DNA of 64,000 bases. It comes from Rhododendron vialii. Its lineage: Eukaryota > Streptophyta > Magnoliopsida > Ericales > Ericaceae. Made by a program: the position numbers and the translations under genes. Of the stretch, positions 1 through 64,000 are shown one piece after another (position 1 is the first letter of the stretch; each line of letters starts with the position of its first letter). The stretch spans positions 11,355,501-11,419,500 of the forward strand of contig NC_080566.1 in NCBI RefSeq assembly GCF_030253575.1. Direction: 5' to 3'. The notes under the pieces were generated by a model, which saw only the letters and a list, made by a program, of their open reading frames with translations, ran no database searches and was not told the origin of the DNA.

Positions 1-77
1 ACTCCGCAGTTAGGCGTGCTTGGGCGAGAGTAGTACTAGGATGGGTGACCCCCTGGGAAGTCCTCGTGTTGCACCCC
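1..77 (+). rRNA. 5S rRNA: 5S rRNA gene, partial (5' end outside window)
   Basis: Gene positions 43-119 only. A55G. Family a spacer; the next gene starts at 366. Confidence 0.92.
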
Positions 78-337
78 TTTTTCGTTTTTGTACGAAATCC
101 CTTCCCCGCCCCCCGTTCCCTTCTTTCATCCGGTCGCCGCAACTTCGGCTCATTCCGTCCGGATCTTCCCGGAGAGTTTTCGCAGCGATTTTTCGAGCTG
201 CGAGCCAAAATCGCCCCGTCAGCGGGCACGTTCGGCCGTAGCCATCCCTCAAACGGGATACGGGGTCCGGCCGGCGAGACGTGGCTGGGAAAGCCAGAGA
301 TAGAGTGAGCAGTGCCCGACGGGGCAGAAAAATGGAA

Positions 338-365
338 CAAAAGAATTGAAAGCGGAGTGCCTATG
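338..365 (+). promoter_or_regulatory. 5S upstream region, block A representative
   Basis: In Arabidopsis, 5S transcription needs an AT-rich box near -28, GC near -12 and C at -1. Here AAAAGAATT lies at -27 to -19 and GC at -14/-13, but -1 is G. The G at -1 is shared by all complete block A genes. Effect on initiation is inferred. Confidence 0.7.
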
Positions 366-414
366 GGGTGCGATCATACCAGCACTAATGCACCGGATCC
401 CATCAGAACTCCGC

Positions 415-425
415 AGTTAGGCGTG
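415..425 (+). promoter_or_regulatory. Box A of internal Pol III promoter, altered
   Basis: Gene positions 50-60 read AGTTAGGCGTG. The usual plant sequence is AGTTAAGCGTG; base 420 (gene position 55) is G in place of A throughout block A. Confidence 0.8.
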
Positions 426-431
426 CTTGGG

Positions 432-437
432 CGAGAG
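432..437 (+). promoter_or_regulatory. Intermediate element, block A representative
   Basis: Gene positions 67-72, CGAGAG, unchanged from the usual plant sequence. Confidence 0.7.
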
Positions 438-444
438 TAGTACT

Positions 445-454
445 AGGATGGGTG
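445..454 (+). promoter_or_regulatory. Box C, block A representative
   Basis: Gene positions 80-89, AGGATGGGTG, intact. This is the main TFIIIA-contact region in plants, so factor binding may persist even with an altered box A. Confidence 0.7.
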
Positions 455-484
455 ACCCCCTGGGAAGTCCTCGTGTTGCACCCC

Positions 485-496
485 TTTTTCGTTTTT
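485..496 (+). terminator. Pol III terminator, double T run
   Basis: TTTTT follows the last gene base at once, then CG, then TTTTT. The first run is the expected Pol III stop and the second a likely backup. In C-family units the second run is TTTT. Confidence 0.85.
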
Positions 497-619
497 GTAC
501 GAAATCCCTTCCCCGCCACCCGTTCCCTTCTTTCATCCGGTCGCCGCAACTTCGGCTCATTCCGTCCGGATCTTCCCGGAGAGTTTTCGCAGCGATTTTT
601 CGAGCTGCGAGCCAAAATC

Positions 620-732
620 GCCCCGTCAGCGGGCACGTTCTGCCGTAGCCATCCCTCCAACGGGATACGGGGTCCGGCCGGCGAGACGTGGCTGGGAAAG
701 CTAGAGATAGAGTGAGCAGTGCCCGACGGGGC
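620..732. repeat. Imperfect inverted repeat in the spacer (representative)
   Basis: Left arm GCCCCGTC-AGC-GGGCAC (620-636) is the reverse complement of GTGCCCGACGGGGC (719-732) apart from a 3-base insert; the loop is 82 bases. Inside the loop, TGGCT and AGCCA flank GGGAA as a small hairpin. Present in nearly all block A units. In Y and L units of block B the left arm is altered (GCCCCCTTCAGC). Confidence 0.6.
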
Positions 733-772
733 AGAAAAATGGAACAAAAGAATTGAAAGCGGAGTGCCTATG

Positions 773-891
773 GGGTGCGATCATACCAGCACTAATGCAC
801 CGGATCCCATCAGAACTCCGCAGTTAGGCGTGCTTGGGCGAGAGTAGTACTAGGATGGGTGACCCCCTGGGAAGTCCTCGTGTTGCACCCC
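773..891 (+). rRNA. 5S rRNA: 5S rRNA gene, A55G
   Basis: No further change. Family b; 407 bp to next. Confidence 0.94.
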
Positions 892-1179
892 TTTTTCGTT
901 TTTGTACGAAATCCCTTCCCCGCCCCCCGTTCCCTTCTTTCATCCGGTCGCCGCAACTTCGGCTCATTCCGTCCGGATCTTCCCGGAGAGTTTTCGCAGC
1001 GATTTTTCGAGCTGCGAGCCAAAATAGCCCCGTCAGCGGGCACGTTCGGCCGTAGCCATCCCTCCAACGGGATACGGGGTCCGGCCGGCGAGACGTGGCT
1101 GGGAAAGCCAGAGATAGAGTGAGCAGTGCCCGACGGGGCAGAAAAATGGAACAAAAGAATTGAAAGCGGAGTGCCTATG

Positions 1180-1298
1180 GGGTGCGATCATACCAGCACT
1201 AATGCACCGGATCCCATCAGAACTCCGCAGTTAGGCGTGCTTGGGCGAGAGTAGTACTAGGATGGGTGACCCCCTGGGAAGTCCTCGTGTTGCACCCC
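1180..1298 (+). rRNA. 5S rRNA: 5S rRNA gene, A55G
   Basis: Family E; 406 bp to next. Confidence 0.94.
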
Positions 1299-1585
1299 TT
1301 TTTCGTTTTTGAACGAAATCCCTTCCCCGCCCCCGTTCCCTTCTTTCATCCGGTCGCCGCAACTTCGGCTCATTCCGTTCGGATCTTCCCGGAGAGTTTT
1401 CGCAGCGATTTTTCGAGCTGCGAGCCAAAATCGCCCCGTCAGCGGGCACGTTCGGCCGTAGCCATCCCTCCAACGGGATACGGGGTCCGGCCGGCGAGAC
1501 GTGGCTGGGAAAGCCAGAGATAGAGTGAGCAGTGCCCGACGGGGCAGAAAAATGGAACAAAAGAATTGAAAGCGGAGTGCCTATG

Positions 1586-1704
1586 GGGTGCGATCATACC
1601 AGCACTAATGCACCGGATCCCATCAGAACTCCGCAGTTAGGCGTGCTTGGGCGAGAGTAGTACTAGGATGGGTGACCCCCTGGGAAGTCCTCGTGTTGCA
1701 CCCC
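1586..1704 (+). rRNA. 5S rRNA: 5S rRNA gene, A55G
   Basis: Family E with CCCTCCCCCG; 406 bp to next. Confidence 0.94.
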
Positions 1705-1991
1705 TTTTTCGTTTTTGAACGAAATCCCTCCCCCGCCCCCGTTCCCTTCTTTCATCCGGTCGCCGCAACTTCGGCTCATTCCGTTCGGATCTTCCCGGAG
1801 AGTTTTCGCAGCGATTTTTCGAGCTGCGAGCCAAAATCGCCCCGTCAGCGGGCACGTTCGGCCGTAGCCATCCCTCCAACGGGATACGGGGTCCGGCCGG
1901 CGAGACGTGGCTGGGAAAGCCAGAGATAGAGTGAGCAGTGCCCGACGGGGCAGAAAAATGGAACAAAAGAATTGAAAGCGGAGTTCCTATG

Positions 1992-2110
1992 GGGTGCGAT
2001 CATACCAGCACTAATGCACCGGATCCCATCAGAACTCCGCAGTTAGGCGTGCTTGGGCGAGAGTAGTACTAGGATGGGTGACCCCCTGGGAAGTCGTCGT
2101 GTTGCACCCC
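1992..2110 (+). rRNA. 5S rRNA: 5S rRNA gene, A55G and C105G
   Basis: First T-family gene; -7 is T. Spacer has GGATATGGGG. 407 bp to next. Confidence 0.93.
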
Positions 2111-2398
2111 TTTTTCGTTTTTGTACGAAATCCCTTCCCCGCCCCCCGTTCCCTTCTTTCATCCGGTCGCCGCAACTTCGGCTCATTCCGTCCGGATCTT
2201 CCCGGAGAGTTTTCGCAGCGATTTTTCGAGCTGCGAGCCAAAATAGCCCCGTCAGCGGGCACGTTCGGCCGTAGCCATCCCTCCAACGGGATATGGGGTC
2301 CGGCCGGCGAGACGTGGCTGGGAAAGCCAGAGATAGAGTGAGCAGTGCCCGACGGGGCAGAAAAATGGAACAAAAGAATTGAAAGCGGAGTGCCTATG

Positions 2399-2517
2399 GG
2401 GTGCGATCATACCAGCACTAATGCACCGGATCCCATCAGAACTCCGCAGTTAGGCGTGCTTGGGCGAGAGTAGTACTAGGATGGGTGACCCCCTGGGAAG
2501 TCGTCGTGTTGCACCCC
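2399..2517 (+). rRNA. 5S rRNA: 5S rRNA gene, A55G and C105G
   Basis: Family T'; 407 bp to next. Confidence 0.93.
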
Positions 2518-2805
2518 TTTTTCGTTTTTGTACGAAATCCCTTCCCCGCTCCCCGTTCCCTTCTTTCATCCGGTCGCCGCAACTTCGGCTCATTCCGTCC
2601 GGATCTTCCCGGAGAGTTTTCGCAGCGATTTTTCGAGCTGCGAGCCAAAATAGCCCCGTCAGCGGGCACGTTCGGCCGTAGCCATCCCTCCAACGGGATA
2701 CGGGGTCCGGCCGGCGAGACGTGGCTGGGAAAGCCAGAGATAGAGTGAGCAGTGCCCGACGGGGCAGAAAAATGGAACAAAAGAATTGAAAGCGGAGTGC
2801 CTATG

Positions 2806-2924
2806 GGGTGCGATCATACCAGCACTAATGCACCGGATCCCATCAGAACTCCGCAGTTAGGCGTGCTTGGGCGAGAGTAGTACTAGGATGGGTGACCCCC
2901 TGGGAAGTCCTCGTGTTGCACCCC
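2806..2924 (+). rRNA. 5S rRNA: 5S rRNA gene, A55G
   Basis: Family F; 407 bp to next. Confidence 0.94.
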
Positions 2925-3212
2925 TTTTTCGTTTTTGAACGAAATCCCTTCCCCGCCCCCCGTTCCCTTCTTTCATCCGGTCGCCGCAACTTCGGCTCAT
3001 TCCGTTCGGATCTTCCCGGAGAGTTTTCGCAGCGATTTTTCGAGCTGCGAGCCAAAATCGCCCCGTCAGCGGGCACGTTCGGCCGTAGCCATCCCTCCAA
3101 CGGGATACGGGGTCCGGCCGGCGAGACGTGGCTGGGAAAGCCAGAGATAGAGTGAGCAGTGCCCGACGGGGCAGAAAAATGGAACAAAAGAATTGAAAGC
3201 GGAGTGCCTATG

Positions 3213-3331
3213 GGGTGCGATCATACCAGCACTAATGCACCGGATCCCATCAGAACTCCGCAGTTAGGCGTGCTTGGGCGAGAGTAGTACTAGGATGGGT
3301 GACCCCCTGGGAAGTCCTCGTGTTGCACCCC
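3213..3331 (+). rRNA. 5S rRNA: 5S rRNA gene, A55G
   Basis: Family E; 406 bp to next. Confidence 0.94.
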
Positions 3332-3618
3332 TTTTTCGTTTTTGAACGAAATCCCTTCCCCGCCCCCGTTCCCTTCTTTCATCCGGTCGCCGCAACTTCG
3401 GCTCATTCCGTTCGGATCTTCCCGGAGAGTTTTCGCAGCGATTTTTCGAGCTGCGAGCCAAAATCGCCCCGTCAGCGGGCACGTTCGGCCGTAGCCATCC
3501 CTCCAACGGGATACGGGGTCCGGCCGGCGAGACGTGGCTGGGAAAGCCAGAGATAGAGTGAGCAGTGCCCGACGGGGCAGAAAAATGGAACAAAAGAATT
3601 GAAAGCGGAGTTCCTATG

Positions 3619-3737
3619 GGGTGCGATCATACCAGCACTAATGCACCGGATCCCATCAGAACTCCGCAGTTAGGCGTGCTTGGGCGAGAGTAGTACTAGG
3701 ATGGGTGACCCCCTGGGAAGTCGTCGTGTTGCACCCC
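3619..3737 (+). rRNA. 5S rRNA: 5S rRNA gene, A55G and C105G
   Basis: Family T; -7 is T. Confidence 0.93.
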
Positions 3738-4025
3738 TTTTTCGTTTTTGTACGAAATCCCTTCCCCGCCCCCCGTTCCCTTCTTTCATCCGGTCGCCGC
3801 AACTTCGGCTCATTCCGTCCGGATCTTCCCGGAGAGTTTTCGCAGCGATTTTTCGAGCTGCGAGCCAAAATAGCCCCGTCAGCGGGCACGTTCGGCCGTA
3901 GCCATCCCTCCAACGGGATACGGGGTCCGGCCGGCGAGACGTGGCTGGGAAAGCCAGAGATAGAGTGAGCAGTGCCCGACGGGGCAGAAAAATGGAACAA
4001 AAGAATTGAAAGCGGAGTGCCTATG

Positions 4026-4144
4026 GGGTGCGATCATACCAGCACTAATGCACCGGATCCCATCAGAACTCCGCAGTTAGGCGTGCTTGGGCGAGAGTAG
4101 TACTAGGATGGGTGACCCCCTGGGAAGTCGTCGTGTTGCACCCC
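4026..4144 (+). rRNA. 5S rRNA: 5S rRNA gene, A55G and C105G
   Basis: Family T' with GGTCTGGCC in the spacer. Confidence 0.93.
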
Positions 4145-4432
4145 TTTTTCGTTTTTGTACGAAATCCCTTCCCCGCTCCCCGTTCCCTTCTTTCATCCGG
4201 TCGCCGCAACTTCGGCTCATTCCGTCCGGATCTTCCCGGAGAGTTTTCGCAGCGATTTTTCGAGCTGCGAGCCAAAATAGCCCCGTCAGCGGGCACGTTC
4301 GGCCGTAGCCATCCCTCCAACGGGATACGGGGTCTGGCCGGCGAGACGTGGCTGGGAAAGCCAGAGATAGAGTGAGCAGTGCCCGACGGGGCAGAAAAAT
4401 GGAACAAAAGAATTGAAAGCGGAGTGCCTATG

Positions 4433-4551
4433 GGGTGCGATCATACCAGCACTAATGCACCGGATCCCATCAGAACTCCGCAGTTAGGCGTGCTTGGGCG
4501 AGAGTAGTACTAGGATGGGTGACCCCCTGGGAAGTCCTCGTGTTGCACCCC
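4433..4551 (+). rRNA. 5S rRNA: 5S rRNA gene, A55G
   Basis: Family F, ending in GAGTTCC. Confidence 0.94.
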
Positions 4552-4839
4552 TTTTTCGTTTTTGAACGAAATCCCTTCCCCGCCCCCCGTTCCCTTCTTT
4601 CATCCGGTCGCCGCAACTTCGGCTCATTCCGTTCGGATCTTCCCGGAGAGTTTTCGCAGCGATTTTTCGAGCTGCGAGCCAAAATCGCCCCGTCAGCGGG
4701 CACGTTCGGCCGTAGCCATCCCTCCAACGGGATACGGGGTCCGGCCGGCGAGACGTGGCTGGGAAAGCCAGAGATAGAGTGAGCAGTGCCCGACGGGGCA
4801 GAAAAATGGAACAAAAGAATTGAAAGCGGAGTTCCTATG

Positions 4840-4958
4840 GGGTGCGATCATACCAGCACTAATGCACCGGATCCCATCAGAACTCCGCAGTTAGGCGTGC
4901 TTGGGCGAGAGTAGTACTAGGATGGGTGACCCCCTGGGAAGTCGTCGTGTTGCACCCC
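4840..4958 (+). rRNA. 5S rRNA: 5S rRNA gene, A55G and C105G
   Basis: Family T, shortened to 405 bp by loss of two bases before the next gene; -7 is T. Confidence 0.93.
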
Positions 4959-5244
4959 TTTTTCGTTTTTGTACGAAATCCCTTCCCCGCCCCCCGTTCC
5001 CTTCTTTCATCCGGTCGCCGCAACTTCGGCTCATTCCGTCCGGATCTTCCCGGAGAGTTTTCGCAGCGATTTTTCGAGCTGCGAGCCAAAATAGCCCCGT
5101 CAGCGGGCACGTTCGGCCGTAGCCATCCCTCCAACGGGATACGGGGTCCGGCCGGCGAGACGTGGCTGGGAAAGCCAGAGATAGAGTGAGCAGTGCCCGA
5201 CGGGGCAGAAAAATGGAACAAAAGAATTGAAAGCAGTGCCTATG

Positions 5245-5363
5245 GGGTGCGATCATACCAGCACTAATGCACCGGATCCCATCAGAACTCCGCAGTTAGG
5301 CGTGCTTGGGCGAGAGTAGTACTAGGATGGGTGACCCCCTGGGAAGTCCTCGTGTTGCACCCC
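5245..5363 (+). rRNA. 5S rRNA: 5S rRNA gene, A55G, shortened upstream region
   Basis: Upstream reads AAAGCAGTGCC instead of AAAGCGGAGTGCC, which moves the AT-rich box 2 bp closer to the start. Family E, 406 bp. Confidence 0.93.
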
Positions 5364-5650
5364 TTTTTCGTTTTTGAACGAAATCCCTTCCCCGCCCCCG
5401 TTCCCTTCTTTCATCCGGTCGCCGCAACTTCGGCTCATTCCGTTCGGATCTTCCCGGAGAGTTTTCGCAGCGATTTTTCGAGCTGCGAGCCAAAATCGCC
5501 CCGTCAGCGGGCACGTTCGGCCGTAGCCATCCCTCCAACGGGATACGGGGTCCGGCCGGCGAGACGTGGCTGGGAAAGCCAGAGATAGAGTGAGCAGTGC
5601 CCGACGGGGCAGAAAAATGGAACAAAAGAATTGAAAGCGGAGTGCCTATG

Positions 5651-5769
5651 GGGTGCGATCATACCAGCACTAATGCACCGGATCCCATCAGAACTCCGCA
5701 GTTAGGCGTGCTTGGGCGAGAGTAGTACTAGGATGGGTGACCCCCTGGGAAGTCCTCGTGTTGCACCCC
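5651..5769 (+). rRNA. 5S rRNA: 5S rRNA gene, A55G
   Basis: Family E with CCCTCCCCCG. Confidence 0.94.
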
Positions 5770-6056
5770 TTTTTCGTTTTTGAACGAAATCCCTCCCCCG
5801 CCCCCGTTCCCTTCTTTCATCCGGTCGCCGCAACTTCGGCTCATTCCGTTCGGATCTTCCCGGAGAGTTTTCGCAGCGATTTTTCGAGCTGCGAGCCAAA
5901 ATCGCCCCGTCAGCGGGCACGTTCGGCCGTAGCCATCCCTCCAACGGGATACGGGGTCCGGCCGGCGAGACGTGGCTGGGAAAGCCAGAGATAGAGTGAG
6001 CAGTGCCCGACGGGGCAGAAAAATGGAACAAAAGAATTGAAAGCGGAGTTCCTATG

Positions 6057-6175
6057 GGGTGCGATCATACCAGCACTAATGCACCGGATCCCATCAGAAC
6101 TCCGCAGTTAGGCGTGCTTGGGCGAGAGTAGTACTAGGATGGGTGACCCCCTGGGAAGTCGTCGTGTTGCACCCC
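6057..6175 (+). rRNA. 5S rRNA: 5S rRNA gene, A55G and C105G
   Basis: Family T, 405 bp; duplicate of 4840. -7 is T. Confidence 0.93.
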
Positions 6176-6461
6176 TTTTTCGTTTTTGTACGAAATCCCT
6201 TCCCCGCCCCCCGTTCCCTTCTTTCATCCGGTCGCCGCAACTTCGGCTCATTCCGTCCGGATCTTCCCGGAGAGTTTTCGCAGCGATTTTTCGAGCTGCG
6301 AGCCAAAATAGCCCCGTCAGCGGGCACGTTCGGCCGTAGCCATCCCTCCAACGGGATACGGGGTCCGGCCGGCGAGACGTGGCTGGGAAAGCCAGAGATA
6401 GAGTGAGCAGTGCCCGACGGGGCAGAAAAATGGAACAAAAGAATTGAAAGCAGTGCCTATG

Positions 6462-6580
6462 GGGTGCGATCATACCAGCACTAATGCACCGGATCCCATC
6501 AGAACTCCGCAGTTAGGCGTGCTTGGGCGAGAGTAGTACTAGGATGGGTGACCCCCTGGGAAGTCCTCGTGTTGCACCCC
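6462..6580 (+). rRNA. 5S rRNA: 5S rRNA gene, A55G, shortened upstream region
   Basis: Same 2 bp upstream loss as 5245, by duplication. Family E. Confidence 0.93.
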
Positions 6581-6867
6581 TTTTTCGTTTTTGAACGAAA
6601 TCCCTTCCCCGCCCCCGTTCCCTTCTTTCATCCGGTCGCCGCAACTTCGGCTCATTCCGTTCGGATCTTCCCGGAGAGTTTTCGCAGCGATTTTTCGAGC
6701 TGCGAGCCAAAATCGCCCCGTCAGCGGGCACGTTCGGCCGTAGCCATCCCTCCAACGGGATACGGGGTCCGGCCGGCGAGACGTGGCTGGGAAAGCCAGA
6801 GATAGAGTGAGCAGTGCCCGACGGGGCAGAAAAATGGAACAAAAGAATTGAAAGCGGAGTGCCTATG

Positions 6868-6986
6868 GGGTGCGATCATACCAGCACTAATGCACCGGAT
6901 CCCATCAGAACTCCGCAGTTAGGCGTGCTTGGGCGAGAGTAGTACTAGGATGGGTGACCCCCTGGGAAGTCCTCGTGTTGCACCCC
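6868..6986 (+). rRNA. 5S rRNA: 5S rRNA gene, A55G
   Basis: Family E with CCCTCCCCCG; duplicate of 5651. Confidence 0.94.
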
Positions 6987-7273
6987 TTTTTCGTTTTTGA
7001 ACGAAATCCCTCCCCCGCCCCCGTTCCCTTCTTTCATCCGGTCGCCGCAACTTCGGCTCATTCCGTTCGGATCTTCCCGGAGAGTTTTCGCAGCGATTTT
7101 TCGAGCTGCGAGCCAAAATCGCCCCGTCAGCGGGCACGTTCGGCCGTAGCCATCCCTCCAACGGGATACGGGGTCCGGCCGGCGAGACGTGGCTGGGAAA
7201 GCCAGAGATAGAGTGAGCAGTGCCCGACGGGGCAGAAAAATGGAACAAAAGAATTGAAAGCGGAGTTCCTATG

Positions 7274-7392
7274 GGGTGCGATCATACCAGCACTAATGCA
7301 CCGGATCCCATCAGAACTCCGCAGTTAGGCGTGCTTGGGCGAGAGTAGTACTAGGATGGGTGACCCCCTGGGAAGTCGTCGTGTTGCACCCC
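7274..7392 (+). rRNA. 5S rRNA: 5S rRNA gene, A55G and C105G
   Basis: Family T; spacer has GGCTTGGAAAG; -7 is T. Confidence 0.93.
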
Positions 7393-7680
7393 TTTTTCGT
7401 TTTTGTACGAAATCCCTTCCCCGCCCCCCGTTCCCTTCTTTCATCCGGTCGCCGCAACTTCGGCTCATTCCGTCCGGATCTTCCCGGAGAGTTTTCGCAG
7501 CGATTTTTCGAGCTGCGAGCCAAAATAGCCCCGTCAGCGGGCACGTTCGGCCGTAGCCATCCCTCCAACGGGATACGGGGTCCGGCCGGCGAGACGTGGC
7601 TTGGAAAGCCAGAGATAGAGTGAGCAGTGCCCGACGGGGCAGAAAAATGGAACAAAAGAATTGAAAGCGGAGTGCCTATG

Positions 7681-7799
7681 GGGTGCGATCATACCAGCAC
7701 TAATGCACCGGATCCCATCAGAACTCCGCAGTTAGGCGTGCTGGGGCGAGAGTAGTACTAGGATGGGTGACCCCCTGGGAAGTCGTCGTGTTGCACCCC
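7681..7799 (+). rRNA. 5S rRNA: 5S rRNA gene, A55G, T63G and C105G
   Basis: T63G (GTGCTGGGGCG) lies between box A and the intermediate element. Family T'. Confidence 0.92.
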
Positions 7800-8087
7800 T
7801 TTTTCGTTTTTGTACGAAATCCCTTCCCCGCTCCCCGTTCCCTTCTTTCATCCGGTCGCCGCAACTTCGGCTCATTCCGTCCGGATCTTCCCGGAGAGTT
7901 TTCGCAGCGATTTTTCGAGCTGCGAGCCAAAATAGCCCCGTCAGCGGGCACGTTCGGCCGTAGCCATCCCTCCAACGGGATACGGGGTCCGGCCGGCGAG
8001 ACGTGGCTGGGAAAGCCAGAGATAGAGTGAGCAGTGCCCGACGGGGCAGAAAAATGGAACAAAAGAATTGAAAGCGGAGTGCCTATG

Positions 8088-8206
8088 GGGTGCGATCATA
8101 CCAGCACTAATGCACCGGATCCCATCAGAACTCCGCAGTTAGGCGTGCTTGGGCGAGAGTAGTACTAGGATGGGTGACCCCCTGGGAAGTCCTCGTGTTG
8201 CACCCC
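8088..8206 (+). rRNA. 5S rRNA: 5S rRNA gene, A55G
   Basis: Family F. Confidence 0.94.
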
Positions 8207-8494
8207 TTTTTCGTTTTTGAACGAAATCCCTTCCCCGCCCCCCGTTCCCTTCTTTCATCCGGTCGCCGCAACTTCGGCTCATTCCGTTCGGATCTTCCCG
8301 GAGAGTTTTCGCAGCGATTTTTCGAGCTGCGAGCCAAAATCGCCCCGTCAGCGGGCACGTTCGGCCGTAGCCATCCCTCCAACGGGATACGGGGTCCGGC
8401 CGGCGAGACGTGGCTGGGAAAGCCAGAGATAGAGTGAGCAGTGCCCGACGGGGCAGAAAAATGGAACAAAAGAATTGAAAGCGGAGTGCCTATG

Positions 8495-8613
8495 GGGTGC
8501 GATCATACCAGCACTAATGCACCGGATCCCATCAGAACTCCGCAGTTAGGCGTGCTTGGGCGAGAGTAGTACTAGGATGGGTGACCCCCTGGGAAGTCCT
8601 CGTGTTGCACCCC
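8495..8613 (+). rRNA. 5S rRNA: 5S rRNA gene, A55G
   Basis: Family F with GGGCACTTTCGG, a marker also at 10122, 10529, 11342, 12156 and 12969. Confidence 0.94.
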
Positions 8614-8901
8614 TTTTTCGTTTTTGAACGAAATCCCTTCCCCGCCCCCCGTTCCCTTCTTTCATCCGGTCGCCGCAACTTCGGCTCATTCCGTTCGGAT
8701 CTTCCCGGAGAGTTTTCGCAGCGATTTTTCGAGCTGCGAGCCAAAATCGCCCCGTCAGCGGGCACTTTCGGCCGTAGCCATCCCTCCAACGGGATACGGG
8801 GTCCGGCCGGCGAGACGTGGCTGGGAAAGCCAGAGATAGAGTGAGCAGTGCCCGACGGGGCAGAAAAATGGAACAAAAGAATTGAAAGCGGAGTGCCTAT
8901 G

Positions 8902-9020
8902 GGGTGCGATCATACCAGCACTAATGCACCGGATCCCATCAGAACTCCGCAGTTAGGCGTGCTTGGGCGAGAGTAGTACTAGGATGGGTGACCCCCTGGG
9001 AAGTCCTCGTGTTGCACCCC
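8902..9020 (+). rRNA. 5S rRNA: 5S rRNA gene, A55G
   Basis: Family E. Confidence 0.94.
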
Positions 9021-9307
9021 TTTTTCGTTTTTGAACGAAATCCCTTCCCCGCCCCCGTTCCCTTCTTTCATCCGGTCGCCGCAACTTCGGCTCATTCCGT
9101 TCGGATCTTCCCGGAGAGTTTTCGCAGCGATTTTTCGAGCTGCGAGCCAAAATCGCCCCGTCAGCGGGCACGTTCGGCCGTAGCCATCCCTCCAACGGGA
9201 TACGGGGTCCGGCCGGCGAGACGTGGCTGGGAAAGCCAGAGATAGAGTGAGCAGTGCCCGACGGGGCAGAAAAATGGAACAAAAGAATTGAAAGCGGAGT
9301 TCCTATG

Positions 9308-9426
9308 GGGTGCGATCATACCAGCACTAATGCACCGGATCCCATCAGAACTCCGCAGTTAGGCGTGCTTGGGCGAGAGTAGTACTAGGATGGGTGACCC
9401 CCTGGGAAGTCGTCGTGTTGCACCCC
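9308..9426 (+). rRNA. 5S rRNA: 5S rRNA gene, A55G and C105G
   Basis: Family T; -7 is T. Confidence 0.93.
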
Positions 9427-9714
9427 TTTTTCGTTTTTGTACGAAATCCCTTCCCCGCCCCCCGTTCCCTTCTTTCATCCGGTCGCCGCAACTTCGGCTC
9501 ATTCCGTCCGGATCTTCCCGGAGAGTTTTCGCAGCGATTTTTCGAGCTGCGAGCCAAAATAGCCCCGTCAGCGGGCACGTTCGGCCGTAGCCATCCCTCC
9601 AACGGGATACGGGGTCCGGCCGGCGAGACGTGGCTGGGAAAGCCAGAGATAGAGTGAGCAGTGCCCGACGGGGCAGAAAAATGGAACAAAAGAATTGAAA
9701 GCGGAGTGCCTATG

Positions 9715-9833
9715 GGGTGCGATCATACCAGCACTAATGCACCGGATCCCATCAGAACTCCGCAGTTAGGCGTGCTTGGGCGAGAGTAGTACTAGGATGG
9801 GTGACCCCCTGGGAAGTCCTCGTGTTGCACCCC
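9715..9833 (+). rRNA. 5S rRNA: 5S rRNA gene, A55G
   Basis: Mosaic unit: gene and ATCGCCCC as family a, but CGCTCCCC and GGTCTGGCC as T'. Confidence 0.94.
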
Positions 9834-10121
9834 TTTTTCGTTTTTGTACGAAATCCCTTCCCCGCTCCCCGTTCCCTTCTTTCATCCGGTCGCCGCAACT
9901 TCGGCTCATTCCGTCCGGATCTTCCCGGAGAGTTTTCGCAGCGATTTTTCGAGCTGCGAGCCAAAATCGCCCCGTCAGCGGGCACGTTCGGCCGTAGCCA
10001 TCCCTCCAACGGGATACGGGGTCTGGCCGGCGAGACGTGGCTGGGAAAGCCAGAGATAGAGTGAGCAGTGCCCGACGGGGCAGAAAAATGGAACAAAAGA
10101 ATTGAAAGCGGAGTGCCTATG

Positions 10122-10240
10122 GGGTGCGATCATACCAGCACTAATGCACCGGATCCCATCAGAACTCCGCAGTTAGGCGTGCTTGGGCGAGAGTAGTACT
10201 AGGATGGGTGACCCCCTGGGAAGTCCTCGTGTTGCACCCC
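10122..10240 (+). rRNA. 5S rRNA: 5S rRNA gene, A55G
   Basis: Family F with the CACTTTCGG marker. Confidence 0.94.
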
Positions 10241-10528
10241 TTTTTCGTTTTTGAACGAAATCCCTTCCCCGCCCCCCGTTCCCTTCTTTCATCCGGTCGC
10301 CGCAACTTCGGCTCATTCCGTTCGGATCTTCCCGGAGAGTTTTCGCAGCGATTTTTCGAGCTGCGAGCCAAAATCGCCCCGTCAGCGGGCACTTTCGGCC
10401 GTAGCCATCCCTCCAACGGGATACGGGGTCCGGCCGGCGAGACGTGGCTGGGAAAGCCAGAGATAGAGTGAGCAGTGCCCGACGGGGCAGAAAAATGGAA
10501 CAAAAGAATTGAAAGCGGAGTGCCTATG

Positions 10529-10647
10529 GGGTGCGATCATACCAGCACTAATGCACCGGATCCCATCAGAACTCCGCAGTTAGGCGTGCTTGGGCGAGAG
10601 TAGTACTAGGATGGGTGACCCCCTGGGAAGTCCTCGTGTTGCACCCC
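10529..10647 (+). rRNA. 5S rRNA: 5S rRNA gene, A55G
   Basis: Mosaic unit: GTACG as family a, CCGTTCGG and CACTTTCGG as F. Confidence 0.94.
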
Positions 10648-10935
10648 TTTTTCGTTTTTGTACGAAATCCCTTCCCCGCCCCCCGTTCCCTTCTTTCATC
10701 CGGTCGCCGCAACTTCGGCTCATTCCGTTCGGATCTTCCCGGAGAGTTTTCGCAGCGATTTTTCGAGCTGCGAGCCAAAATCGCCCCGTCAGCGGGCACT
10801 TTCGGCCGTAGCCATCCCTCCAACGGGATACGGGGTCCGGCCGGCGAGACGTGGCTGGGAAAGCCAGAGATAGAGTGAGCAGTGCCCGACGGGGCAGAAA
10901 AATGGAACAAAAGAATTGAAAGCGGAGTGCCTATG

Positions 10936-11054
10936 GGGTGCGATCATACCAGCACTAATGCACCGGATCCCATCAGAACTCCGCAGTTAGGCGTGCTTGG
11001 GCGAGAGTAGTACTAGGATGGGTGACCCCCTGGGAAGTCCTCGTGTTGCACCCC
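10936..11054 (+). rRNA. 5S rRNA: 5S rRNA gene, A55G
   Basis: Family E. Confidence 0.94.
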
Positions 11055-11341
11055 TTTTTCGTTTTTGAACGAAATCCCTTCCCCGCCCCCGTTCCCTTCT
11101 TTCATCCGGTCGCCGCAACTTCGGCTCATTCCGTTCGGATCTTCCCGGAGAGTTTTCGCAGCGATTTTTCGAGCTGCGAGCCAAAATCGCCCCGTCAGCG
11201 GGCACGTTCGGCCGTAGCCATCCCTCCAACGGGATACGGGGTCCGGCCGGCGAGACGTGGCTGGGAAAGCCAGAGATAGAGTGAGCAGTGCCCGACGGGG
11301 CAGAAAAATGGAACAAAAGAATTGAAAGCGGAGTGCCTATG

Positions 11342-11460
11342 GGGTGCGATCATACCAGCACTAATGCACCGGATCCCATCAGAACTCCGCAGTTAGGCGT
11401 GCTTGGGCGAGAGTAGTACTAGGATGGGTGACCCCCTGGGAAGTCCTCGTGTTGCACCCC
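11342..11460 (+). rRNA. 5S rRNA: 5S rRNA gene, A55G
   Basis: Family F, CACTTTCGG marker. Confidence 0.94.
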
Positions 11461-11748
11461 TTTTTCGTTTTTGAACGAAATCCCTTCCCCGCCCCCCGTT
11501 CCCTTCTTTCATCCGGTCGCCGCAACTTCGGCTCATTCCGTTCGGATCTTCCCGGAGAGTTTTCGCAGCGATTTTTCGAGCTGCGAGCCAAAATCGCCCC
11601 GTCAGCGGGCACTTTCGGCCGTAGCCATCCCTCCAACGGGATACGGGGTCCGGCCGGCGAGACGTGGCTGGGAAAGCCAGAGATAGAGTGAGCAGTGCCC
11701 GACGGGGCAGAAAAATGGAACAAAAGAATTGAAAGCGGAGTGCCTATG

Positions 11749-11867
11749 GGGTGCGATCATACCAGCACTAATGCACCGGATCCCATCAGAACTCCGCAGT
11801 TAGGCGTGCTTGGGCGAGAGTAGTACTAGGATGGGTGACCCCCTGGGAAGTCGTCGTGTTGCACCCC
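11749..11867 (+). rRNA. 5S rRNA: 5S rRNA gene, A55G and C105G
   Basis: Family T' with GGTCTGGCC. Confidence 0.93.
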
Positions 11868-12155
11868 TTTTTCGTTTTTGTACGAAATCCCTTCCCCGCT
11901 CCCCGTTCCCTTCTTTCATCCGGTCGCCGCAACTTCGGCTCATTCCGTCCGGATCTTCCCGGAGAGTTTTCGCAGCGATTTTTCGAGCTGCGAGCCAAAA
12001 TAGCCCCGTCAGCGGGCACGTTCGGCCGTAGCCATCCCTCCAACGGGATACGGGGTCTGGCCGGCGAGACGTGGCTGGGAAAGCCAGAGATAGAGTGAGC
12101 AGTGCCCGACGGGGCAGAAAAATGGAACAAAAGAATTGAAAGCGGAGTGCCTATG

Positions 12156-12274
12156 GGGTGCGATCATACCAGCACTAATGCACCGGATCCCATCAGAACT
12201 CCGCAGTTAGGCGTGCTTGGGCGAGAGTAGTACTAGGATGGGTGACCCCCTGGGAAGTCCTCGTGTTGCACCCC
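12156..12274 (+). rRNA. 5S rRNA: 5S rRNA gene, A55G
   Basis: Family F, CACTTTCGG marker, private CCGTTTGG. Confidence 0.94.
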
Positions 12275-12562
12275 TTTTTCGTTTTTGAACGAAATCCCTT
12301 CCCCGCCCCCCGTTCCCTTCTTTCATCCGGTCGCCGCAACTTCGGCTCATTCCGTTTGGATCTTCCCGGAGAGTTTTCGCAGCGATTTTTCGAGCTGCGA
12401 GCCAAAATCGCCCCGTCAGCGGGCACTTTCGGCCGTAGCCATCCCTCCAACGGGATACGGGGTCCGGCCGGCGAGACGTGGCTGGGAAAGCCAGAGATAG
12501 AGTGAGCAGTGCCCGACGGGGCAGAAAAATGGAACAAAAGAATTGAAAGCGGAGTGCCTATG

Positions 12563-12681
12563 GGGTGCGATCATACCAGCACTAATGCACCGGATCCCAT
12601 CAGAACTCCGCAGTTAGGCGTGCTTGGGCGAGAGTAGTACTAGGATGGGTGACCCCCTGGGAAGTCCTCGTGTTGCACCCC
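12563..12681 (+). rRNA. 5S rRNA: 5S rRNA gene, A55G
   Basis: Family E. Confidence 0.94.
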
Positions 12682-12968
12682 TTTTTCGTTTTTGAACGAA
12701 ATCCCTTCCCCGCCCCCGTTCCCTTCTTTCATCCGGTCGCCGCAACTTCGGCTCATTCCGTTCGGATCTTCCCGGAGAGTTTTCGCAGCGATTTTTCGAG
12801 CTGCGAGCCAAAATCGCCCCGTCAGCGGGCACGTTCGGCCGTAGCCATCCCTCCAACGGGATACGGGGTCCGGCCGGCGAGACGTGGCTGGGAAAGCCAG
12901 AGATAGAGTGAGCAGTGCCCGACGGGGCAGAAAAATGGAACAAAAGAATTGAAAGCGGAGTGCCTATG

Positions 12969-13087
12969 GGGTGCGATCATACCAGCACTAATGCACCGGA
13001 TCCCATCAGAACTCCGCAGTTAGGCGTGCTTGGGCGAGAGTAGTACTAGGATGGGTGACCCCCTGGGAAGTCCTCGTGTTGCACCCC
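12969..13087 (+). rRNA. 5S rRNA: 5S rRNA gene, A55G
   Basis: Family F, CACTTTCGG marker. Confidence 0.94.
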
Positions 13088-13375
13088 TTTTTCGTTTTTG
13101 AACGAAATCCCTTCCCCGCCCCCCGTTCCCTTCTTTCATCCGGTCGCCGCAACTTCGGCTCATTCCGTTCGGATCTTCCCGGAGAGTTTTCGCAGCGATT
13201 TTTCGAGCTGCGAGCCAAAATCGCCCCGTCAGCGGGCACTTTCGGCCGTAGCCATCCCTCCAACGGGATACGGGGTCCGGCCGGCGAGACGTGGCTGGGA
13301 AAGCCAGAGATAGAGTGAGCAGTGCCCGACGGGGCAGAAAAATGGAACAAAAGAATTGAAAGCGGAGTGCCTATG

Positions 13376-13494
13376 GGGTGCGATCATACCAGCACTAATG
13401 CACCGGATCCCATCAGAACTCCGCAGTTAGGCGTGCTTGGGCGAGAGTAGTACTAGGATGGGTGACCCCCTGGGAAGTCCTCGTGTTGCACCCC
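13376..13494 (+). rRNA. 5S rRNA: 5S rRNA gene, A55G
   Basis: Family E; terminator runs separated by GG instead of CG. Confidence 0.94.
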
Positions 13495-13781
13495 TTTTTG
13501 GTTTTTGAACGAAATCCCTTCCCCGCCCCCGTTCCCTTCTTTCATCCGGTCGCCGCAACTTCGGCTCATTCCGTTCGGATCTTCCCGGAGAGTTTTCGCA
13601 GCGATTTTTCGAGCTGCGAGCCAAAATCGCCCCGTCAGCGGGCACGTTCGGCCGTAGCCATCCCTCCAACGGGATACGGGGTCCGGCCGGCGAGACGTGG
13701 CTGGGAAAGCCAGAGATAGAGTGAGCAGTGCCCGACGGGGCAGAAAAATGGAACAAAAGAATTGAAAGCGGAGTTCCTATG

Positions 13782-13900
13782 GGGTGCGATCATACCAGCA
13801 CTAATGCACCGGATCCCATCAGAACTCCGCAGTTAGGCGTGCTTGGGCGAGAGTAGTACTAGGATGGGTGACCCCCTGGGAAGTCGTCGTGTTGCACCCC
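13782..13900 (+). rRNA. 5S rRNA: 5S rRNA gene, A55G and C105G
   Basis: Family T; -7 is T. Confidence 0.93.
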
Positions 13901-14188
13901 TTTTTCGTTTTTGTACGAAATCCCTTCCCCGCCCCCCGTTCCCTTCTTTCATCCGGTCGCCGCAACTTCGGCTCATTCCGTCCGGATCTTCCCGGAGAGT
14001 TTTCGCAGCGATTTTTCGAGCTGCGAGCCAAAATAGCCCCGTCAGCGGGCACGTTCGGCCGTAGCCATCCCTCCAACGGGATACGGGGTCCGGCCGGCGA
14101 GACGTGGCTGGGAAAGCCAGAGATAGAGTGAGCAGTGCCCGACGGGGCAGAAAAATGGAACAAAAGAATTGAAAGCGGAGTGCCTATG

Positions 14189-14307
14189 GGGTGCGATCAT
14201 ACCAGCACTAATGCACCGGATCCCATCAGAACTCCGCAGTTAGGCGTGCTTGGGCGAGAGTAGTACTAGGATGGGTGACCCCCTGGGAAGTCGTCGTGTT
14301 GCACCCC
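14189..14307 (+). rRNA. 5S rRNA: 5S rRNA gene, A55G and C105G
   Basis: Family T' with GGTCTGGCC. Confidence 0.93.
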
Positions 14308-14595
14308 TTTTTCGTTTTTGTACGAAATCCCTTCCCCGCTCCCCGTTCCCTTCTTTCATCCGGTCGCCGCAACTTCGGCTCATTCCGTCCGGATCTTCCC
14401 GGAGAGTTTTCGCAGCGATTTTTCGAGCTGCGAGCCAAAATAGCCCCGTCAGCGGGCACGTTCGGCCGTAGCCATCCCTCCAACGGGATACGGGGTCTGG
14501 CCGGCGAGACGTGGCTGGGAAAGCCAGAGATAGAGTGAGCAGTGCCCGACGGGGCAGAAAAATGGAACAAAAGAATTGAAAGCGGAGTGCCTATG

Positions 14596-14714
14596 GGGTG
14601 CGATCATACCAGCACTAATGCACCGGATCCCATCAGAACTCCGCAGTTAGGCGTGCTTGGGCGAGAGTAGTACTAGGATGGGTGACCCCCTGGGAAGTCC
14701 TCGTGTTGCACCCC
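14596..14714 (+). rRNA. 5S rRNA: 5S rRNA gene, A55G
   Basis: Family F. Confidence 0.94.
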
Positions 14715-15002
14715 TTTTTCGTTTTTGAACGAAATCCCTTCCCCGCCCCCCGTTCCCTTCTTTCATCCGGTCGCCGCAACTTCGGCTCATTCCGTTCGGA
14801 TCTTCCCGGAGAGTTTTCGCAGCGATTTTTCGAGCTGCGAGCCAAAATCGCCCCGTCAGCGGGCACGTTCGGCCGTAGCCATCCCTCCAACGGGATACGG
14901 GGTCCGGCCGGCGAGACGTGGCTGGGAAAGCCAGAGATAGAGTGAGCAGTGCCCGACGGGGCAGAAAAATGGAACAAAAGAATTGAAAGCGGAGTGCCTA
15001 TG

Positions 15003-15121
15003 GGGTGCGATCATACCAGCACTAATGCACCGGATCCCATCAGAACTCCGCAGTTAGGCGTGCTTGGGCGAGAGTAGTACTAGGATGGGTGACCCCCTGG
15101 GAAGTCCTCGTGTTGCACCCC
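15003..15121 (+). rRNA. 5S rRNA: 5S rRNA gene, A55G
   Basis: Family b, as at 773. Confidence 0.94.
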
Positions 15122-15409
15122 TTTTTCGTTTTTGTACGAAATCCCTTCCCCGCCCCCCGTTCCCTTCTTTCATCCGGTCGCCGCAACTTCGGCTCATTCC
15201 GTCCGGATCTTCCCGGAGAGTTTTCGCAGCGATTTTTCGAGCTGCGAGCCAAAATAGCCCCGTCAGCGGGCACGTTCGGCCGTAGCCATCCCTCCAACGG
15301 GATACGGGGTCCGGCCGGCGAGACGTGGCTGGGAAAGCCAGAGATAGAGTGAGCAGTGCCCGACGGGGCAGAAAAATGGAACAAAAGAATTGAAAGCGGA
15401 GTGCCTATG

Positions 15410-15528
15410 GGGTGCGATCATACCAGCACTAATGCACCGGATCCCATCAGAACTCCGCAGTTAGGCGTGCTTGGGCGAGAGTAGTACTAGGATGGGTGAC
15501 CCCCTGGGAAGTCCTCGTGTTGCACCCC
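15410..15528 (+). rRNA. 5S rRNA: 5S rRNA gene, A55G
   Basis: Family E. Confidence 0.94.
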
Positions 15529-15815
15529 TTTTTCGTTTTTGAACGAAATCCCTTCCCCGCCCCCGTTCCCTTCTTTCATCCGGTCGCCGCAACTTCGGCT
15601 CATTCCGTTCGGATCTTCCCGGAGAGTTTTCGCAGCGATTTTTCGAGCTGCGAGCCAAAATCGCCCCGTCAGCGGGCACGTTCGGCCGTAGCCATCCCTC
15701 CAACGGGATACGGGGTCCGGCCGGCGAGACGTGGCTGGGAAAGCCAGAGATAGAGTGAGCAGTGCCCGACGGGGCAGAAAAATGGAACAAAAGAATTGAA
15801 AGCGGAGTGCCTATG

Positions 15816-15934
15816 GGGTGCGATCATACCAGCACTAATGCACCGGATCCCATCAGAACTCCGCAGTTAGGCGTGCTTGGGCGAGAGTAGTACTAGGATG
15901 GGTGACCCCCTGGGAAGTCGTCGTGTTGCACCCC
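15816..15934 (+). rRNA. 5S rRNA: 5S rRNA gene, A55G and C105G
   Basis: Family T' with CCCGACGAGGC in the right inverted-repeat arm. Confidence 0.93.
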
Positions 15935-16222
15935 TTTTTCGTTTTTGTACGAAATCCCTTCCCCGCTCCCCGTTCCCTTCTTTCATCCGGTCGCCGCAAC
16001 TTCGGCTCATTCCGTCCGGATCTTCCCGGAGAGTTTTCGCAGCGATTTTTCGAGCTGCGAGCCAAAATAGCCCCGTCAGCGGGCACGTTCGGCCGTAGCC
16101 ATCCCTCCAACGGGATACGGGGTCCGGCCGGCGAGACGTGGCTGGGAAAGCCAGAGATAGAGTGAGCAGTGCCCGACGAGGCAGAAAAATGGAACAAAAG
16201 AATTGAAAGCGGAGTGCCTATG

Positions 16223-16341
16223 GGGTGCGATCATACCAGCACTAATGCACCGGATCCCATCAGAACTCCGCAGTTAGGCGTGCTTGGGCGAGAGTAGTAC
16301 TAGGATGGGTGACCCCCTGGGAAGTCGTCGTGTTGCACCCC
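16223..16341 (+). rRNA. 5S rRNA: 5S rRNA gene, A55G and C105G
   Basis: Family T. Confidence 0.93.
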
Positions 16342-16629
16342 TTTTTCGTTTTTGTACGAAATCCCTTCCCCGCCCCCCGTTCCCTTCTTTCATCCGGTCG
16401 CCGCAACTTCGGCTCATTCCGTCCGGATCTTCCCGGAGAGTTTTCGCAGCGATTTTTCGAGCTGCGAGCCAAAATAGCCCCGTCAGCGGGCACGTTCGGC
16501 CGTAGCCATCCCTCCAACGGGATACGGGGTCCGGCCGGCGAGACGTGGCTGGGAAAGCCAGAGATAGAGTGAGCAGTGCCCGACGGGGCAGAAAAATGGA
16601 ACAAAAGAATTGAAAGCGGAGTGCCTATG

Positions 16630-16748
16630 GGGTGCGATCATACCAGCACTAATGCACCGGATCCCATCAGAACTCCGCAGTTAGGCGTGCTTGGGCGAGA
16701 GTAGTACTAGGATGGGTGACCCCCTGGGAAGTCCTCGTGTTGCACCCC
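16630..16748 (+). rRNA. 5S rRNA: 5S rRNA gene, A55G
   Basis: First C-family unit: second T run is TTTT. Confidence 0.94.
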
Positions 16749-17036
16749 TTTTTCGTTTTCGTACGAAATCCCTTCCCCGCCCCCCGTTCCCTTCTTTCAT
16801 CCGGTCGCCGCAACTTCGGCTCATTCCGTCCGGATCTTCCCGGAGAGATTTCGCAGCGATTTTTCGAGCTGCGAGCCAAAATAGCCCCGTCAGCGGGCAC
16901 GTTCGGCCGTAGCCATCCCTCCAACGGGATACGGGGTCCGGCCGGCGAGACGTGGCTGGGAAAGCCAGAGATAGAGTGAGCAGTGCCCGACGGGGCAGAA
17001 AAATGGAACAAAAGAATTGAAAGCGGAGTGCCTATG

Positions 17037-17155
17037 GGGTGCGATCATACCAGCACTAATGCACCGGATCCCATCAGAACTCCGCAGTTAGGCGTGCTTG
17101 GGCGAGAGTAGTACTAGGATGGGTGACCCCCTGGGAAGTCCTCGTGTTGCACCCC
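17037..17155 (+). rRNA. 5S rRNA: 5S rRNA gene, A55G
   Basis: Family E. Confidence 0.94.
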
Positions 17156-17442
17156 TTTTTCGTTTTTGAACGAAATCCCTTCCCCGCCCCCGTTCCCTTC
17201 TTTCATCCGGTCGCCGCAACTTCGGCTCATTCCGTTCGGATCTTCCCGGAGAGTTTTCGCAGCGATTTTTCGAGCTGCGAGCCAAAATCGCCCCGTCAGC
17301 GGGCACGTTCGGCCGTAGCCATCCCTCCAACGGGATACGGGGTCCGGCCGGCGAGACGTGGCTGGGAAAGCCAGAGATAGAGTGAGCAGTGCCCGACGGG
17401 GCAGAAAAATGGAACAAAAGAATTGAAAGCGGAGTTCCTATG

Positions 17443-17561
17443 GGGTGCGATCATACCAGCACTAATGCACCGGATCCCATCAGAACTCCGCAGTTAGGCG
17501 TGCTTGGGCGAGAGTAGTACTAGGATGGGTGACCCCCTGGGAAGTCGTCGTGTTGCACCCC
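17443..17561 (+). rRNA. 5S rRNA: 5S rRNA gene, A55G and C105G
   Basis: Family T; -7 is T. Confidence 0.93.
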
Positions 17562-17849
17562 TTTTTCGTTTTTGTACGAAATCCCTTCCCCGCCCCCCGT
17601 TCCCTTCTTTCATCCGGTCGCCGCAACTTCGGCTCATTCCGTCCGGATCTTCCCGGAGAGTTTTCGCAGCGATTTTTCGAGCTGCGAGCCAAAATAGCCC
17701 CGTCAGCGGGCACGTTCGGCCGTAGCCATCCCTCCAACGGGATACGGGGTCCGGCCGGCGAGACGTGGCTGGGAAAGCCAGAGATAGAGTGAGCAGTGCC
17801 CGACGGGGCAGAAAAATGGAACAAAAGAATTGAAAGCGGAGTGCCTATG

Positions 17850-17968
17850 GGGTGCGATCATACCAGCACTAATGCACCGGATCCCATCAGAACTCCGCGG
17901 TTAGGCGTGCTTGGGCGAGAGTAGTACTAGGATGGGTGACCCCCTGGGAAGTCGTCGTGTTGCACCCC
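17850..17968 (+). rRNA. 5S rRNA: 5S rRNA gene, A50G, A55G and C105G
   Basis: CCGCGGTTAGG puts two changes in box A. Family T. Confidence 0.92.
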
Positions 17969-18256
17969 TTTTTCGTTTTTGTACGAAATCCCTTCCCCGC
18001 CCCCCGTTCCCTTCTTTCATCCGGTCGCCGCAACTTCGGCTCATTCCGTCCGGATCTTCCCGGAGAGTTTTCGCAGCGATTTTTCGAGCTGCGAGCCAAA
18101 ATAGCCCCGTCAGCGGGCACGTTCGGCCGTAGCCATCCCTCCAACGGGATACGGGGTCCGGCCGGCGAGACGTGGCTGGGAAAGCCAGAGATAGAGTGAG
18201 CAGTGCCCGACGGGGCAGAAAAATGGAACAAAAGAATTGAAAGCGGAGTGCCTATG

Positions 18257-18375
18257 GGGTGCGATCATACCAGCACTAATGCACCGGATCCCATTAGAAC
18301 TCCGCAGTTAGGCGTGCTTGGGCGAGAGTAGTACTAGGATGGGTGACCCCCTGGGAAGTCCTCGTGTTGCACCCC
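18257..18375 (+). rRNA. 5S rRNA: 5S rRNA gene, C39T and A55G
   Basis: CCCATTAGAAC is private to this copy. Family C. Confidence 0.92.
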
Positions 18376-18663
18376 TTTTTCGTTTTCGTACGAAATCCCT
18401 TCCCCGCCCCCCGTTCCCTTCTTTCATCCGGTCGCCGCAACTTCGGCTCATTCCGTCCGGATCTTCCCGGAGAGATTTCGCAGCGATTTTTCGAGCTGCG
18501 AGCCAAAATAGCCCCGTCAGCGGGCACGTTCGGCCGTAGCCATCCCTCCAACGGGATACGGGGTCCGGCCGGCGAGACGTGGCTGGGAAAGCCAGAGATA
18601 GAGTGAGCAGTGCCCGACGGGGCAGAAAAATGGAACAAAAGAATTGAAAGCGGAGTGCCTATG

Positions 18664-18782
18664 GGGTGCGATCATACCAGCACTAATGCACCGGATCCCA
18701 TCAGAACTCCGCAGTTAGGCGTGCTTGGGCGAGAGTAGTACTAGGATGGGTGACCCCCTGGGAAGTCCTCGTGTTGCACCCC
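18664..18782 (+). rRNA. 5S rRNA: 5S rRNA gene, A55G
   Basis: Family E with TTCCCGAAGAG. Confidence 0.94.
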
Positions 18783-19069
18783 TTTTTCGTTTTTGAACGA
18801 AATCCCTTCCCCGCCCCCGTTCCCTTCTTTCATCCGGTCGCCGCAACTTCGGCTCATTCCGTTCGGATCTTCCCGAAGAGTTTTCGCAGCGATTTTTCGA
18901 GCTGCGAGCCAAAATCGCCCCGTCAGCGGGCACGTTCGGCCGTAGCCATCCCTCCAACGGGATACGGGGTCCGGCCGGCGAGACGTGGCTGGGAAAGCCA
19001 GAGATAGAGTGAGCAGTGCCCGACGGGGCAGAAAAATGGAACAAAAGAATTGAAAGCGGAGTTCCTATG

Positions 19070-19188
19070 GGGTGCGATCATACCAGCACTAATGCACCGG
19101 ATCCCATCAGAACTCCGCAGTTAGGCGTGCTTGGGCGAGAGTAGTACTAGGATGGGTGACCCCCTGGGAAGTCGTCGTGTTGCACCCC
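19070..19188 (+). rRNA. 5S rRNA: 5S rRNA gene, A55G and C105G
   Basis: Family T; -7 is T. Confidence 0.93.
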
Positions 19189-19476
19189 TTTTTCGTTTTT
19201 GTACGAAATCCCTTCCCCGCCCCCCGTTCCCTTCTTTCATCCGGTCGCCGCAACTTCGGCTCATTCCGTCCGGATCTTCCCGGAGAGTTTTCGCAGCGAT
19301 TTTTCGAGCTGCGAGCCAAAATAGCCCCGTCAGCGGGCACGTTCGGCCGTAGCCATCCCTCCAACGGGATACGGGGTCCGGCCGGCGAGACGTGGCTGGG
19401 AAAGCCAGAGATAGAGTGAGCAGTGCCCGACGGGGCAGAAAAATGGAACAAAAGAATTGAAAGCGGAGTGCCTATG

Positions 19477-19595
19477 GGGTGCGATCATACCAGCACTAAT
19501 GCACCGGATCCCATCAGAACTCCGCGGTTAGGCGTGCTTGGGCGAGAGTAGTACTAGGATGGGTGACCCCCTGGGAAGTCGTCGTGTTGCACCCC
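19477..19595 (+). rRNA. 5S rRNA: 5S rRNA gene, A50G, A55G and C105G
   Basis: Partner of 17850. One extra C (AGCCCCCGTC) makes this the only 408 bp unit of block A; GAACAAAACAATTG alters the AT box of the next gene. Confidence 0.92.
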
Positions 19596-19884
19596 TTTTT
19601 CGTTTTTGTACGAAATCCCTTCCCCGCCCCCCGTTCCCTTCTTTCATCCGGTCGCCGCAACTTCGGCTCATTCCGTCCGGATCTTCCCGGAGAGTTTTCG
19701 CAGCGATTTTTCGAGCTGCGAGCCAAAATAGCCCCCGTCAGCGGGCACGTTCGGCCGTAGCCATCCCTCCAACGGGATACGGGGTCCGGCCGGCGAGACG
19801 TGGCTGGGAAAGCCAGAGATAGAGTGAGCAGTGCCCGACGGGGCAGAAAAATGGAACAAAACAATTGAAAGCGGAGTGCCTATG

Positions 19885-20003
19885 GGGTGCGATCATACCA
19901 GCACTAATGCACCGGATCCCATCAGAACTCCGCAGTTAGGCGTGCTTGGGCGAGAGTAGTACTAGGATGGGTGACCCCCTGGGAAGTCCTCGTGTTGCAC
20001 CCC
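19885..20003 (+). rRNA. 5S rRNA: 5S rRNA gene, A55G
   Basis: Upstream AT box is AAAACAATT. Family E with GTAGACATCC. Confidence 0.93.
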
Positions 20004-20290
20004 TTTTTCGTTTTTGAACGAAATCCCTTCCCCGCCCCCGTTCCCTTCTTTCATCCGGTCGCCGCAACTTCGGCTCATTCCGTTCGGATCTTCCCGGAGA
20101 GTTTTCGCAGCGATTTTTCGAGCTGCGAGCCAAAATCGCCCCGTCAGCGGGCACGTTCGGCCGTAGACATCCCTCCAACGGGATACGGGGTCCGGCCGGC
20201 GAGACGTGGCTGGGAAAGCCAGAGATAGAGTGAGCAGTGCCCGACGGGGCAGAAAAATGGAACAAAAGAATTGAAAGCGGAGTTCCTATG

Positions 20291-20409
20291 GGGTGCGATC
20301 ATACCAGCACTAATGCACCGGATCCCATCAGAACTCCGCAGTTAGGCGTGCTTGGGCGAGAGTAGTACTAGGATGGGTGACCCCCTGGGAAGTCGTCGTG
20401 TTGCACCCC
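20291..20409 (+). rRNA. 5S rRNA: 5S rRNA gene, A55G and C105G
   Basis: Family T; -7 is T. Confidence 0.93.
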
Positions 20410-20697
20410 TTTTTCGTTTTTGTACGAAATCCCTTCCCCGCCCCCCGTTCCCTTCTTTCATCCGGTCGCCGCAACTTCGGCTCATTCCGTCCGGATCTTC
20501 CCGGAGAGTTTTCGCAGCGATTTTTCGAGCTGCGAGCCAAAATAGCCCCGTCAGCGGGCACGTTCGGCCGTAGCCATCCCTCCAACGGGATACGGGGTCC
20601 GGCCGGCGAGACGTGGCTGGGAAAGCCAGAGATAGAGTGAGCAGTGCCCGACGGGGCAGAAAAATGGAACAAAAGAATTGAAAGCGGAGTGCCTATG

Positions 20698-20816
20698 GGG
20701 TGCGATGATACCAGCACTAATGCACCGGATCCCATCAGAACTCCGCAGTTAGGCGTGCTTGGGCGAGAGTAGTACTAGGATGGGTGACCCCCTGGGAAGT
20801 CCTCGTGTTGCACCCC
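20698..20816 (+). rRNA. 5S rRNA: 5S rRNA gene, C10G and A55G
   Basis: GCGATGATACC is private, just past the terminal helix. Family F. Confidence 0.92.
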
Positions 20817-21104
20817 TTTTTCGTTTTTGAACGAAATCCCTTCCCCGCCCCCCGTTCCCTTCTTTCATCCGGTCGCCGCAACTTCGGCTCATTCCGTTCG
20901 GATCTTCCCGGAGAGTTTTCGCAGCGATTTTTCGAGCTGCGAGCCAAAATCGCCCCGTCAGCGGGCACGTTCGGCCGTAGCCATCCCTCCAACGGGATAC
21001 GGGGTCCGGCCGGCGAGACGTGGCTGGGAAAGCCAGAGATAGAGTGAGCAGTGCCCGACGGGGCAGAAAAATGGAACAAAAGAATTGAAAGCGGAGTTCC
21101 TATG

Positions 21105-21223
21105 GGGTGCGATCATACCAGCACTAATGCACCGGATCCCATCAGAACTCCGCAGTTAGGCGTGCTTGGGCGAGAGTAGTACTAGGATGGGTGACCCCCT
21201 GGGAAGTCGTCGTGTTGCACCCC
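21105..21223 (+). rRNA. 5S rRNA: 5S rRNA gene, A55G and C105G
   Basis: Family T, first of the T-E dimers; -7 is T. Confidence 0.93.
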
Positions 21224-21511
21224 TTTTTCGTTTTTGTACGAAATCCCTTCCCCGCCCCCCGTTCCCTTCTTTCATCCGGTCGCCGCAACTTCGGCTCATT
21301 CCGTCCGGATCTTCCCGGAGAGTTTTCGCAGCGATTTTTCGAGCTGCGAGCCAAAATAGCCCCGTCAGCGGGCACGTTCGGCCGTAGCCATCCCTCCAAC
21401 GGGATACGGGGTCCGGCCGGCGAGACGTGGCTGGGAAAGCCAGAGATAGAGTGAGCAGTGCCCGACGGGGCAGAAAAATGGAACAAAAGAATTGAAAGCG
21501 GAGTGCCTATG

Positions 21512-21630
21512 GGGTGCGATCATACCAGCACTAATGCACCGGATCCCATCAGAACTCCGCAGTTAGGCGTGCTTGGGCGAGAGTAGTACTAGGATGGGTG
21601 ACCCCCTGGGAAGTCCTCGTGTTGCACCCC
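21512..21630 (+). rRNA. 5S rRNA: 5S rRNA gene, A55G
   Basis: Family E. Confidence 0.94.
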
Positions 21631-21917
21631 TTTTTCGTTTTTGAACGAAATCCCTTCCCCGCCCCCGTTCCCTTCTTTCATCCGGTCGCCGCAACTTCGG
21701 CTCATTCCGTTCGGATCTTCCCGGAGAGTTTTCGCAGCGATTTTTCGAGCTGCGAGCCAAAATCGCCCCGTCAGCGGGCACGTTCGGCCGTAGCCATCCC
21801 TCCAACGGGATACGGGGTCCGGCCGGCGAGACGTGGCTGGGAAAGCCAGAGATAGAGTGAGCAGTGCCCGACGGGGCAGAAAAATGGAACAAAAGAATTG
21901 AAAGCGGAGTTCCTATG

Positions 21918-22036
21918 GGGTGCGATCATACCAGCACTAATGCACCGGATCCCATCAGAACTCCGCAGTTAGGCGTGCTTGGGCGAGAGTAGTACTAGGA
22001 TGGGTGACCCCCTGGGAAGTCGTCGTGTTGCACCCC
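21918..22036 (+). rRNA. 5S rRNA: 5S rRNA gene, A55G and C105G
   Basis: Family T; -7 is T. Confidence 0.93.
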
Positions 22037-22324
22037 TTTTTCGTTTTTGTACGAAATCCCTTCCCCGCCCCCCGTTCCCTTCTTTCATCCGGTCGCCGCA
22101 ACTTCGGCTCATTCCGTCCGGATCTTCCCGGAGAGTTTTCGCAGCGATTTTTCGAGCTGCGAGCCAAAATAGCCCCGTCAGCGGGCACGTTCGGCCGTAG
22201 CCATCCCTCCAACGGGATACGGGGTCCGGCCGGCGAGACGTGGCTGGGAAAGCCAGAGATAGAGTGAGCAGTGCCCGACGGGGCAGAAAAATGGAACAAA
22301 AGAATTGAAAGCGGAGTGCCTATG

Positions 22325-22443
22325 GGGTGCGATCATACCAGCACTAATGCACCGGATCCCATCAGAACTCCGCAGTTAGGCGTGCTTGGGCGAGAGTAGT
22401 ACTAGGATGGGTGACCCCCTGGGAAGTCCTCGTGTTGCACCCC
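22325..22443 (+). rRNA. 5S rRNA: 5S rRNA gene, A55G
   Basis: Family E. Confidence 0.94.
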
Positions 22444-22730
22444 TTTTTCGTTTTTGAACGAAATCCCTTCCCCGCCCCCGTTCCCTTCTTTCATCCGGTC
22501 GCCGCAACTTCGGCTCATTCCGTTCGGATCTTCCCGGAGAGTTTTCGCAGCGATTTTTCGAGCTGCGAGCCAAAATCGCCCCGTCAGCGGGCACGTTCGG
22601 CCGTAGCCATCCCTCCAACGGGATACGGGGTCCGGCCGGCGAGACGTGGCTGGGAAAGCCAGAGATAGAGTGAGCAGTGCCCGACGGGGCAGAAAAATGG
22701 AACAAAAGAATTGAAAGCGGAGTTCCTATG

Positions 22731-22849
22731 GGGTGCGATCATACCAGCACTAATGCACCGGATCCCATCAGAACTCCGCAGTTAGGCGTGCTTGGGCGAG
22801 AGTAGTACTAGGATGGGTGACCCCCTGGGAAGTCGTCGTGTTGCACCCC
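22731..22849 (+). rRNA. 5S rRNA: 5S rRNA gene, A55G and C105G
   Basis: Family T; -7 is T. Confidence 0.93.
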
Positions 22850-23137
22850 TTTTTCGTTTTTGTACGAAATCCCTTCCCCGCCCCCCGTTCCCTTCTTTCA
22901 TCCGGTCGCCGCAACTTCGGCTCATTCCGTCCGGATCTTCCCGGAGAGTTTTCGCAGCGATTTTTCGAGCTGCGAGCCAAAATAGCCCCGTCAGCGGGCA
23001 CGTTCGGCCGTAGCCATCCCTCCAACGGGATACGGGGTCCGGCCGGCGAGACGTGGCTGGGAAAGCCAGAGATAGAGTGAGCAGTGCCCGACGGGGCAGA
23101 AAAATGGAACAAAAGAATTGAAAGCGGAGTGCCTATG

Positions 23138-23256
23138 GGGTGCGATCATACCAGCACTAATGCACCGGATCCCATCAGAACTCCGCAGTTAGGCGTGCTT
23201 GGGCGAGAGTAGTACTAGGATGGGTGACCCCCTGGGAAGTCCTCGTGTTGCACCCC
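23138..23256 (+). rRNA. 5S rRNA: 5S rRNA gene, A55G
   Basis: Family E. Confidence 0.94.
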
Positions 23257-23543
23257 TTTTTCGTTTTTGAACGAAATCCCTTCCCCGCCCCCGTTCCCTT
23301 CTTTCATCCGGTCGCCGCAACTTCGGCTCATTCCGTTCGGATCTTCCCGGAGAGTTTTCGCAGCGATTTTTCGAGCTGCGAGCCAAAATCGCCCCGTCAG
23401 CGGGCACGTTCGGCCGTAGCCATCCCTCCAACGGGATACGGGGTCCGGCCGGCGAGACGTGGCTGGGAAAGCCAGAGATAGAGTGAGCAGTGCCCGACGG
23501 GGCAGAAAAATGGAACAAAAGAATTGAAAGCGGAGTTCCTATG

Positions 23544-23662
23544 GGGTGCGATCATACCAGCACTAATGCACCGGATCCCATCAGAACTCCGCAGTTAGGC
23601 GTGCTTGGGCGAGAGTAGTACTAGGATGGGTGACCCCCTGGGAAGTCGTCGTGTTGCACCCC
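23544..23662 (+). rRNA. 5S rRNA: 5S rRNA gene, A55G and C105G
   Basis: Family T; -7 is T. Confidence 0.93.
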
Positions 23663-23950
23663 TTTTTCGTTTTTGTACGAAATCCCTTCCCCGCCCCCCG
23701 TTCCCTTCTTTCATCCGGTCGCCGCAACTTCGGCTCATTCCGTCCGGATCTTCCCGGAGAGTTTTCGCAGCGATTTTTCGAGCTGCGAGCCAAAATAGCC
23801 CCGTCAGCGGGCACGTTCGGCCGTAGCCATCCCTCCAACGGGATACGGGGTCCGGCCGGCGAGACGTGGCTGGGAAAGCCAGAGATAGAGTGAGCAGTGC
23901 CCGACGGGGCAGAAAAATGGAACAAAAGAATTGAAAGCGGAGTGCCTATG

Positions 23951-24069
23951 GGGTGCGATCATACCAGCACTAATGCACCGGATCCCATCAGAACTCCGCA
24001 GTTAGGCGTGCTTGGGCGAGAGTAGTACTAGGATGGGTGACCCCCTGGGAAGTCGTCGTGTTGCACCCC
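23951..24069 (+). rRNA. 5S rRNA: 5S rRNA gene, A55G and C105G
   Basis: Family T with CCTTCCTCGCC. Confidence 0.93.
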
Positions 24070-24357
24070 TTTTTCGTTTTTGTACGAAATCCCTTCCTCG
24101 CCCCCCGTTCCCTTCTTTCATCCGGTCGCCGCAACTTCGGCTCATTCCGTCCGGATCTTCCCGGAGAGTTTTCGCAGCGATTTTTCGAGCTGCGAGCCAA
24201 AATAGCCCCGTCAGCGGGCACGTTCGGCCGTAGCCATCCCTCCAACGGGATACGGGGTCCGGCCGGCGAGACGTGGCTGGGAAAGCCAGAGATAGAGTGA
24301 GCAGTGCCCGACGGGGCAGAAAAATGGAACAAAAGAATTGAAAGCGGAGTGCCTATG

Positions 24358-24476
24358 GGGTGCGATCATACCAGCACTAATGCACCGGATCCCATCAGAA
24401 CTCCGCAGTTAGGCGTGCTTGGGCGAGAGTAGTACTAGGATGGGTGACCCCCTGGGAAGTCGTCGTGTTGCACCCC
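24358..24476 (+). rRNA. 5S rRNA: 5S rRNA gene, A55G and C105G
   Basis: Mosaic: T gene and ATAGCCCC, but GAACG as in F; CCCGACGAGGC tail as at 15816. Confidence 0.93.
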
Positions 24477-24764
24477 TTTTTCGTTTTTGAACGAAATCCC
24501 TTCCCCGCCCCCCGTTCCCTTCTTTCATCCGGTCGCCGCAACTTCGGCTCATTCCGTCCGGATCTTCCCGGAGAGTTTTCGCAGCGATTTTTCGAGCTGC
24601 GAGCCAAAATAGCCCCGTCAGCGGGCACGTTCGGCCGTAGCCATCCCTCCAACGGGATACGGGGTCCGGCCGGCGAGACGTGGCTGGGAAAGCCAGAGAT
24701 AGAGTGAGCAGTGCCCGACGAGGCAGAAAAATGGAACAAAAGAATTGAAAGCGGAGTGCCTATG

Positions 24765-24883
24765 GGGTGCGATCATACCAGCACTAATGCACCGGATCCC
24801 ATCAGAACTCCGCAGTTAGGCGTGCTTGGGCGAGAGTAGTACTAGGATGGGTGACCCCCTGGGAAGTCGTCGTGTTGCACCCC
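24765..24883 (+). rRNA. 5S rRNA: 5S rRNA gene, A55G and C105G
   Basis: Mosaic: T gene with the ATCGCCCC of family a. Confidence 0.93.
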
Positions 24884-25171
24884 TTTTTCGTTTTTGTACG
24901 AAATCCCTTCCCCGCCCCCCGTTCCCTTCTTTCATCCGGTCGCCGCAACTTCGGCTCATTCCGTCCGGATCTTCCCGGAGAGTTTTCGCAGCGATTTTTC
25001 GAGCTGCGAGCCAAAATCGCCCCGTCAGCGGGCACGTTCGGCCGTAGCCATCCCTCCAACGGGATACGGGGTCCGGCCGGCGAGACGTGGCTGGGAAAGC
25101 CAGAGATAGAGTGAGCAGTGCCCGACGGGGCAGAAAAATGGAACAAAAGAATTGAAAGCGGAGTGCCTATG

Positions 25172-25290
25172 GGGTGCGATCATACCAGCACTAATGCACC
25201 GGATCCCATCAGAACTCCGCAGTTAGGCGTGCTTGGGCGAGAGTAGTACTAGGATGGGTGACCCCCTGGGAAGTCCTCGTGTTGCACCCC
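25172..25290 (+). rRNA. 5S rRNA: 5S rRNA gene, A55G
   Basis: Family C; tail has GGCTGAGAAAG and GAAGTGCTCGAC. Confidence 0.94.
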
Positions 25291-25578
25291 TTTTTCGTTT
25301 TCGTACGAAATCCCTTCCCCGCCCCCCGTTCCCTTCTTTCATCCGGTCGCCGCAACTTCGGCTCATTCCGTCCGGATCTTCCCGGAGAGATTTCGCAGCG
25401 ATTTTTCGAGCTGCGAGCCAAAATAGCCCCGTCAGCGGGCACGTTCGGCCGTAGCCATCCCTCCAACGGGATACGGGGTCCGGCCGGCGAGACGTGGCTG
25501 AGAAAGCCAGAGATAGAGTGAGAAGTGCTCGACGGGGCAGAAAAATGGAACAAAAGAATTGAAAGCGGAGTGCCTATG

Positions 25579-25697
25579 GGGTGCGATCATACCAGCACTA
25601 ATGCACCGGATCCCATCAGAACTCCGCAGTTAGGCGCGCTTGGGCGAGAGTAGTACTAGGATGGGTGACCCCCTGGGAAGTCCTCGTGTTGCACCCC
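25579..25697 (+). rRNA. 5S rRNA: 5S rRNA gene, A55G and T59C
   Basis: Box A reads AGTTAGGCGCG, two changes. Family a. Confidence 0.92.
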
Positions 25698-25985
25698 TTT
25701 TTCGTTTTTGTACGAAATCCCTTCCCCGCCCCCCGTTCCCTTCTTTCATCCGGTCGCCGCAACTTCGGCTCATTCCGTCCGGATCTTCCCGGAGAGTTTT
25801 CGCAGCGATTTTTCGAGCTGCGAGCCAAAATCGCCCCGTCAGCGGGCACGTTCGGCCGTAGCCATCCCTCCAACGGGATACGGGGTCCGGCCGGCGAGAC
25901 GTGGCTGGGAAAGCCAGAGATAGAGTGAGCAGTGCCCGACGGGGCAGAAAAATGGAACAAAAGAATTGAAAGCGGAGTGCCTATG

Positions 25986-26104
25986 GGGTGCGATCATACC
26001 AGCACTAATGCACCGGATCCCATCAGAACTCCGCAGTTAGGCGTGCTTGGGCGAGAGTAGTACTAGGATGGGTGACCCCCTGGGAAGTCCTCGTGTTGCA
26101 CCCC
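25986..26104 (+). rRNA. 5S rRNA: 5S rRNA gene, A55G
   Basis: Family C; tail ACGGGGAAGAAA. Confidence 0.94.
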
Positions 26105-26392
26105 TTTTTCGTTTTCGTACGAAATCCCTTCCCCGCCCCCCGTTCCCTTCTTTCATCCGGTCGCCGCAACTTCGGCTCATTCCGTCCGGATCTTCCCGGA
26201 GAGATTTCGCAGCGATTTTTCGAGCTGCGAGCCAAAATAGCCCCGTCAGCGGGCACGTTCGGCCGTAGCCATCCCTCCAACGGGATACGGGGTCCGGCCG
26301 GCGAGACGTGGCTGGGAAAGCCAGAGATAGAGTGAGCAGTGCCCGACGGGGAAGAAAAATGGAACAAAAGAATTGAAAGCGGAGTGCCTATG

Positions 26393-26511
26393 GGGTGCGA
26401 TCATACCAGCACTAATGCACCGGATCCCATCAGAACTCCGCAGTTAGGCGTGCTTGGGCGAGAGTAGTACTAGGATGGGTGACCCCCTGGGAAGTCGTCG
26501 TGTTGCACCCC
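26393..26511 (+). rRNA. 5S rRNA: 5S rRNA gene, A55G and C105G
   Basis: Family T. Confidence 0.93.
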
Positions 26512-26799
26512 TTTTTCGTTTTTGTACGAAATCCCTTCCCCGCCCCCCGTTCCCTTCTTTCATCCGGTCGCCGCAACTTCGGCTCATTCCGTCCGGATCT
26601 TCCCGGAGAGTTTTCGCAGCGATTTTTCGAGCTGCGAGCCAAAATAGCCCCGTCAGCGGGCACGTTCGGCCGTAGCCATCCCTCCAACGGGATACGGGGT
26701 CCGGCCGGCGAGACGTGGCTGGGAAAGCCAGAGATAGAGTGAGCAGTGCCCGACGGGGCAGAAAAATGGAACAAAAGAATTGAAAGCGGAGTGCCTATG

Positions 26800-26918
26800 G
26801 GGTGCGATCATACCAGCACTAATGCACCGGATCCCATCAGAACTCCGCAGTTAGGCGTGCTTGGGCGAGAGTAGTACTAGGATGGGTGACCCCCTGGGAA
26901 GTCCTCGTGTTGCACCCC
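26800..26918 (+). rRNA. 5S rRNA: 5S rRNA gene, A55G
   Basis: Family E. Confidence 0.94.
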
Positions 26919-27205
26919 TTTTTCGTTTTTGAACGAAATCCCTTCCCCGCCCCCGTTCCCTTCTTTCATCCGGTCGCCGCAACTTCGGCTCATTCCGTTC
27001 GGATCTTCCCGGAGAGTTTTCGCAGCGATTTTTCGAGCTGCGAGCCAAAATCGCCCCGTCAGCGGGCACGTTCGGCCGTAGCCATCCCTCCAACGGGATA
27101 CGGGGTCCGGCCGGCGAGACGTGGCTGGGAAAGCCAGAGATAGAGTGAGCAGTGCCCGACGGGGCAGAAAAATGGAACAAAAGAATTGAAAGCGGAGTTC
27201 CTATG

Positions 27206-27324
27206 GGGTGCGATCATACCAGCACTAATGCACCGGATCCCATCAGAACTCCGCAGTTAGGCGTGCTTGGGCGAGAGTAGTACTAGGATGGGTGACCCCC
27301 TGGGAAGTCGTCGTGTTGCACCCC
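27206..27324 (+). rRNA. 5S rRNA: 5S rRNA gene, A55G and C105G
   Basis: Family T with AAAGCAAGAG; -7 is T. Confidence 0.93.
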
Positions 27325-27612
27325 TTTTTCGTTTTTGTACGAAATCCCTTCCCCGCCCCCCGTTCCCTTCTTTCATCCGGTCGCCGCAACTTCGGCTCAT
27401 TCCGTCCGGATCTTCCCGGAGAGTTTTCGCAGCGATTTTTCGAGCTGCGAGCCAAAATAGCCCCGTCAGCGGGCACGTTCGGCCGTAGCCATCCCTCCAA
27501 CGGGATACGGGGTCCGGCCGGCGAGACGTGGCTGGGAAAGCAAGAGATAGAGTGAGCAGTGCCCGACGGGGCAGAAAAATGGAACAAAAGAATTGAAAGC
27601 GGAGTGCCTATG

Positions 27613-27731
27613 GGGTGCGATCATACCAGCACTAATGCACCGGATCCCATCAGAACTCCGCAGTTAGGCGTGCTTGGGCGAGAGTAGTACTAGGATGGGT
27701 GACCCCCTGGGAAGTCGTCGTGTTCCACCCC
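27613..27731 (+). rRNA. 5S rRNA: 5S rRNA gene, A55G, C105G and G113C
   Basis: GTTCCACCCC breaks the C6-G113 pair of the terminal helix. Family T with GCCATAATAG and the GAAGTGCTCGAC tail. A good candidate for a non-functional copy. Confidence 0.9.
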
Positions 27732-28019
27732 TTTTTCGTTTTTGTACGAAATCCCTTCCCCGCCCCCCGTTCCCTTCTTTCATCCGGTCGCCGCAACTTC
27801 GGCTCATTCCGTCCGGATCTTCCCGGAGAGTTTTCGCAGCGATTTTTCGAGCTGCGAGCCATAATAGCCCCGTCAGCGGGCACGTTCGGCCGTAGCCATC
27901 CCTCCAACGGGATACGGGGTCCGGCCGGCGAGACGTGGCTGAGAAAGCCAGAGATAGAGTGAGAAGTGCTCGACGGGGCAGAAAAATGGAACAAAAGAAT
28001 TGAAAGCGGAGTGCCTATG

Positions 28020-28138
28020 GGGTGCGATCATACCAGCACTAATGCACCGGATCCCATCAGAACTCCGCAGTTAGGCGCGCTTGGGCGAGAGTAGTACTAG
28101 GATGGGTGACCCCCTGGGAAGTCCTCGTGTTGCACCCC
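28020..28138 (+). rRNA. 5S rRNA: 5S rRNA gene, A55G and T59C
   Basis: Family a, ending in GAGTTCC. Confidence 0.92.
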
Positions 28139-28426
28139 TTTTTCGTTTTTGTACGAAATCCCTTCCCCGCCCCCCGTTCCCTTCTTTCATCCGGTCGCCG
28201 CAACTTCGGCTCATTCCGTCCGGATCTTCCCGGAGAGTTTTCGCAGCGATTTTTCGAGCTGCGAGCCAAAATCGCCCCGTCAGCGGGCACGTTCGGCCGT
28301 AGCCATCCCTCCAACGGGATACGGGGTCCGGCCGGCGAGACGTGGCTGGGAAAGCCAGAGATAGAGTGAGCAGTGCCCGACGGGGCAGAAAAATGGAACA
28401 AAAGAATTGAAAGCGGAGTTCCTATG

Positions 28427-28545
28427 GGGTGCGATCATACCAGCACTAATGCACCGGATCCCATCAGAACTCCGCAGTTAGGCGTGCTTGGGCGAGAGTA
28501 GTACTAGGATGGGTGACCCCCTGGGAAGTCGTCGTGTTGCACCCC
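28427..28545 (+). rRNA. 5S rRNA: 5S rRNA gene, A55G and C105G
   Basis: Duplicate of 27206; -7 is T. Confidence 0.93.
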
Positions 28546-28833
28546 TTTTTCGTTTTTGTACGAAATCCCTTCCCCGCCCCCCGTTCCCTTCTTTCATCCG
28601 GTCGCCGCAACTTCGGCTCATTCCGTCCGGATCTTCCCGGAGAGTTTTCGCAGCGATTTTTCGAGCTGCGAGCCAAAATAGCCCCGTCAGCGGGCACGTT
28701 CGGCCGTAGCCATCCCTCCAACGGGATACGGGGTCCGGCCGGCGAGACGTGGCTGGGAAAGCAAGAGATAGAGTGAGCAGTGCCCGACGGGGCAGAAAAA
28801 TGGAACAAAAGAATTGAAAGCGGAGTGCCTATG

Positions 28834-28952
28834 GGGTGCGATCATACCAGCACTAATGCACCGGATCCCATCAGAACTCCGCAGTTAGGCGTGCTTGGGC
28901 GAGAGTAGTACTAGGATGGGTGACCCCCTGGGAAGTCGTCGTGTTCCACCCC
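28834..28952 (+). rRNA. 5S rRNA: 5S rRNA gene, A55G, C105G and G113C
   Basis: Duplicate of 27613, with the same broken terminal-helix pair. Confidence 0.9.
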
Positions 28953-29240
28953 TTTTTCGTTTTTGTACGAAATCCCTTCCCCGCCCCCCGTTCCCTTCTT
29001 TCATCCGGTCGCCGCAACTTCGGCTCATTCCGTCCGGATCTTCCCGGAGAGTTTTCGCAGCGATTTTTCGAGCTGCGAGCCATAATAGCCCCGTCAGCGG
29101 GCACGTTCGGCCGTAGCCATCCCTCCAACGGGATACGGGGTCCGGCCGGCGAGACGTGGCTGAGAAAGCCAGAGATAGAGTGAGAAGTGCTCGACGGGGC
29201 AGAAAAATGGAACAAAAGAATTGAAAGCGGAGTGCCTATG

Positions 29241-29359
29241 GGGTGCGATCATACCAGCACTAATGCACCGGATCCCATCAGAACTCCGCAGTTAGGCGCG
29301 CTTGGGCGAGAGTAGTACTAGGATGGGTGACCCCCTGGGAAGTCCTCGTGTTGCACCCC
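29241..29359 (+). rRNA. 5S rRNA: 5S rRNA gene, A55G and T59C
   Basis: Duplicate of 28020, but its unit ends in GAGTGCC. Confidence 0.92.
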
Positions 29360-29647
29360 TTTTTCGTTTTTGTACGAAATCCCTTCCCCGCCCCCCGTTC
29401 CCTTCTTTCATCCGGTCGCCGCAACTTCGGCTCATTCCGTCCGGATCTTCCCGGAGAGTTTTCGCAGCGATTTTTCGAGCTGCGAGCCAAAATCGCCCCG
29501 TCAGCGGGCACGTTCGGCCGTAGCCATCCCTCCAACGGGATACGGGGTCCGGCCGGCGAGACGTGGCTGGGAAAGCCAGAGATAGAGTGAGCAGTGCCCG
29601 ACGGGGCAGAAAAATGGAACAAAAGAATTGAAAGCGGAGTGCCTATG

Positions 29648-29766
29648 GGGTGCGATCATACCAGCACTAATGCACCGGATCCCATCAGAACTCCGCAGTT
29701 AGGCGTGCTTGGGCGAGAGTAGTACTAGGATGGGTGACCCCCTGGGAAGTCCTCGTGTTGCACCCC
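29648..29766 (+). rRNA. 5S rRNA: 5S rRNA gene, A55G
   Basis: Family C with CAGTTCCCGAC. Confidence 0.94.
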
Positions 29767-30054
29767 TTTTTCGTTTTCGTACGAAATCCCTTCCCCGCCC
29801 CCCGTTCCCTTCTTTCATCCGGTCGCCGCAACTTCGGCTCATTCCGTCCGGATCTTCCCGGAGAGATTTCGCAGCGATTTTTCGAGCTGCGAGCCAAAAT
29901 AGCCCCGTCAGCGGGCACGTTCGGCCGTAGCCATCCCTCCAACGGGATACGGGGTCCGGCCGGCGAGACGTGGCTGGGAAAGCCAGAGATAGAGTGAGCA
30001 GTTCCCGACGGGGCAGAAAAATGGAACAAAAGAATTGAAAGCGGAGTGCCTATG

Positions 30055-30173
30055 GGGTGCGATCATACCAGCACTAATGCACCGGATCCCATCAGAACTC
30101 CGCAGTTAGGCGTGCTTGGGCGAGAGTAGTACTAGGATGGGTGACCCCCTGGGAAGTCGTCGTGTTGCACCCC
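30055..30173 (+). rRNA. 5S rRNA: 5S rRNA gene, A55G and C105G
   Basis: Family T. Confidence 0.93.
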
Positions 30174-30461
30174 TTTTTCGTTTTTGTACGAAATCCCTTC
30201 CCCGCCCCCCGTTCCCTTCTTTCATCCGGTCGCCGCAACTTCGGCTCATTCCGTCCGGATCTTCCCGGAGAGTTTTCGCAGCGATTTTTCGAGCTGCGAG
30301 CCAAAATAGCCCCGTCAGCGGGCACGTTCGGCCGTAGCCATCCCTCCAACGGGATACGGGGTCCGGCCGGCGAGACGTGGCTGGGAAAGCCAGAGATAGA
30401 GTGAGCAGTGCCCGACGGGGCAGAAAAATGGAACAAAAGAATTGAAAGCGGAGTGCCTATG

Positions 30462-30580
30462 GGGTGCGATCATACCAGCACTAATGCACCGGATCCCATC
30501 AGAACTCCGCAGTTAGGCGTGCTTGGGCGAGAGTAGTACTAGGATGGGTGACCCCCTGGGAAGTCCTCGTGTTGCACCCC
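30462..30580 (+). rRNA. 5S rRNA: 5S rRNA gene, A55G
   Basis: Family a. Confidence 0.94.
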
Positions 30581-30868
30581 TTTTTCGTTTTTGTACGAAA
30601 TCCCTTCCCCGCCCCCCGTTCCCTTCTTTCATCCGGTCGCCGCAACTTCGGCTCATTCCGTCCGGATCTTCCCGGAGAGTTTTCGCAGCGATTTTTCGAG
30701 CTGCGAGCCAAAATCGCCCCGTCAGCGGGCACGTTCGGCCGTAGCCATCCCTCCAACGGGATACGGGGTCCGGCCGGCGAGACGTGGCTGGGAAAGCCAG
30801 AGATAGAGTGAGCAGTGCCCGACGGGGCAGAAAAATGGAACAAAAGAATTGAAAGCGGAGTGCCTATG

Positions 30869-30987
30869 GGGTGCGATCATACCAGCACTAATGCACCGGA
30901 TCCCATCAGAACTCCGCAGTTAGGCGTGCTTGGGCGAGAGTAGTACTAGGATGGGTGACCCCCTGGGAAGTCCTCGTGTTGCACCCC
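30869..30987 (+). rRNA. 5S rRNA: 5S rRNA gene, A55G
   Basis: Family C with CAGTTCCCGAC, partner of 29648. Confidence 0.94.
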
Positions 30988-31275
30988 TTTTTCGTTTTCG
31001 TACGAAATCCCTTCCCCGCCCCCCGTTCCCTTCTTTCATCCGGTCGCCGCAACTTCGGCTCATTCCGTCCGGATCTTCCCGGAGAGATTTCGCAGCGATT
31101 TTTCGAGCTGCGAGCCAAAATAGCCCCGTCAGCGGGCACGTTCGGCCGTAGCCATCCCTCCAACGGGATACGGGGTCCGGCCGGCGAGACGTGGCTGGGA
31201 AAGCCAGAGATAGAGTGAGCAGTTCCCGACGGGGCAGAAAAATGGAACAAAAGAATTGAAAGCGGAGTGCCTATG

Positions 31276-31394
31276 GGGTGCGATCATACCAGCACTAATG
31301 CACCGGATCCCATCAGAACTCCGCAGTTAGGCGTGCTTGGGCGAGAGTAGTACTAGGATGGGTGACCCCCTGGGAAGTCGTCGTGTTGCACCCC
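31276..31394 (+). rRNA. 5S rRNA: 5S rRNA gene, A55G and C105G
   Basis: Family T. Confidence 0.93.
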
Positions 31395-31682
31395 TTTTTC
31401 GTTTTTGTACGAAATCCCTTCCCCGCCCCCCGTTCCCTTCTTTCATCCGGTCGCCGCAACTTCGGCTCATTCCGTCCGGATCTTCCCGGAGAGTTTTCGC
31501 AGCGATTTTTCGAGCTGCGAGCCAAAATAGCCCCGTCAGCGGGCACGTTCGGCCGTAGCCATCCCTCCAACGGGATACGGGGTCCGGCCGGCGAGACGTG
31601 GCTGGGAAAGCCAGAGATAGAGTGAGCAGTGCCCGACGGGGCAGAAAAATGGAACAAAAGAATTGAAAGCGGAGTGCCTATG

Positions 31683-31801
31683 GGGTGCGATCATACCAGC
31701 ACTAATGCACCGGATCCCATCAGAACTCCGCAGTTAGGCGTGCTTGGGCGAGAGTAGTACTAGGATGGGTGACCCCCTGGGAAGTCCTCGTGTTGCACCC
31801 C
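31683..31801 (+). rRNA. 5S rRNA: 5S rRNA gene, A55G
   Basis: Family E, the last E unit of the window. Confidence 0.94.
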
Positions 31802-32088
31802 TTTTTCGTTTTTGAACGAAATCCCTTCCCCGCCCCCGTTCCCTTCTTTCATCCGGTCGCCGCAACTTCGGCTCATTCCGTTCGGATCTTCCCGGAGAGT
31901 TTTCGCAGCGATTTTTCGAGCTGCGAGCCAAAATCGCCCCGTCAGCGGGCACGTTCGGCCGTAGCCATCCCTCCAACGGGATACGGGGTCCGGCCGGCGA
32001 GACGTGGCTGGGAAAGCCAGAGATAGAGTGAGCAGTGCCCGACGGGGCAGAAAAATGGAACAAAAGAATTGAAAGCGGAGTTCCTATG

Positions 32089-32207
32089 GGGTGCGATCAT
32101 ACCAGCACTAATGCACCGGATCCCATCAGAACTCCGCAGTTAGGCGTGCTTGGGCGAGAGTAGTACTAGGATGGGTGACCCCCTGGGAAGTCGTCGTGTT
32201 GCACCCC
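32089..32207 (+). rRNA. 5S rRNA: 5S rRNA gene, A55G and C105G
   Basis: Family T with AAAGCAAGAG; -7 is T. Confidence 0.93.
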
Positions 32208-32495
32208 TTTTTCGTTTTTGTACGAAATCCCTTCCCCGCCCCCCGTTCCCTTCTTTCATCCGGTCGCCGCAACTTCGGCTCATTCCGTCCGGATCTTCCC
32301 GGAGAGTTTTCGCAGCGATTTTTCGAGCTGCGAGCCAAAATAGCCCCGTCAGCGGGCACGTTCGGCCGTAGCCATCCCTCCAACGGGATACGGGGTCCGG
32401 CCGGCGAGACGTGGCTGGGAAAGCAAGAGATAGAGTGAGCAGTGCCCGACGGGGCAGAAAAATGGAACAAAAGAATTGAAAGCGGAGTGCCTATG

Positions 32496-32614
32496 GGGTG
32501 CGATCATACCAGCACTAATGCACCGGATCCCATCAGAACTCCGCAGTTAGGCGTGCTTGGGCGAGAGTAGTACTAGGATGGGTGACCCCCTGGGAAGTCC
32601 TCGTGTTGCACCCC
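32496..32614 (+). rRNA. 5S rRNA: 5S rRNA gene, A55G
   Basis: C-like spacer (GAGATTTCGC) with an uncut TTTTT second run. Confidence 0.94.
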
Positions 32615-32902
32615 TTTTTCGTTTTTGTACGAAATCCCTTCCCCGCCCCCCGTTCCCTTCTTTCATCCGGTCGCCGCAACTTCGGCTCATTCCGTCCGGA
32701 TCTTCCCGGAGAGATTTCGCAGCGATTTTTCGAGCTGCGAGCCAAAATAGCCCCGTCAGCGGGCACGTTCGGCCGTAGCCATCCCTCCAACGGGATACGG
32801 GGTCCGGCCGGCGAGACGTGGCTGGGAAAGCCAGAGATAGAGTGAGCAGTGCCCGACGGGGCAGAAAAATGGAACAAAAGAATTGAAAGCGGAGTGCCTA
32901 TG

Positions 32903-33021
32903 GGGTGCGATCATACCAGCACTAATGCACCGGATCCCATCAGAACTCCGCAGTTAGGCGTGCTTGGGCGAGAGTAGTACTAGGATGGGTGACCCCCTGG
33001 GAAGTCGTCGTGTTGCACCCC
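32903..33021 (+). rRNA. 5S rRNA: 5S rRNA gene, A55G and C105G
   Basis: Mosaic: T-type gene followed by a C-family spacer. Confidence 0.93.
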
Positions 33022-33309
33022 TTTTTCGTTTTCGTACGAAATCCCTTCCCCGCCCCCCGTTCCCTTCTTTCATCCGGTCGCCGCAACTTCGGCTCATTCC
33101 GTCCGGATCTTCCCGGAGAGATTTCGCAGCGATTTTTCGAGCTGCGAGCCAAAATAGCCCCGTCAGCGGGCACGTTCGGCCGTAGCCATCCCTCCAACGG
33201 GATACGGGGTCCGGCCGGCGAGACGTGGCTGGGAAAGCCAGAGATAGAGTGAGCAGTGCCCGACGGGGCAGAAAAATGGAACAAAAGAATTGAAAGCGGA
33301 GTGCCTATG

Positions 33310-33428
33310 GGGTGCGATCATACCAGCACTAATGCACCGGATCCCATCAGAACTCCGCAGTTGGGCGTGCTTGGGCGAGAGTAGTACTAGGATGGGTGAC
33401 CCCCTGGGAAGTCCTCGTGTTGCACCCC
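33310..33428 (+). rRNA. 5S rRNA: 5S rRNA gene, A54G and A55G
   Basis: Box A reads AGTTGGGCGTG. Family C with CCCCTGTTCC. Confidence 0.92.
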
Positions 33429-33716
33429 TTTTTCGTTTTCGTACGAAATCCCTTCCCCGCCCCCTGTTCCCTTCTTTCATCCGGTCGCCGCAACTTCGGC
33501 TCATTCCGTCCGGATCTTCCCGGAGAGATTTCGCAGCGATTTTTCGAGCTGCGAGCCAAAATAGCCCCGTCAGCGGGCACGTTCGGCCGTAGCCATCCCT
33601 CCAACGGGATACGGGGTCCGGCCGGCGAGACGTGGCTGGGAAAGCCAGAGATAGAGTGAGCAGTGCCCGACGGGGCAGAAAAATGGAACAAAAGAATTGA
33701 AAGCGGAGTGCCTATG

Positions 33717-33835
33717 GGGTGCGATCATACCAGCACTAATGCACCGGATCCCATCAGAACTCCGCAGTTAGGCGTGCTTGGGCGAGAGTAGTACTAGGAT
33801 GGGTGACCCCCTGGGAAGTCGTCGTGTTGCACCCC
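33717..33835 (+). rRNA. 5S rRNA: 5S rRNA gene, A55G and C105G
   Basis: T gene with ATCGCCCC spacer (T/a mosaic). Confidence 0.93.
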
Positions 33836-34123
33836 TTTTTCGTTTTTGTACGAAATCCCTTCCCCGCCCCCCGTTCCCTTCTTTCATCCGGTCGCCGCAA
33901 CTTCGGCTCATTCCGTCCGGATCTTCCCGGAGAGTTTTCGCAGCGATTTTTCGAGCTGCGAGCCAAAATCGCCCCGTCAGCGGGCACGTTCGGCCGTAGC
34001 CATCCCTCCAACGGGATACGGGGTCCGGCCGGCGAGACGTGGCTGGGAAAGCCAGAGATAGAGTGAGCAGTGCCCGACGGGGCAGAAAAATGGAACAAAA
34101 GAATTGAAAGCGGAGTGCCTATG

Positions 34124-34242
34124 GGGTGCGATCATCCCAGCACTAATGCACCGGATCCCATCAGAACTCCGCAGTTAGGCGTGCTTGGGCGAGAGTAGTA
34201 CTAGGATGGGTGACCCCCTGGGAAGTCGTCGTGTTGCACCCC
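34124..34242 (+). rRNA. 5S rRNA: 5S rRNA gene, A13C, A55G and C105G
   Basis: GATCATCCCAG is private. T spacer with GAGATTTCGC, CATAATAG and GAAGTGCTCGAC. Confidence 0.91.
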
Positions 34243-34530
34243 TTTTTCGTTTTTGTACGAAATCCCTTCCCCGCCCCCCGTTCCCTTCTTTCATCCGGTC
34301 GCCGCAACTTCGGCTCATTCCGTCCGGATCTTCCCGGAGAGATTTCGCAGCGATTTTTCGAGCTGCGAGCCATAATAGCCCCGTCAGCGGGCACGTTCGG
34401 CCGTAGCCATCCCTCCAACGGGATACGGGGTCCGGCCGGCGAGACGTGGCTGAGAAAGCCAGAGATAGAGTGAGAAGTGCTCGACGGGGCAGAAAAATGG
34501 AACAAAAGAATTGAAAGCGGAGTGCCTATG

Positions 34531-34649
34531 GGGTGCGATCATACCAGCACTAATGCACCGGATCCCATCAGAACTCCGCAGTTAGGCGCGCTTGGGCGAG
34601 AGTAGTACTAGGATGGGTGACCCCCTGGGAAGTCCTCGTGTTGCACCCC
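34531..34649 (+). rRNA. 5S rRNA: 5S rRNA gene, A55G and T59C
   Basis: Family a with the GAAGTGCTCGAC tail. Confidence 0.92.
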
Positions 34650-34937
34650 TTTTTCGTTTTTGTACGAAATCCCTTCCCCGCCCCCCGTTCCCTTCTTTCA
34701 TCCGGTCGCCGCAACTTCGGCTCATTCCGTCCGGATCTTCCCGGAGAGTTTTCGCAGCGATTTTTCGAGCTGCGAGCCAAAATCGCCCCGTCAGCGGGCA
34801 CGTTCGGCCGTAGCCATCCCTCCAACGGGATACGGGGTCCGGCCGGCGAGACGTGGCTGAGAAAGCCAGAGATAGAGTGAGAAGTGCTCGACGGGGCAGA
34901 AAAATGGAACAAAAGAATTGAAAGCGGAGTGCCTATG

Positions 34938-35056
34938 GGGTGCGATCATACCAGCACTAATGCACCGGATCCCATCAGAACTCCGCAGTTAGGCGTGCTT
35001 GGGCGAGAGTAGTACTAGGATGGGTGACCCCCTGGGAAGTCCTCGTGTTGCACCCC
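34938..35056 (+). rRNA. 5S rRNA: 5S rRNA gene, A55G
   Basis: Family a with TTTCATTCGG and GGGGTAGAAA. Confidence 0.94.
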
Positions 35057-35344
35057 TTTTTCGTTTTTGTACGAAATCCCTTCCCCGCCCCCCGTTCCCT
35101 TCTTTCATTCGGTCGCCGCAACTTCGGCTCATTCCGTCCGGATCTTCCCGGAGAGTTTTCGCAGCGATTTTTCGAGCTGCGAGCCAAAATCGCCCCGTCA
35201 GCGGGCACGTTCGGCCGTAGCCATCCCTCCAACGGGATACGGGGTCCGGCCGGCGAGACGTGGCTGGGAAAGCCAGAGATAGAGTGAGCAGTGCCCGACG
35301 GGGTAGAAAAATGGAACAAAAGAATTGAAAGCGGAGTGCCTATG

Positions 35345-35463
35345 GGGTGCGATCATACCAGCACTAATGCACCGGATCCCATCAGAACTCCGCAGTTAGG
35401 CGTGCTTGGGCGAGAGTAGTACTAGGATGGGTGACCCCCTGGGAAGTCCTCGTGTTGCACCCC
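35345..35463 (+). rRNA. 5S rRNA: 5S rRNA gene, A55G
   Basis: Family C with GGGGCATAAAA. Confidence 0.94.
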
Positions 35464-35751
35464 TTTTTCGTTTTCGTACGAAATCCCTTCCCCGCCCCCC
35501 GTTCCCTTCTTTCATCCGGTCGCCGCAACTTCGGCTCATTCCGTCCGGATCTTCCCGGAGAGATTTCGCAGCGATTTTTCGAGCTGCGAGCCAAAATAGC
35601 CCCGTCAGCGGGCACGTTCGGCCGTAGCCATCCCTCCAACGGGATACGGGGTCCGGCCGGCGAGACGTGGCTGGGAAAGCCAGAGATAGAGTGAGCAGTG
35701 CCCGACGGGGCATAAAAATGGAACAAAAGAATTGAAAGCGGAGTGCCTATG

Positions 35752-35870
35752 GGGTGCGATCATACCAGCACTAATGCACCGGATCCCATCAGAACTCCGC
35801 AGTTAGGCGTGCTTGGGCGAGAGTAGTACTAGGATGGGTGACCCCCTGGGAAGTCCTCGTGTTGCACCCC
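35752..35870 (+). rRNA. 5S rRNA: 5S rRNA gene, A55G
   Basis: Family C. Confidence 0.94.
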
Positions 35871-36158
35871 TTTTTCGTTTTCGTACGAAATCCCTTCCCC
35901 GCCCCCCGTTCCCTTCTTTCATCCGGTCGCCGCAACTTCGGCTCATTCCGTCCGGATCTTCCCGGAGAGATTTCGCAGCGATTTTTCGAGCTGCGAGCCA
36001 AAATAGCCCCGTCAGCGGGCACGTTCGGCCGTAGCCATCCCTCCAACGGGATACGGGGTCCGGCCGGCGAGACGTGGCTGGGAAAGCCAGAGATAGAGTG
36101 AGCAGTGCCCGACGGGGCAGAAAAATGGAACAAAAGAATTGAAAGCGGAGTGCCTATG

Positions 36159-36277
36159 GGGTGCGATCATACCAGCACTAATGCACCGGATCCCATCAGA
36201 ACTCCGCAGTTAGGCGTGCTTGGGCGAGAGTAGTACTAGGATGGGTGACCCCCTGGGAAGTCCTCGTGTTGCACCCC
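36159..36277 (+). rRNA. 5S rRNA: 5S rRNA gene, A55G
   Basis: Partner of 32496: C-like with an uncut second T run. Confidence 0.94.
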
Positions 36278-36565
36278 TTTTTCGTTTTTGTACGAAATCC
36301 CTTCCCCGCCCCCCGTTCCCTTCTTTCATCCGGTCGCCGCAACTTCGGCTCATTCCGTCCGGATCTTCCCGGAGAGATTTCGCAGCGATTTTTCGAGCTG
36401 CGAGCCAAAATAGCCCCGTCAGCGGGCACGTTCGGCCGTAGCCATCCCTCCAACGGGATACGGGGTCCGGCCGGCGAGACGTGGCTGGGAAAGCCAGAGA
36501 TAGAGTGAGCAGTGCCCGACGGGGCAGAAAAATGGAACAAAAGAATTGAAAGCGGAGTGCCTATG

Positions 36566-36684
36566 GGGTGCGATCATACCAGCACTAATGCACCGGATCC
36601 CATCAGAACTCCGCAGTTAGGCGTGCTTGGGCGAGAGTAGTACTAGGATGGGTGACCCCCTGGGAAGTCGTCGTGTTGCACCCC
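36566..36684 (+). rRNA. 5S rRNA: 5S rRNA gene, A55G and C105G
   Basis: Partner of 32903: T gene, C spacer. Confidence 0.93.
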
Positions 36685-36972
36685 TTTTTCGTTTTCGTAC
36701 GAAATCCCTTCCCCGCCCCCCGTTCCCTTCTTTCATCCGGTCGCCGCAACTTCGGCTCATTCCGTCCGGATCTTCCCGGAGAGATTTCGCAGCGATTTTT
36801 CGAGCTGCGAGCCAAAATAGCCCCGTCAGCGGGCACGTTCGGCCGTAGCCATCCCTCCAACGGGATACGGGGTCCGGCCGGCGAGACGTGGCTGGGAAAG
36901 CCAGAGATAGAGTGAGCAGTGCCCGACGGGGCAGAAAAATGGAACAAAAGAATTGAAAGCGGAGTGCCTATG

Positions 36973-37091
36973 GGGTGCGATCATACCAGCACTAATGCAC
37001 CGGATCCCATCAGAACTCCGCAGTTGGGCGTGCTTGGGCGAGAGTAGTACTAGGATGGGTGACCCCCTGGGAAGTCCTCGTGTTGCACCCC
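36973..37091 (+). rRNA. 5S rRNA: 5S rRNA gene, A54G and A55G
   Basis: Partner of 33310, with the same double change in box A. Confidence 0.92.
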
Positions 37092-37379
37092 TTTTTCGTT
37101 TTCGTACGAAATCCCTTCCCCGCCCCCTGTTCCCTTCTTTCATCCGGTCGCCGCAACTTCGGCTCATTCCGTCCGGATCTTCCCGGAGAGATTTCGCAGC
37201 GATTTTTCGAGCTGCGAGCCAAAATAGCCCCGTCAGCGGGCACGTTCGGCCGTAGCCATCCCTCCAACGGGATACGGGGTCCGGCCGGCGAGACGTGGCT
37301 GGGAAAGCCAGAGATAGAGTGAGCAGTGCCCGACGGGGCAGAAAAATGGAACAAAAGAATTGAAAGCGGAGTGCCTATG

Positions 37380-37497
37380 GGGTGCGATCATACCAGCACT
37401 AATGCACCGGATCCCATCAGAACTCCGCAGTTAGGCGTGCTTGGGCGAGAGTAGTACTAGGATGGGTGACCCCCTGGGAAGTCCTCGTGTTGCACCC
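37380..37497 (+). rRNA. 5S rRNA: 5S rRNA gene, A55G, one C shorter
   Basis: 118 bp: ends GCACCC before T5. TTTTCGTACG with ATCGCCCC; GAAGTGCTCGAC tail. 406 bp to next. Confidence 0.92.
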
Positions 37498-37785
37498 TTT
37501 TTCGTTTTCGTACGAAATCCCTTCCCCGCCCCCCGTTCCCTTCTTTCATCCGGTCGCCGCAACTTCGGCTCATTCCGTCCGGATCTTCCCGGAGAGTTTT
37601 CGCAGCGATTTTTCGAGCTGCGAGCCAAAATCGCCCCGTCAGCGGGCACGTTCGGCCGTAGCCATCCCTCCAACGGGATACGGGGTCCGGCCGGCGAGAC
37701 GTGGCTGGGAAAGCCAGAGATAGAGTGAGAAGTGCTCGACGGGGCAGAAAAATGGAACAAAAGAATTGAAAGCGGAGTGCCTATG

Positions 37786-37904
37786 GGGTGCGATCATACC
37801 AGCACTAATGCACCGGATCCCATCAGAACTCCGCAGTTAGGCGTGCTTGGGCGAGAGTAGTACTAGGATGGGTGACCCCCTGGGAAGTCGTCGTGTTGCA
37901 CCCC
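37786..37904 (+). rRNA. 5S rRNA: 5S rRNA gene, A55G and C105G
   Basis: Partner of 34124 without A13C. Confidence 0.93.
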
Positions 37905-38192
37905 TTTTTCGTTTTTGTACGAAATCCCTTCCCCGCCCCCCGTTCCCTTCTTTCATCCGGTCGCCGCAACTTCGGCTCATTCCGTCCGGATCTTCCCGGA
38001 GAGATTTCGCAGCGATTTTTCGAGCTGCGAGCCATAATAGCCCCGTCAGCGGGCACGTTCGGCCGTAGCCATCCCTCCAACGGGATACGGGGTCCGGCCG
38101 GCGAGACGTGGCTGAGAAAGCCAGAGATAGAGTGAGAAGTGCTCGACGGGGCAGAAAAATGGAACAAAAGAATTGAAAGCGGAGTGCCTATG

Positions 38193-38311
38193 GGGTGCGA
38201 TCATACCAGCACTAATGCACCGGATCCCATCAGAACTCCGCAGTTAGGCGCGCTTGGGCGAGAGTAGTACTAGGATGGGTGACCCCCTGGGAAGTCCTCG
38301 TGTTGCACCCC
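38193..38311 (+). rRNA. 5S rRNA: 5S rRNA gene, A55G and T59C
   Basis: C-like spacer with ATCGCCCC. Confidence 0.92.
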
Positions 38312-38599
38312 TTTTTCGTTTTCGTACGAAATCCCTTCCCCGCCCCCCGTTCCCTTCTTTCATCCGGTCGCCGCAACTTCGGCTCATTCCGTCCGGATCT
38401 TCCCGGAGAGATTTCGCAGCGATTTTTCGAGCTGCGAGCCAAAATCGCCCCGTCAGCGGGCACGTTCGGCCGTAGCCATCCCTCCAACGGGATACGGGGT
38501 CCGGCCGGCGAGACGTGGCTGGGAAAGCCAGAGATAGAGTGAGCAGTGCCCGACGGGGCAGAAAAATGGAACAAAAGAATTGAAAGCGGAGTGCCTATG

Positions 38600-38717
38600 G
38601 GGTGCGATCATACCAGCACTAATGCACCGGATCCCATCAGAACTCCGCAGTTAGGCGTGCTTGGGCGAGAGTAGTACTAGGATGGGTGACCCCCTGGGAA
38701 GTCCTCGTGTTGCACCC
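38600..38717 (+). rRNA. 5S rRNA: 5S rRNA gene, A55G, one C shorter
   Basis: As 37380, including the GAAGTGCTCGAC tail. Confidence 0.92.
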
Positions 38718-39005
38718 TTTTTCGTTTTCGTACGAAATCCCTTCCCCGCCCCCCGTTCCCTTCTTTCATCCGGTCGCCGCAACTTCGGCTCATTCCGTCC
38801 GGATCTTCCCGGAGAGTTTTCGCAGCGATTTTTCGAGCTGCGAGCCAAAATCGCCCCGTCAGCGGGCACGTTCGGCCGTAGCCATCCCTCCAACGGGATA
38901 CGGGGTCCGGCCGGCGAGACGTGGCTGGGAAAGCCAGAGATAGAGTGAGAAGTGCTCGACGGGGCAGAAAAATGGAACAAAAGAATTGAAAGCGGAGTGC
39001 CTATG

Positions 39006-39124
39006 GGGTGCGATCATACCAGCACTAATGCACCGGATCCCATCAGAACTCCGCAGTTAGGCGCGCTTGGGCGAGAGTAGTACTAGGATGGGTGACCCCC
39101 TGGGAAGTCCTCGTGTTGCACCCC
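39006..39124 (+). rRNA. 5S rRNA: 5S rRNA gene, A55G and T59C
   Basis: Duplicate of 38193. Confidence 0.92.
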
Positions 39125-39412
39125 TTTTTCGTTTTCGTACGAAATCCCTTCCCCGCCCCCCGTTCCCTTCTTTCATCCGGTCGCCGCAACTTCGGCTCAT
39201 TCCGTCCGGATCTTCCCGGAGAGATTTCGCAGCGATTTTTCGAGCTGCGAGCCAAAATCGCCCCGTCAGCGGGCACGTTCGGCCGTAGCCATCCCTCCAA
39301 CGGGATACGGGGTCCGGCCGGCGAGACGTGGCTGGGAAAGCCAGAGATAGAGTGAGCAGTGCCCGACGGGGCAGAAAAATGGAACAAAAGAATTGAAAGC
39401 GGAGTGCCTATG

Positions 39413-39530
39413 GGGTGCGATCATACCAGCACTAATGCACCGGATCCCATCAGAACTCCGCAGTTAGGCGTGCTTGGGCGAGAGTAGTACTAGGATGGGT
39501 GACCCCCTGGGAAGTCCTCGTGTTGCACCC
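39413..39530 (+). rRNA. 5S rRNA: 5S rRNA gene, A55G, one C shorter
   Basis: Duplicate of 38600 with the usual CAGTGCCCGAC tail. Confidence 0.92.
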
Positions 39531-39818
39531 TTTTTCGTTTTCGTACGAAATCCCTTCCCCGCCCCCCGTTCCCTTCTTTCATCCGGTCGCCGCAACTTCG
39601 GCTCATTCCGTCCGGATCTTCCCGGAGAGTTTTCGCAGCGATTTTTCGAGCTGCGAGCCAAAATCGCCCCGTCAGCGGGCACGTTCGGCCGTAGCCATCC
39701 CTCCAACGGGATACGGGGTCCGGCCGGCGAGACGTGGCTGGGAAAGCCAGAGATAGAGTGAGCAGTGCCCGACGGGGCAGAAAAATGGAACAAAAGAATT
39801 GAAAGCGGAGTGCCTATG

Positions 39819-39937
39819 GGGTGCGATCATACCAGCACTAATGCACCGGATCCCATCAGAACTCCGCAGTTAGGCGTGCTTGGGCGAGAGTAGTACTAGG
39901 ATGGGTGACCCCCTGGGAAGTCGTCGTGTTGCACCCC
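39819..39937 (+). rRNA. 5S rRNA: 5S rRNA gene, A55G and C105G, last of block A
   Basis: The gene and most of the spacer are block A type, but the spacer has CCGTATC (40021), a marker of block B Y units, and ends CTATC, so the next gene has C at -1. A boundary mosaic. Confidence 0.93.
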
Positions 39938-40225
39938 TTTTTCGTTTTTGTACGAAATCCCTTCCCCGCCCCCCGTTCCCTTCTTTCATCCGGTCGCCGC
40001 AACTTCGGCTCATTCCGTCCGTATCTTCCCGGAGAGTTTTCGCAGCGATTTTTCGAGCTGCGAGCCAAAATCGCCCCGTCAGCGGGCACGTTCGGCCGTA
40101 GCCATCCCTCCAACGGGATACGGGGTCCGGCCGGCGAGACGTGGCTGGGAAAGCCAGAGATAGAGTGAGCAGTGCCCGACGGGGCAGAAAAATGGAACAA
40201 AAGAATTGAAAGCGGAGTGCCTATC

Positions 40226-40344
40226 GGGTGCGATCATACCAGCAGTAATGCACCGGATCCCATCAGAACTCCGCAGTTAAGCGTGCTTGGGCGAGAGTAG
40301 TACTAGGATGGGTGACCCCCTGGGAAGTCCTCGTGTTGCACCCC
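40226..40344 (+). rRNA. 5S rRNA: 5S rRNA gene, C20G, first of block B
   Basis: CAGCAGTAATG is private. Usual box A and -1 C. Family L with TTCCAGCTGCGAG; 411 bp to next. Confidence 0.94.
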
Positions 40345-40636
40345 TTTTTCGTTTTTGTACGAAATCCCTTCCCCGCCCCCCGTTCCCTTCTTTCATCCGG
40401 TCGCCGCAACTTCGGCTCATTCCGTCCGGATCTTCCCGGAGAGTTTTCGCTGCAGCGATTTTTCCAGCTGCGAGCCAAAATAGCCCCCTTCAGCGGGCAC
40501 TCTCGGCCGTAGCCATCCCTCCAACGGGATACGGGGTCCGGCCGGCGAGACGTGGCCAAGAAAGCCAGAGATAGAGTGAGCAGTTCCCGACGGGGCAGAA
40601 AAATGGACCAAAAGAATTGAAAGCGGAGTGCCTATC

Positions 40637-40755
40637 GGGTGCGATCATACCAGCACTAATGCACCGGATCCCATCAGAACTCCGCAGTTAAGCGTGCTTG
40701 GGCGAGAGTAGTACTAGGATGGGTGACCCCCTGGGAAGTCCTCGTGTTGCACCCC
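40637..40755 (+). rRNA. 5S rRNA: 5S rRNA gene, consensus
   Basis: Family G; spacer has private TTCCGGGAG and GAGATGGAG. Confidence 0.96.
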
Positions 40756-41015
40756 TTTTTCGTTTTTGTACGAAATCCCTTCCCCGCCCCCCGTTCCCTT
40801 CTTTCATCCGGTCGCCGCAACTTCGGCTCATGCCGTCCGGATCTTCCGGGAGAGTTTTCGCAGCGATTTTTCCAGCTTCGAGCCAAAATAGCCCCGTCAG
40901 CGGGCACGTTCGGCCGCAGCCATCCCTCCAACGGGATACGGGGTCCGGCCGGCGAGACGTGGCCAAGAAAGCCAGAGATGGAGCGAGCGGTGCCCGACGG
41001 GGCCGAAAAATGGAC

Positions 41016-41043
41016 CAAAAGAATTGAAAGCGGAGTGCCTATC
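41016..41043 (+). promoter_or_regulatory. 5S upstream region, block B representative
   Basis: AAAAGAATT at -27 to -19, GC at -14/-13 and C at -1. All three features expected of an active plant 5S gene are present, within one base of their Arabidopsis spacing. Confidence 0.75.
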
Positions 41044-41092
41044 GGGTGCGATCATACCAGCACTAATGCACCGGATCCCATCAGAACTCCGC

Positions 41093-41103
41093 AGTTAAGC
41101 GTG
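41093..41103 (+). promoter_or_regulatory. Box A, block B representative
   Basis: AGTTAAGCGTG at gene positions 50-60, the usual plant form. Confidence 0.8.
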
Positions 41104-41109
41104 CTTGGG

Positions 41110-41115
41110 CGAGAG
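41110..41115 (+). promoter_or_regulatory. Intermediate element, block B representative
   Basis: CGAGAG at gene positions 67-72. Confidence 0.7.
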
Positions 41116-41122
41116 TAGTACT

Positions 41123-41132
41123 AGGATGGGTG
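41123..41132 (+). promoter_or_regulatory. Box C, block B representative
   Basis: AGGATGGGTG at gene positions 80-89. Four S units elsewhere in block B abut it with C91T or C95A, just outside the box. Confidence 0.7.
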
Positions 41133-41162
41133 ACCCCCTGGGAAGTCCTCGTGTTGCACCCC

Positions 41163-41174
41163 TTTTTCGTTTTT
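41163..41174 (+). terminator. Pol III terminator, double T run, block B
   Basis: TTTTT, CG, TTTTT directly after gene position 119. Confidence 0.85.
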
Positions 41175-41267
41175 GTACGAAATCCCTTCCCCGCCCCCCG
41201 TTCCCTTCTTTCATCCGGTCGCCGCAACTTCGGCTCATTCCGTCCGGATCTTCCCGGAGAGTTTTCG

Positions 41268-41273
41268 CTGCAG
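41268..41273. other. CTGCAG insertion typical of L units
   Basis: L spacers read CGCTGCAGCG where others read CGCAGCG, a 3 bp gain that makes a palindromic hexamer. Confidence 0.9.
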
Positions 41274-41454
41274 CGATTTTTCGAGCTGCGAGCCAAAATA
41301 GCCCCCTTCAGCGGGCACTCTCGGCCGTAGCCATCCCTCCAACGGGATACGGGGTCCGGCCGGCGAGACGTGGCCAAGAAAGCCAGAGATAGAGGGAGCG
41401 GTGCCCGACGGGGCCGAAAAATGGACCAAAAGAATTGAAAGCGGAGTGCCTATC

Positions 41455-41573
41455 GGGTGCGATCATACCAGCACTAATGCACCGGATCCCATCAGAACTC
41501 CGCAGTTAAGCGTGCTTGGGCGAGAGTAGTACTAGGATGGGTGACCCCCTGGGAAGTCCTCGTGTTGCACCCC
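41455..41573 (+). rRNA. 5S rRNA: 5S rRNA gene, consensus
   Basis: Family Y with CCCTCCAACGG. Confidence 0.96.
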
Positions 41574-41862
41574 TTTTTCGTTTTTGTACGAAATCCCTTC
41601 CCCGCCCCCCGTTCCCTTCTTTCATCCGGTCGCCGCAACTTCGGCTCATTCCGTCCGTATCTTCCCGGAGAGTTTTCGCAGCGATTTTTCGAGCTGCGAG
41701 CCAAAATAGCCCCCTTCAGCGGGCACTCTCGGCCGCAGCCATCCCTCCAACGGGATACGGGGTCCGGCCGGCGAGACGTGGCCAAGAAAGCCAGAGATAG
41801 AGTGAGCAGTGCCCGACGGGGCAGAAAAATGGACCAAAAGAATTGAAAGCGGAGTGCCTATC

Positions 41863-41981
41863 GGGTGCGATCATACCAGCACTAATGCACCGGATCCCAT
41901 CAGAACTCCGCAGTTAAGCGTGCTTGGGCGAGAGTAGTACTAGGATGGGTGACCCCCTGGGAAGTCCTCGTGTTGCACCCC
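41863..41981 (+). rRNA. 5S rRNA: 5S rRNA gene, consensus
   Basis: Family L. Confidence 0.96.
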
Positions 41982-42273
41982 TTTTTCGTTTTTGTACGAA
42001 ATCCCTTCCCCGCCCCCCGTTCCCTTCTTTCATCCGGTCGCCGCAACTTCGGCTCATTCCGTCCGGATCTTCCCGGAGAGTTTTCGCTGCAGCGATTTTT
42101 CGAGCTGCGAGCCAAAATAGCCCCCTTCAGCGGGCACTCTCGGCCGTAGCCATCCCTCCAACGGGATACGGGGTCCGGCCGGCGAGACGTGGCCAAGAAA
42201 GCCAGAGATAGAGGGAGCGGTGCCCGACGGGGCCGAAAAATGGACCAAAAGAATTGAAAGCGGAGTGCCTATC

Positions 42274-42392
42274 GGGTGCGATCATACCAGCACTAATGCA
42301 CCGGATCCCATCAGAACTCCGCAGTTAAGCGTGCTTGGGCGAGAGTAGTACTAGGATGGGTGACCCCCTGGGAAGTCCTCGTGTTGCACCCC
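42274..42392 (+). rRNA. 5S rRNA: 5S rRNA gene, consensus
   Basis: Family Y with CCCTCAAACGG, as in all later Y units. Confidence 0.96.
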
Positions 42393-42681
42393 TTTTTCGT
42401 TTTTGTACGAAATCCCTTCCCCGCCCCCCGTTCCCTTCTTTCATCCGGTCGCCGCAACTTCGGCTCATTCCGTCCGTATCTTCCCGGAGAGTTTTCGCAG
42501 CGATTTTTCGAGCTGCGAGCCAAAATAGCCCCCTTCAGCGGGCACTCTCGGCCGCAGCCATCCCTCAAACGGGATACGGGGTCCGGCCGGCGAGACGTGG
42601 CCAAGAAAGCCAGAGATAGAGTGAGCAGTGCCCGACGGGGCAGAAAAATGGACCAAAAGAATTGAAAGCGGAGTGCCTATC

Positions 42682-42800
42682 GGGTGCGATCATACCAGCA
42701 CTAATGCACCGGATCCCATCAGAACTCCGCAGTTAAGCGTGCTTGGGCGAGAGTAGTACTAGGATGGGTGACCCCCTGGGAAGTCCTCGTGTTGCACCCC
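42682..42800 (+). rRNA. 5S rRNA: 5S rRNA gene, consensus
   Basis: Family G. Confidence 0.96.
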
Positions 42801-43088
42801 TTTTTCGTTTTTGTACGAAATCCCTTCCCCGCCCCCCGTTCCCTTCTTTCATCCGGTCGCCGCAACTTCGGCTCATGCCGTCCGGATCTTCCCGGAGAGT
42901 TTTCGCAGCGATTTTTCCAGCTTCGAGCCAAAATAGCCCCGTCAGCGGGCACGTTCGGCCGCAGCCATCCCTCCAACGGGATACGGGGTCCGGCCGGCGA
43001 GACGTGGCCAAGAAAGCCAGAGATAGAGCGAGCGGTGCCCGACGGGGCCGAAAAATGGACCAAAAGAATTGAAAGCGGAGTGCCTATC

Positions 43089-43207
43089 GGGTGCGATCAT
43101 ACCAGCACTAATGCACCGGATCCCATCAGAACTCCGCAGTTAAGCGTGCTTGGGCGAGAGTAGTACTAGGATGGGTGACCCCCTGGGAAGTCCTCGTGTT
43201 GCACCCC
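43089..43207 (+). rRNA. 5S rRNA: 5S rRNA gene, consensus
   Basis: Family L; opens copy 1 of the 14-unit duplication. Confidence 0.96.
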
Positions 43208-43499
43208 TTTTTCGTTTTTGTACGAAATCCCTTCCCCGCCCCCCGTTCCCTTCTTTCATCCGGTCGCCGCAACTTCGGCTCATTCCGTCCGGATCTTCCC
43301 GGAGAGTTTTCGCTGCAGCGATTTTTCGAGCTGCGAGCCAAAATAGCCCCCTTCAGCGGGCACTCTCGGCCGTAGCCATCCCTCCAACGGGATACGGGGT
43401 CCGGCCGGCGAGACGTGGCCAAGAAAGCCAGAGATAGAGGGAGCGGTGCCCGACGGGGCCGAAAAATGGACCAAAAGAATTGAAAGCGGAGTGCCTATC

Positions 43500-43618
43500 G
43501 GGTGCGATCATACCAGCACTAATGCACCGGATCCCATCAGAACTCCGCAGTTAAGCGTGCTTGGGCGAGAGTAGTACTAGGATGGGTGACCCCCTGGGAA
43601 GTCCTCGTGTTGCACCCC
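43500..43618 (+). rRNA. 5S rRNA: 5S rRNA gene, consensus
   Basis: Family Y. Confidence 0.96.
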
Positions 43619-43907
43619 TTTTTCGTTTTTGTACGAAATCCCTTCCCCGCCCCCCGTTCCCTTCTTTCATCCGGTCGCCGCAACTTCGGCTCATTCCGTC
43701 CGTATCTTCCCGGAGAGTTTTCGCAGCGATTTTTCGAGCTGCGAGCCAAAATAGCCCCCTTCAGCGGGCACTCTCGGCCGCAGCCATCCCTCAAACGGGA
43801 TACGGGGTCCGGCCGGCGAGACGTGGCCAAGAAAGCCAGAGATAGAGTGAGCAGTGCCCGACGGGGCAGAAAAATGGACCAAAAGAATTGAAAGCGGAGT
43901 GCCTATC

Positions 43908-44026
43908 GGGTGCGATCATACCAGCACTAATGCACCGGATCCCATCAGAACTCCGCAGTTAAGCGTGCTTGGGCGAGAGTAGTACTAGGATGGGTGACCC
44001 CCTGGGAAGTCCTCGTGTTGCACCCC
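43908..44026 (+). rRNA. 5S rRNA: 5S rRNA gene, consensus
   Basis: Family G with CATTCCG rather than CATGCCG. Confidence 0.96.
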
Positions 44027-44314
44027 TTTTTCGTTTTTGTACGAAATCCCTTCCCCGCCCCCCGTTCCCTTCTTTCATCCGGTCGCCGCAACTTCGGCTC
44101 ATTCCGTCCGGATCTTCCCGGAGAGTTTTCGCAGCGATTTTTCCAGCTTCGAGCCAAAATAGCCCCGTCAGCGGGCACGTTCGGCCGCAGCCATCCCTCC
44201 AACGGGATACGGGGTCCGGCCGGCGAGACGTGGCCAAGAAAGCCAGAGATAGAGCGAGCGGTGCCCGACGGGGCCGAAAAATGGACCAAAAGAATTGAAA
44301 GCGGAGTGCCTATC

Positions 44315-44433
44315 GGGTGCGATCATACCAGCACTAATGCACCGGATCCCATCAGAACTCCGCAGTTAAGCGTGCTTGGGCGAGAGTAGTACTAGGATGG
44401 GTGACCCCCTGGGAAGTCCTCGTGTTGCACCCC
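44315..44433 (+). rRNA. 5S rRNA: 5S rRNA gene, consensus
   Basis: Family Y. Confidence 0.96.
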
Positions 44434-44722
44434 TTTTTCGTTTTTGTACGAAATCCCTTCCCCGCCCCCCGTTCCCTTCTTTCATCCGGTCGCCGCAACT
44501 TCGGCTCATTCCGTCCGTATCTTCCCGGAGAGTTTTCGCAGCGATTTTTCGAGCTGCGAGCCAAAATAGCCCCCTTCAGCGGGCACTCTCGGCCGCAGCC
44601 ATCCCTCAAACGGGATACGGGGTCCGGCCGGCGAGACGTGGCCAAGAAAGCCAGAGATAGAGTGAGCAGTGCCCGACGGGGCAGAAAAATGGACCAAAAG
44701 AATTGAAAGCGGAGTGCCTATC

Positions 44723-44841
44723 GGGTGCGATCATACCAGCACTAATGCACCGGATCCCATCAGAACTCCGCAGTTAAGCGTGCTTGGGCGAGAGTAGTAC
44801 TAGGATGGGTGACCCCCTGGGAAGTCCTCGTGTTGCACCCC
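44723..44841 (+). rRNA. 5S rRNA: 5S rRNA gene, consensus
   Basis: Family G. Confidence 0.96.
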
Positions 44842-45129
44842 TTTTTCGTTTTTGTACGAAATCCCTTCCCCGCCCCCCGTTCCCTTCTTTCATCCGGTCG
44901 CCGCAACTTCGGCTCATGCCGTCCGGATCTTCCCGGAGAGTTTTCGCAGCGATTTTTCCAGCTTCGAGCCAAAATAGCCCCGTCAGCGGGCACGTTCGGC
45001 CGCAGCCATCCCTCCAACGGGATACGGGGTCCGGCCGGCGAGACGTGGCCAAGAAAGCCAGAGATAGAGCGAGCGGTGCCCGACGGGGCCGAAAAATGGA
45101 CCAAAAGAATTGAAAGCGGAGTGCCTATC

Positions 45130-45248
45130 GGGTGCGATCATACCAGCACTAATGCACCGGATCCCATCAGAACTCCGCAGTTAAGCGTGCTTGGGCGAGA
45201 GTAGTACTAGGATGGGTGACCCCCTGGGAAGTCCTCGTGTTGCACCCC
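45130..45248 (+). rRNA. 5S rRNA: 5S rRNA gene, consensus
   Basis: Family L. Confidence 0.96.
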
Positions 45249-45540
45249 TTTTTCGTTTTTGTACGAAATCCCTTCCCCGCCCCCCGTTCCCTTCTTTCAT
45301 CCGGTCGCCGCAACTTCGGCTCATTCCGTCCGGATCTTCCCGGAGAGTTTTCGCTGCAGCGATTTTTCGAGCTGCGAGCCAAAATAGCCCCCTTCAGCGG
45401 GCACTCTCGGCCGTAGCCATCCCTCCAACGGGATACGGGGTCCGGCCGGCGAGACGTGGCCAAGAAAGCCAGAGATAGAGGGAGCGGTGCCCGACGGGGC
45501 CGAAAAATGGACCAAAAGAATTGAAAGCGGAGTGCCTATC

Positions 45541-45659
45541 GGGTGCGATCATACCAGCACTAATGCACCGGATCCCATCAGAACTCCGCAGTTAAGCGTG
45601 CTTGGGCGAGAGTAGTACAAGGATGGGTGACCCCCTGGGAAGTCCTCGTGTTGCACCCC
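45541..45659 (+). rRNA. 5S rRNA: 5S rRNA gene, T79A (S1)
   Basis: AGTACAAGG sits next to box C; absent from the other S1 copies, so it arose after duplication. 397 bp unit; spacer has ACGTGTCCAAG. Confidence 0.94.
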
Positions 45660-45937
45660 TTTTTCGTTTTTGTACGAAATCCCTTCCCCGCCCCCCGTTC
45701 CCTTCTTTCATCCGGTCGCCGCAACTTCGGCTCATTCCGTCCGGATCTTCCCGGAGAGATTTCGCAGCGATTTTTCGAGCTGCGAGCCAAAATAGCCCCG
45801 TCAGCGGGCACGTTCGGCCGTAGCCATCCCTCCAACGGGACACGGGGTCCGCCCGGCGAGACGTGTCCAAGATAGAGCGAGCGGTGCCCGACGGGGCAGA
45901 AAAATGGAACAAAAGAATTGAAAGCGGAGTGCCTATC

Positions 45938-46056
45938 GGGTGCGATCATACCAGCACTAATGCACCGGATCCCATCAGAACTCCGCTGTTAAGCGTGCTT
46001 GGGCGAGAGTAGTACTAGGATGGGTGATCCCCTGGGAAGTCCTCGTGTTGCACCCC
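45938..46056 (+). rRNA. 5S rRNA: 5S rRNA gene, A50T and C91T (S2)
   Basis: CGCTGTTAAG changes the first base of box A; GTGATCCCC lies just past box C. 397 bp; GGGGCGGAAAA tail. Confidence 0.93.
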
Positions 46057-46334
46057 TTTTTCGTTTTTGTACGAAATCCCTTCCCCGCCCCCCGTTCCCT
46101 TCTTTCATCCGGTCGCCGCAACTTCGGCTCATTCCGTCCGGATCTTCCCGGAGAGATTTCGCAGCGATTTTTCGAGCTGCGAGCCAAAATAGCCCCGTCA
46201 GCGGGCACGTTCGGCCGTAGCCATCCCTCCAACGGGACACGGGGTCCGCCCGGCGAGACGTGGCCAAGATAGAGCGAGCGGTGCCCGACGGGGCGGAAAA
46301 ATGGAACAAAAGAATTGAAAGCGGAGTGCCTATC

Positions 46335-46453
46335 GGGTGCGATCATACCAGCACTAATGCACCGGATCCCATCAGAACTCCGCTGTTAAGCGTGCTTGGG
46401 CGAGAGTAGTACTAGGATGGGTGATCCCCTGGGAAGTCCTCGTGTTGCACCCC
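46335..46453 (+). rRNA. 5S rRNA: 5S rRNA gene, A50T and C91T (S3)
   Basis: Same gene as S2; spacer has GGGGTTCGGCC. Confidence 0.93.
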
Positions 46454-46731
46454 TTTTTCGTTTTTGTACGAAATCCCTTCCCCGCCCCCCGTTCCCTTCT
46501 TTCATCCGGTCGCCGCAACTTCGGCTCATTCCGTCCGGATCTTCCCGGAGAGATTTCGCAGCGATTTTTCGAGCTGCGAGCCAAAATAGCCCCGTCAGCG
46601 GGCACGTTCGGCCGTAGCCATCCCTCCAACGGGACACGGGGTTCGGCCGGCGAGACGTGGCCAAGATAGAGCGAGCAGTGCCCGACGGGGCAGAAAAATG
46701 GAACAAAAGAATTGAAAGCGGAGTGCCTATC

Positions 46732-46850
46732 GGGTGCGATCCTACCAGCACTAATGCACCGGATCCCATCAGAACTCCGCAGTTAAGCGTGCTTGGGCGA
46801 GAGTAGTACTAGGATGGGTGACCCCCTGGGAAGTCCTCGTGTTGCACCGC
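46732..46850 (+). rRNA. 5S rRNA: 5S rRNA gene, A11C and C118G (S4)
   Basis: GCACCGC ends the gene and breaks the G1-C118 pair. Spacer has GCCGTCGCC. Confidence 0.92.
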
Positions 46851-47128
46851 TTTTTCGTTTTTGTACGAAATCCCTTCCCCGCCCCCCGTTCCCTTCTTTC
46901 ATCCGGTCGCCGCAACTTCGGCTCATTCCGTCCGGATCTTCCCGGAGAGATTTCGCAGCGATTTTTCGAGCTGCGAGCCAAAATAGCCCCGTCAGCGGGC
47001 ACGTTCGGCCGTCGCCATCCCTCCAACGGGACACGGGGTCCGGCCGGCGAGACGTGGCCAAGATAGAGCGAGCAGTGCCCGACGGGGCAGAAAAATGGAA
47101 CAAAAGAATTGAAAGCGGAGTGCCTATC

Positions 47129-47247
47129 GGGTGCGATCATACCAGCACTAATGCACCGGATCCCATCAGAACTCCGCAGTTAAGCGTGCTTGGGCGAGAG
47201 TAGTACTAGGATGGGTGACCCCCTGGGAAGTCCTCGTGTTGCACCCC
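47129..47247 (+). rRNA. 5S rRNA: 5S rRNA gene, consensus (S5)
   Basis: Spacer has CAACTGGACTCGG. Confidence 0.96.
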
Positions 47248-47525
47248 TTTTTCGTTTTTGTACGAAATCCCTTCCCCGCCCCCCGTTCCCTTCTTTCATC
47301 CGGTCGCCGCAACTTCGGCTCATTCCGTCCGGATCTTCCCGGAGAGATTTCGCAGCGATTTTTCGAGCTGCGAGCCAAAATAGCCCCGTCAGCGGGCACG
47401 TTCGGCCGTAGCCATCCCTCCAACTGGACTCGGGGTCCGGCCGGCGAGACGTGGCCAAGATAGAGCGAGGAGTGCCCGACGGGGCAGAAAAATGGAACAA
47501 AAGAATTGAAAGCGGAGTGCCTATC

Positions 47526-47644
47526 GGGTGCGATCATACCAGCACTAAGTCACCAGATCCCATCAGAACTTCGCAGTTAAGCGTGCTTGGGCGAGAGTAG
47601 TACTAGGATGGGTGACCCCCTGGGAAGTCCTCGTGTTGCACCCC
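47526..47644 (+). rRNA. 5S rRNA: 5S rRNA gene, T24G, G25T, G30A, C46T (S6)
   Basis: The most altered gene of the window: CTAAGTCACCAG and GAACTTCGC. Box A and box C are intact. Likely a degenerate copy. Confidence 0.91.
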
Positions 47645-47922
47645 TTTTTCGTTTTTGTACGAAATCCCTTCCCCGCCCCCCGTTCCCTTCTTTCATCCGG
47701 TCGCCGCAACTTCGGCTCATTCCGTCCGGATCTTCCCGGAGAGATTTCGCAGCGATTTTTCCAGCTGCGAGCCGAAATAGCCCCGTCAGCGGGCACGTTC
47801 GGCCGTAGCCATCCCTCCAACGGGACACGGGGTCCGGCCGGCGAGACGTGGCCAAGATAGAGCGAGCAGTGCCCGACGGGGCAGAAAAATGGAACAAAAG
47901 AATTGAAAGCGGAGTGCCTATC

Positions 47923-48041
47923 GGGTGCGATCATACCAGCACTAATGCACCGGATCCCATCAGAACTCCGCAGTTAAGCGTGCTTGGGCGAGAGTAGTAC
48001 TAGGATGGGTGACCCCATGGGAAGTCCTCGTGTTGCACCCC
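47923..48041 (+). rRNA. 5S rRNA: 5S rRNA gene, C95A (S7)
   Basis: GACCCCATGGG. Spacer has GGGACTCGGGG. Confidence 0.93.
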
Positions 48042-48319
48042 TTTTTCGTTTTTGTACGAAATCCCTTCCCCGCCCCCCGTTCCCTTCTTTCATCCGGTCG
48101 CCGCAACTTCGGCTCATTCCGTCCGGATCTTCCCGGAGAGATTTCGCAGCGATTTTTCGAGCTGCGAGCCAAAATAGCCCCGTCAGCGGGCACGTTCGGC
48201 CGTAGCCATCCCTCCAACGGGACTCGGGGTCCGGCCGGCGAGACGTGGCCAAGATAGAGCGAGGAGTGCCCGACGGGGCAGAAAAATGGAACAAAAGAAT
48301 TGAAAGCGGAGTGCCTATC

Positions 48320-48438
48320 GGGTGCTATCATACCAGCACTAATGCACCAGATCCCATCAGAACTCCGCAGTTAAGCGTGCTTGGGCGAGAGTAGTACTAG
48401 GATGGGTGACCCCCTTGGAAGTCCTCGTGTTGCACCCC
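48320..48438 (+). rRNA. 5S rRNA: 5S rRNA gene, G7T, G30A, G97T (D)
   Basis: GGGTGCTATC weakens the terminal helix; CCCTTGGAAG is the third change. 407 bp unit, without the S deletion. Confidence 0.92.
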
Positions 48439-48726
48439 TTTTTCGTTTTTGTACGAAATCCCTTCCCCGCCCCCCGTTCCCTTCTTTCATCCGGTCGCCG
48501 CAACTTCGGCTCATTCCGTCCGGATCTTCCCGGAGAGTTTTCGCAGCGATTTTTCCAGCTGCGAGCAAAAATAGCCCCGTCAGCGGGCACGTTCGGCCGC
48601 AGCCATCCCTCCAACGGGATACGGGGTCCGGCCGGCGAGACGTGGCCAAGAAAGCCAGAGATAGAGCGAGCGGTGCCCGACGGGGCCGAAAAATGGACCA
48701 AAAGAATTGAAAGCGGAGTGCCTATC

Positions 48727-48845
48727 GGGTGCGATCATACCAGCACTAATGCACCGGATCCCATCAGAACTCCGCAGTTAAGCGTGCTTGGGCGAGAGTA
48801 GTACTAGGATGGGTGACCCCCTGGGAAGTCCTCGTGTTGCACCCC
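48727..48845 (+). rRNA. 5S rRNA: 5S rRNA gene, consensus
   Basis: Family L; opens copy 2 of the 14-unit duplication. Confidence 0.96.
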
Positions 48846-49137
48846 TTTTTCGTTTTTGTACGAAATCCCTTCCCCGCCCCCCGTTCCCTTCTTTCATCCG
48901 GTCGCCGCAACTTCGGCTCATTCCGTCCGGATCTTCCCGGAGAGTTTTCGCTGCAGCGATTTTTCGAGCTGCGAGCCAAAATAGCCCCCTTCAGCGGGCA
49001 CTCTCGGCCGTAGCCATCCCTCCAACGGGATACGGGGTCCGGCCGGCGAGACGTGGCCAAGAAAGCCAGAGATAGAGGGAGCGGTGCCCGACGGGGCCGA
49101 AAAATGGACCAAAAGAATTGAAAGCGGAGTGCCTATC

Positions 49138-49256
49138 GGGTGCGATCATACCAGCACTAATGCACCGGATCCCATCAGAACTCCGCAGTTAAGCGTGCTT
49201 GGGCGAGAGTAGTACTAGGATGGGTGACCCCCTGGGAAGTCCTCGTGTTGCACCCC
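49138..49256 (+). rRNA. 5S rRNA: 5S rRNA gene, consensus
   Basis: Family Y. Confidence 0.96.
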
Positions 49257-49545
49257 TTTTTCGTTTTTGTACGAAATCCCTTCCCCGCCCCCCGTTCCCT
49301 TCTTTCATCCGGTCGCCGCAACTTCGGCTCATTCCGTCCGTATCTTCCCGGAGAGTTTTCGCAGCGATTTTTCGAGCTGCGAGCCAAAATAGCCCCCTTC
49401 AGCGGGCACTCTCGGCCGCAGCCATCCCTCAAACGGGATACGGGGTCCGGCCGGCGAGACGTGGCCAAGAAAGCCAGAGATAGAGTGAGCAGTGCCCGAC
49501 GGGGCAGAAAAATGGACCAAAAGAATTGAAAGCGGAGTGCCTATC

Positions 49546-49664
49546 GGGTGCGATCATACCAGCACTAATGCACCGGATCCCATCAGAACTCCGCAGTTAA
49601 GCGTGCTTGGGCGAGAGTAGTACTAGGATGGGTGACCCCCTGGGAAGTCCTCGTGTTGCACCCC
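49546..49664 (+). rRNA. 5S rRNA: 5S rRNA gene, consensus
   Basis: Family G with CATTCCG; partner of 43908. Confidence 0.96.
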
Positions 49665-49952
49665 TTTTTCGTTTTTGTACGAAATCCCTTCCCCGCCCCC
49701 CGTTCCCTTCTTTCATCCGGTCGCCGCAACTTCGGCTCATTCCGTCCGGATCTTCCCGGAGAGTTTTCGCAGCGATTTTTCCAGCTTCGAGCCAAAATAG
49801 CCCCGTCAGCGGGCACGTTCGGCCGCAGCCATCCCTCCAACGGGATACGGGGTCCGGCCGGCGAGACGTGGCCAAGAAAGCCAGAGATAGAGCGAGCGGT
49901 GCCCGACGGGGCCGAAAAATGGACCAAAAGAATTGAAAGCGGAGTGCCTATC

Positions 49953-50071
49953 GGGTGCGATCATACCAGCACTAATGCACCGGATCCCATCAGAACTCCG
50001 CAGTTAAGCGTGCTTGGGCGAGAGTAGTACTAGGATGGGTGACCCCCTGGGAAGTCCTCGTGTTGCACCCC
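49953..50071 (+). rRNA. 5S rRNA: 5S rRNA gene, consensus
   Basis: Family Y; left end of the 7253 bp offset match. Confidence 0.96.
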
Positions 50072-50360
50072 TTTTTCGTTTTTGTACGAAATCCCTTCCC
50101 CGCCCCCCGTTCCCTTCTTTCATCCGGTCGCCGCAACTTCGGCTCATTCCGTCCGTATCTTCCCGGAGAGTTTTCGCAGCGATTTTTCGAGCTGCGAGCC
50201 AAAATAGCCCCCTTCAGCGGGCACTCTCGGCCGCAGCCATCCCTCAAACGGGATACGGGGTCCGGCCGGCGAGACGTGGCCAAGAAAGCCAGAGATAGAG
50301 TGAGCAGTGCCCGACGGGGCAGAAAAATGGACCAAAAGAATTGAAAGCGGAGTGCCTATC

Positions 50361-50479
50361 GGGTGCGATCATACCAGCACTAATGCACCGGATCCCATCA
50401 GAACTCCGCAGTTAAGCGTGCTTGGGCGAGAGTAGTACTAGGATGGGTGACCCCCTGGGAAGTCCTCGTGTTGCACCCC
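50361..50479 (+). rRNA. 5S rRNA: 5S rRNA gene, consensus
   Basis: Family G. Confidence 0.96.
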
Positions 50480-50767
50480 TTTTTCGTTTTTGTACGAAAT
50501 CCCTTCCCCGCCCCCCGTTCCCTTCTTTCATCCGGTCGCCGCAACTTCGGCTCATGCCGTCCGGATCTTCCCGGAGAGTTTTCGCAGCGATTTTTCCAGC
50601 TTCGAGCCAAAATAGCCCCGTCAGCGGGCACGTTCGGCCGCAGCCATCCCTCCAACGGGATACGGGGTCCGGCCGGCGAGACGTGGCCAAGAAAGCCAGA
50701 GATAGAGCGAGCGGTGCCCGACGGGGCCGAAAAATGGACCAAAAGAATTGAAAGCGGAGTGCCTATC

Positions 50768-50886
50768 GGGTGCGATCATACCAGCACTAATGCACCGGAT
50801 CCCATCAGAACTCCGCAGTTAAGCGTGCTTGGGCGAGAGTAGTACTAGGATGGGTGACCCCCTGGGAAGTCCTCGTGTTGCACCCC
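50768..50886 (+). rRNA. 5S rRNA: 5S rRNA gene, consensus
   Basis: Family L. Confidence 0.96.
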
Positions 50887-51178
50887 TTTTTCGTTTTTGT
50901 ACGAAATCCCTTCCCCGCCCCCCGTTCCCTTCTTTCATCCGGTCGCCGCAACTTCGGCTCATTCCGTCCGGATCTTCCCGGAGAGTTTTCGCTGCAGCGA
51001 TTTTTCGAGCTGCGAGCCAAAATAGCCCCCTTCAGCGGGCACTCTCGGCCGTAGCCATCCCTCCAACGGGATACGGGGTCCGGCCGGCGAGACGTGGCCA
51101 AGAAAGCCAGAGATAGAGGGAGCGGTGCCCGACGGGGCCGAAAAATGGACCAAAAGAATTGAAAGCGGAGTGCCTATC

Positions 51179-51297
51179 GGGTGCGATCATACCAGCACTA
51201 ATGCACCGGATCCCATCAGAACTCCGCAGTTAAGCGTGCTTGGGCGAGAGTAGTACTAGGATGGGTGACCCCCTGGGAAGTCCTCGTGTTGCACCCC
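51179..51297 (+). rRNA. 5S rRNA: 5S rRNA gene, consensus (S1)
   Basis: Lacks the T79A of 45541. 397 bp. Confidence 0.96.
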
Positions 51298-51575
51298 TTT
51301 TTCGTTTTTGTACGAAATCCCTTCCCCGCCCCCCGTTCCCTTCTTTCATCCGGTCGCCGCAACTTCGGCTCATTCCGTCCGGATCTTCCCGGAGAGATTT
51401 CGCAGCGATTTTTCGAGCTGCGAGCCAAAATAGCCCCGTCAGCGGGCACGTTCGGCCGTAGCCATCCCTCCAACGGGACACGGGGTCCGCCCGGCGAGAC
51501 GTGTCCAAGATAGAGCGAGCGGTGCCCGACGGGGCAGAAAAATGGAACAAAAGAATTGAAAGCGGAGTGCCTATC

Positions 51576-51694
51576 GGGTGCGATCATACCAGCACTAATG
51601 CACCGGATCCCATCAGAACTCCGCTGTTAAGCGTGCTTGGGCGAGAGTAGTACTAGGATGGGTGATCCCCTGGGAAGTCCTCGTGTTGCACCCC
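51576..51694 (+). rRNA. 5S rRNA: 5S rRNA gene, A50T and C91T (S2)
   Basis: Copy of 45938. Confidence 0.93.
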
Positions 51695-51972
51695 TTTTTC
51701 GTTTTTGTACGAAATCCCTTCCCCGCCCCCCGTTCCCTTCTTTCATCCGGTCGCCGCAACTTCGGCTCATTCCGTCCGGATCTTCCCGGAGAGATTTCGC
51801 AGCGATTTTTCGAGCTGCGAGCCAAAATAGCCCCGTCAGCGGGCACGTTCGGCCGTAGCCATCCCTCCAACGGGACACGGGGTCCGCCCGGCGAGACGTG
51901 GCCAAGATAGAGCGAGCGGTGCCCGACGGGGCGGAAAAATGGAACAAAAGAATTGAAAGCGGAGTGCCTATC

Positions 51973-52091
51973 GGGTGCGATCATACCAGCACTAATGCAC
52001 CGGATCCCATCAGAACTCCGCTGTTAAGCGTGCTTGGGCGAGAGTAGTACTAGGATGGGTGATCCCCTGGGAAGTCCTCGTGTTGCACCCC
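51973..52091 (+). rRNA. 5S rRNA: 5S rRNA gene, A50T and C91T (S3)
   Basis: Copy of 46335. Confidence 0.93.
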
Positions 52092-52369
52092 TTTTTCGTT
52101 TTTGTACGAAATCCCTTCCCCGCCCCCCGTTCCCTTCTTTCATCCGGTCGCCGCAACTTCGGCTCATTCCGTCCGGATCTTCCCGGAGAGATTTCGCAGC
52201 GATTTTTCGAGCTGCGAGCCAAAATAGCCCCGTCAGCGGGCACGTTCGGCCGTAGCCATCCCTCCAACGGGACACGGGGTTCGGCCGGCGAGACGTGGCC
52301 AAGATAGAGCGAGCAGTGCCCGACGGGGCAGAAAAATGGAACAAAAGAATTGAAAGCGGAGTGCCTATC

Positions 52370-52488
52370 GGGTGCGATCCTACCAGCACTAATGCACCGG
52401 ATCCCATCAGAACTCCGCAGTTAAGCGTGCTTGGGCGAGAGTAGTACTAGGATGGGTGACCCCCTGGGAAGTCCTCGTGTTGCACCGC
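52370..52488 (+). rRNA. 5S rRNA: 5S rRNA gene, A11C and C118G (S4)
   Basis: Copy of 46732. Confidence 0.92.
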
Positions 52489-52766
52489 TTTTTCGTTTTT
52501 GTACGAAATCCCTTCCCCGCCCCCCGTTCCCTTCTTTCATCCGGTCGCCGCAACTTCGGCTCATTCCGTCCGGATCTTCCCGGAGAGATTTCGCAGCGAT
52601 TTTTCGAGCTGCGAGCCAAAATAGCCCCGTCAGCGGGCACGTTCGGCCGTCGCCATCCCTCCAACGGGACACGGGGTCCGGCCGGCGAGACGTGGCCAAG
52701 ATAGAGCGAGCAGTGCCCGACGGGGCAGAAAAATGGAACAAAAGAATTGAAAGCGGAGTGCCTATC

Positions 52767-52885
52767 GGGTGCGATCATACCAGCACTAATGCACCGGATC
52801 CCATCAGAACTCCGCAGTTAAGCGTGCTTGGGCGAGAGTAGTACTAGGATGGGTGACCCCCTGGGAAGTCCTCGTGTTGCACCCC
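52767..52885 (+). rRNA. 5S rRNA: 5S rRNA gene, consensus (S5)
   Basis: Copy of 47129. Confidence 0.96.
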
Positions 52886-53163
52886 TTTTTCGTTTTTGTA
52901 CGAAATCCCTTCCCCGCCCCCCGTTCCCTTCTTTCATCCGGTCGCCGCAACTTCGGCTCATTCCGTCCGGATCTTCCCGGAGAGATTTCGCAGCGATTTT
53001 TCGAGCTGCGAGCCAAAATAGCCCCGTCAGCGGGCACGTTCGGCCGTAGCCATCCCTCCAACTGGACTCGGGGTCCGGCCGGCGAGACGTGGCCAAGATA
53101 GAGCGAGGAGTGCCCGACGGGGCAGAAAAATGGAACAAAAGAATTGAAAGCGGAGTGCCTATC

Positions 53164-53282
53164 GGGTGCGATCATACCAGCACTAAGTCACCAGATCCCA
53201 TCAGAACTTCGCAGTTAAGCGTGCTTGGGCGAGAGTAGTACTAGGATGGGTGACCCCCTGGGAAGTCCTCGTGTTGCACCCC
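53164..53282 (+). rRNA. 5S rRNA: 5S rRNA gene, T24G, G25T, G30A, C46T (S6)
   Basis: Copy of 47526 with all four changes. Confidence 0.91.
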
Positions 53283-53560
53283 TTTTTCGTTTTTGTACGA
53301 AATCCCTTCCCCGCCCCCCGTTCCCTTCTTTCATCCGGTCGCCGCAACTTCGGCTCATTCCGTCCGGATCTTCCCGGAGAGATTTCGCAGCGATTTTTCC
53401 AGCTGCGAGCCGAAATAGCCCCGTCAGCGGGCACGTTCGGCCGTAGCCATCCCTCCAACGGGACACGGGGTCCGGCCGGCGAGACGTGGCCAAGATAGAG
53501 CGAGCAGTGCCCGACGGGGCAGAAAAATGGAACAAAAGAATTGAAAGCGGAGTGCCTATC

Positions 53561-53679
53561 GGGTGCGATCATACCAGCACTAATGCACCGGATCCCATCA
53601 GAACTCCGCAGTTAAGCGTGCTTGGGCGAGAGTAGTACTAGGATGGGTGACCCCATGGGAAGTCCTCGTGTTGCACCCC
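53561..53679 (+). rRNA. 5S rRNA: 5S rRNA gene, C95A (S7)
   Basis: Copy of 47923. Confidence 0.93.
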
Positions 53680-53957
53680 TTTTTCGTTTTTGTACGAAAT
53701 CCCTTCCCCGCCCCCCGTTCCCTTCTTTCATCCGGTCGCCGCAACTTCGGCTCATTCCGTCCGGATCTTCCCGGAGAGATTTCGCAGCGATTTTTCGAGC
53801 TGCGAGCCAAAATAGCCCCGTCAGCGGGCACGTTCGGCCGTAGCCATCCCTCCAACGGGACTCGGGGTCCGGCCGGCGAGACGTGGCCAAGATAGAGCGA
53901 GGAGTGCCCGACGGGGCAGAAAAATGGAACAAAAGAATTGAAAGCGGAGTGCCTATC

Positions 53958-54076
53958 GGGTGCTATCATACCAGCACTAATGCACCAGATCCCATCAGAA
54001 CTCCGCAGTTAAGCGTGCTTGGGCGAGAGTAGTACTAGGATGGGTGACCCCCTTGGAAGTCCTCGTGTTGCACCCC
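53958..54076 (+). rRNA. 5S rRNA: 5S rRNA gene, G7T, G30A, G97T (D)
   Basis: Copy of 48320, but the spacer tail is GAGCAAGCAGTG with TGGAAC, and it leads to a different L unit. Confidence 0.92.
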
Positions 54077-54364
54077 TTTTTCGTTTTTGTACGAAATCCC
54101 TTCCCCGCCCCCCGTTCCCTTCTTTCATCCGGTCGCCGCAACTTCGGCTCATTCCGTCCGGATCTTCCCGGAGAGTTTTCGCAGCGATTTTTCCAGCTGC
54201 GAGCAAAAATAGCCCCGTCAGCGGGCACGTTCGGCCGCAGCCATCCCTCCAACGGGATACGGGGTCCGGCCGGCGAGACGTGGCCAAGAAAGCCAGAGAT
54301 AGAGCAAGCAGTGCCCGACGGGGCAGAAAAATGGAACAAAAGAATTGAAAGCGGAGTGCCTATC

Positions 54365-54483
54365 GGGTGCGATCATACCAGCACTAATGCACCGGATCCC
54401 ATCAGAACTCCGCAGTTAAGCGTGCTTGGGCGAGAGTAGTACTAGGATGGGTGACCCCCTGGGAAGTCCTCGTGTTGCACCCC
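54365..54483 (+). rRNA. 5S rRNA: 5S rRNA gene, consensus
   Basis: Family L with TTCCAGCTGCGAG, resembling the first block B unit at 40226. Confidence 0.96.
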
Positions 54484-54775
54484 TTTTTCGTTTTTGTACG
54501 AAATCCCTTCCCCGCCCCCCGTTCCCTTCTTTCATCCGGTCGCCGCAACTTCGGCTCATTCCGTCCGGATCTTCCCGGAGAGTTTTCGCTGCAGCGATTT
54601 TTCCAGCTGCGAGCCAAAATAGCCCCCTTCAGCGGGCACTCTCGGCCGTAGCCATCCCTCCAACGGGATACGGGGTCCGGCCGGCGAGACGTGGCCAAGA
54701 AAGCCAGAGATAGAGTGAGCAGTGCCCGACGGGGCAGAAAAATGGACCAAAAGAATTGAAAGCGGAGTGCCTATC

Positions 54776-54894
54776 GGGTGCGATCATACCAGCACTAATG
54801 CACCGGATCCCATCAGAACTCCGCAGTTAAGCGTGCTTGGGCGAGAGTAGTACTAGGATGGGTGACCCCCTGGGAAGTCCTCGTGTTGCACCCC
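54776..54894 (+). rRNA. 5S rRNA: 5S rRNA gene, consensus
   Basis: Family G. Confidence 0.96.
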
Positions 54895-55182
54895 TTTTTC
54901 GTTTTTGTACGAAATCCCTTCCCCGCCCCCCGTTCCCTTCTTTCATCCGGTCGCCGCAACTTCGGCTCATGCCGTCCGGATCTTCCCGGAGAGTTTTCGC
55001 AGCGATTTTTCCAGCTTCGAGCCAAAATAGCCCCGTCAGCGGGCACGTTCGGCCGCAGCCATCCCTCCAACGGGATACGGGGTCCGGCCGGCGAGACGTG
55101 GCCAAGAAAGCCAGAGATAGAGCGAGCGGTGCCCGACGGGGCCGAAAAATGGACCAAAAGAATTGAAAGCGGAGTGCCTATC

Positions 55183-55301
55183 GGGTGCGATCATACCAGC
55201 ACTAATGCACCGGATCCCATCAGAACTCCGCAGTTAAGCGTGCTTGGGCGAGAGTAGTACTAGGATGGGTGACCCCCTGGGAAGTCCTCGTGTTGCACCC
55301 C
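55183..55301 (+). rRNA. 5S rRNA: 5S rRNA gene, consensus
   Basis: Family L. Confidence 0.96.
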
Positions 55302-55593
55302 TTTTTCGTTTTTGTACGAAATCCCTTCCCCGCCCCCCGTTCCCTTCTTTCATCCGGTCGCCGCAACTTCGGCTCATTCCGTCCGGATCTTCCCGGAGAG
55401 TTTTCGCTGCAGCGATTTTTCGAGCTGCGAGCCAAAATAGCCCCCTTCAGCGGGCACTCTCGGCCGTAGCCATCCCTCCAACGGGATACGGGGTCCGGCC
55501 GGCGAGACGTGGCCAAGAAAGCCAGAGATAGAGGGAGCGGTGCCCGACGGGGCCGAAAAATGGACCAAAAGAATTGAAAGCGGAGTGCCTATC

Positions 55594-55712
55594 GGGTGCG
55601 ATCATACCAGCACTAATGCACCGGATCCCATCAGAACTCCGCAGTTAAGCGTGCTTGGGCGAGAGTAGTACTAGGATGGGTGACCCCCTGGGAAGTCCTC
55701 GTGTTGCACCCC
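55594..55712 (+). rRNA. 5S rRNA: 5S rRNA gene, consensus (S1)
   Basis: First unit of a two-unit S remnant; 397 bp. Confidence 0.96.
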
Positions 55713-55990
55713 TTTTTCGTTTTTGTACGAAATCCCTTCCCCGCCCCCCGTTCCCTTCTTTCATCCGGTCGCCGCAACTTCGGCTCATTCCGTCCGGATC
55801 TTCCCGGAGAGATTTCGCAGCGATTTTTCGAGCTGCGAGCCAAAATAGCCCCGTCAGCGGGCACGTTCGGCCGTAGCCATCCCTCCAACGGGACACGGGG
55901 TCCGCCCGGCGAGACGTGTCCAAGATAGAGCGAGCGGTGCCCGACGGGGCAGAAAAATGGAACAAAAGAATTGAAAGCGGAGTGCCTATC

Positions 55991-56109
55991 GGGTGCGATC
56001 ATACCAGCACTAATGCACCGGATCCCATCAGAACTCCGCTGTTAAGCGTGCTTGGGCGAGAGTAGTACTAGGATGGGTGATCCCCTGGGAAGTCCTCGTG
56101 TTGCACCCC
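55991..56109 (+). rRNA. 5S rRNA: 5S rRNA gene, A50T and C91T (S2, recombinant tail)
   Basis: S2 gene, but the tail is GAGTGAGCAGTG and TGGACC. Confidence 0.93.
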
Positions 56110-56387
56110 TTTTTCGTTTTTGTACGAAATCCCTTCCCCGCCCCCCGTTCCCTTCTTTCATCCGGTCGCCGCAACTTCGGCTCATTCCGTCCGGATCTTC
56201 CCGGAGAGATTTCGCAGCGATTTTTCGAGCTGCGAGCCAAAATAGCCCCGTCAGCGGGCACGTTCGGCCGTAGCCATCCCTCCAACGGGACACGGGGTCC
56301 GCCCGGCGAGACGTGGCCAAGATAGAGTGAGCAGTGCCCGACGGGGCAGAAAAATGGACCAAAAGAATTGAAAGCGGAGTGCCTATC

Positions 56388-56506
56388 GGGTGCGATCATA
56401 CCAGCACTAATGCACCGGATCCCATCAGAACTCCGCAGTTAAGCGTGCTTGGGCGAGAGTAGTACTAGGATGGGTGACCCCCTGGGAAGTCCTCGTGTTG
56501 CACCCC
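56388..56506 (+). rRNA. 5S rRNA: 5S rRNA gene, consensus
   Basis: Family G. Confidence 0.96.
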
Positions 56507-56794
56507 TTTTTCGTTTTTGTACGAAATCCCTTCCCCGCCCCCCGTTCCCTTCTTTCATCCGGTCGCCGCAACTTCGGCTCATGCCGTCCGGATCTTCCCG
56601 GAGAGTTTTCGCAGCGATTTTTCCAGCTTCGAGCCAAAATAGCCCCGTCAGCGGGCACGTTCGGCCGCAGCCATCCCTCCAACGGGATACGGGGTCCGGC
56701 CGGCGAGACGTGGCCAAGAAAGCCAGAGATAGAGCGAGCGGTGCCCGACGGGGCCGAAAAATGGACCAAAAGAATTGAAAGCGGAGTGCCTATC

Positions 56795-56913
56795 GGGTGC
56801 GATCATACCAGCACTAATGCACCGGATCCCATCAGAACTCCGCAGTTAAGCGTGCTTGGGCGAGAGTAGTACTAGGATGGGTGACCCCCTGGGAAGTCCT
56901 CGTGTTGCACCCC
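56795..56913 (+). rRNA. 5S rRNA: 5S rRNA gene, consensus
   Basis: Family L. Confidence 0.96.
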
Positions 56914-57205
56914 TTTTTCGTTTTTGTACGAAATCCCTTCCCCGCCCCCCGTTCCCTTCTTTCATCCGGTCGCCGCAACTTCGGCTCATTCCGTCCGGAT
57001 CTTCCCGGAGAGTTTTCGCTGCAGCGATTTTTCGAGCTGCGAGCCAAAATAGCCCCCTTCAGCGGGCACTCTCGGCCGTAGCCATCCCTCCAACGGGATA
57101 CGGGGTCCGGCCGGCGAGACGTGGCCAAGAAAGCCAGAGATAGAGGGAGCGGTGCCCGACGGGGCCGAAAAATGGACCAAAAGAATTGAAAGCGGAGTGC
57201 CTATC

Positions 57206-57324
57206 GGGTGCGATCATACCAGCACTAATGCACCGGATCCCATCAGAACTCCGCAGTTAAGCGTGCTTGGGCGAGAGTAGTACTAGGATGGGTGACCCCC
57301 TGGGAAGTCCTCGTGTTGCACCCC
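57206..57324 (+). rRNA. 5S rRNA: 5S rRNA gene, consensus
   Basis: Family Y; partner of 49953. Confidence 0.96.
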
Positions 57325-57613
57325 TTTTTCGTTTTTGTACGAAATCCCTTCCCCGCCCCCCGTTCCCTTCTTTCATCCGGTCGCCGCAACTTCGGCTCAT
57401 TCCGTCCGTATCTTCCCGGAGAGTTTTCGCAGCGATTTTTCGAGCTGCGAGCCAAAATAGCCCCCTTCAGCGGGCACTCTCGGCCGCAGCCATCCCTCAA
57501 ACGGGATACGGGGTCCGGCCGGCGAGACGTGGCCAAGAAAGCCAGAGATAGAGTGAGCAGTGCCCGACGGGGCAGAAAAATGGACCAAAAGAATTGAAAG
57601 CGGAGTGCCTATC

Positions 57614-57732
57614 GGGTGCGATCATACCAGCACTAATGCACCGGATCCCATCAGAACTCCGCAGTTAAGCGTGCTTGGGCGAGAGTAGTACTAGGATGGG
57701 TGACCCCCTGGGAAGTCCTCGTGTTGCACCCC
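57614..57732 (+). rRNA. 5S rRNA: 5S rRNA gene, consensus
   Basis: Family G. Confidence 0.96.
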
Positions 57733-58020
57733 TTTTTCGTTTTTGTACGAAATCCCTTCCCCGCCCCCCGTTCCCTTCTTTCATCCGGTCGCCGCAACTT
57801 CGGCTCATGCCGTCCGGATCTTCCCGGAGAGTTTTCGCAGCGATTTTTCCAGCTTCGAGCCAAAATAGCCCCGTCAGCGGGCACGTTCGGCCGCAGCCAT
57901 CCCTCCAACGGGATACGGGGTCCGGCCGGCGAGACGTGGCCAAGAAAGCCAGAGATAGAGCGAGCGGTGCCCGACGGGGCCGAAAAATGGACCAAAAGAA
58001 TTGAAAGCGGAGTGCCTATC

Positions 58021-58139
58021 GGGTGCGATCATACCAGCACTAATGCACCGGATCCCATCAGAACTCCGCAGTTAAGCGTGCTTGGGCGAGAGTAGTACTA
58101 GGATGGGTGACCCCCTGGGAAGTCCTCGTGTTGCACCCC
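58021..58139 (+). rRNA. 5S rRNA: 5S rRNA gene, consensus
   Basis: Family L. Confidence 0.96.
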
Positions 58140-58431
58140 TTTTTCGTTTTTGTACGAAATCCCTTCCCCGCCCCCCGTTCCCTTCTTTCATCCGGTCGCC
58201 GCAACTTCGGCTCATTCCGTCCGGATCTTCCCGGAGAGTTTTCGCTGCAGCGATTTTTCGAGCTGCGAGCCAAAATAGCCCCCTTCAGCGGGCACTCTCG
58301 GCCGTAGCCATCCCTCCAACGGGATACGGGGTCCGGCCGGCGAGACGTGGCCAAGAAAGCCAGAGATAGAGGGAGCGGTGCCCGACGGGGCCGAAAAATG
58401 GACCAAAAGAATTGAAAGCGGAGTGCCTATC

Positions 58432-58550
58432 GGGTGCGATCATACCAGCACTAATGCACCGGATCCCATCAGAACTCCGCAGTTAAGCGTGCTTGGGCGA
58501 GAGTAGTACTAGGATGGGTGACCCCCTGGGAAGTCCTCGTGTTGCACCCC
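58432..58550 (+). rRNA. 5S rRNA: 5S rRNA gene, consensus (S1)
   Basis: Third full cassette starts here; 397 bp. Confidence 0.96.
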
Positions 58551-58828
58551 TTTTTCGTTTTTGTACGAAATCCCTTCCCCGCCCCCCGTTCCCTTCTTTC
58601 ATCCGGTCGCCGCAACTTCGGCTCATTCCGTCCGGATCTTCCCGGAGAGATTTCGCAGCGATTTTTCGAGCTGCGAGCCAAAATAGCCCCGTCAGCGGGC
58701 ACGTTCGGCCGTAGCCATCCCTCCAACGGGACACGGGGTCCGCCCGGCGAGACGTGTCCAAGATAGAGCGAGCGGTGCCCGACGGGGCAGAAAAATGGAA
58801 CAAAAGAATTGAAAGCGGAGTGCCTATC

Positions 58829-58947
58829 GGGTGCGATCATACCAGCACTAATGCACCGGATCCCATCAGAACTCCGCTGTTAAGCGTGCTTGGGCGAGAG
58901 TAGTACTAGGATGGGTGATCCCCTGGGAAGTCCTCGTGTTGCACCCC
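58829..58947 (+). rRNA. 5S rRNA: 5S rRNA gene, A50T and C91T (S2)
   Basis: Copy of 51576. Confidence 0.93.
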
Positions 58948-59225
58948 TTTTTCGTTTTTGTACGAAATCCCTTCCCCGCCCCCCGTTCCCTTCTTTCATC
59001 CGGTCGCCGCAACTTCGGCTCATTCCGTCCGGATCTTCCCGGAGAGATTTCGCAGCGATTTTTCGAGCTGCGAGCCAAAATAGCCCCGTCAGCGGGCACG
59101 TTCGGCCGTAGCCATCCCTCCAACGGGACACGGGGTCCGCCCGGCGAGACGTGGCCAAGATAGAGCGAGCGGTGCCCGACGGGGCGGAAAAATGGAACAA
59201 AAGAATTGAAAGCGGAGTGCCTATC

Positions 59226-59344
59226 GGGTGCGATCATACCAGCACTAATGCACCGGATCCCATCAGAACTCCGCTGTTAAGCGTGCTTGGGCGAGAGTAG
59301 TACTAGGATGGGTGATCCCCTGGGAAGTCCTCGTGTTGCACCCC
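59226..59344 (+). rRNA. 5S rRNA: 5S rRNA gene, A50T and C91T (S3)
   Basis: Copy of 51973. Confidence 0.93.
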
Positions 59345-59622
59345 TTTTTCGTTTTTGTACGAAATCCCTTCCCCGCCCCCCGTTCCCTTCTTTCATCCGG
59401 TCGCCGCAACTTCGGCTCATTCCGTCCGGATCTTCCCGGAGAGATTTCGCAGCGATTTTTCGAGCTGCGAGCCAAAATAGCCCCGTCAGCGGGCACGTTC
59501 GGCCGTAGCCATCCCTCCAACGGGACACGGGGTTCGGCCGGCGAGACGTGGCCAAGATAGAGCGAGCAGTGCCCGACGGGGCAGAAAAATGGAACAAAAG
59601 AATTGAAAGCGGAGTGCCTATC

Positions 59623-59741
59623 GGGTGCGATCCTACCAGCACTAATGCACCGGATCCCATCAGAACTCCGCAGTTAAGCGTGCTTGGGCGAGAGTAGTAC
59701 TAGGATGGGTGACCCCCTGGGAAGTCCTCGTGTTGCACCGC
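59623..59741 (+). rRNA. 5S rRNA: 5S rRNA gene, A11C and C118G (S4)
   Basis: Copy of 52370. Confidence 0.92.
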
Positions 59742-60019
59742 TTTTTCGTTTTTGTACGAAATCCCTTCCCCGCCCCCCGTTCCCTTCTTTCATCCGGTCG
59801 CCGCAACTTCGGCTCATTCCGTCCGGATCTTCCCGGAGAGATTTCGCAGCGATTTTTCGAGCTGCGAGCCAAAATAGCCCCGTCAGCGGGCACGTTCGGC
59901 CGTCGCCATCCCTCCAACGGGACACGGGGTCCGGCCGGCGAGACGTGGCCAAGATAGAGCGAGCAGTGCCCGACGGGGCAGAAAAATGGAACAAAAGAAT
60001 TGAAAGCGGAGTGCCTATC

Positions 60020-60138
60020 GGGTGCGATCATACCAGCACTAATGCACCGGATCCCATCAGAACTCCGCAGTTAAGCGTGCTTGGGCGAGAGTAGTACTAG
60101 GATGGGTGACCCCCTGGGAAGTCCTCGTGTTGCACCCC
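60020..60138 (+). rRNA. 5S rRNA: 5S rRNA gene, consensus (S5)
   Basis: Copy of 52767. Confidence 0.96.
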
Positions 60139-60416
60139 TTTTTCGTTTTTGTACGAAATCCCTTCCCCGCCCCCCGTTCCCTTCTTTCATCCGGTCGCCG
60201 CAACTTCGGCTCATTCCGTCCGGATCTTCCCGGAGAGATTTCGCAGCGATTTTTCGAGCTGCGAGCCAAAATAGCCCCGTCAGCGGGCACGTTCGGCCGT
60301 AGCCATCCCTCCAACTGGACTCGGGGTCCGGCCGGCGAGACGTGGCCAAGATAGAGCGAGGAGTGCCCGACGGGGCAGAAAAATGGAACAAAAGAATTGA
60401 AAGCGGAGTGCCTATC

Positions 60417-60535
60417 GGGTGCGATCATACCAGCACTAAGTCACCAGATCCCATCAGAACTTCGCAGTTAAGCGTGCTTGGGCGAGAGTAGTACTAGGAT
60501 GGGTGACCCCCTGGGAAGTCCTCGTGTTGCACCCC
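60417..60535 (+). rRNA. 5S rRNA: 5S rRNA gene, T24G, G25T, G30A, C46T (S6)
   Basis: Copy of 53164 with all four changes. Confidence 0.91.
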
Positions 60536-60813
60536 TTTTTCGTTTTTGTACGAAATCCCTTCCCCGCCCCCCGTTCCCTTCTTTCATCCGGTCGCCGCAA
60601 CTTCGGCTCATTCCGTCCGGATCTTCCCGGAGAGATTTCGCAGCGATTTTTCCAGCTGCGAGCCGAAATAGCCCCGTCAGCGGGCACGTTCGGCCGTAGC
60701 CATCCCTCCAACGGGACACGGGGTCCGGCCGGCGAGACGTGGCCAAGATAGAGCGAGCAGTGCCCGACGGGGCAGAAAAATGGAACAAAAGAATTGAAAG
60801 CGGAGTGCCTATC

Positions 60814-60932
60814 GGGTGCGATCATACCAGCACTAATGCACCGGATCCCATCAGAACTCCGCAGTTAAGCGTGCTTGGGCGAGAGTAGTACTAGGATGGG
60901 TGACCCCATGGGAAGTCCTCGTGTTGCACCCC
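60814..60932 (+). rRNA. 5S rRNA: 5S rRNA gene, C95A (S7)
   Basis: Copy of 53561. Confidence 0.93.
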
Positions 60933-61210
60933 TTTTTCGTTTTTGTACGAAATCCCTTCCCCGCCCCCCGTTCCCTTCTTTCATCCGGTCGCCGCAACTT
61001 CGGCTCATTCCGTCCGGATCTTCCCGGAGAGATTTCGCAGCGATTTTTCGAGCTGCGAGCCAAAATAGCCCCGTCAGCGGGCACGTTCGGCCGTAGCCAT
61101 CCCTCCAACGGGACTCGGGGTCCGGCCGGCGAGACGTGGCCAAGATAGAGCGAGGAGTGCCCGACGGGGCAGAAAAATGGAACAAAAGAATTGAAAGCGG
61201 AGTGCCTATC

Positions 61211-61329
61211 GGGTGCTATCATACCAGCACTAATGCACCAGATCCCATCAGAACTCCGCAGTTAAGCGTGCTTGGGCGAGAGTAGTACTAGGATGGGTGA
61301 CCCCCTTGGAAGTCCTCGTGTTGCACCCC
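61211..61329 (+). rRNA. 5S rRNA: 5S rRNA gene, G7T, G30A, G97T (D)
   Basis: Copy of 53958, including its tail. Confidence 0.92.
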
Positions 61330-61617
61330 TTTTTCGTTTTTGTACGAAATCCCTTCCCCGCCCCCCGTTCCCTTCTTTCATCCGGTCGCCGCAACTTCGG
61401 CTCATTCCGTCCGGATCTTCCCGGAGAGTTTTCGCAGCGATTTTTCCAGCTGCGAGCAAAAATAGCCCCGTCAGCGGGCACGTTCGGCCGCAGCCATCCC
61501 TCCAACGGGATACGGGGTCCGGCCGGCGAGACGTGGCCAAGAAAGCCAGAGATAGAGCAAGCAGTGCCCGACGGGGCAGAAAAATGGAACAAAAGAATTG
61601 AAAGCGGAGTGCCTATC

Positions 61618-61736
61618 GGGTGCGATCATACCAGCACTAATGCACCGGATCCCATCAGAACTCCGCAGTTAAGCGTGCTTGGGCGAGAGTAGTACTAGGA
61701 TGGGTGACCCCCTGGGAAGTCCTCGTGTTGCACCCC
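61618..61736 (+). rRNA. 5S rRNA: 5S rRNA gene, consensus
   Basis: Family L with TTCCAG; copy of 54365. Confidence 0.96.
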
Positions 61737-62028
61737 TTTTTCGTTTTTGTACGAAATCCCTTCCCCGCCCCCCGTTCCCTTCTTTCATCCGGTCGCCGCA
61801 ACTTCGGCTCATTCCGTCCGGATCTTCCCGGAGAGTTTTCGCTGCAGCGATTTTTCCAGCTGCGAGCCAAAATAGCCCCCTTCAGCGGGCACTCTCGGCC
61901 GTAGCCATCCCTCCAACGGGATACGGGGTCCGGCCGGCGAGACGTGGCCAAGAAAGCCAGAGATAGAGTGAGCAGTGCCCGACGGGGCAGAAAAATGGAC
62001 CAAAAGAATTGAAAGCGGAGTGCCTATC

Positions 62029-62147
62029 GGGTGCGATCATACCAGCACTAATGCACCGGATCCCATCAGAACTCCGCAGTTAAGCGTGCTTGGGCGAGAG
62101 TAGTACTAGGATGGGTGACCCCCTGGGAAGTCCTCGTGTTGCACCCC
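62029..62147 (+). rRNA. 5S rRNA: 5S rRNA gene, consensus
   Basis: Family G. Confidence 0.96.
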
Positions 62148-62435
62148 TTTTTCGTTTTTGTACGAAATCCCTTCCCCGCCCCCCGTTCCCTTCTTTCATC
62201 CGGTCGCCGCAACTTCGGCTCATGCCGTCCGGATCTTCCCGGAGAGTTTTCGCAGCGATTTTTCCAGCTTCGAGCCAAAATAGCCCCGTCAGCGGGCACG
62301 TTCGGCCGCAGCCATCCCTCCAACGGGATACGGGGTCCGGCCGGCGAGACGTGGCCAAGAAAGCCAGAGATAGAGCGAGCGGTGCCCGACGGGGCCGAAA
62401 AATGGACCAAAAGAATTGAAAGCGGAGTGCCTATC

Positions 62436-62554
62436 GGGTGCGATCATACCAGCACTAATGCACCGGATCCCATCAGAACTCCGCAGTTAAGCGTGCTTGG
62501 GCGAGAGTAGTACTAGGATGGGTGACCCCCTGGGAAGTCCTCGTGTTGCACCCC
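62436..62554 (+). rRNA. 5S rRNA: 5S rRNA gene, consensus
   Basis: Family L. Confidence 0.96.
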
Positions 62555-62846
62555 TTTTTCGTTTTTGTACGAAATCCCTTCCCCGCCCCCCGTTCCCTTC
62601 TTTCATCCGGTCGCCGCAACTTCGGCTCATTCCGTCCGGATCTTCCCGGAGAGTTTTCGCTGCAGCGATTTTTCGAGCTGCGAGCCAAAATAGCCCCCTT
62701 CAGCGGGCACTCTCGGCCGTAGCCATCCCTCCAACGGGATACGGGGTCCGGCCGGCGAGACGTGGCCAAGAAAGCCAGAGATAGAGGGAGCGGTGCCCGA
62801 CGGGGCCGAAAAATGGACCAAAAGAATTGAAAGCGGAGTGCCTATC

Positions 62847-62965
62847 GGGTGCGATCATACCAGCACTAATGCACCGGATCCCATCAGAACTCCGCAGTTA
62901 AGCGTGCTTGGGCGAGAGTAGTACTAGGATGGGTGACCCCCTGGGAAGTCCTCGTGTTGCACCCC
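62847..62965 (+). rRNA. 5S rRNA: 5S rRNA gene, consensus (S1)
   Basis: Copy of 55594; 397 bp. Confidence 0.96.
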
Positions 62966-63243
62966 TTTTTCGTTTTTGTACGAAATCCCTTCCCCGCCCC
63001 CCGTTCCCTTCTTTCATCCGGTCGCCGCAACTTCGGCTCATTCCGTCCGGATCTTCCCGGAGAGATTTCGCAGCGATTTTTCGAGCTGCGAGCCAAAATA
63101 GCCCCGTCAGCGGGCACGTTCGGCCGTAGCCATCCCTCCAACGGGACACGGGGTCCGCCCGGCGAGACGTGTCCAAGATAGAGCGAGCGGTGCCCGACGG
63201 GGCAGAAAAATGGAACAAAAGAATTGAAAGCGGAGTGCCTATC

Positions 63244-63362
63244 GGGTGCGATCATACCAGCACTAATGCACCGGATCCCATCAGAACTCCGCTGTTAAGC
63301 GTGCTTGGGCGAGAGTAGTACTAGGATGGGTGATCCCCTGGGAAGTCCTCGTGTTGCACCCC
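63244..63362 (+). rRNA. 5S rRNA: 5S rRNA gene, A50T and C91T (S2, recombinant tail)
   Basis: Copy of 55991. Confidence 0.93.
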
Positions 63363-63640
63363 TTTTTCGTTTTTGTACGAAATCCCTTCCCCGCCCCCCG
63401 TTCCCTTCTTTCATCCGGTCGCCGCAACTTCGGCTCATTCCGTCCGGATCTTCCCGGAGAGATTTCGCAGCGATTTTTCGAGCTGCGAGCCAAAATAGCC
63501 CCGTCAGCGGGCACGTTCGGCCGTAGCCATCCCTCCAACGGGACACGGGGTCCGCCCGGCGAGACGTGGCCAAGATAGAGTGAGCAGTGCCCGACGGGGC
63601 AGAAAAATGGACCAAAAGAATTGAAAGCGGAGTGCCTATC

Positions 63641-63759
63641 GGGTGCGATCATACCAGCACTAATGCACCGGATCCCATCAGAACTCCGCAGTTAAGCGTG
63701 CTTGGGCGAGAGTAGTACTAGGATGGGTGACCCCCTGGGAAGTCCTCGTGTTGCACCCC
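63641..63759 (+). rRNA. 5S rRNA: 5S rRNA gene, consensus, spacer cut by window end
   Basis: Complete gene; family G spacer stops at base 64000 just before its end. Confidence 0.96.
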
Positions 63760-64000
63760 TTTTTCGTTTTTGTACGAAATCCCTTCCCCGCCCCCCGTTC
63801 CCTTCTTTCATCCGGTCGCCGCAACTTCGGCTCATGCCGTCCGGATCTTCCCGGAGAGTTTTCGCAGCGATTTTTCCAGCTTCGAGCCAAAATAGCCCCG
63901 TCAGCGGGCACGTTCGGCCGCAGCCATCCCTCCAACGGGATACGGGGTCCGGCCGGCGAGACGTGGCCAAGAAAGCCAGAGATAGAGCGAGCGGTGCCCG

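Follow-up and report, generated by a model that had tools for sequence, protein, structure and literature searches.

Results

Organization of the 5S rRNA gene array

The window (the whole 64,000-bp stretch of Rhododendron vialii DNA analysed here) is tiled on the plus strand by 158 matches to the Rfam 5S rRNA family (5S_rRNA, RF00001, searched over the whole window), which form a single tandem array in one orientation, repeating about every 407 bp. All 158 are at or above the gathering score, the RF00001 scores among the 150 matches listed are about 102-114 bits, and the covariance model matches over the full gene, which places these genes in the plant-type 5S family RF00001. The array is made up of two blocks, A and B. 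Every complete gene was scored against the canonical block-B sequence, and all 156 complete units were aligned. The features referred to below are the following:

1..40225, plus strand: block A, 98 complete 5S units and a partial gene (1-77), with G55, G at -1 and TG at spacer positions 328-329
365, plus strand: position -1 of the representative block-A gene, G replacing C
366..484, plus strand: representative block-A 5S gene, with A55G as its sole departure from the canonical sequence (108.5 bits; predicted fold -41.4 kcal/mol)
415..429, plus strand: box A of the representative block-A gene (gene positions 50-64), AGTTAGGCGTGCTTG, with G55 at 420
40148..40225, plus strand: junction interval, with A-type spacer (TG) up to 40147 and the first B-type base, a C, at 40225
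40226..64000, plus strand: block B, 59 complete 5S genes with A55, C at -1 and CA at unit positions 328-329 of the spacer
40637..40755, plus strand: representative canonical block-B 5S gene (113.8 bits)
45541..48726, plus strand: short-spacer units with degenerate 5S genes (substitution sets, 397-bp units)

The complete block-A genes (n = 98) have their starts at 366 to 39819, and the gene at window position 1 is partial, beginning at gene position 43 and also carrying G55. A previous sequence-only reading of this DNA had described a 40-kb block in which all 99 genes have G at position 55 and all 98 complete ones have G at -1, next to a block with the usual bases at both sites. These base assignments were confirmed in full, i.e., G55 in the 98 complete genes and the partial first gene, G at -1 in 98/98 complete block-A genes, and A55 together with C at -1 in 59/59 complete block-B genes. 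The block itself is also real, and its 40.2 kb is to be taken as a lower bound since the array continues past both ends of the window. Block-B units are 397, 407, 408 or 411 bp long.

The G at -1 of block A holds up to the junction, where unit 39819 has A-type spacer to at least 40147 but the B-type C as its last base. As read from these marker bases, the A/B switch lies inside 40148-40225, and the pattern is that expected from one crossover, conversion or mutation. The gene at 40226, the first in block B, has C20G.

Fixed differences and common descent

Four differences are fixed between the two blocks in the alignment of 156 complete units, at gene position 55, spacer positions 328 and 329, and position -1. 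In 97 units the linkage among the four is complete; the junction unit 39819 is the exception. Because the four differences travel together from unit to unit, the 99/99 count for G55 is explained by shared descent from one founder followed by amplification. An origin by 99 independent mutations is ruled out by this perfect linkage, and reading the count as a measure of selection was also rejected, as the uniformity marks common descent. The mean pairwise distance between units is 5.0 within block A, 15.9 within block B and 19.8 between the blocks. Both blocks contain exact multi-unit repeats: one of 2,393 bp in block A (offset 813), and in block B one of 6,854 bp (offset 7,253) and one of 3,048 bp (offsets 5,638 and 12,891). 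Sub-blocks of this sort are a known and ordinary result of tandem-array evolution.

Promoter elements in the two blocks

Box A, which we take to be gene positions 50-64 with limits carried over from Arabidopsis, has the block-A sequence given above in 87/98 genes. The IE (CGAGAG) and box C (AGGATGGGTG, the canonical plant box C motif; PMC10853983) are identical in 157/157 complete genes, and a T-run terminator (TTTTT or TTTT) stands right after the gene in all genes of both blocks. Apart from position 55, 45 of the 98 complete block-A genes are canonical; none of the 98 has an internal indel, and in three of them the 3'-terminal C/T run is one base shorter. In the usual 5S/tRNA alignment, 5S position 55 presumably aligns with the R in TRGYNNARNNG, the consensus for box A, and G55, being a purine at this R, is therefore not outside the box A consensus.

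Upstream of the gene, neither block has the Arabidopsis-type TATATA at -28; both have CAAAAG at -28 to -23, and GC is present at -14/-13 in both. Since TATATA is missing equally in A and B, the Arabidopsis external rules do not simply transfer to this array. The Arabidopsis-type C at -1 is found in 59/59 block-B genes and 0/98 block-A genes. This C is among the Arabidopsis external promoter elements, and in Solanum more than half of the species have T, not C, at -1 (PMC9043955). The location of position 55 within box A and the role of C at -1 in Arabidopsis, as put forward in the previous reading, agree with the literature. None of the papers covered by our search described a substitution at 5S position 55.

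The TG at -2/-1 of block A could shift initiation one base upstream, and such a shift, if true, would yield a 120-nt block-A 5S RNA starting GGGGUGCG (one extra G). In the fold prediction, the 120-nt form with the extra 5' G folds with one more helix-I pair. The G at -1 (365 in the representative gene, and present in all block-A genes) could pair with C119 and so lengthen helix I, if initiation takes place one base early.

Position 55 in the 5S RNA

The predicted minimum free energy (MFE) and structure are the same for A55 and G55 (-41.4 kcal/mol for both), and disruption of the fold by G55 was rejected on the basis of the identical MFE. In the Rfam structure A55 is unpaired and lies within the UAAG internal loop (loop B). 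With A55G the covariance-model score falls by 5.3 bits (from 113.8 to 108.5), which is the biggest penalty of any single-base substitution in the window among the matches listed; the near-invariance of the loop-B UAAG accounts for this cost. When prokaryotic 5S matches were fetched by the shared context with R allowed at the homologous position, the base was A in 121/121, and a sample of 101 genomes from one bacterial phylum gave A in all 35 of its matches; the G form gave 0 matches in 398 genomes of that single phylum. Bacterial 5S genes are not known to have a box A or other internal promoter. The conservation of A55 in such genes thus places the constraint at least partly on the RNA, and by these comparisons G55 is questionable as RNA at least as much as it is as promoter. 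The previous reading treated position 55, which is also a loop-B residue of the RNA, as a promoter base only.

Variation within block A

Distinct block-A variants occupy 9/119 gene sites versus 33/288 spacer sites (p = 0.28), and the diversity (pi) is 0.0068 in the gene versus 0.0126 in the spacer (permutation p = 0.18). Gene variants are not significantly rarer than spacer variants, and purifying selection on block A is therefore not demonstrated. Box A, 15 bp long, holds five of the ten block-A genic differences, variable or fixed (post hoc, p about 0.005). The five are A50G, A54G, A55G, T59C and T63G, four of which are transitions; the IE and box C have none. Among derived variants, C>T/G>A changes account for 15/41 in block A versus 6/39 in block B (Fisher p = 0.042), and 9/15 of those in block A are at CHG sites versus 49/236 (21%) expected (p = 0.001). 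The block-A C>T/G>A changes show no excess at CG sites (4/15, p = 1.0), and the spacer CpG observed/expected ratio is 1.21 in A and 1.24 in B. The share of C>T/G>A changes and their CHG bias hint at an excess of cytosine deamination in block A, a faint signal that would mildly favour silencing; the hints of decay, deamination and clustering are small and post hoc, and come from several tests tried.

Judged by lost fold or genic indels, block A is not a pseudogene block, as it has the canonical fold and no internal indels. The substitution C105G is present in 40/98 block-A genes (e.g., the gene at 2096) and in 0 block-B genes; with it the predicted fold energy is -39.2 instead of -41.4 kcal/mol, and the Rfam score is lower by 4.1 bits.

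Degenerate genes and repeats in block B

The use of block B as a clean competent control was rejected, because 22/59 of its genes deviate from the canonical sequence that the other 37/59 have. A50T, which is inside box A, occurs in 8/59 block-B genes. Up to four substitutions per gene are found in and beside the 397-bp units, where the eight A50T genes lie, and the degenerate sets are A50T/C91T, A11C/C118G, T24G/G25T/G30A/C46T, C95A, and G7T/G30A/G97T. The segment 45541-48726 that contains them recurs at 51179-54364 and 58432-61617, and partly at 55594 and 62847. The three copies are near-identical, with the degenerate sets in the same order, and the 397-bp units carry a 10-bp spacer deletion. 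In the 397-bp class pi is higher in the gene (0.021) than in the spacer (0.0126), and the genes at 47526 and 48320, the two deviants tested by fold prediction, lose the canonical fold. By these measures the genes of the 397-bp class are more degenerate than any in block A, and they look like amplified pseudogenes.

The intervals 49894-56747 and 57147-64000 are the two copies of the 6,854-bp repeat; they match with zero mismatches and reach the window end. Such a repeat would stem either from the duplication of several units very recently or from a duplication made in assembly.

Discussion

On balance we think it probable, judging from the sequence, that the window is internal to one angiosperm-type 5S rDNA array in which block A represents an alternative 5S ribotype, homogenised into a sub-array whose genes are structurally intact and transcribed to some degree. 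From what was observed here, namely the sequence, the block structure, the linkage, the fold and the conservation of A55 in prokaryotic 5S RNA, we infer an amplification mechanism in which a founder unit would have gained A55G, the G at -1 and, linked to them, the two changes in the spacer. Unequal exchange together with multi-unit segmental duplication would then have raised it to at least 99 copies, and later exchange with block B would have been rare. The resulting 5S RNA would have a G in the conserved internal loop B and possibly a 5' end shifted by one G. Since the IE, box C and terminator are present and the fold is canonical, transcription of block A is most likely retained in some degree, with an expression level that is possibly reduced. 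We also infer a reduced contribution of these genes, in which the G55 RNA would be under-represented in ribosomes to some degree.

The previous reading had gone further and proposed that block A is weak or silent through its altered box A and -1 base, and is repressed beside a competent block. We regard this as possible, but would hold it only tentatively. There are precedents for it: Arabidopsis minor 5S genes with one or a few positions changed are repressed in the wild type (PMC2754527), and the type 2 genes of Cardamine amara, whose promoters are changed, give way to type 1 genes in allopolyploids (PMC13087485). In block A the genic variants cluster in box A, and the slight C>T/G>A excess, with 9/15 at CHG sites, is as chromomethylase-type heterochromatin would give. 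However, the supporting statistics are small, post hoc and selected from several tried, CG sites have no excess, and the spacer CpG observed/expected ratio is no lower in A than in B. G55 fits the presumed R of the box A consensus, TATATA is missing from both blocks alike, the block-A genes and terminators are intact along with the IE, box C and fold, and the supposedly competent neighbour has its 22 deviants among 59 genes. Most Solanum species, more than half of them, have a base other than C at -1 (PMC9043955), and the type 2 of C. amara, although altered in box A, IE and box C, supplies all of the diploid 5S RNA (PMC13087485).

Two further explanations concern the origin of the blocks and their use. 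We consider it improbable that the block structure is an assembly artefact, in which blocks from different loci, subgenomes or haplotypes were joined in near-identical repeats and the perfect repeats of block B are assembly duplications. The near-identical repeat array, the single sharp junction and the exact 6,854-bp and 3,048-bp repeats would fit such an artefact, and in Arabidopsis a given 5S array comes out at very different sizes in independent assemblies (PMC9757041). Against it, the two unit types are close relatives with equal frame and spacer, and the junction unit, which combines A-type spacer with C at -1, has the form of a clean recombinant, not of a frame break. Functional specialisation, with the G55 ribotype serving as a regulated tissue- or stage-specific 5S RNA, appears very improbable to us. 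Animals have oocyte and somatic 5S classes, and a large homogeneous block of intact genes with a linked change at -1 would suit such a class here, but unequal exchange yields homogeneity without selection, and A55 is otherwise invariant where checked.

Returning to block A as an intact, probably transcribed sub-array, G55 offers a ready single-base tag for the expression of about 100 contiguous genes beside a sequence-matched control block. A read-out of G55 would be a direct test of the weight that box A, the -1 base and loop B each carry in a natural context, and would tell gene-by-gene from block-by-block silencing of 5S genes. It seems unlikely to us that an altered block of at least 99 genes with G55 has been kept homogeneous and is either silenced as a unit or a distinct ribosomal 5S class.

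Comparison with known 5S ribotypes

Arabidopsis thaliana has several thousand tandem 5S copies in pericentromeric arrays, and its major and minor genes, as in the array described here, are genes within an array that are set apart by one or a few positions; the Arabidopsis minor genes were shown to be repressed (PMC2754527). In block A the variant makes up 99 or more copies in one contiguous block. The type 2 of C. amara is likewise a homogenised 5S ribotype with internal-promoter substitutions that include box A, but it has seven substitutions over box A, IE and box C and belongs to a separate species genome (PMC13087485), whereas block A has one gene substitution plus the change at -1 and shares its array with the canonical type. 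In the diploid no 5S genes other than type 2 are active, and type 2 is repressed solely in allopolyploids (PMC13087485); internal-promoter changes thus need not silence a 5S gene.

In Solanum 5S intergenic spacers (IGS), the C at -1 is also replaced in many functional 5S families, although there the replacement is T, a pyrimidine, and in block A it is G, a purine (PMC9043955). Landoltia punctata has an A-to-G change at the box A edge that is tied to one spacer class in a mosaic array; that change is at +50 and was found in two clones (PMC8264772). The array on maize Mo17 chromosome 2 resembles the present one in its single orientation and regionally dominant genotypes, which were read as recent amplification at one end; the maize grouping made use of common SNPs and indels of the units, with no claim about promoter elements (PMC10335936). 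Maize and Arabidopsis both have a like intra-array or inter-locus ribotype structure (PMC10335936, PMC9757041). In the light of these systems, block A can be regarded as a further case of ribotype blocks, one that affects an unusually conserved base.
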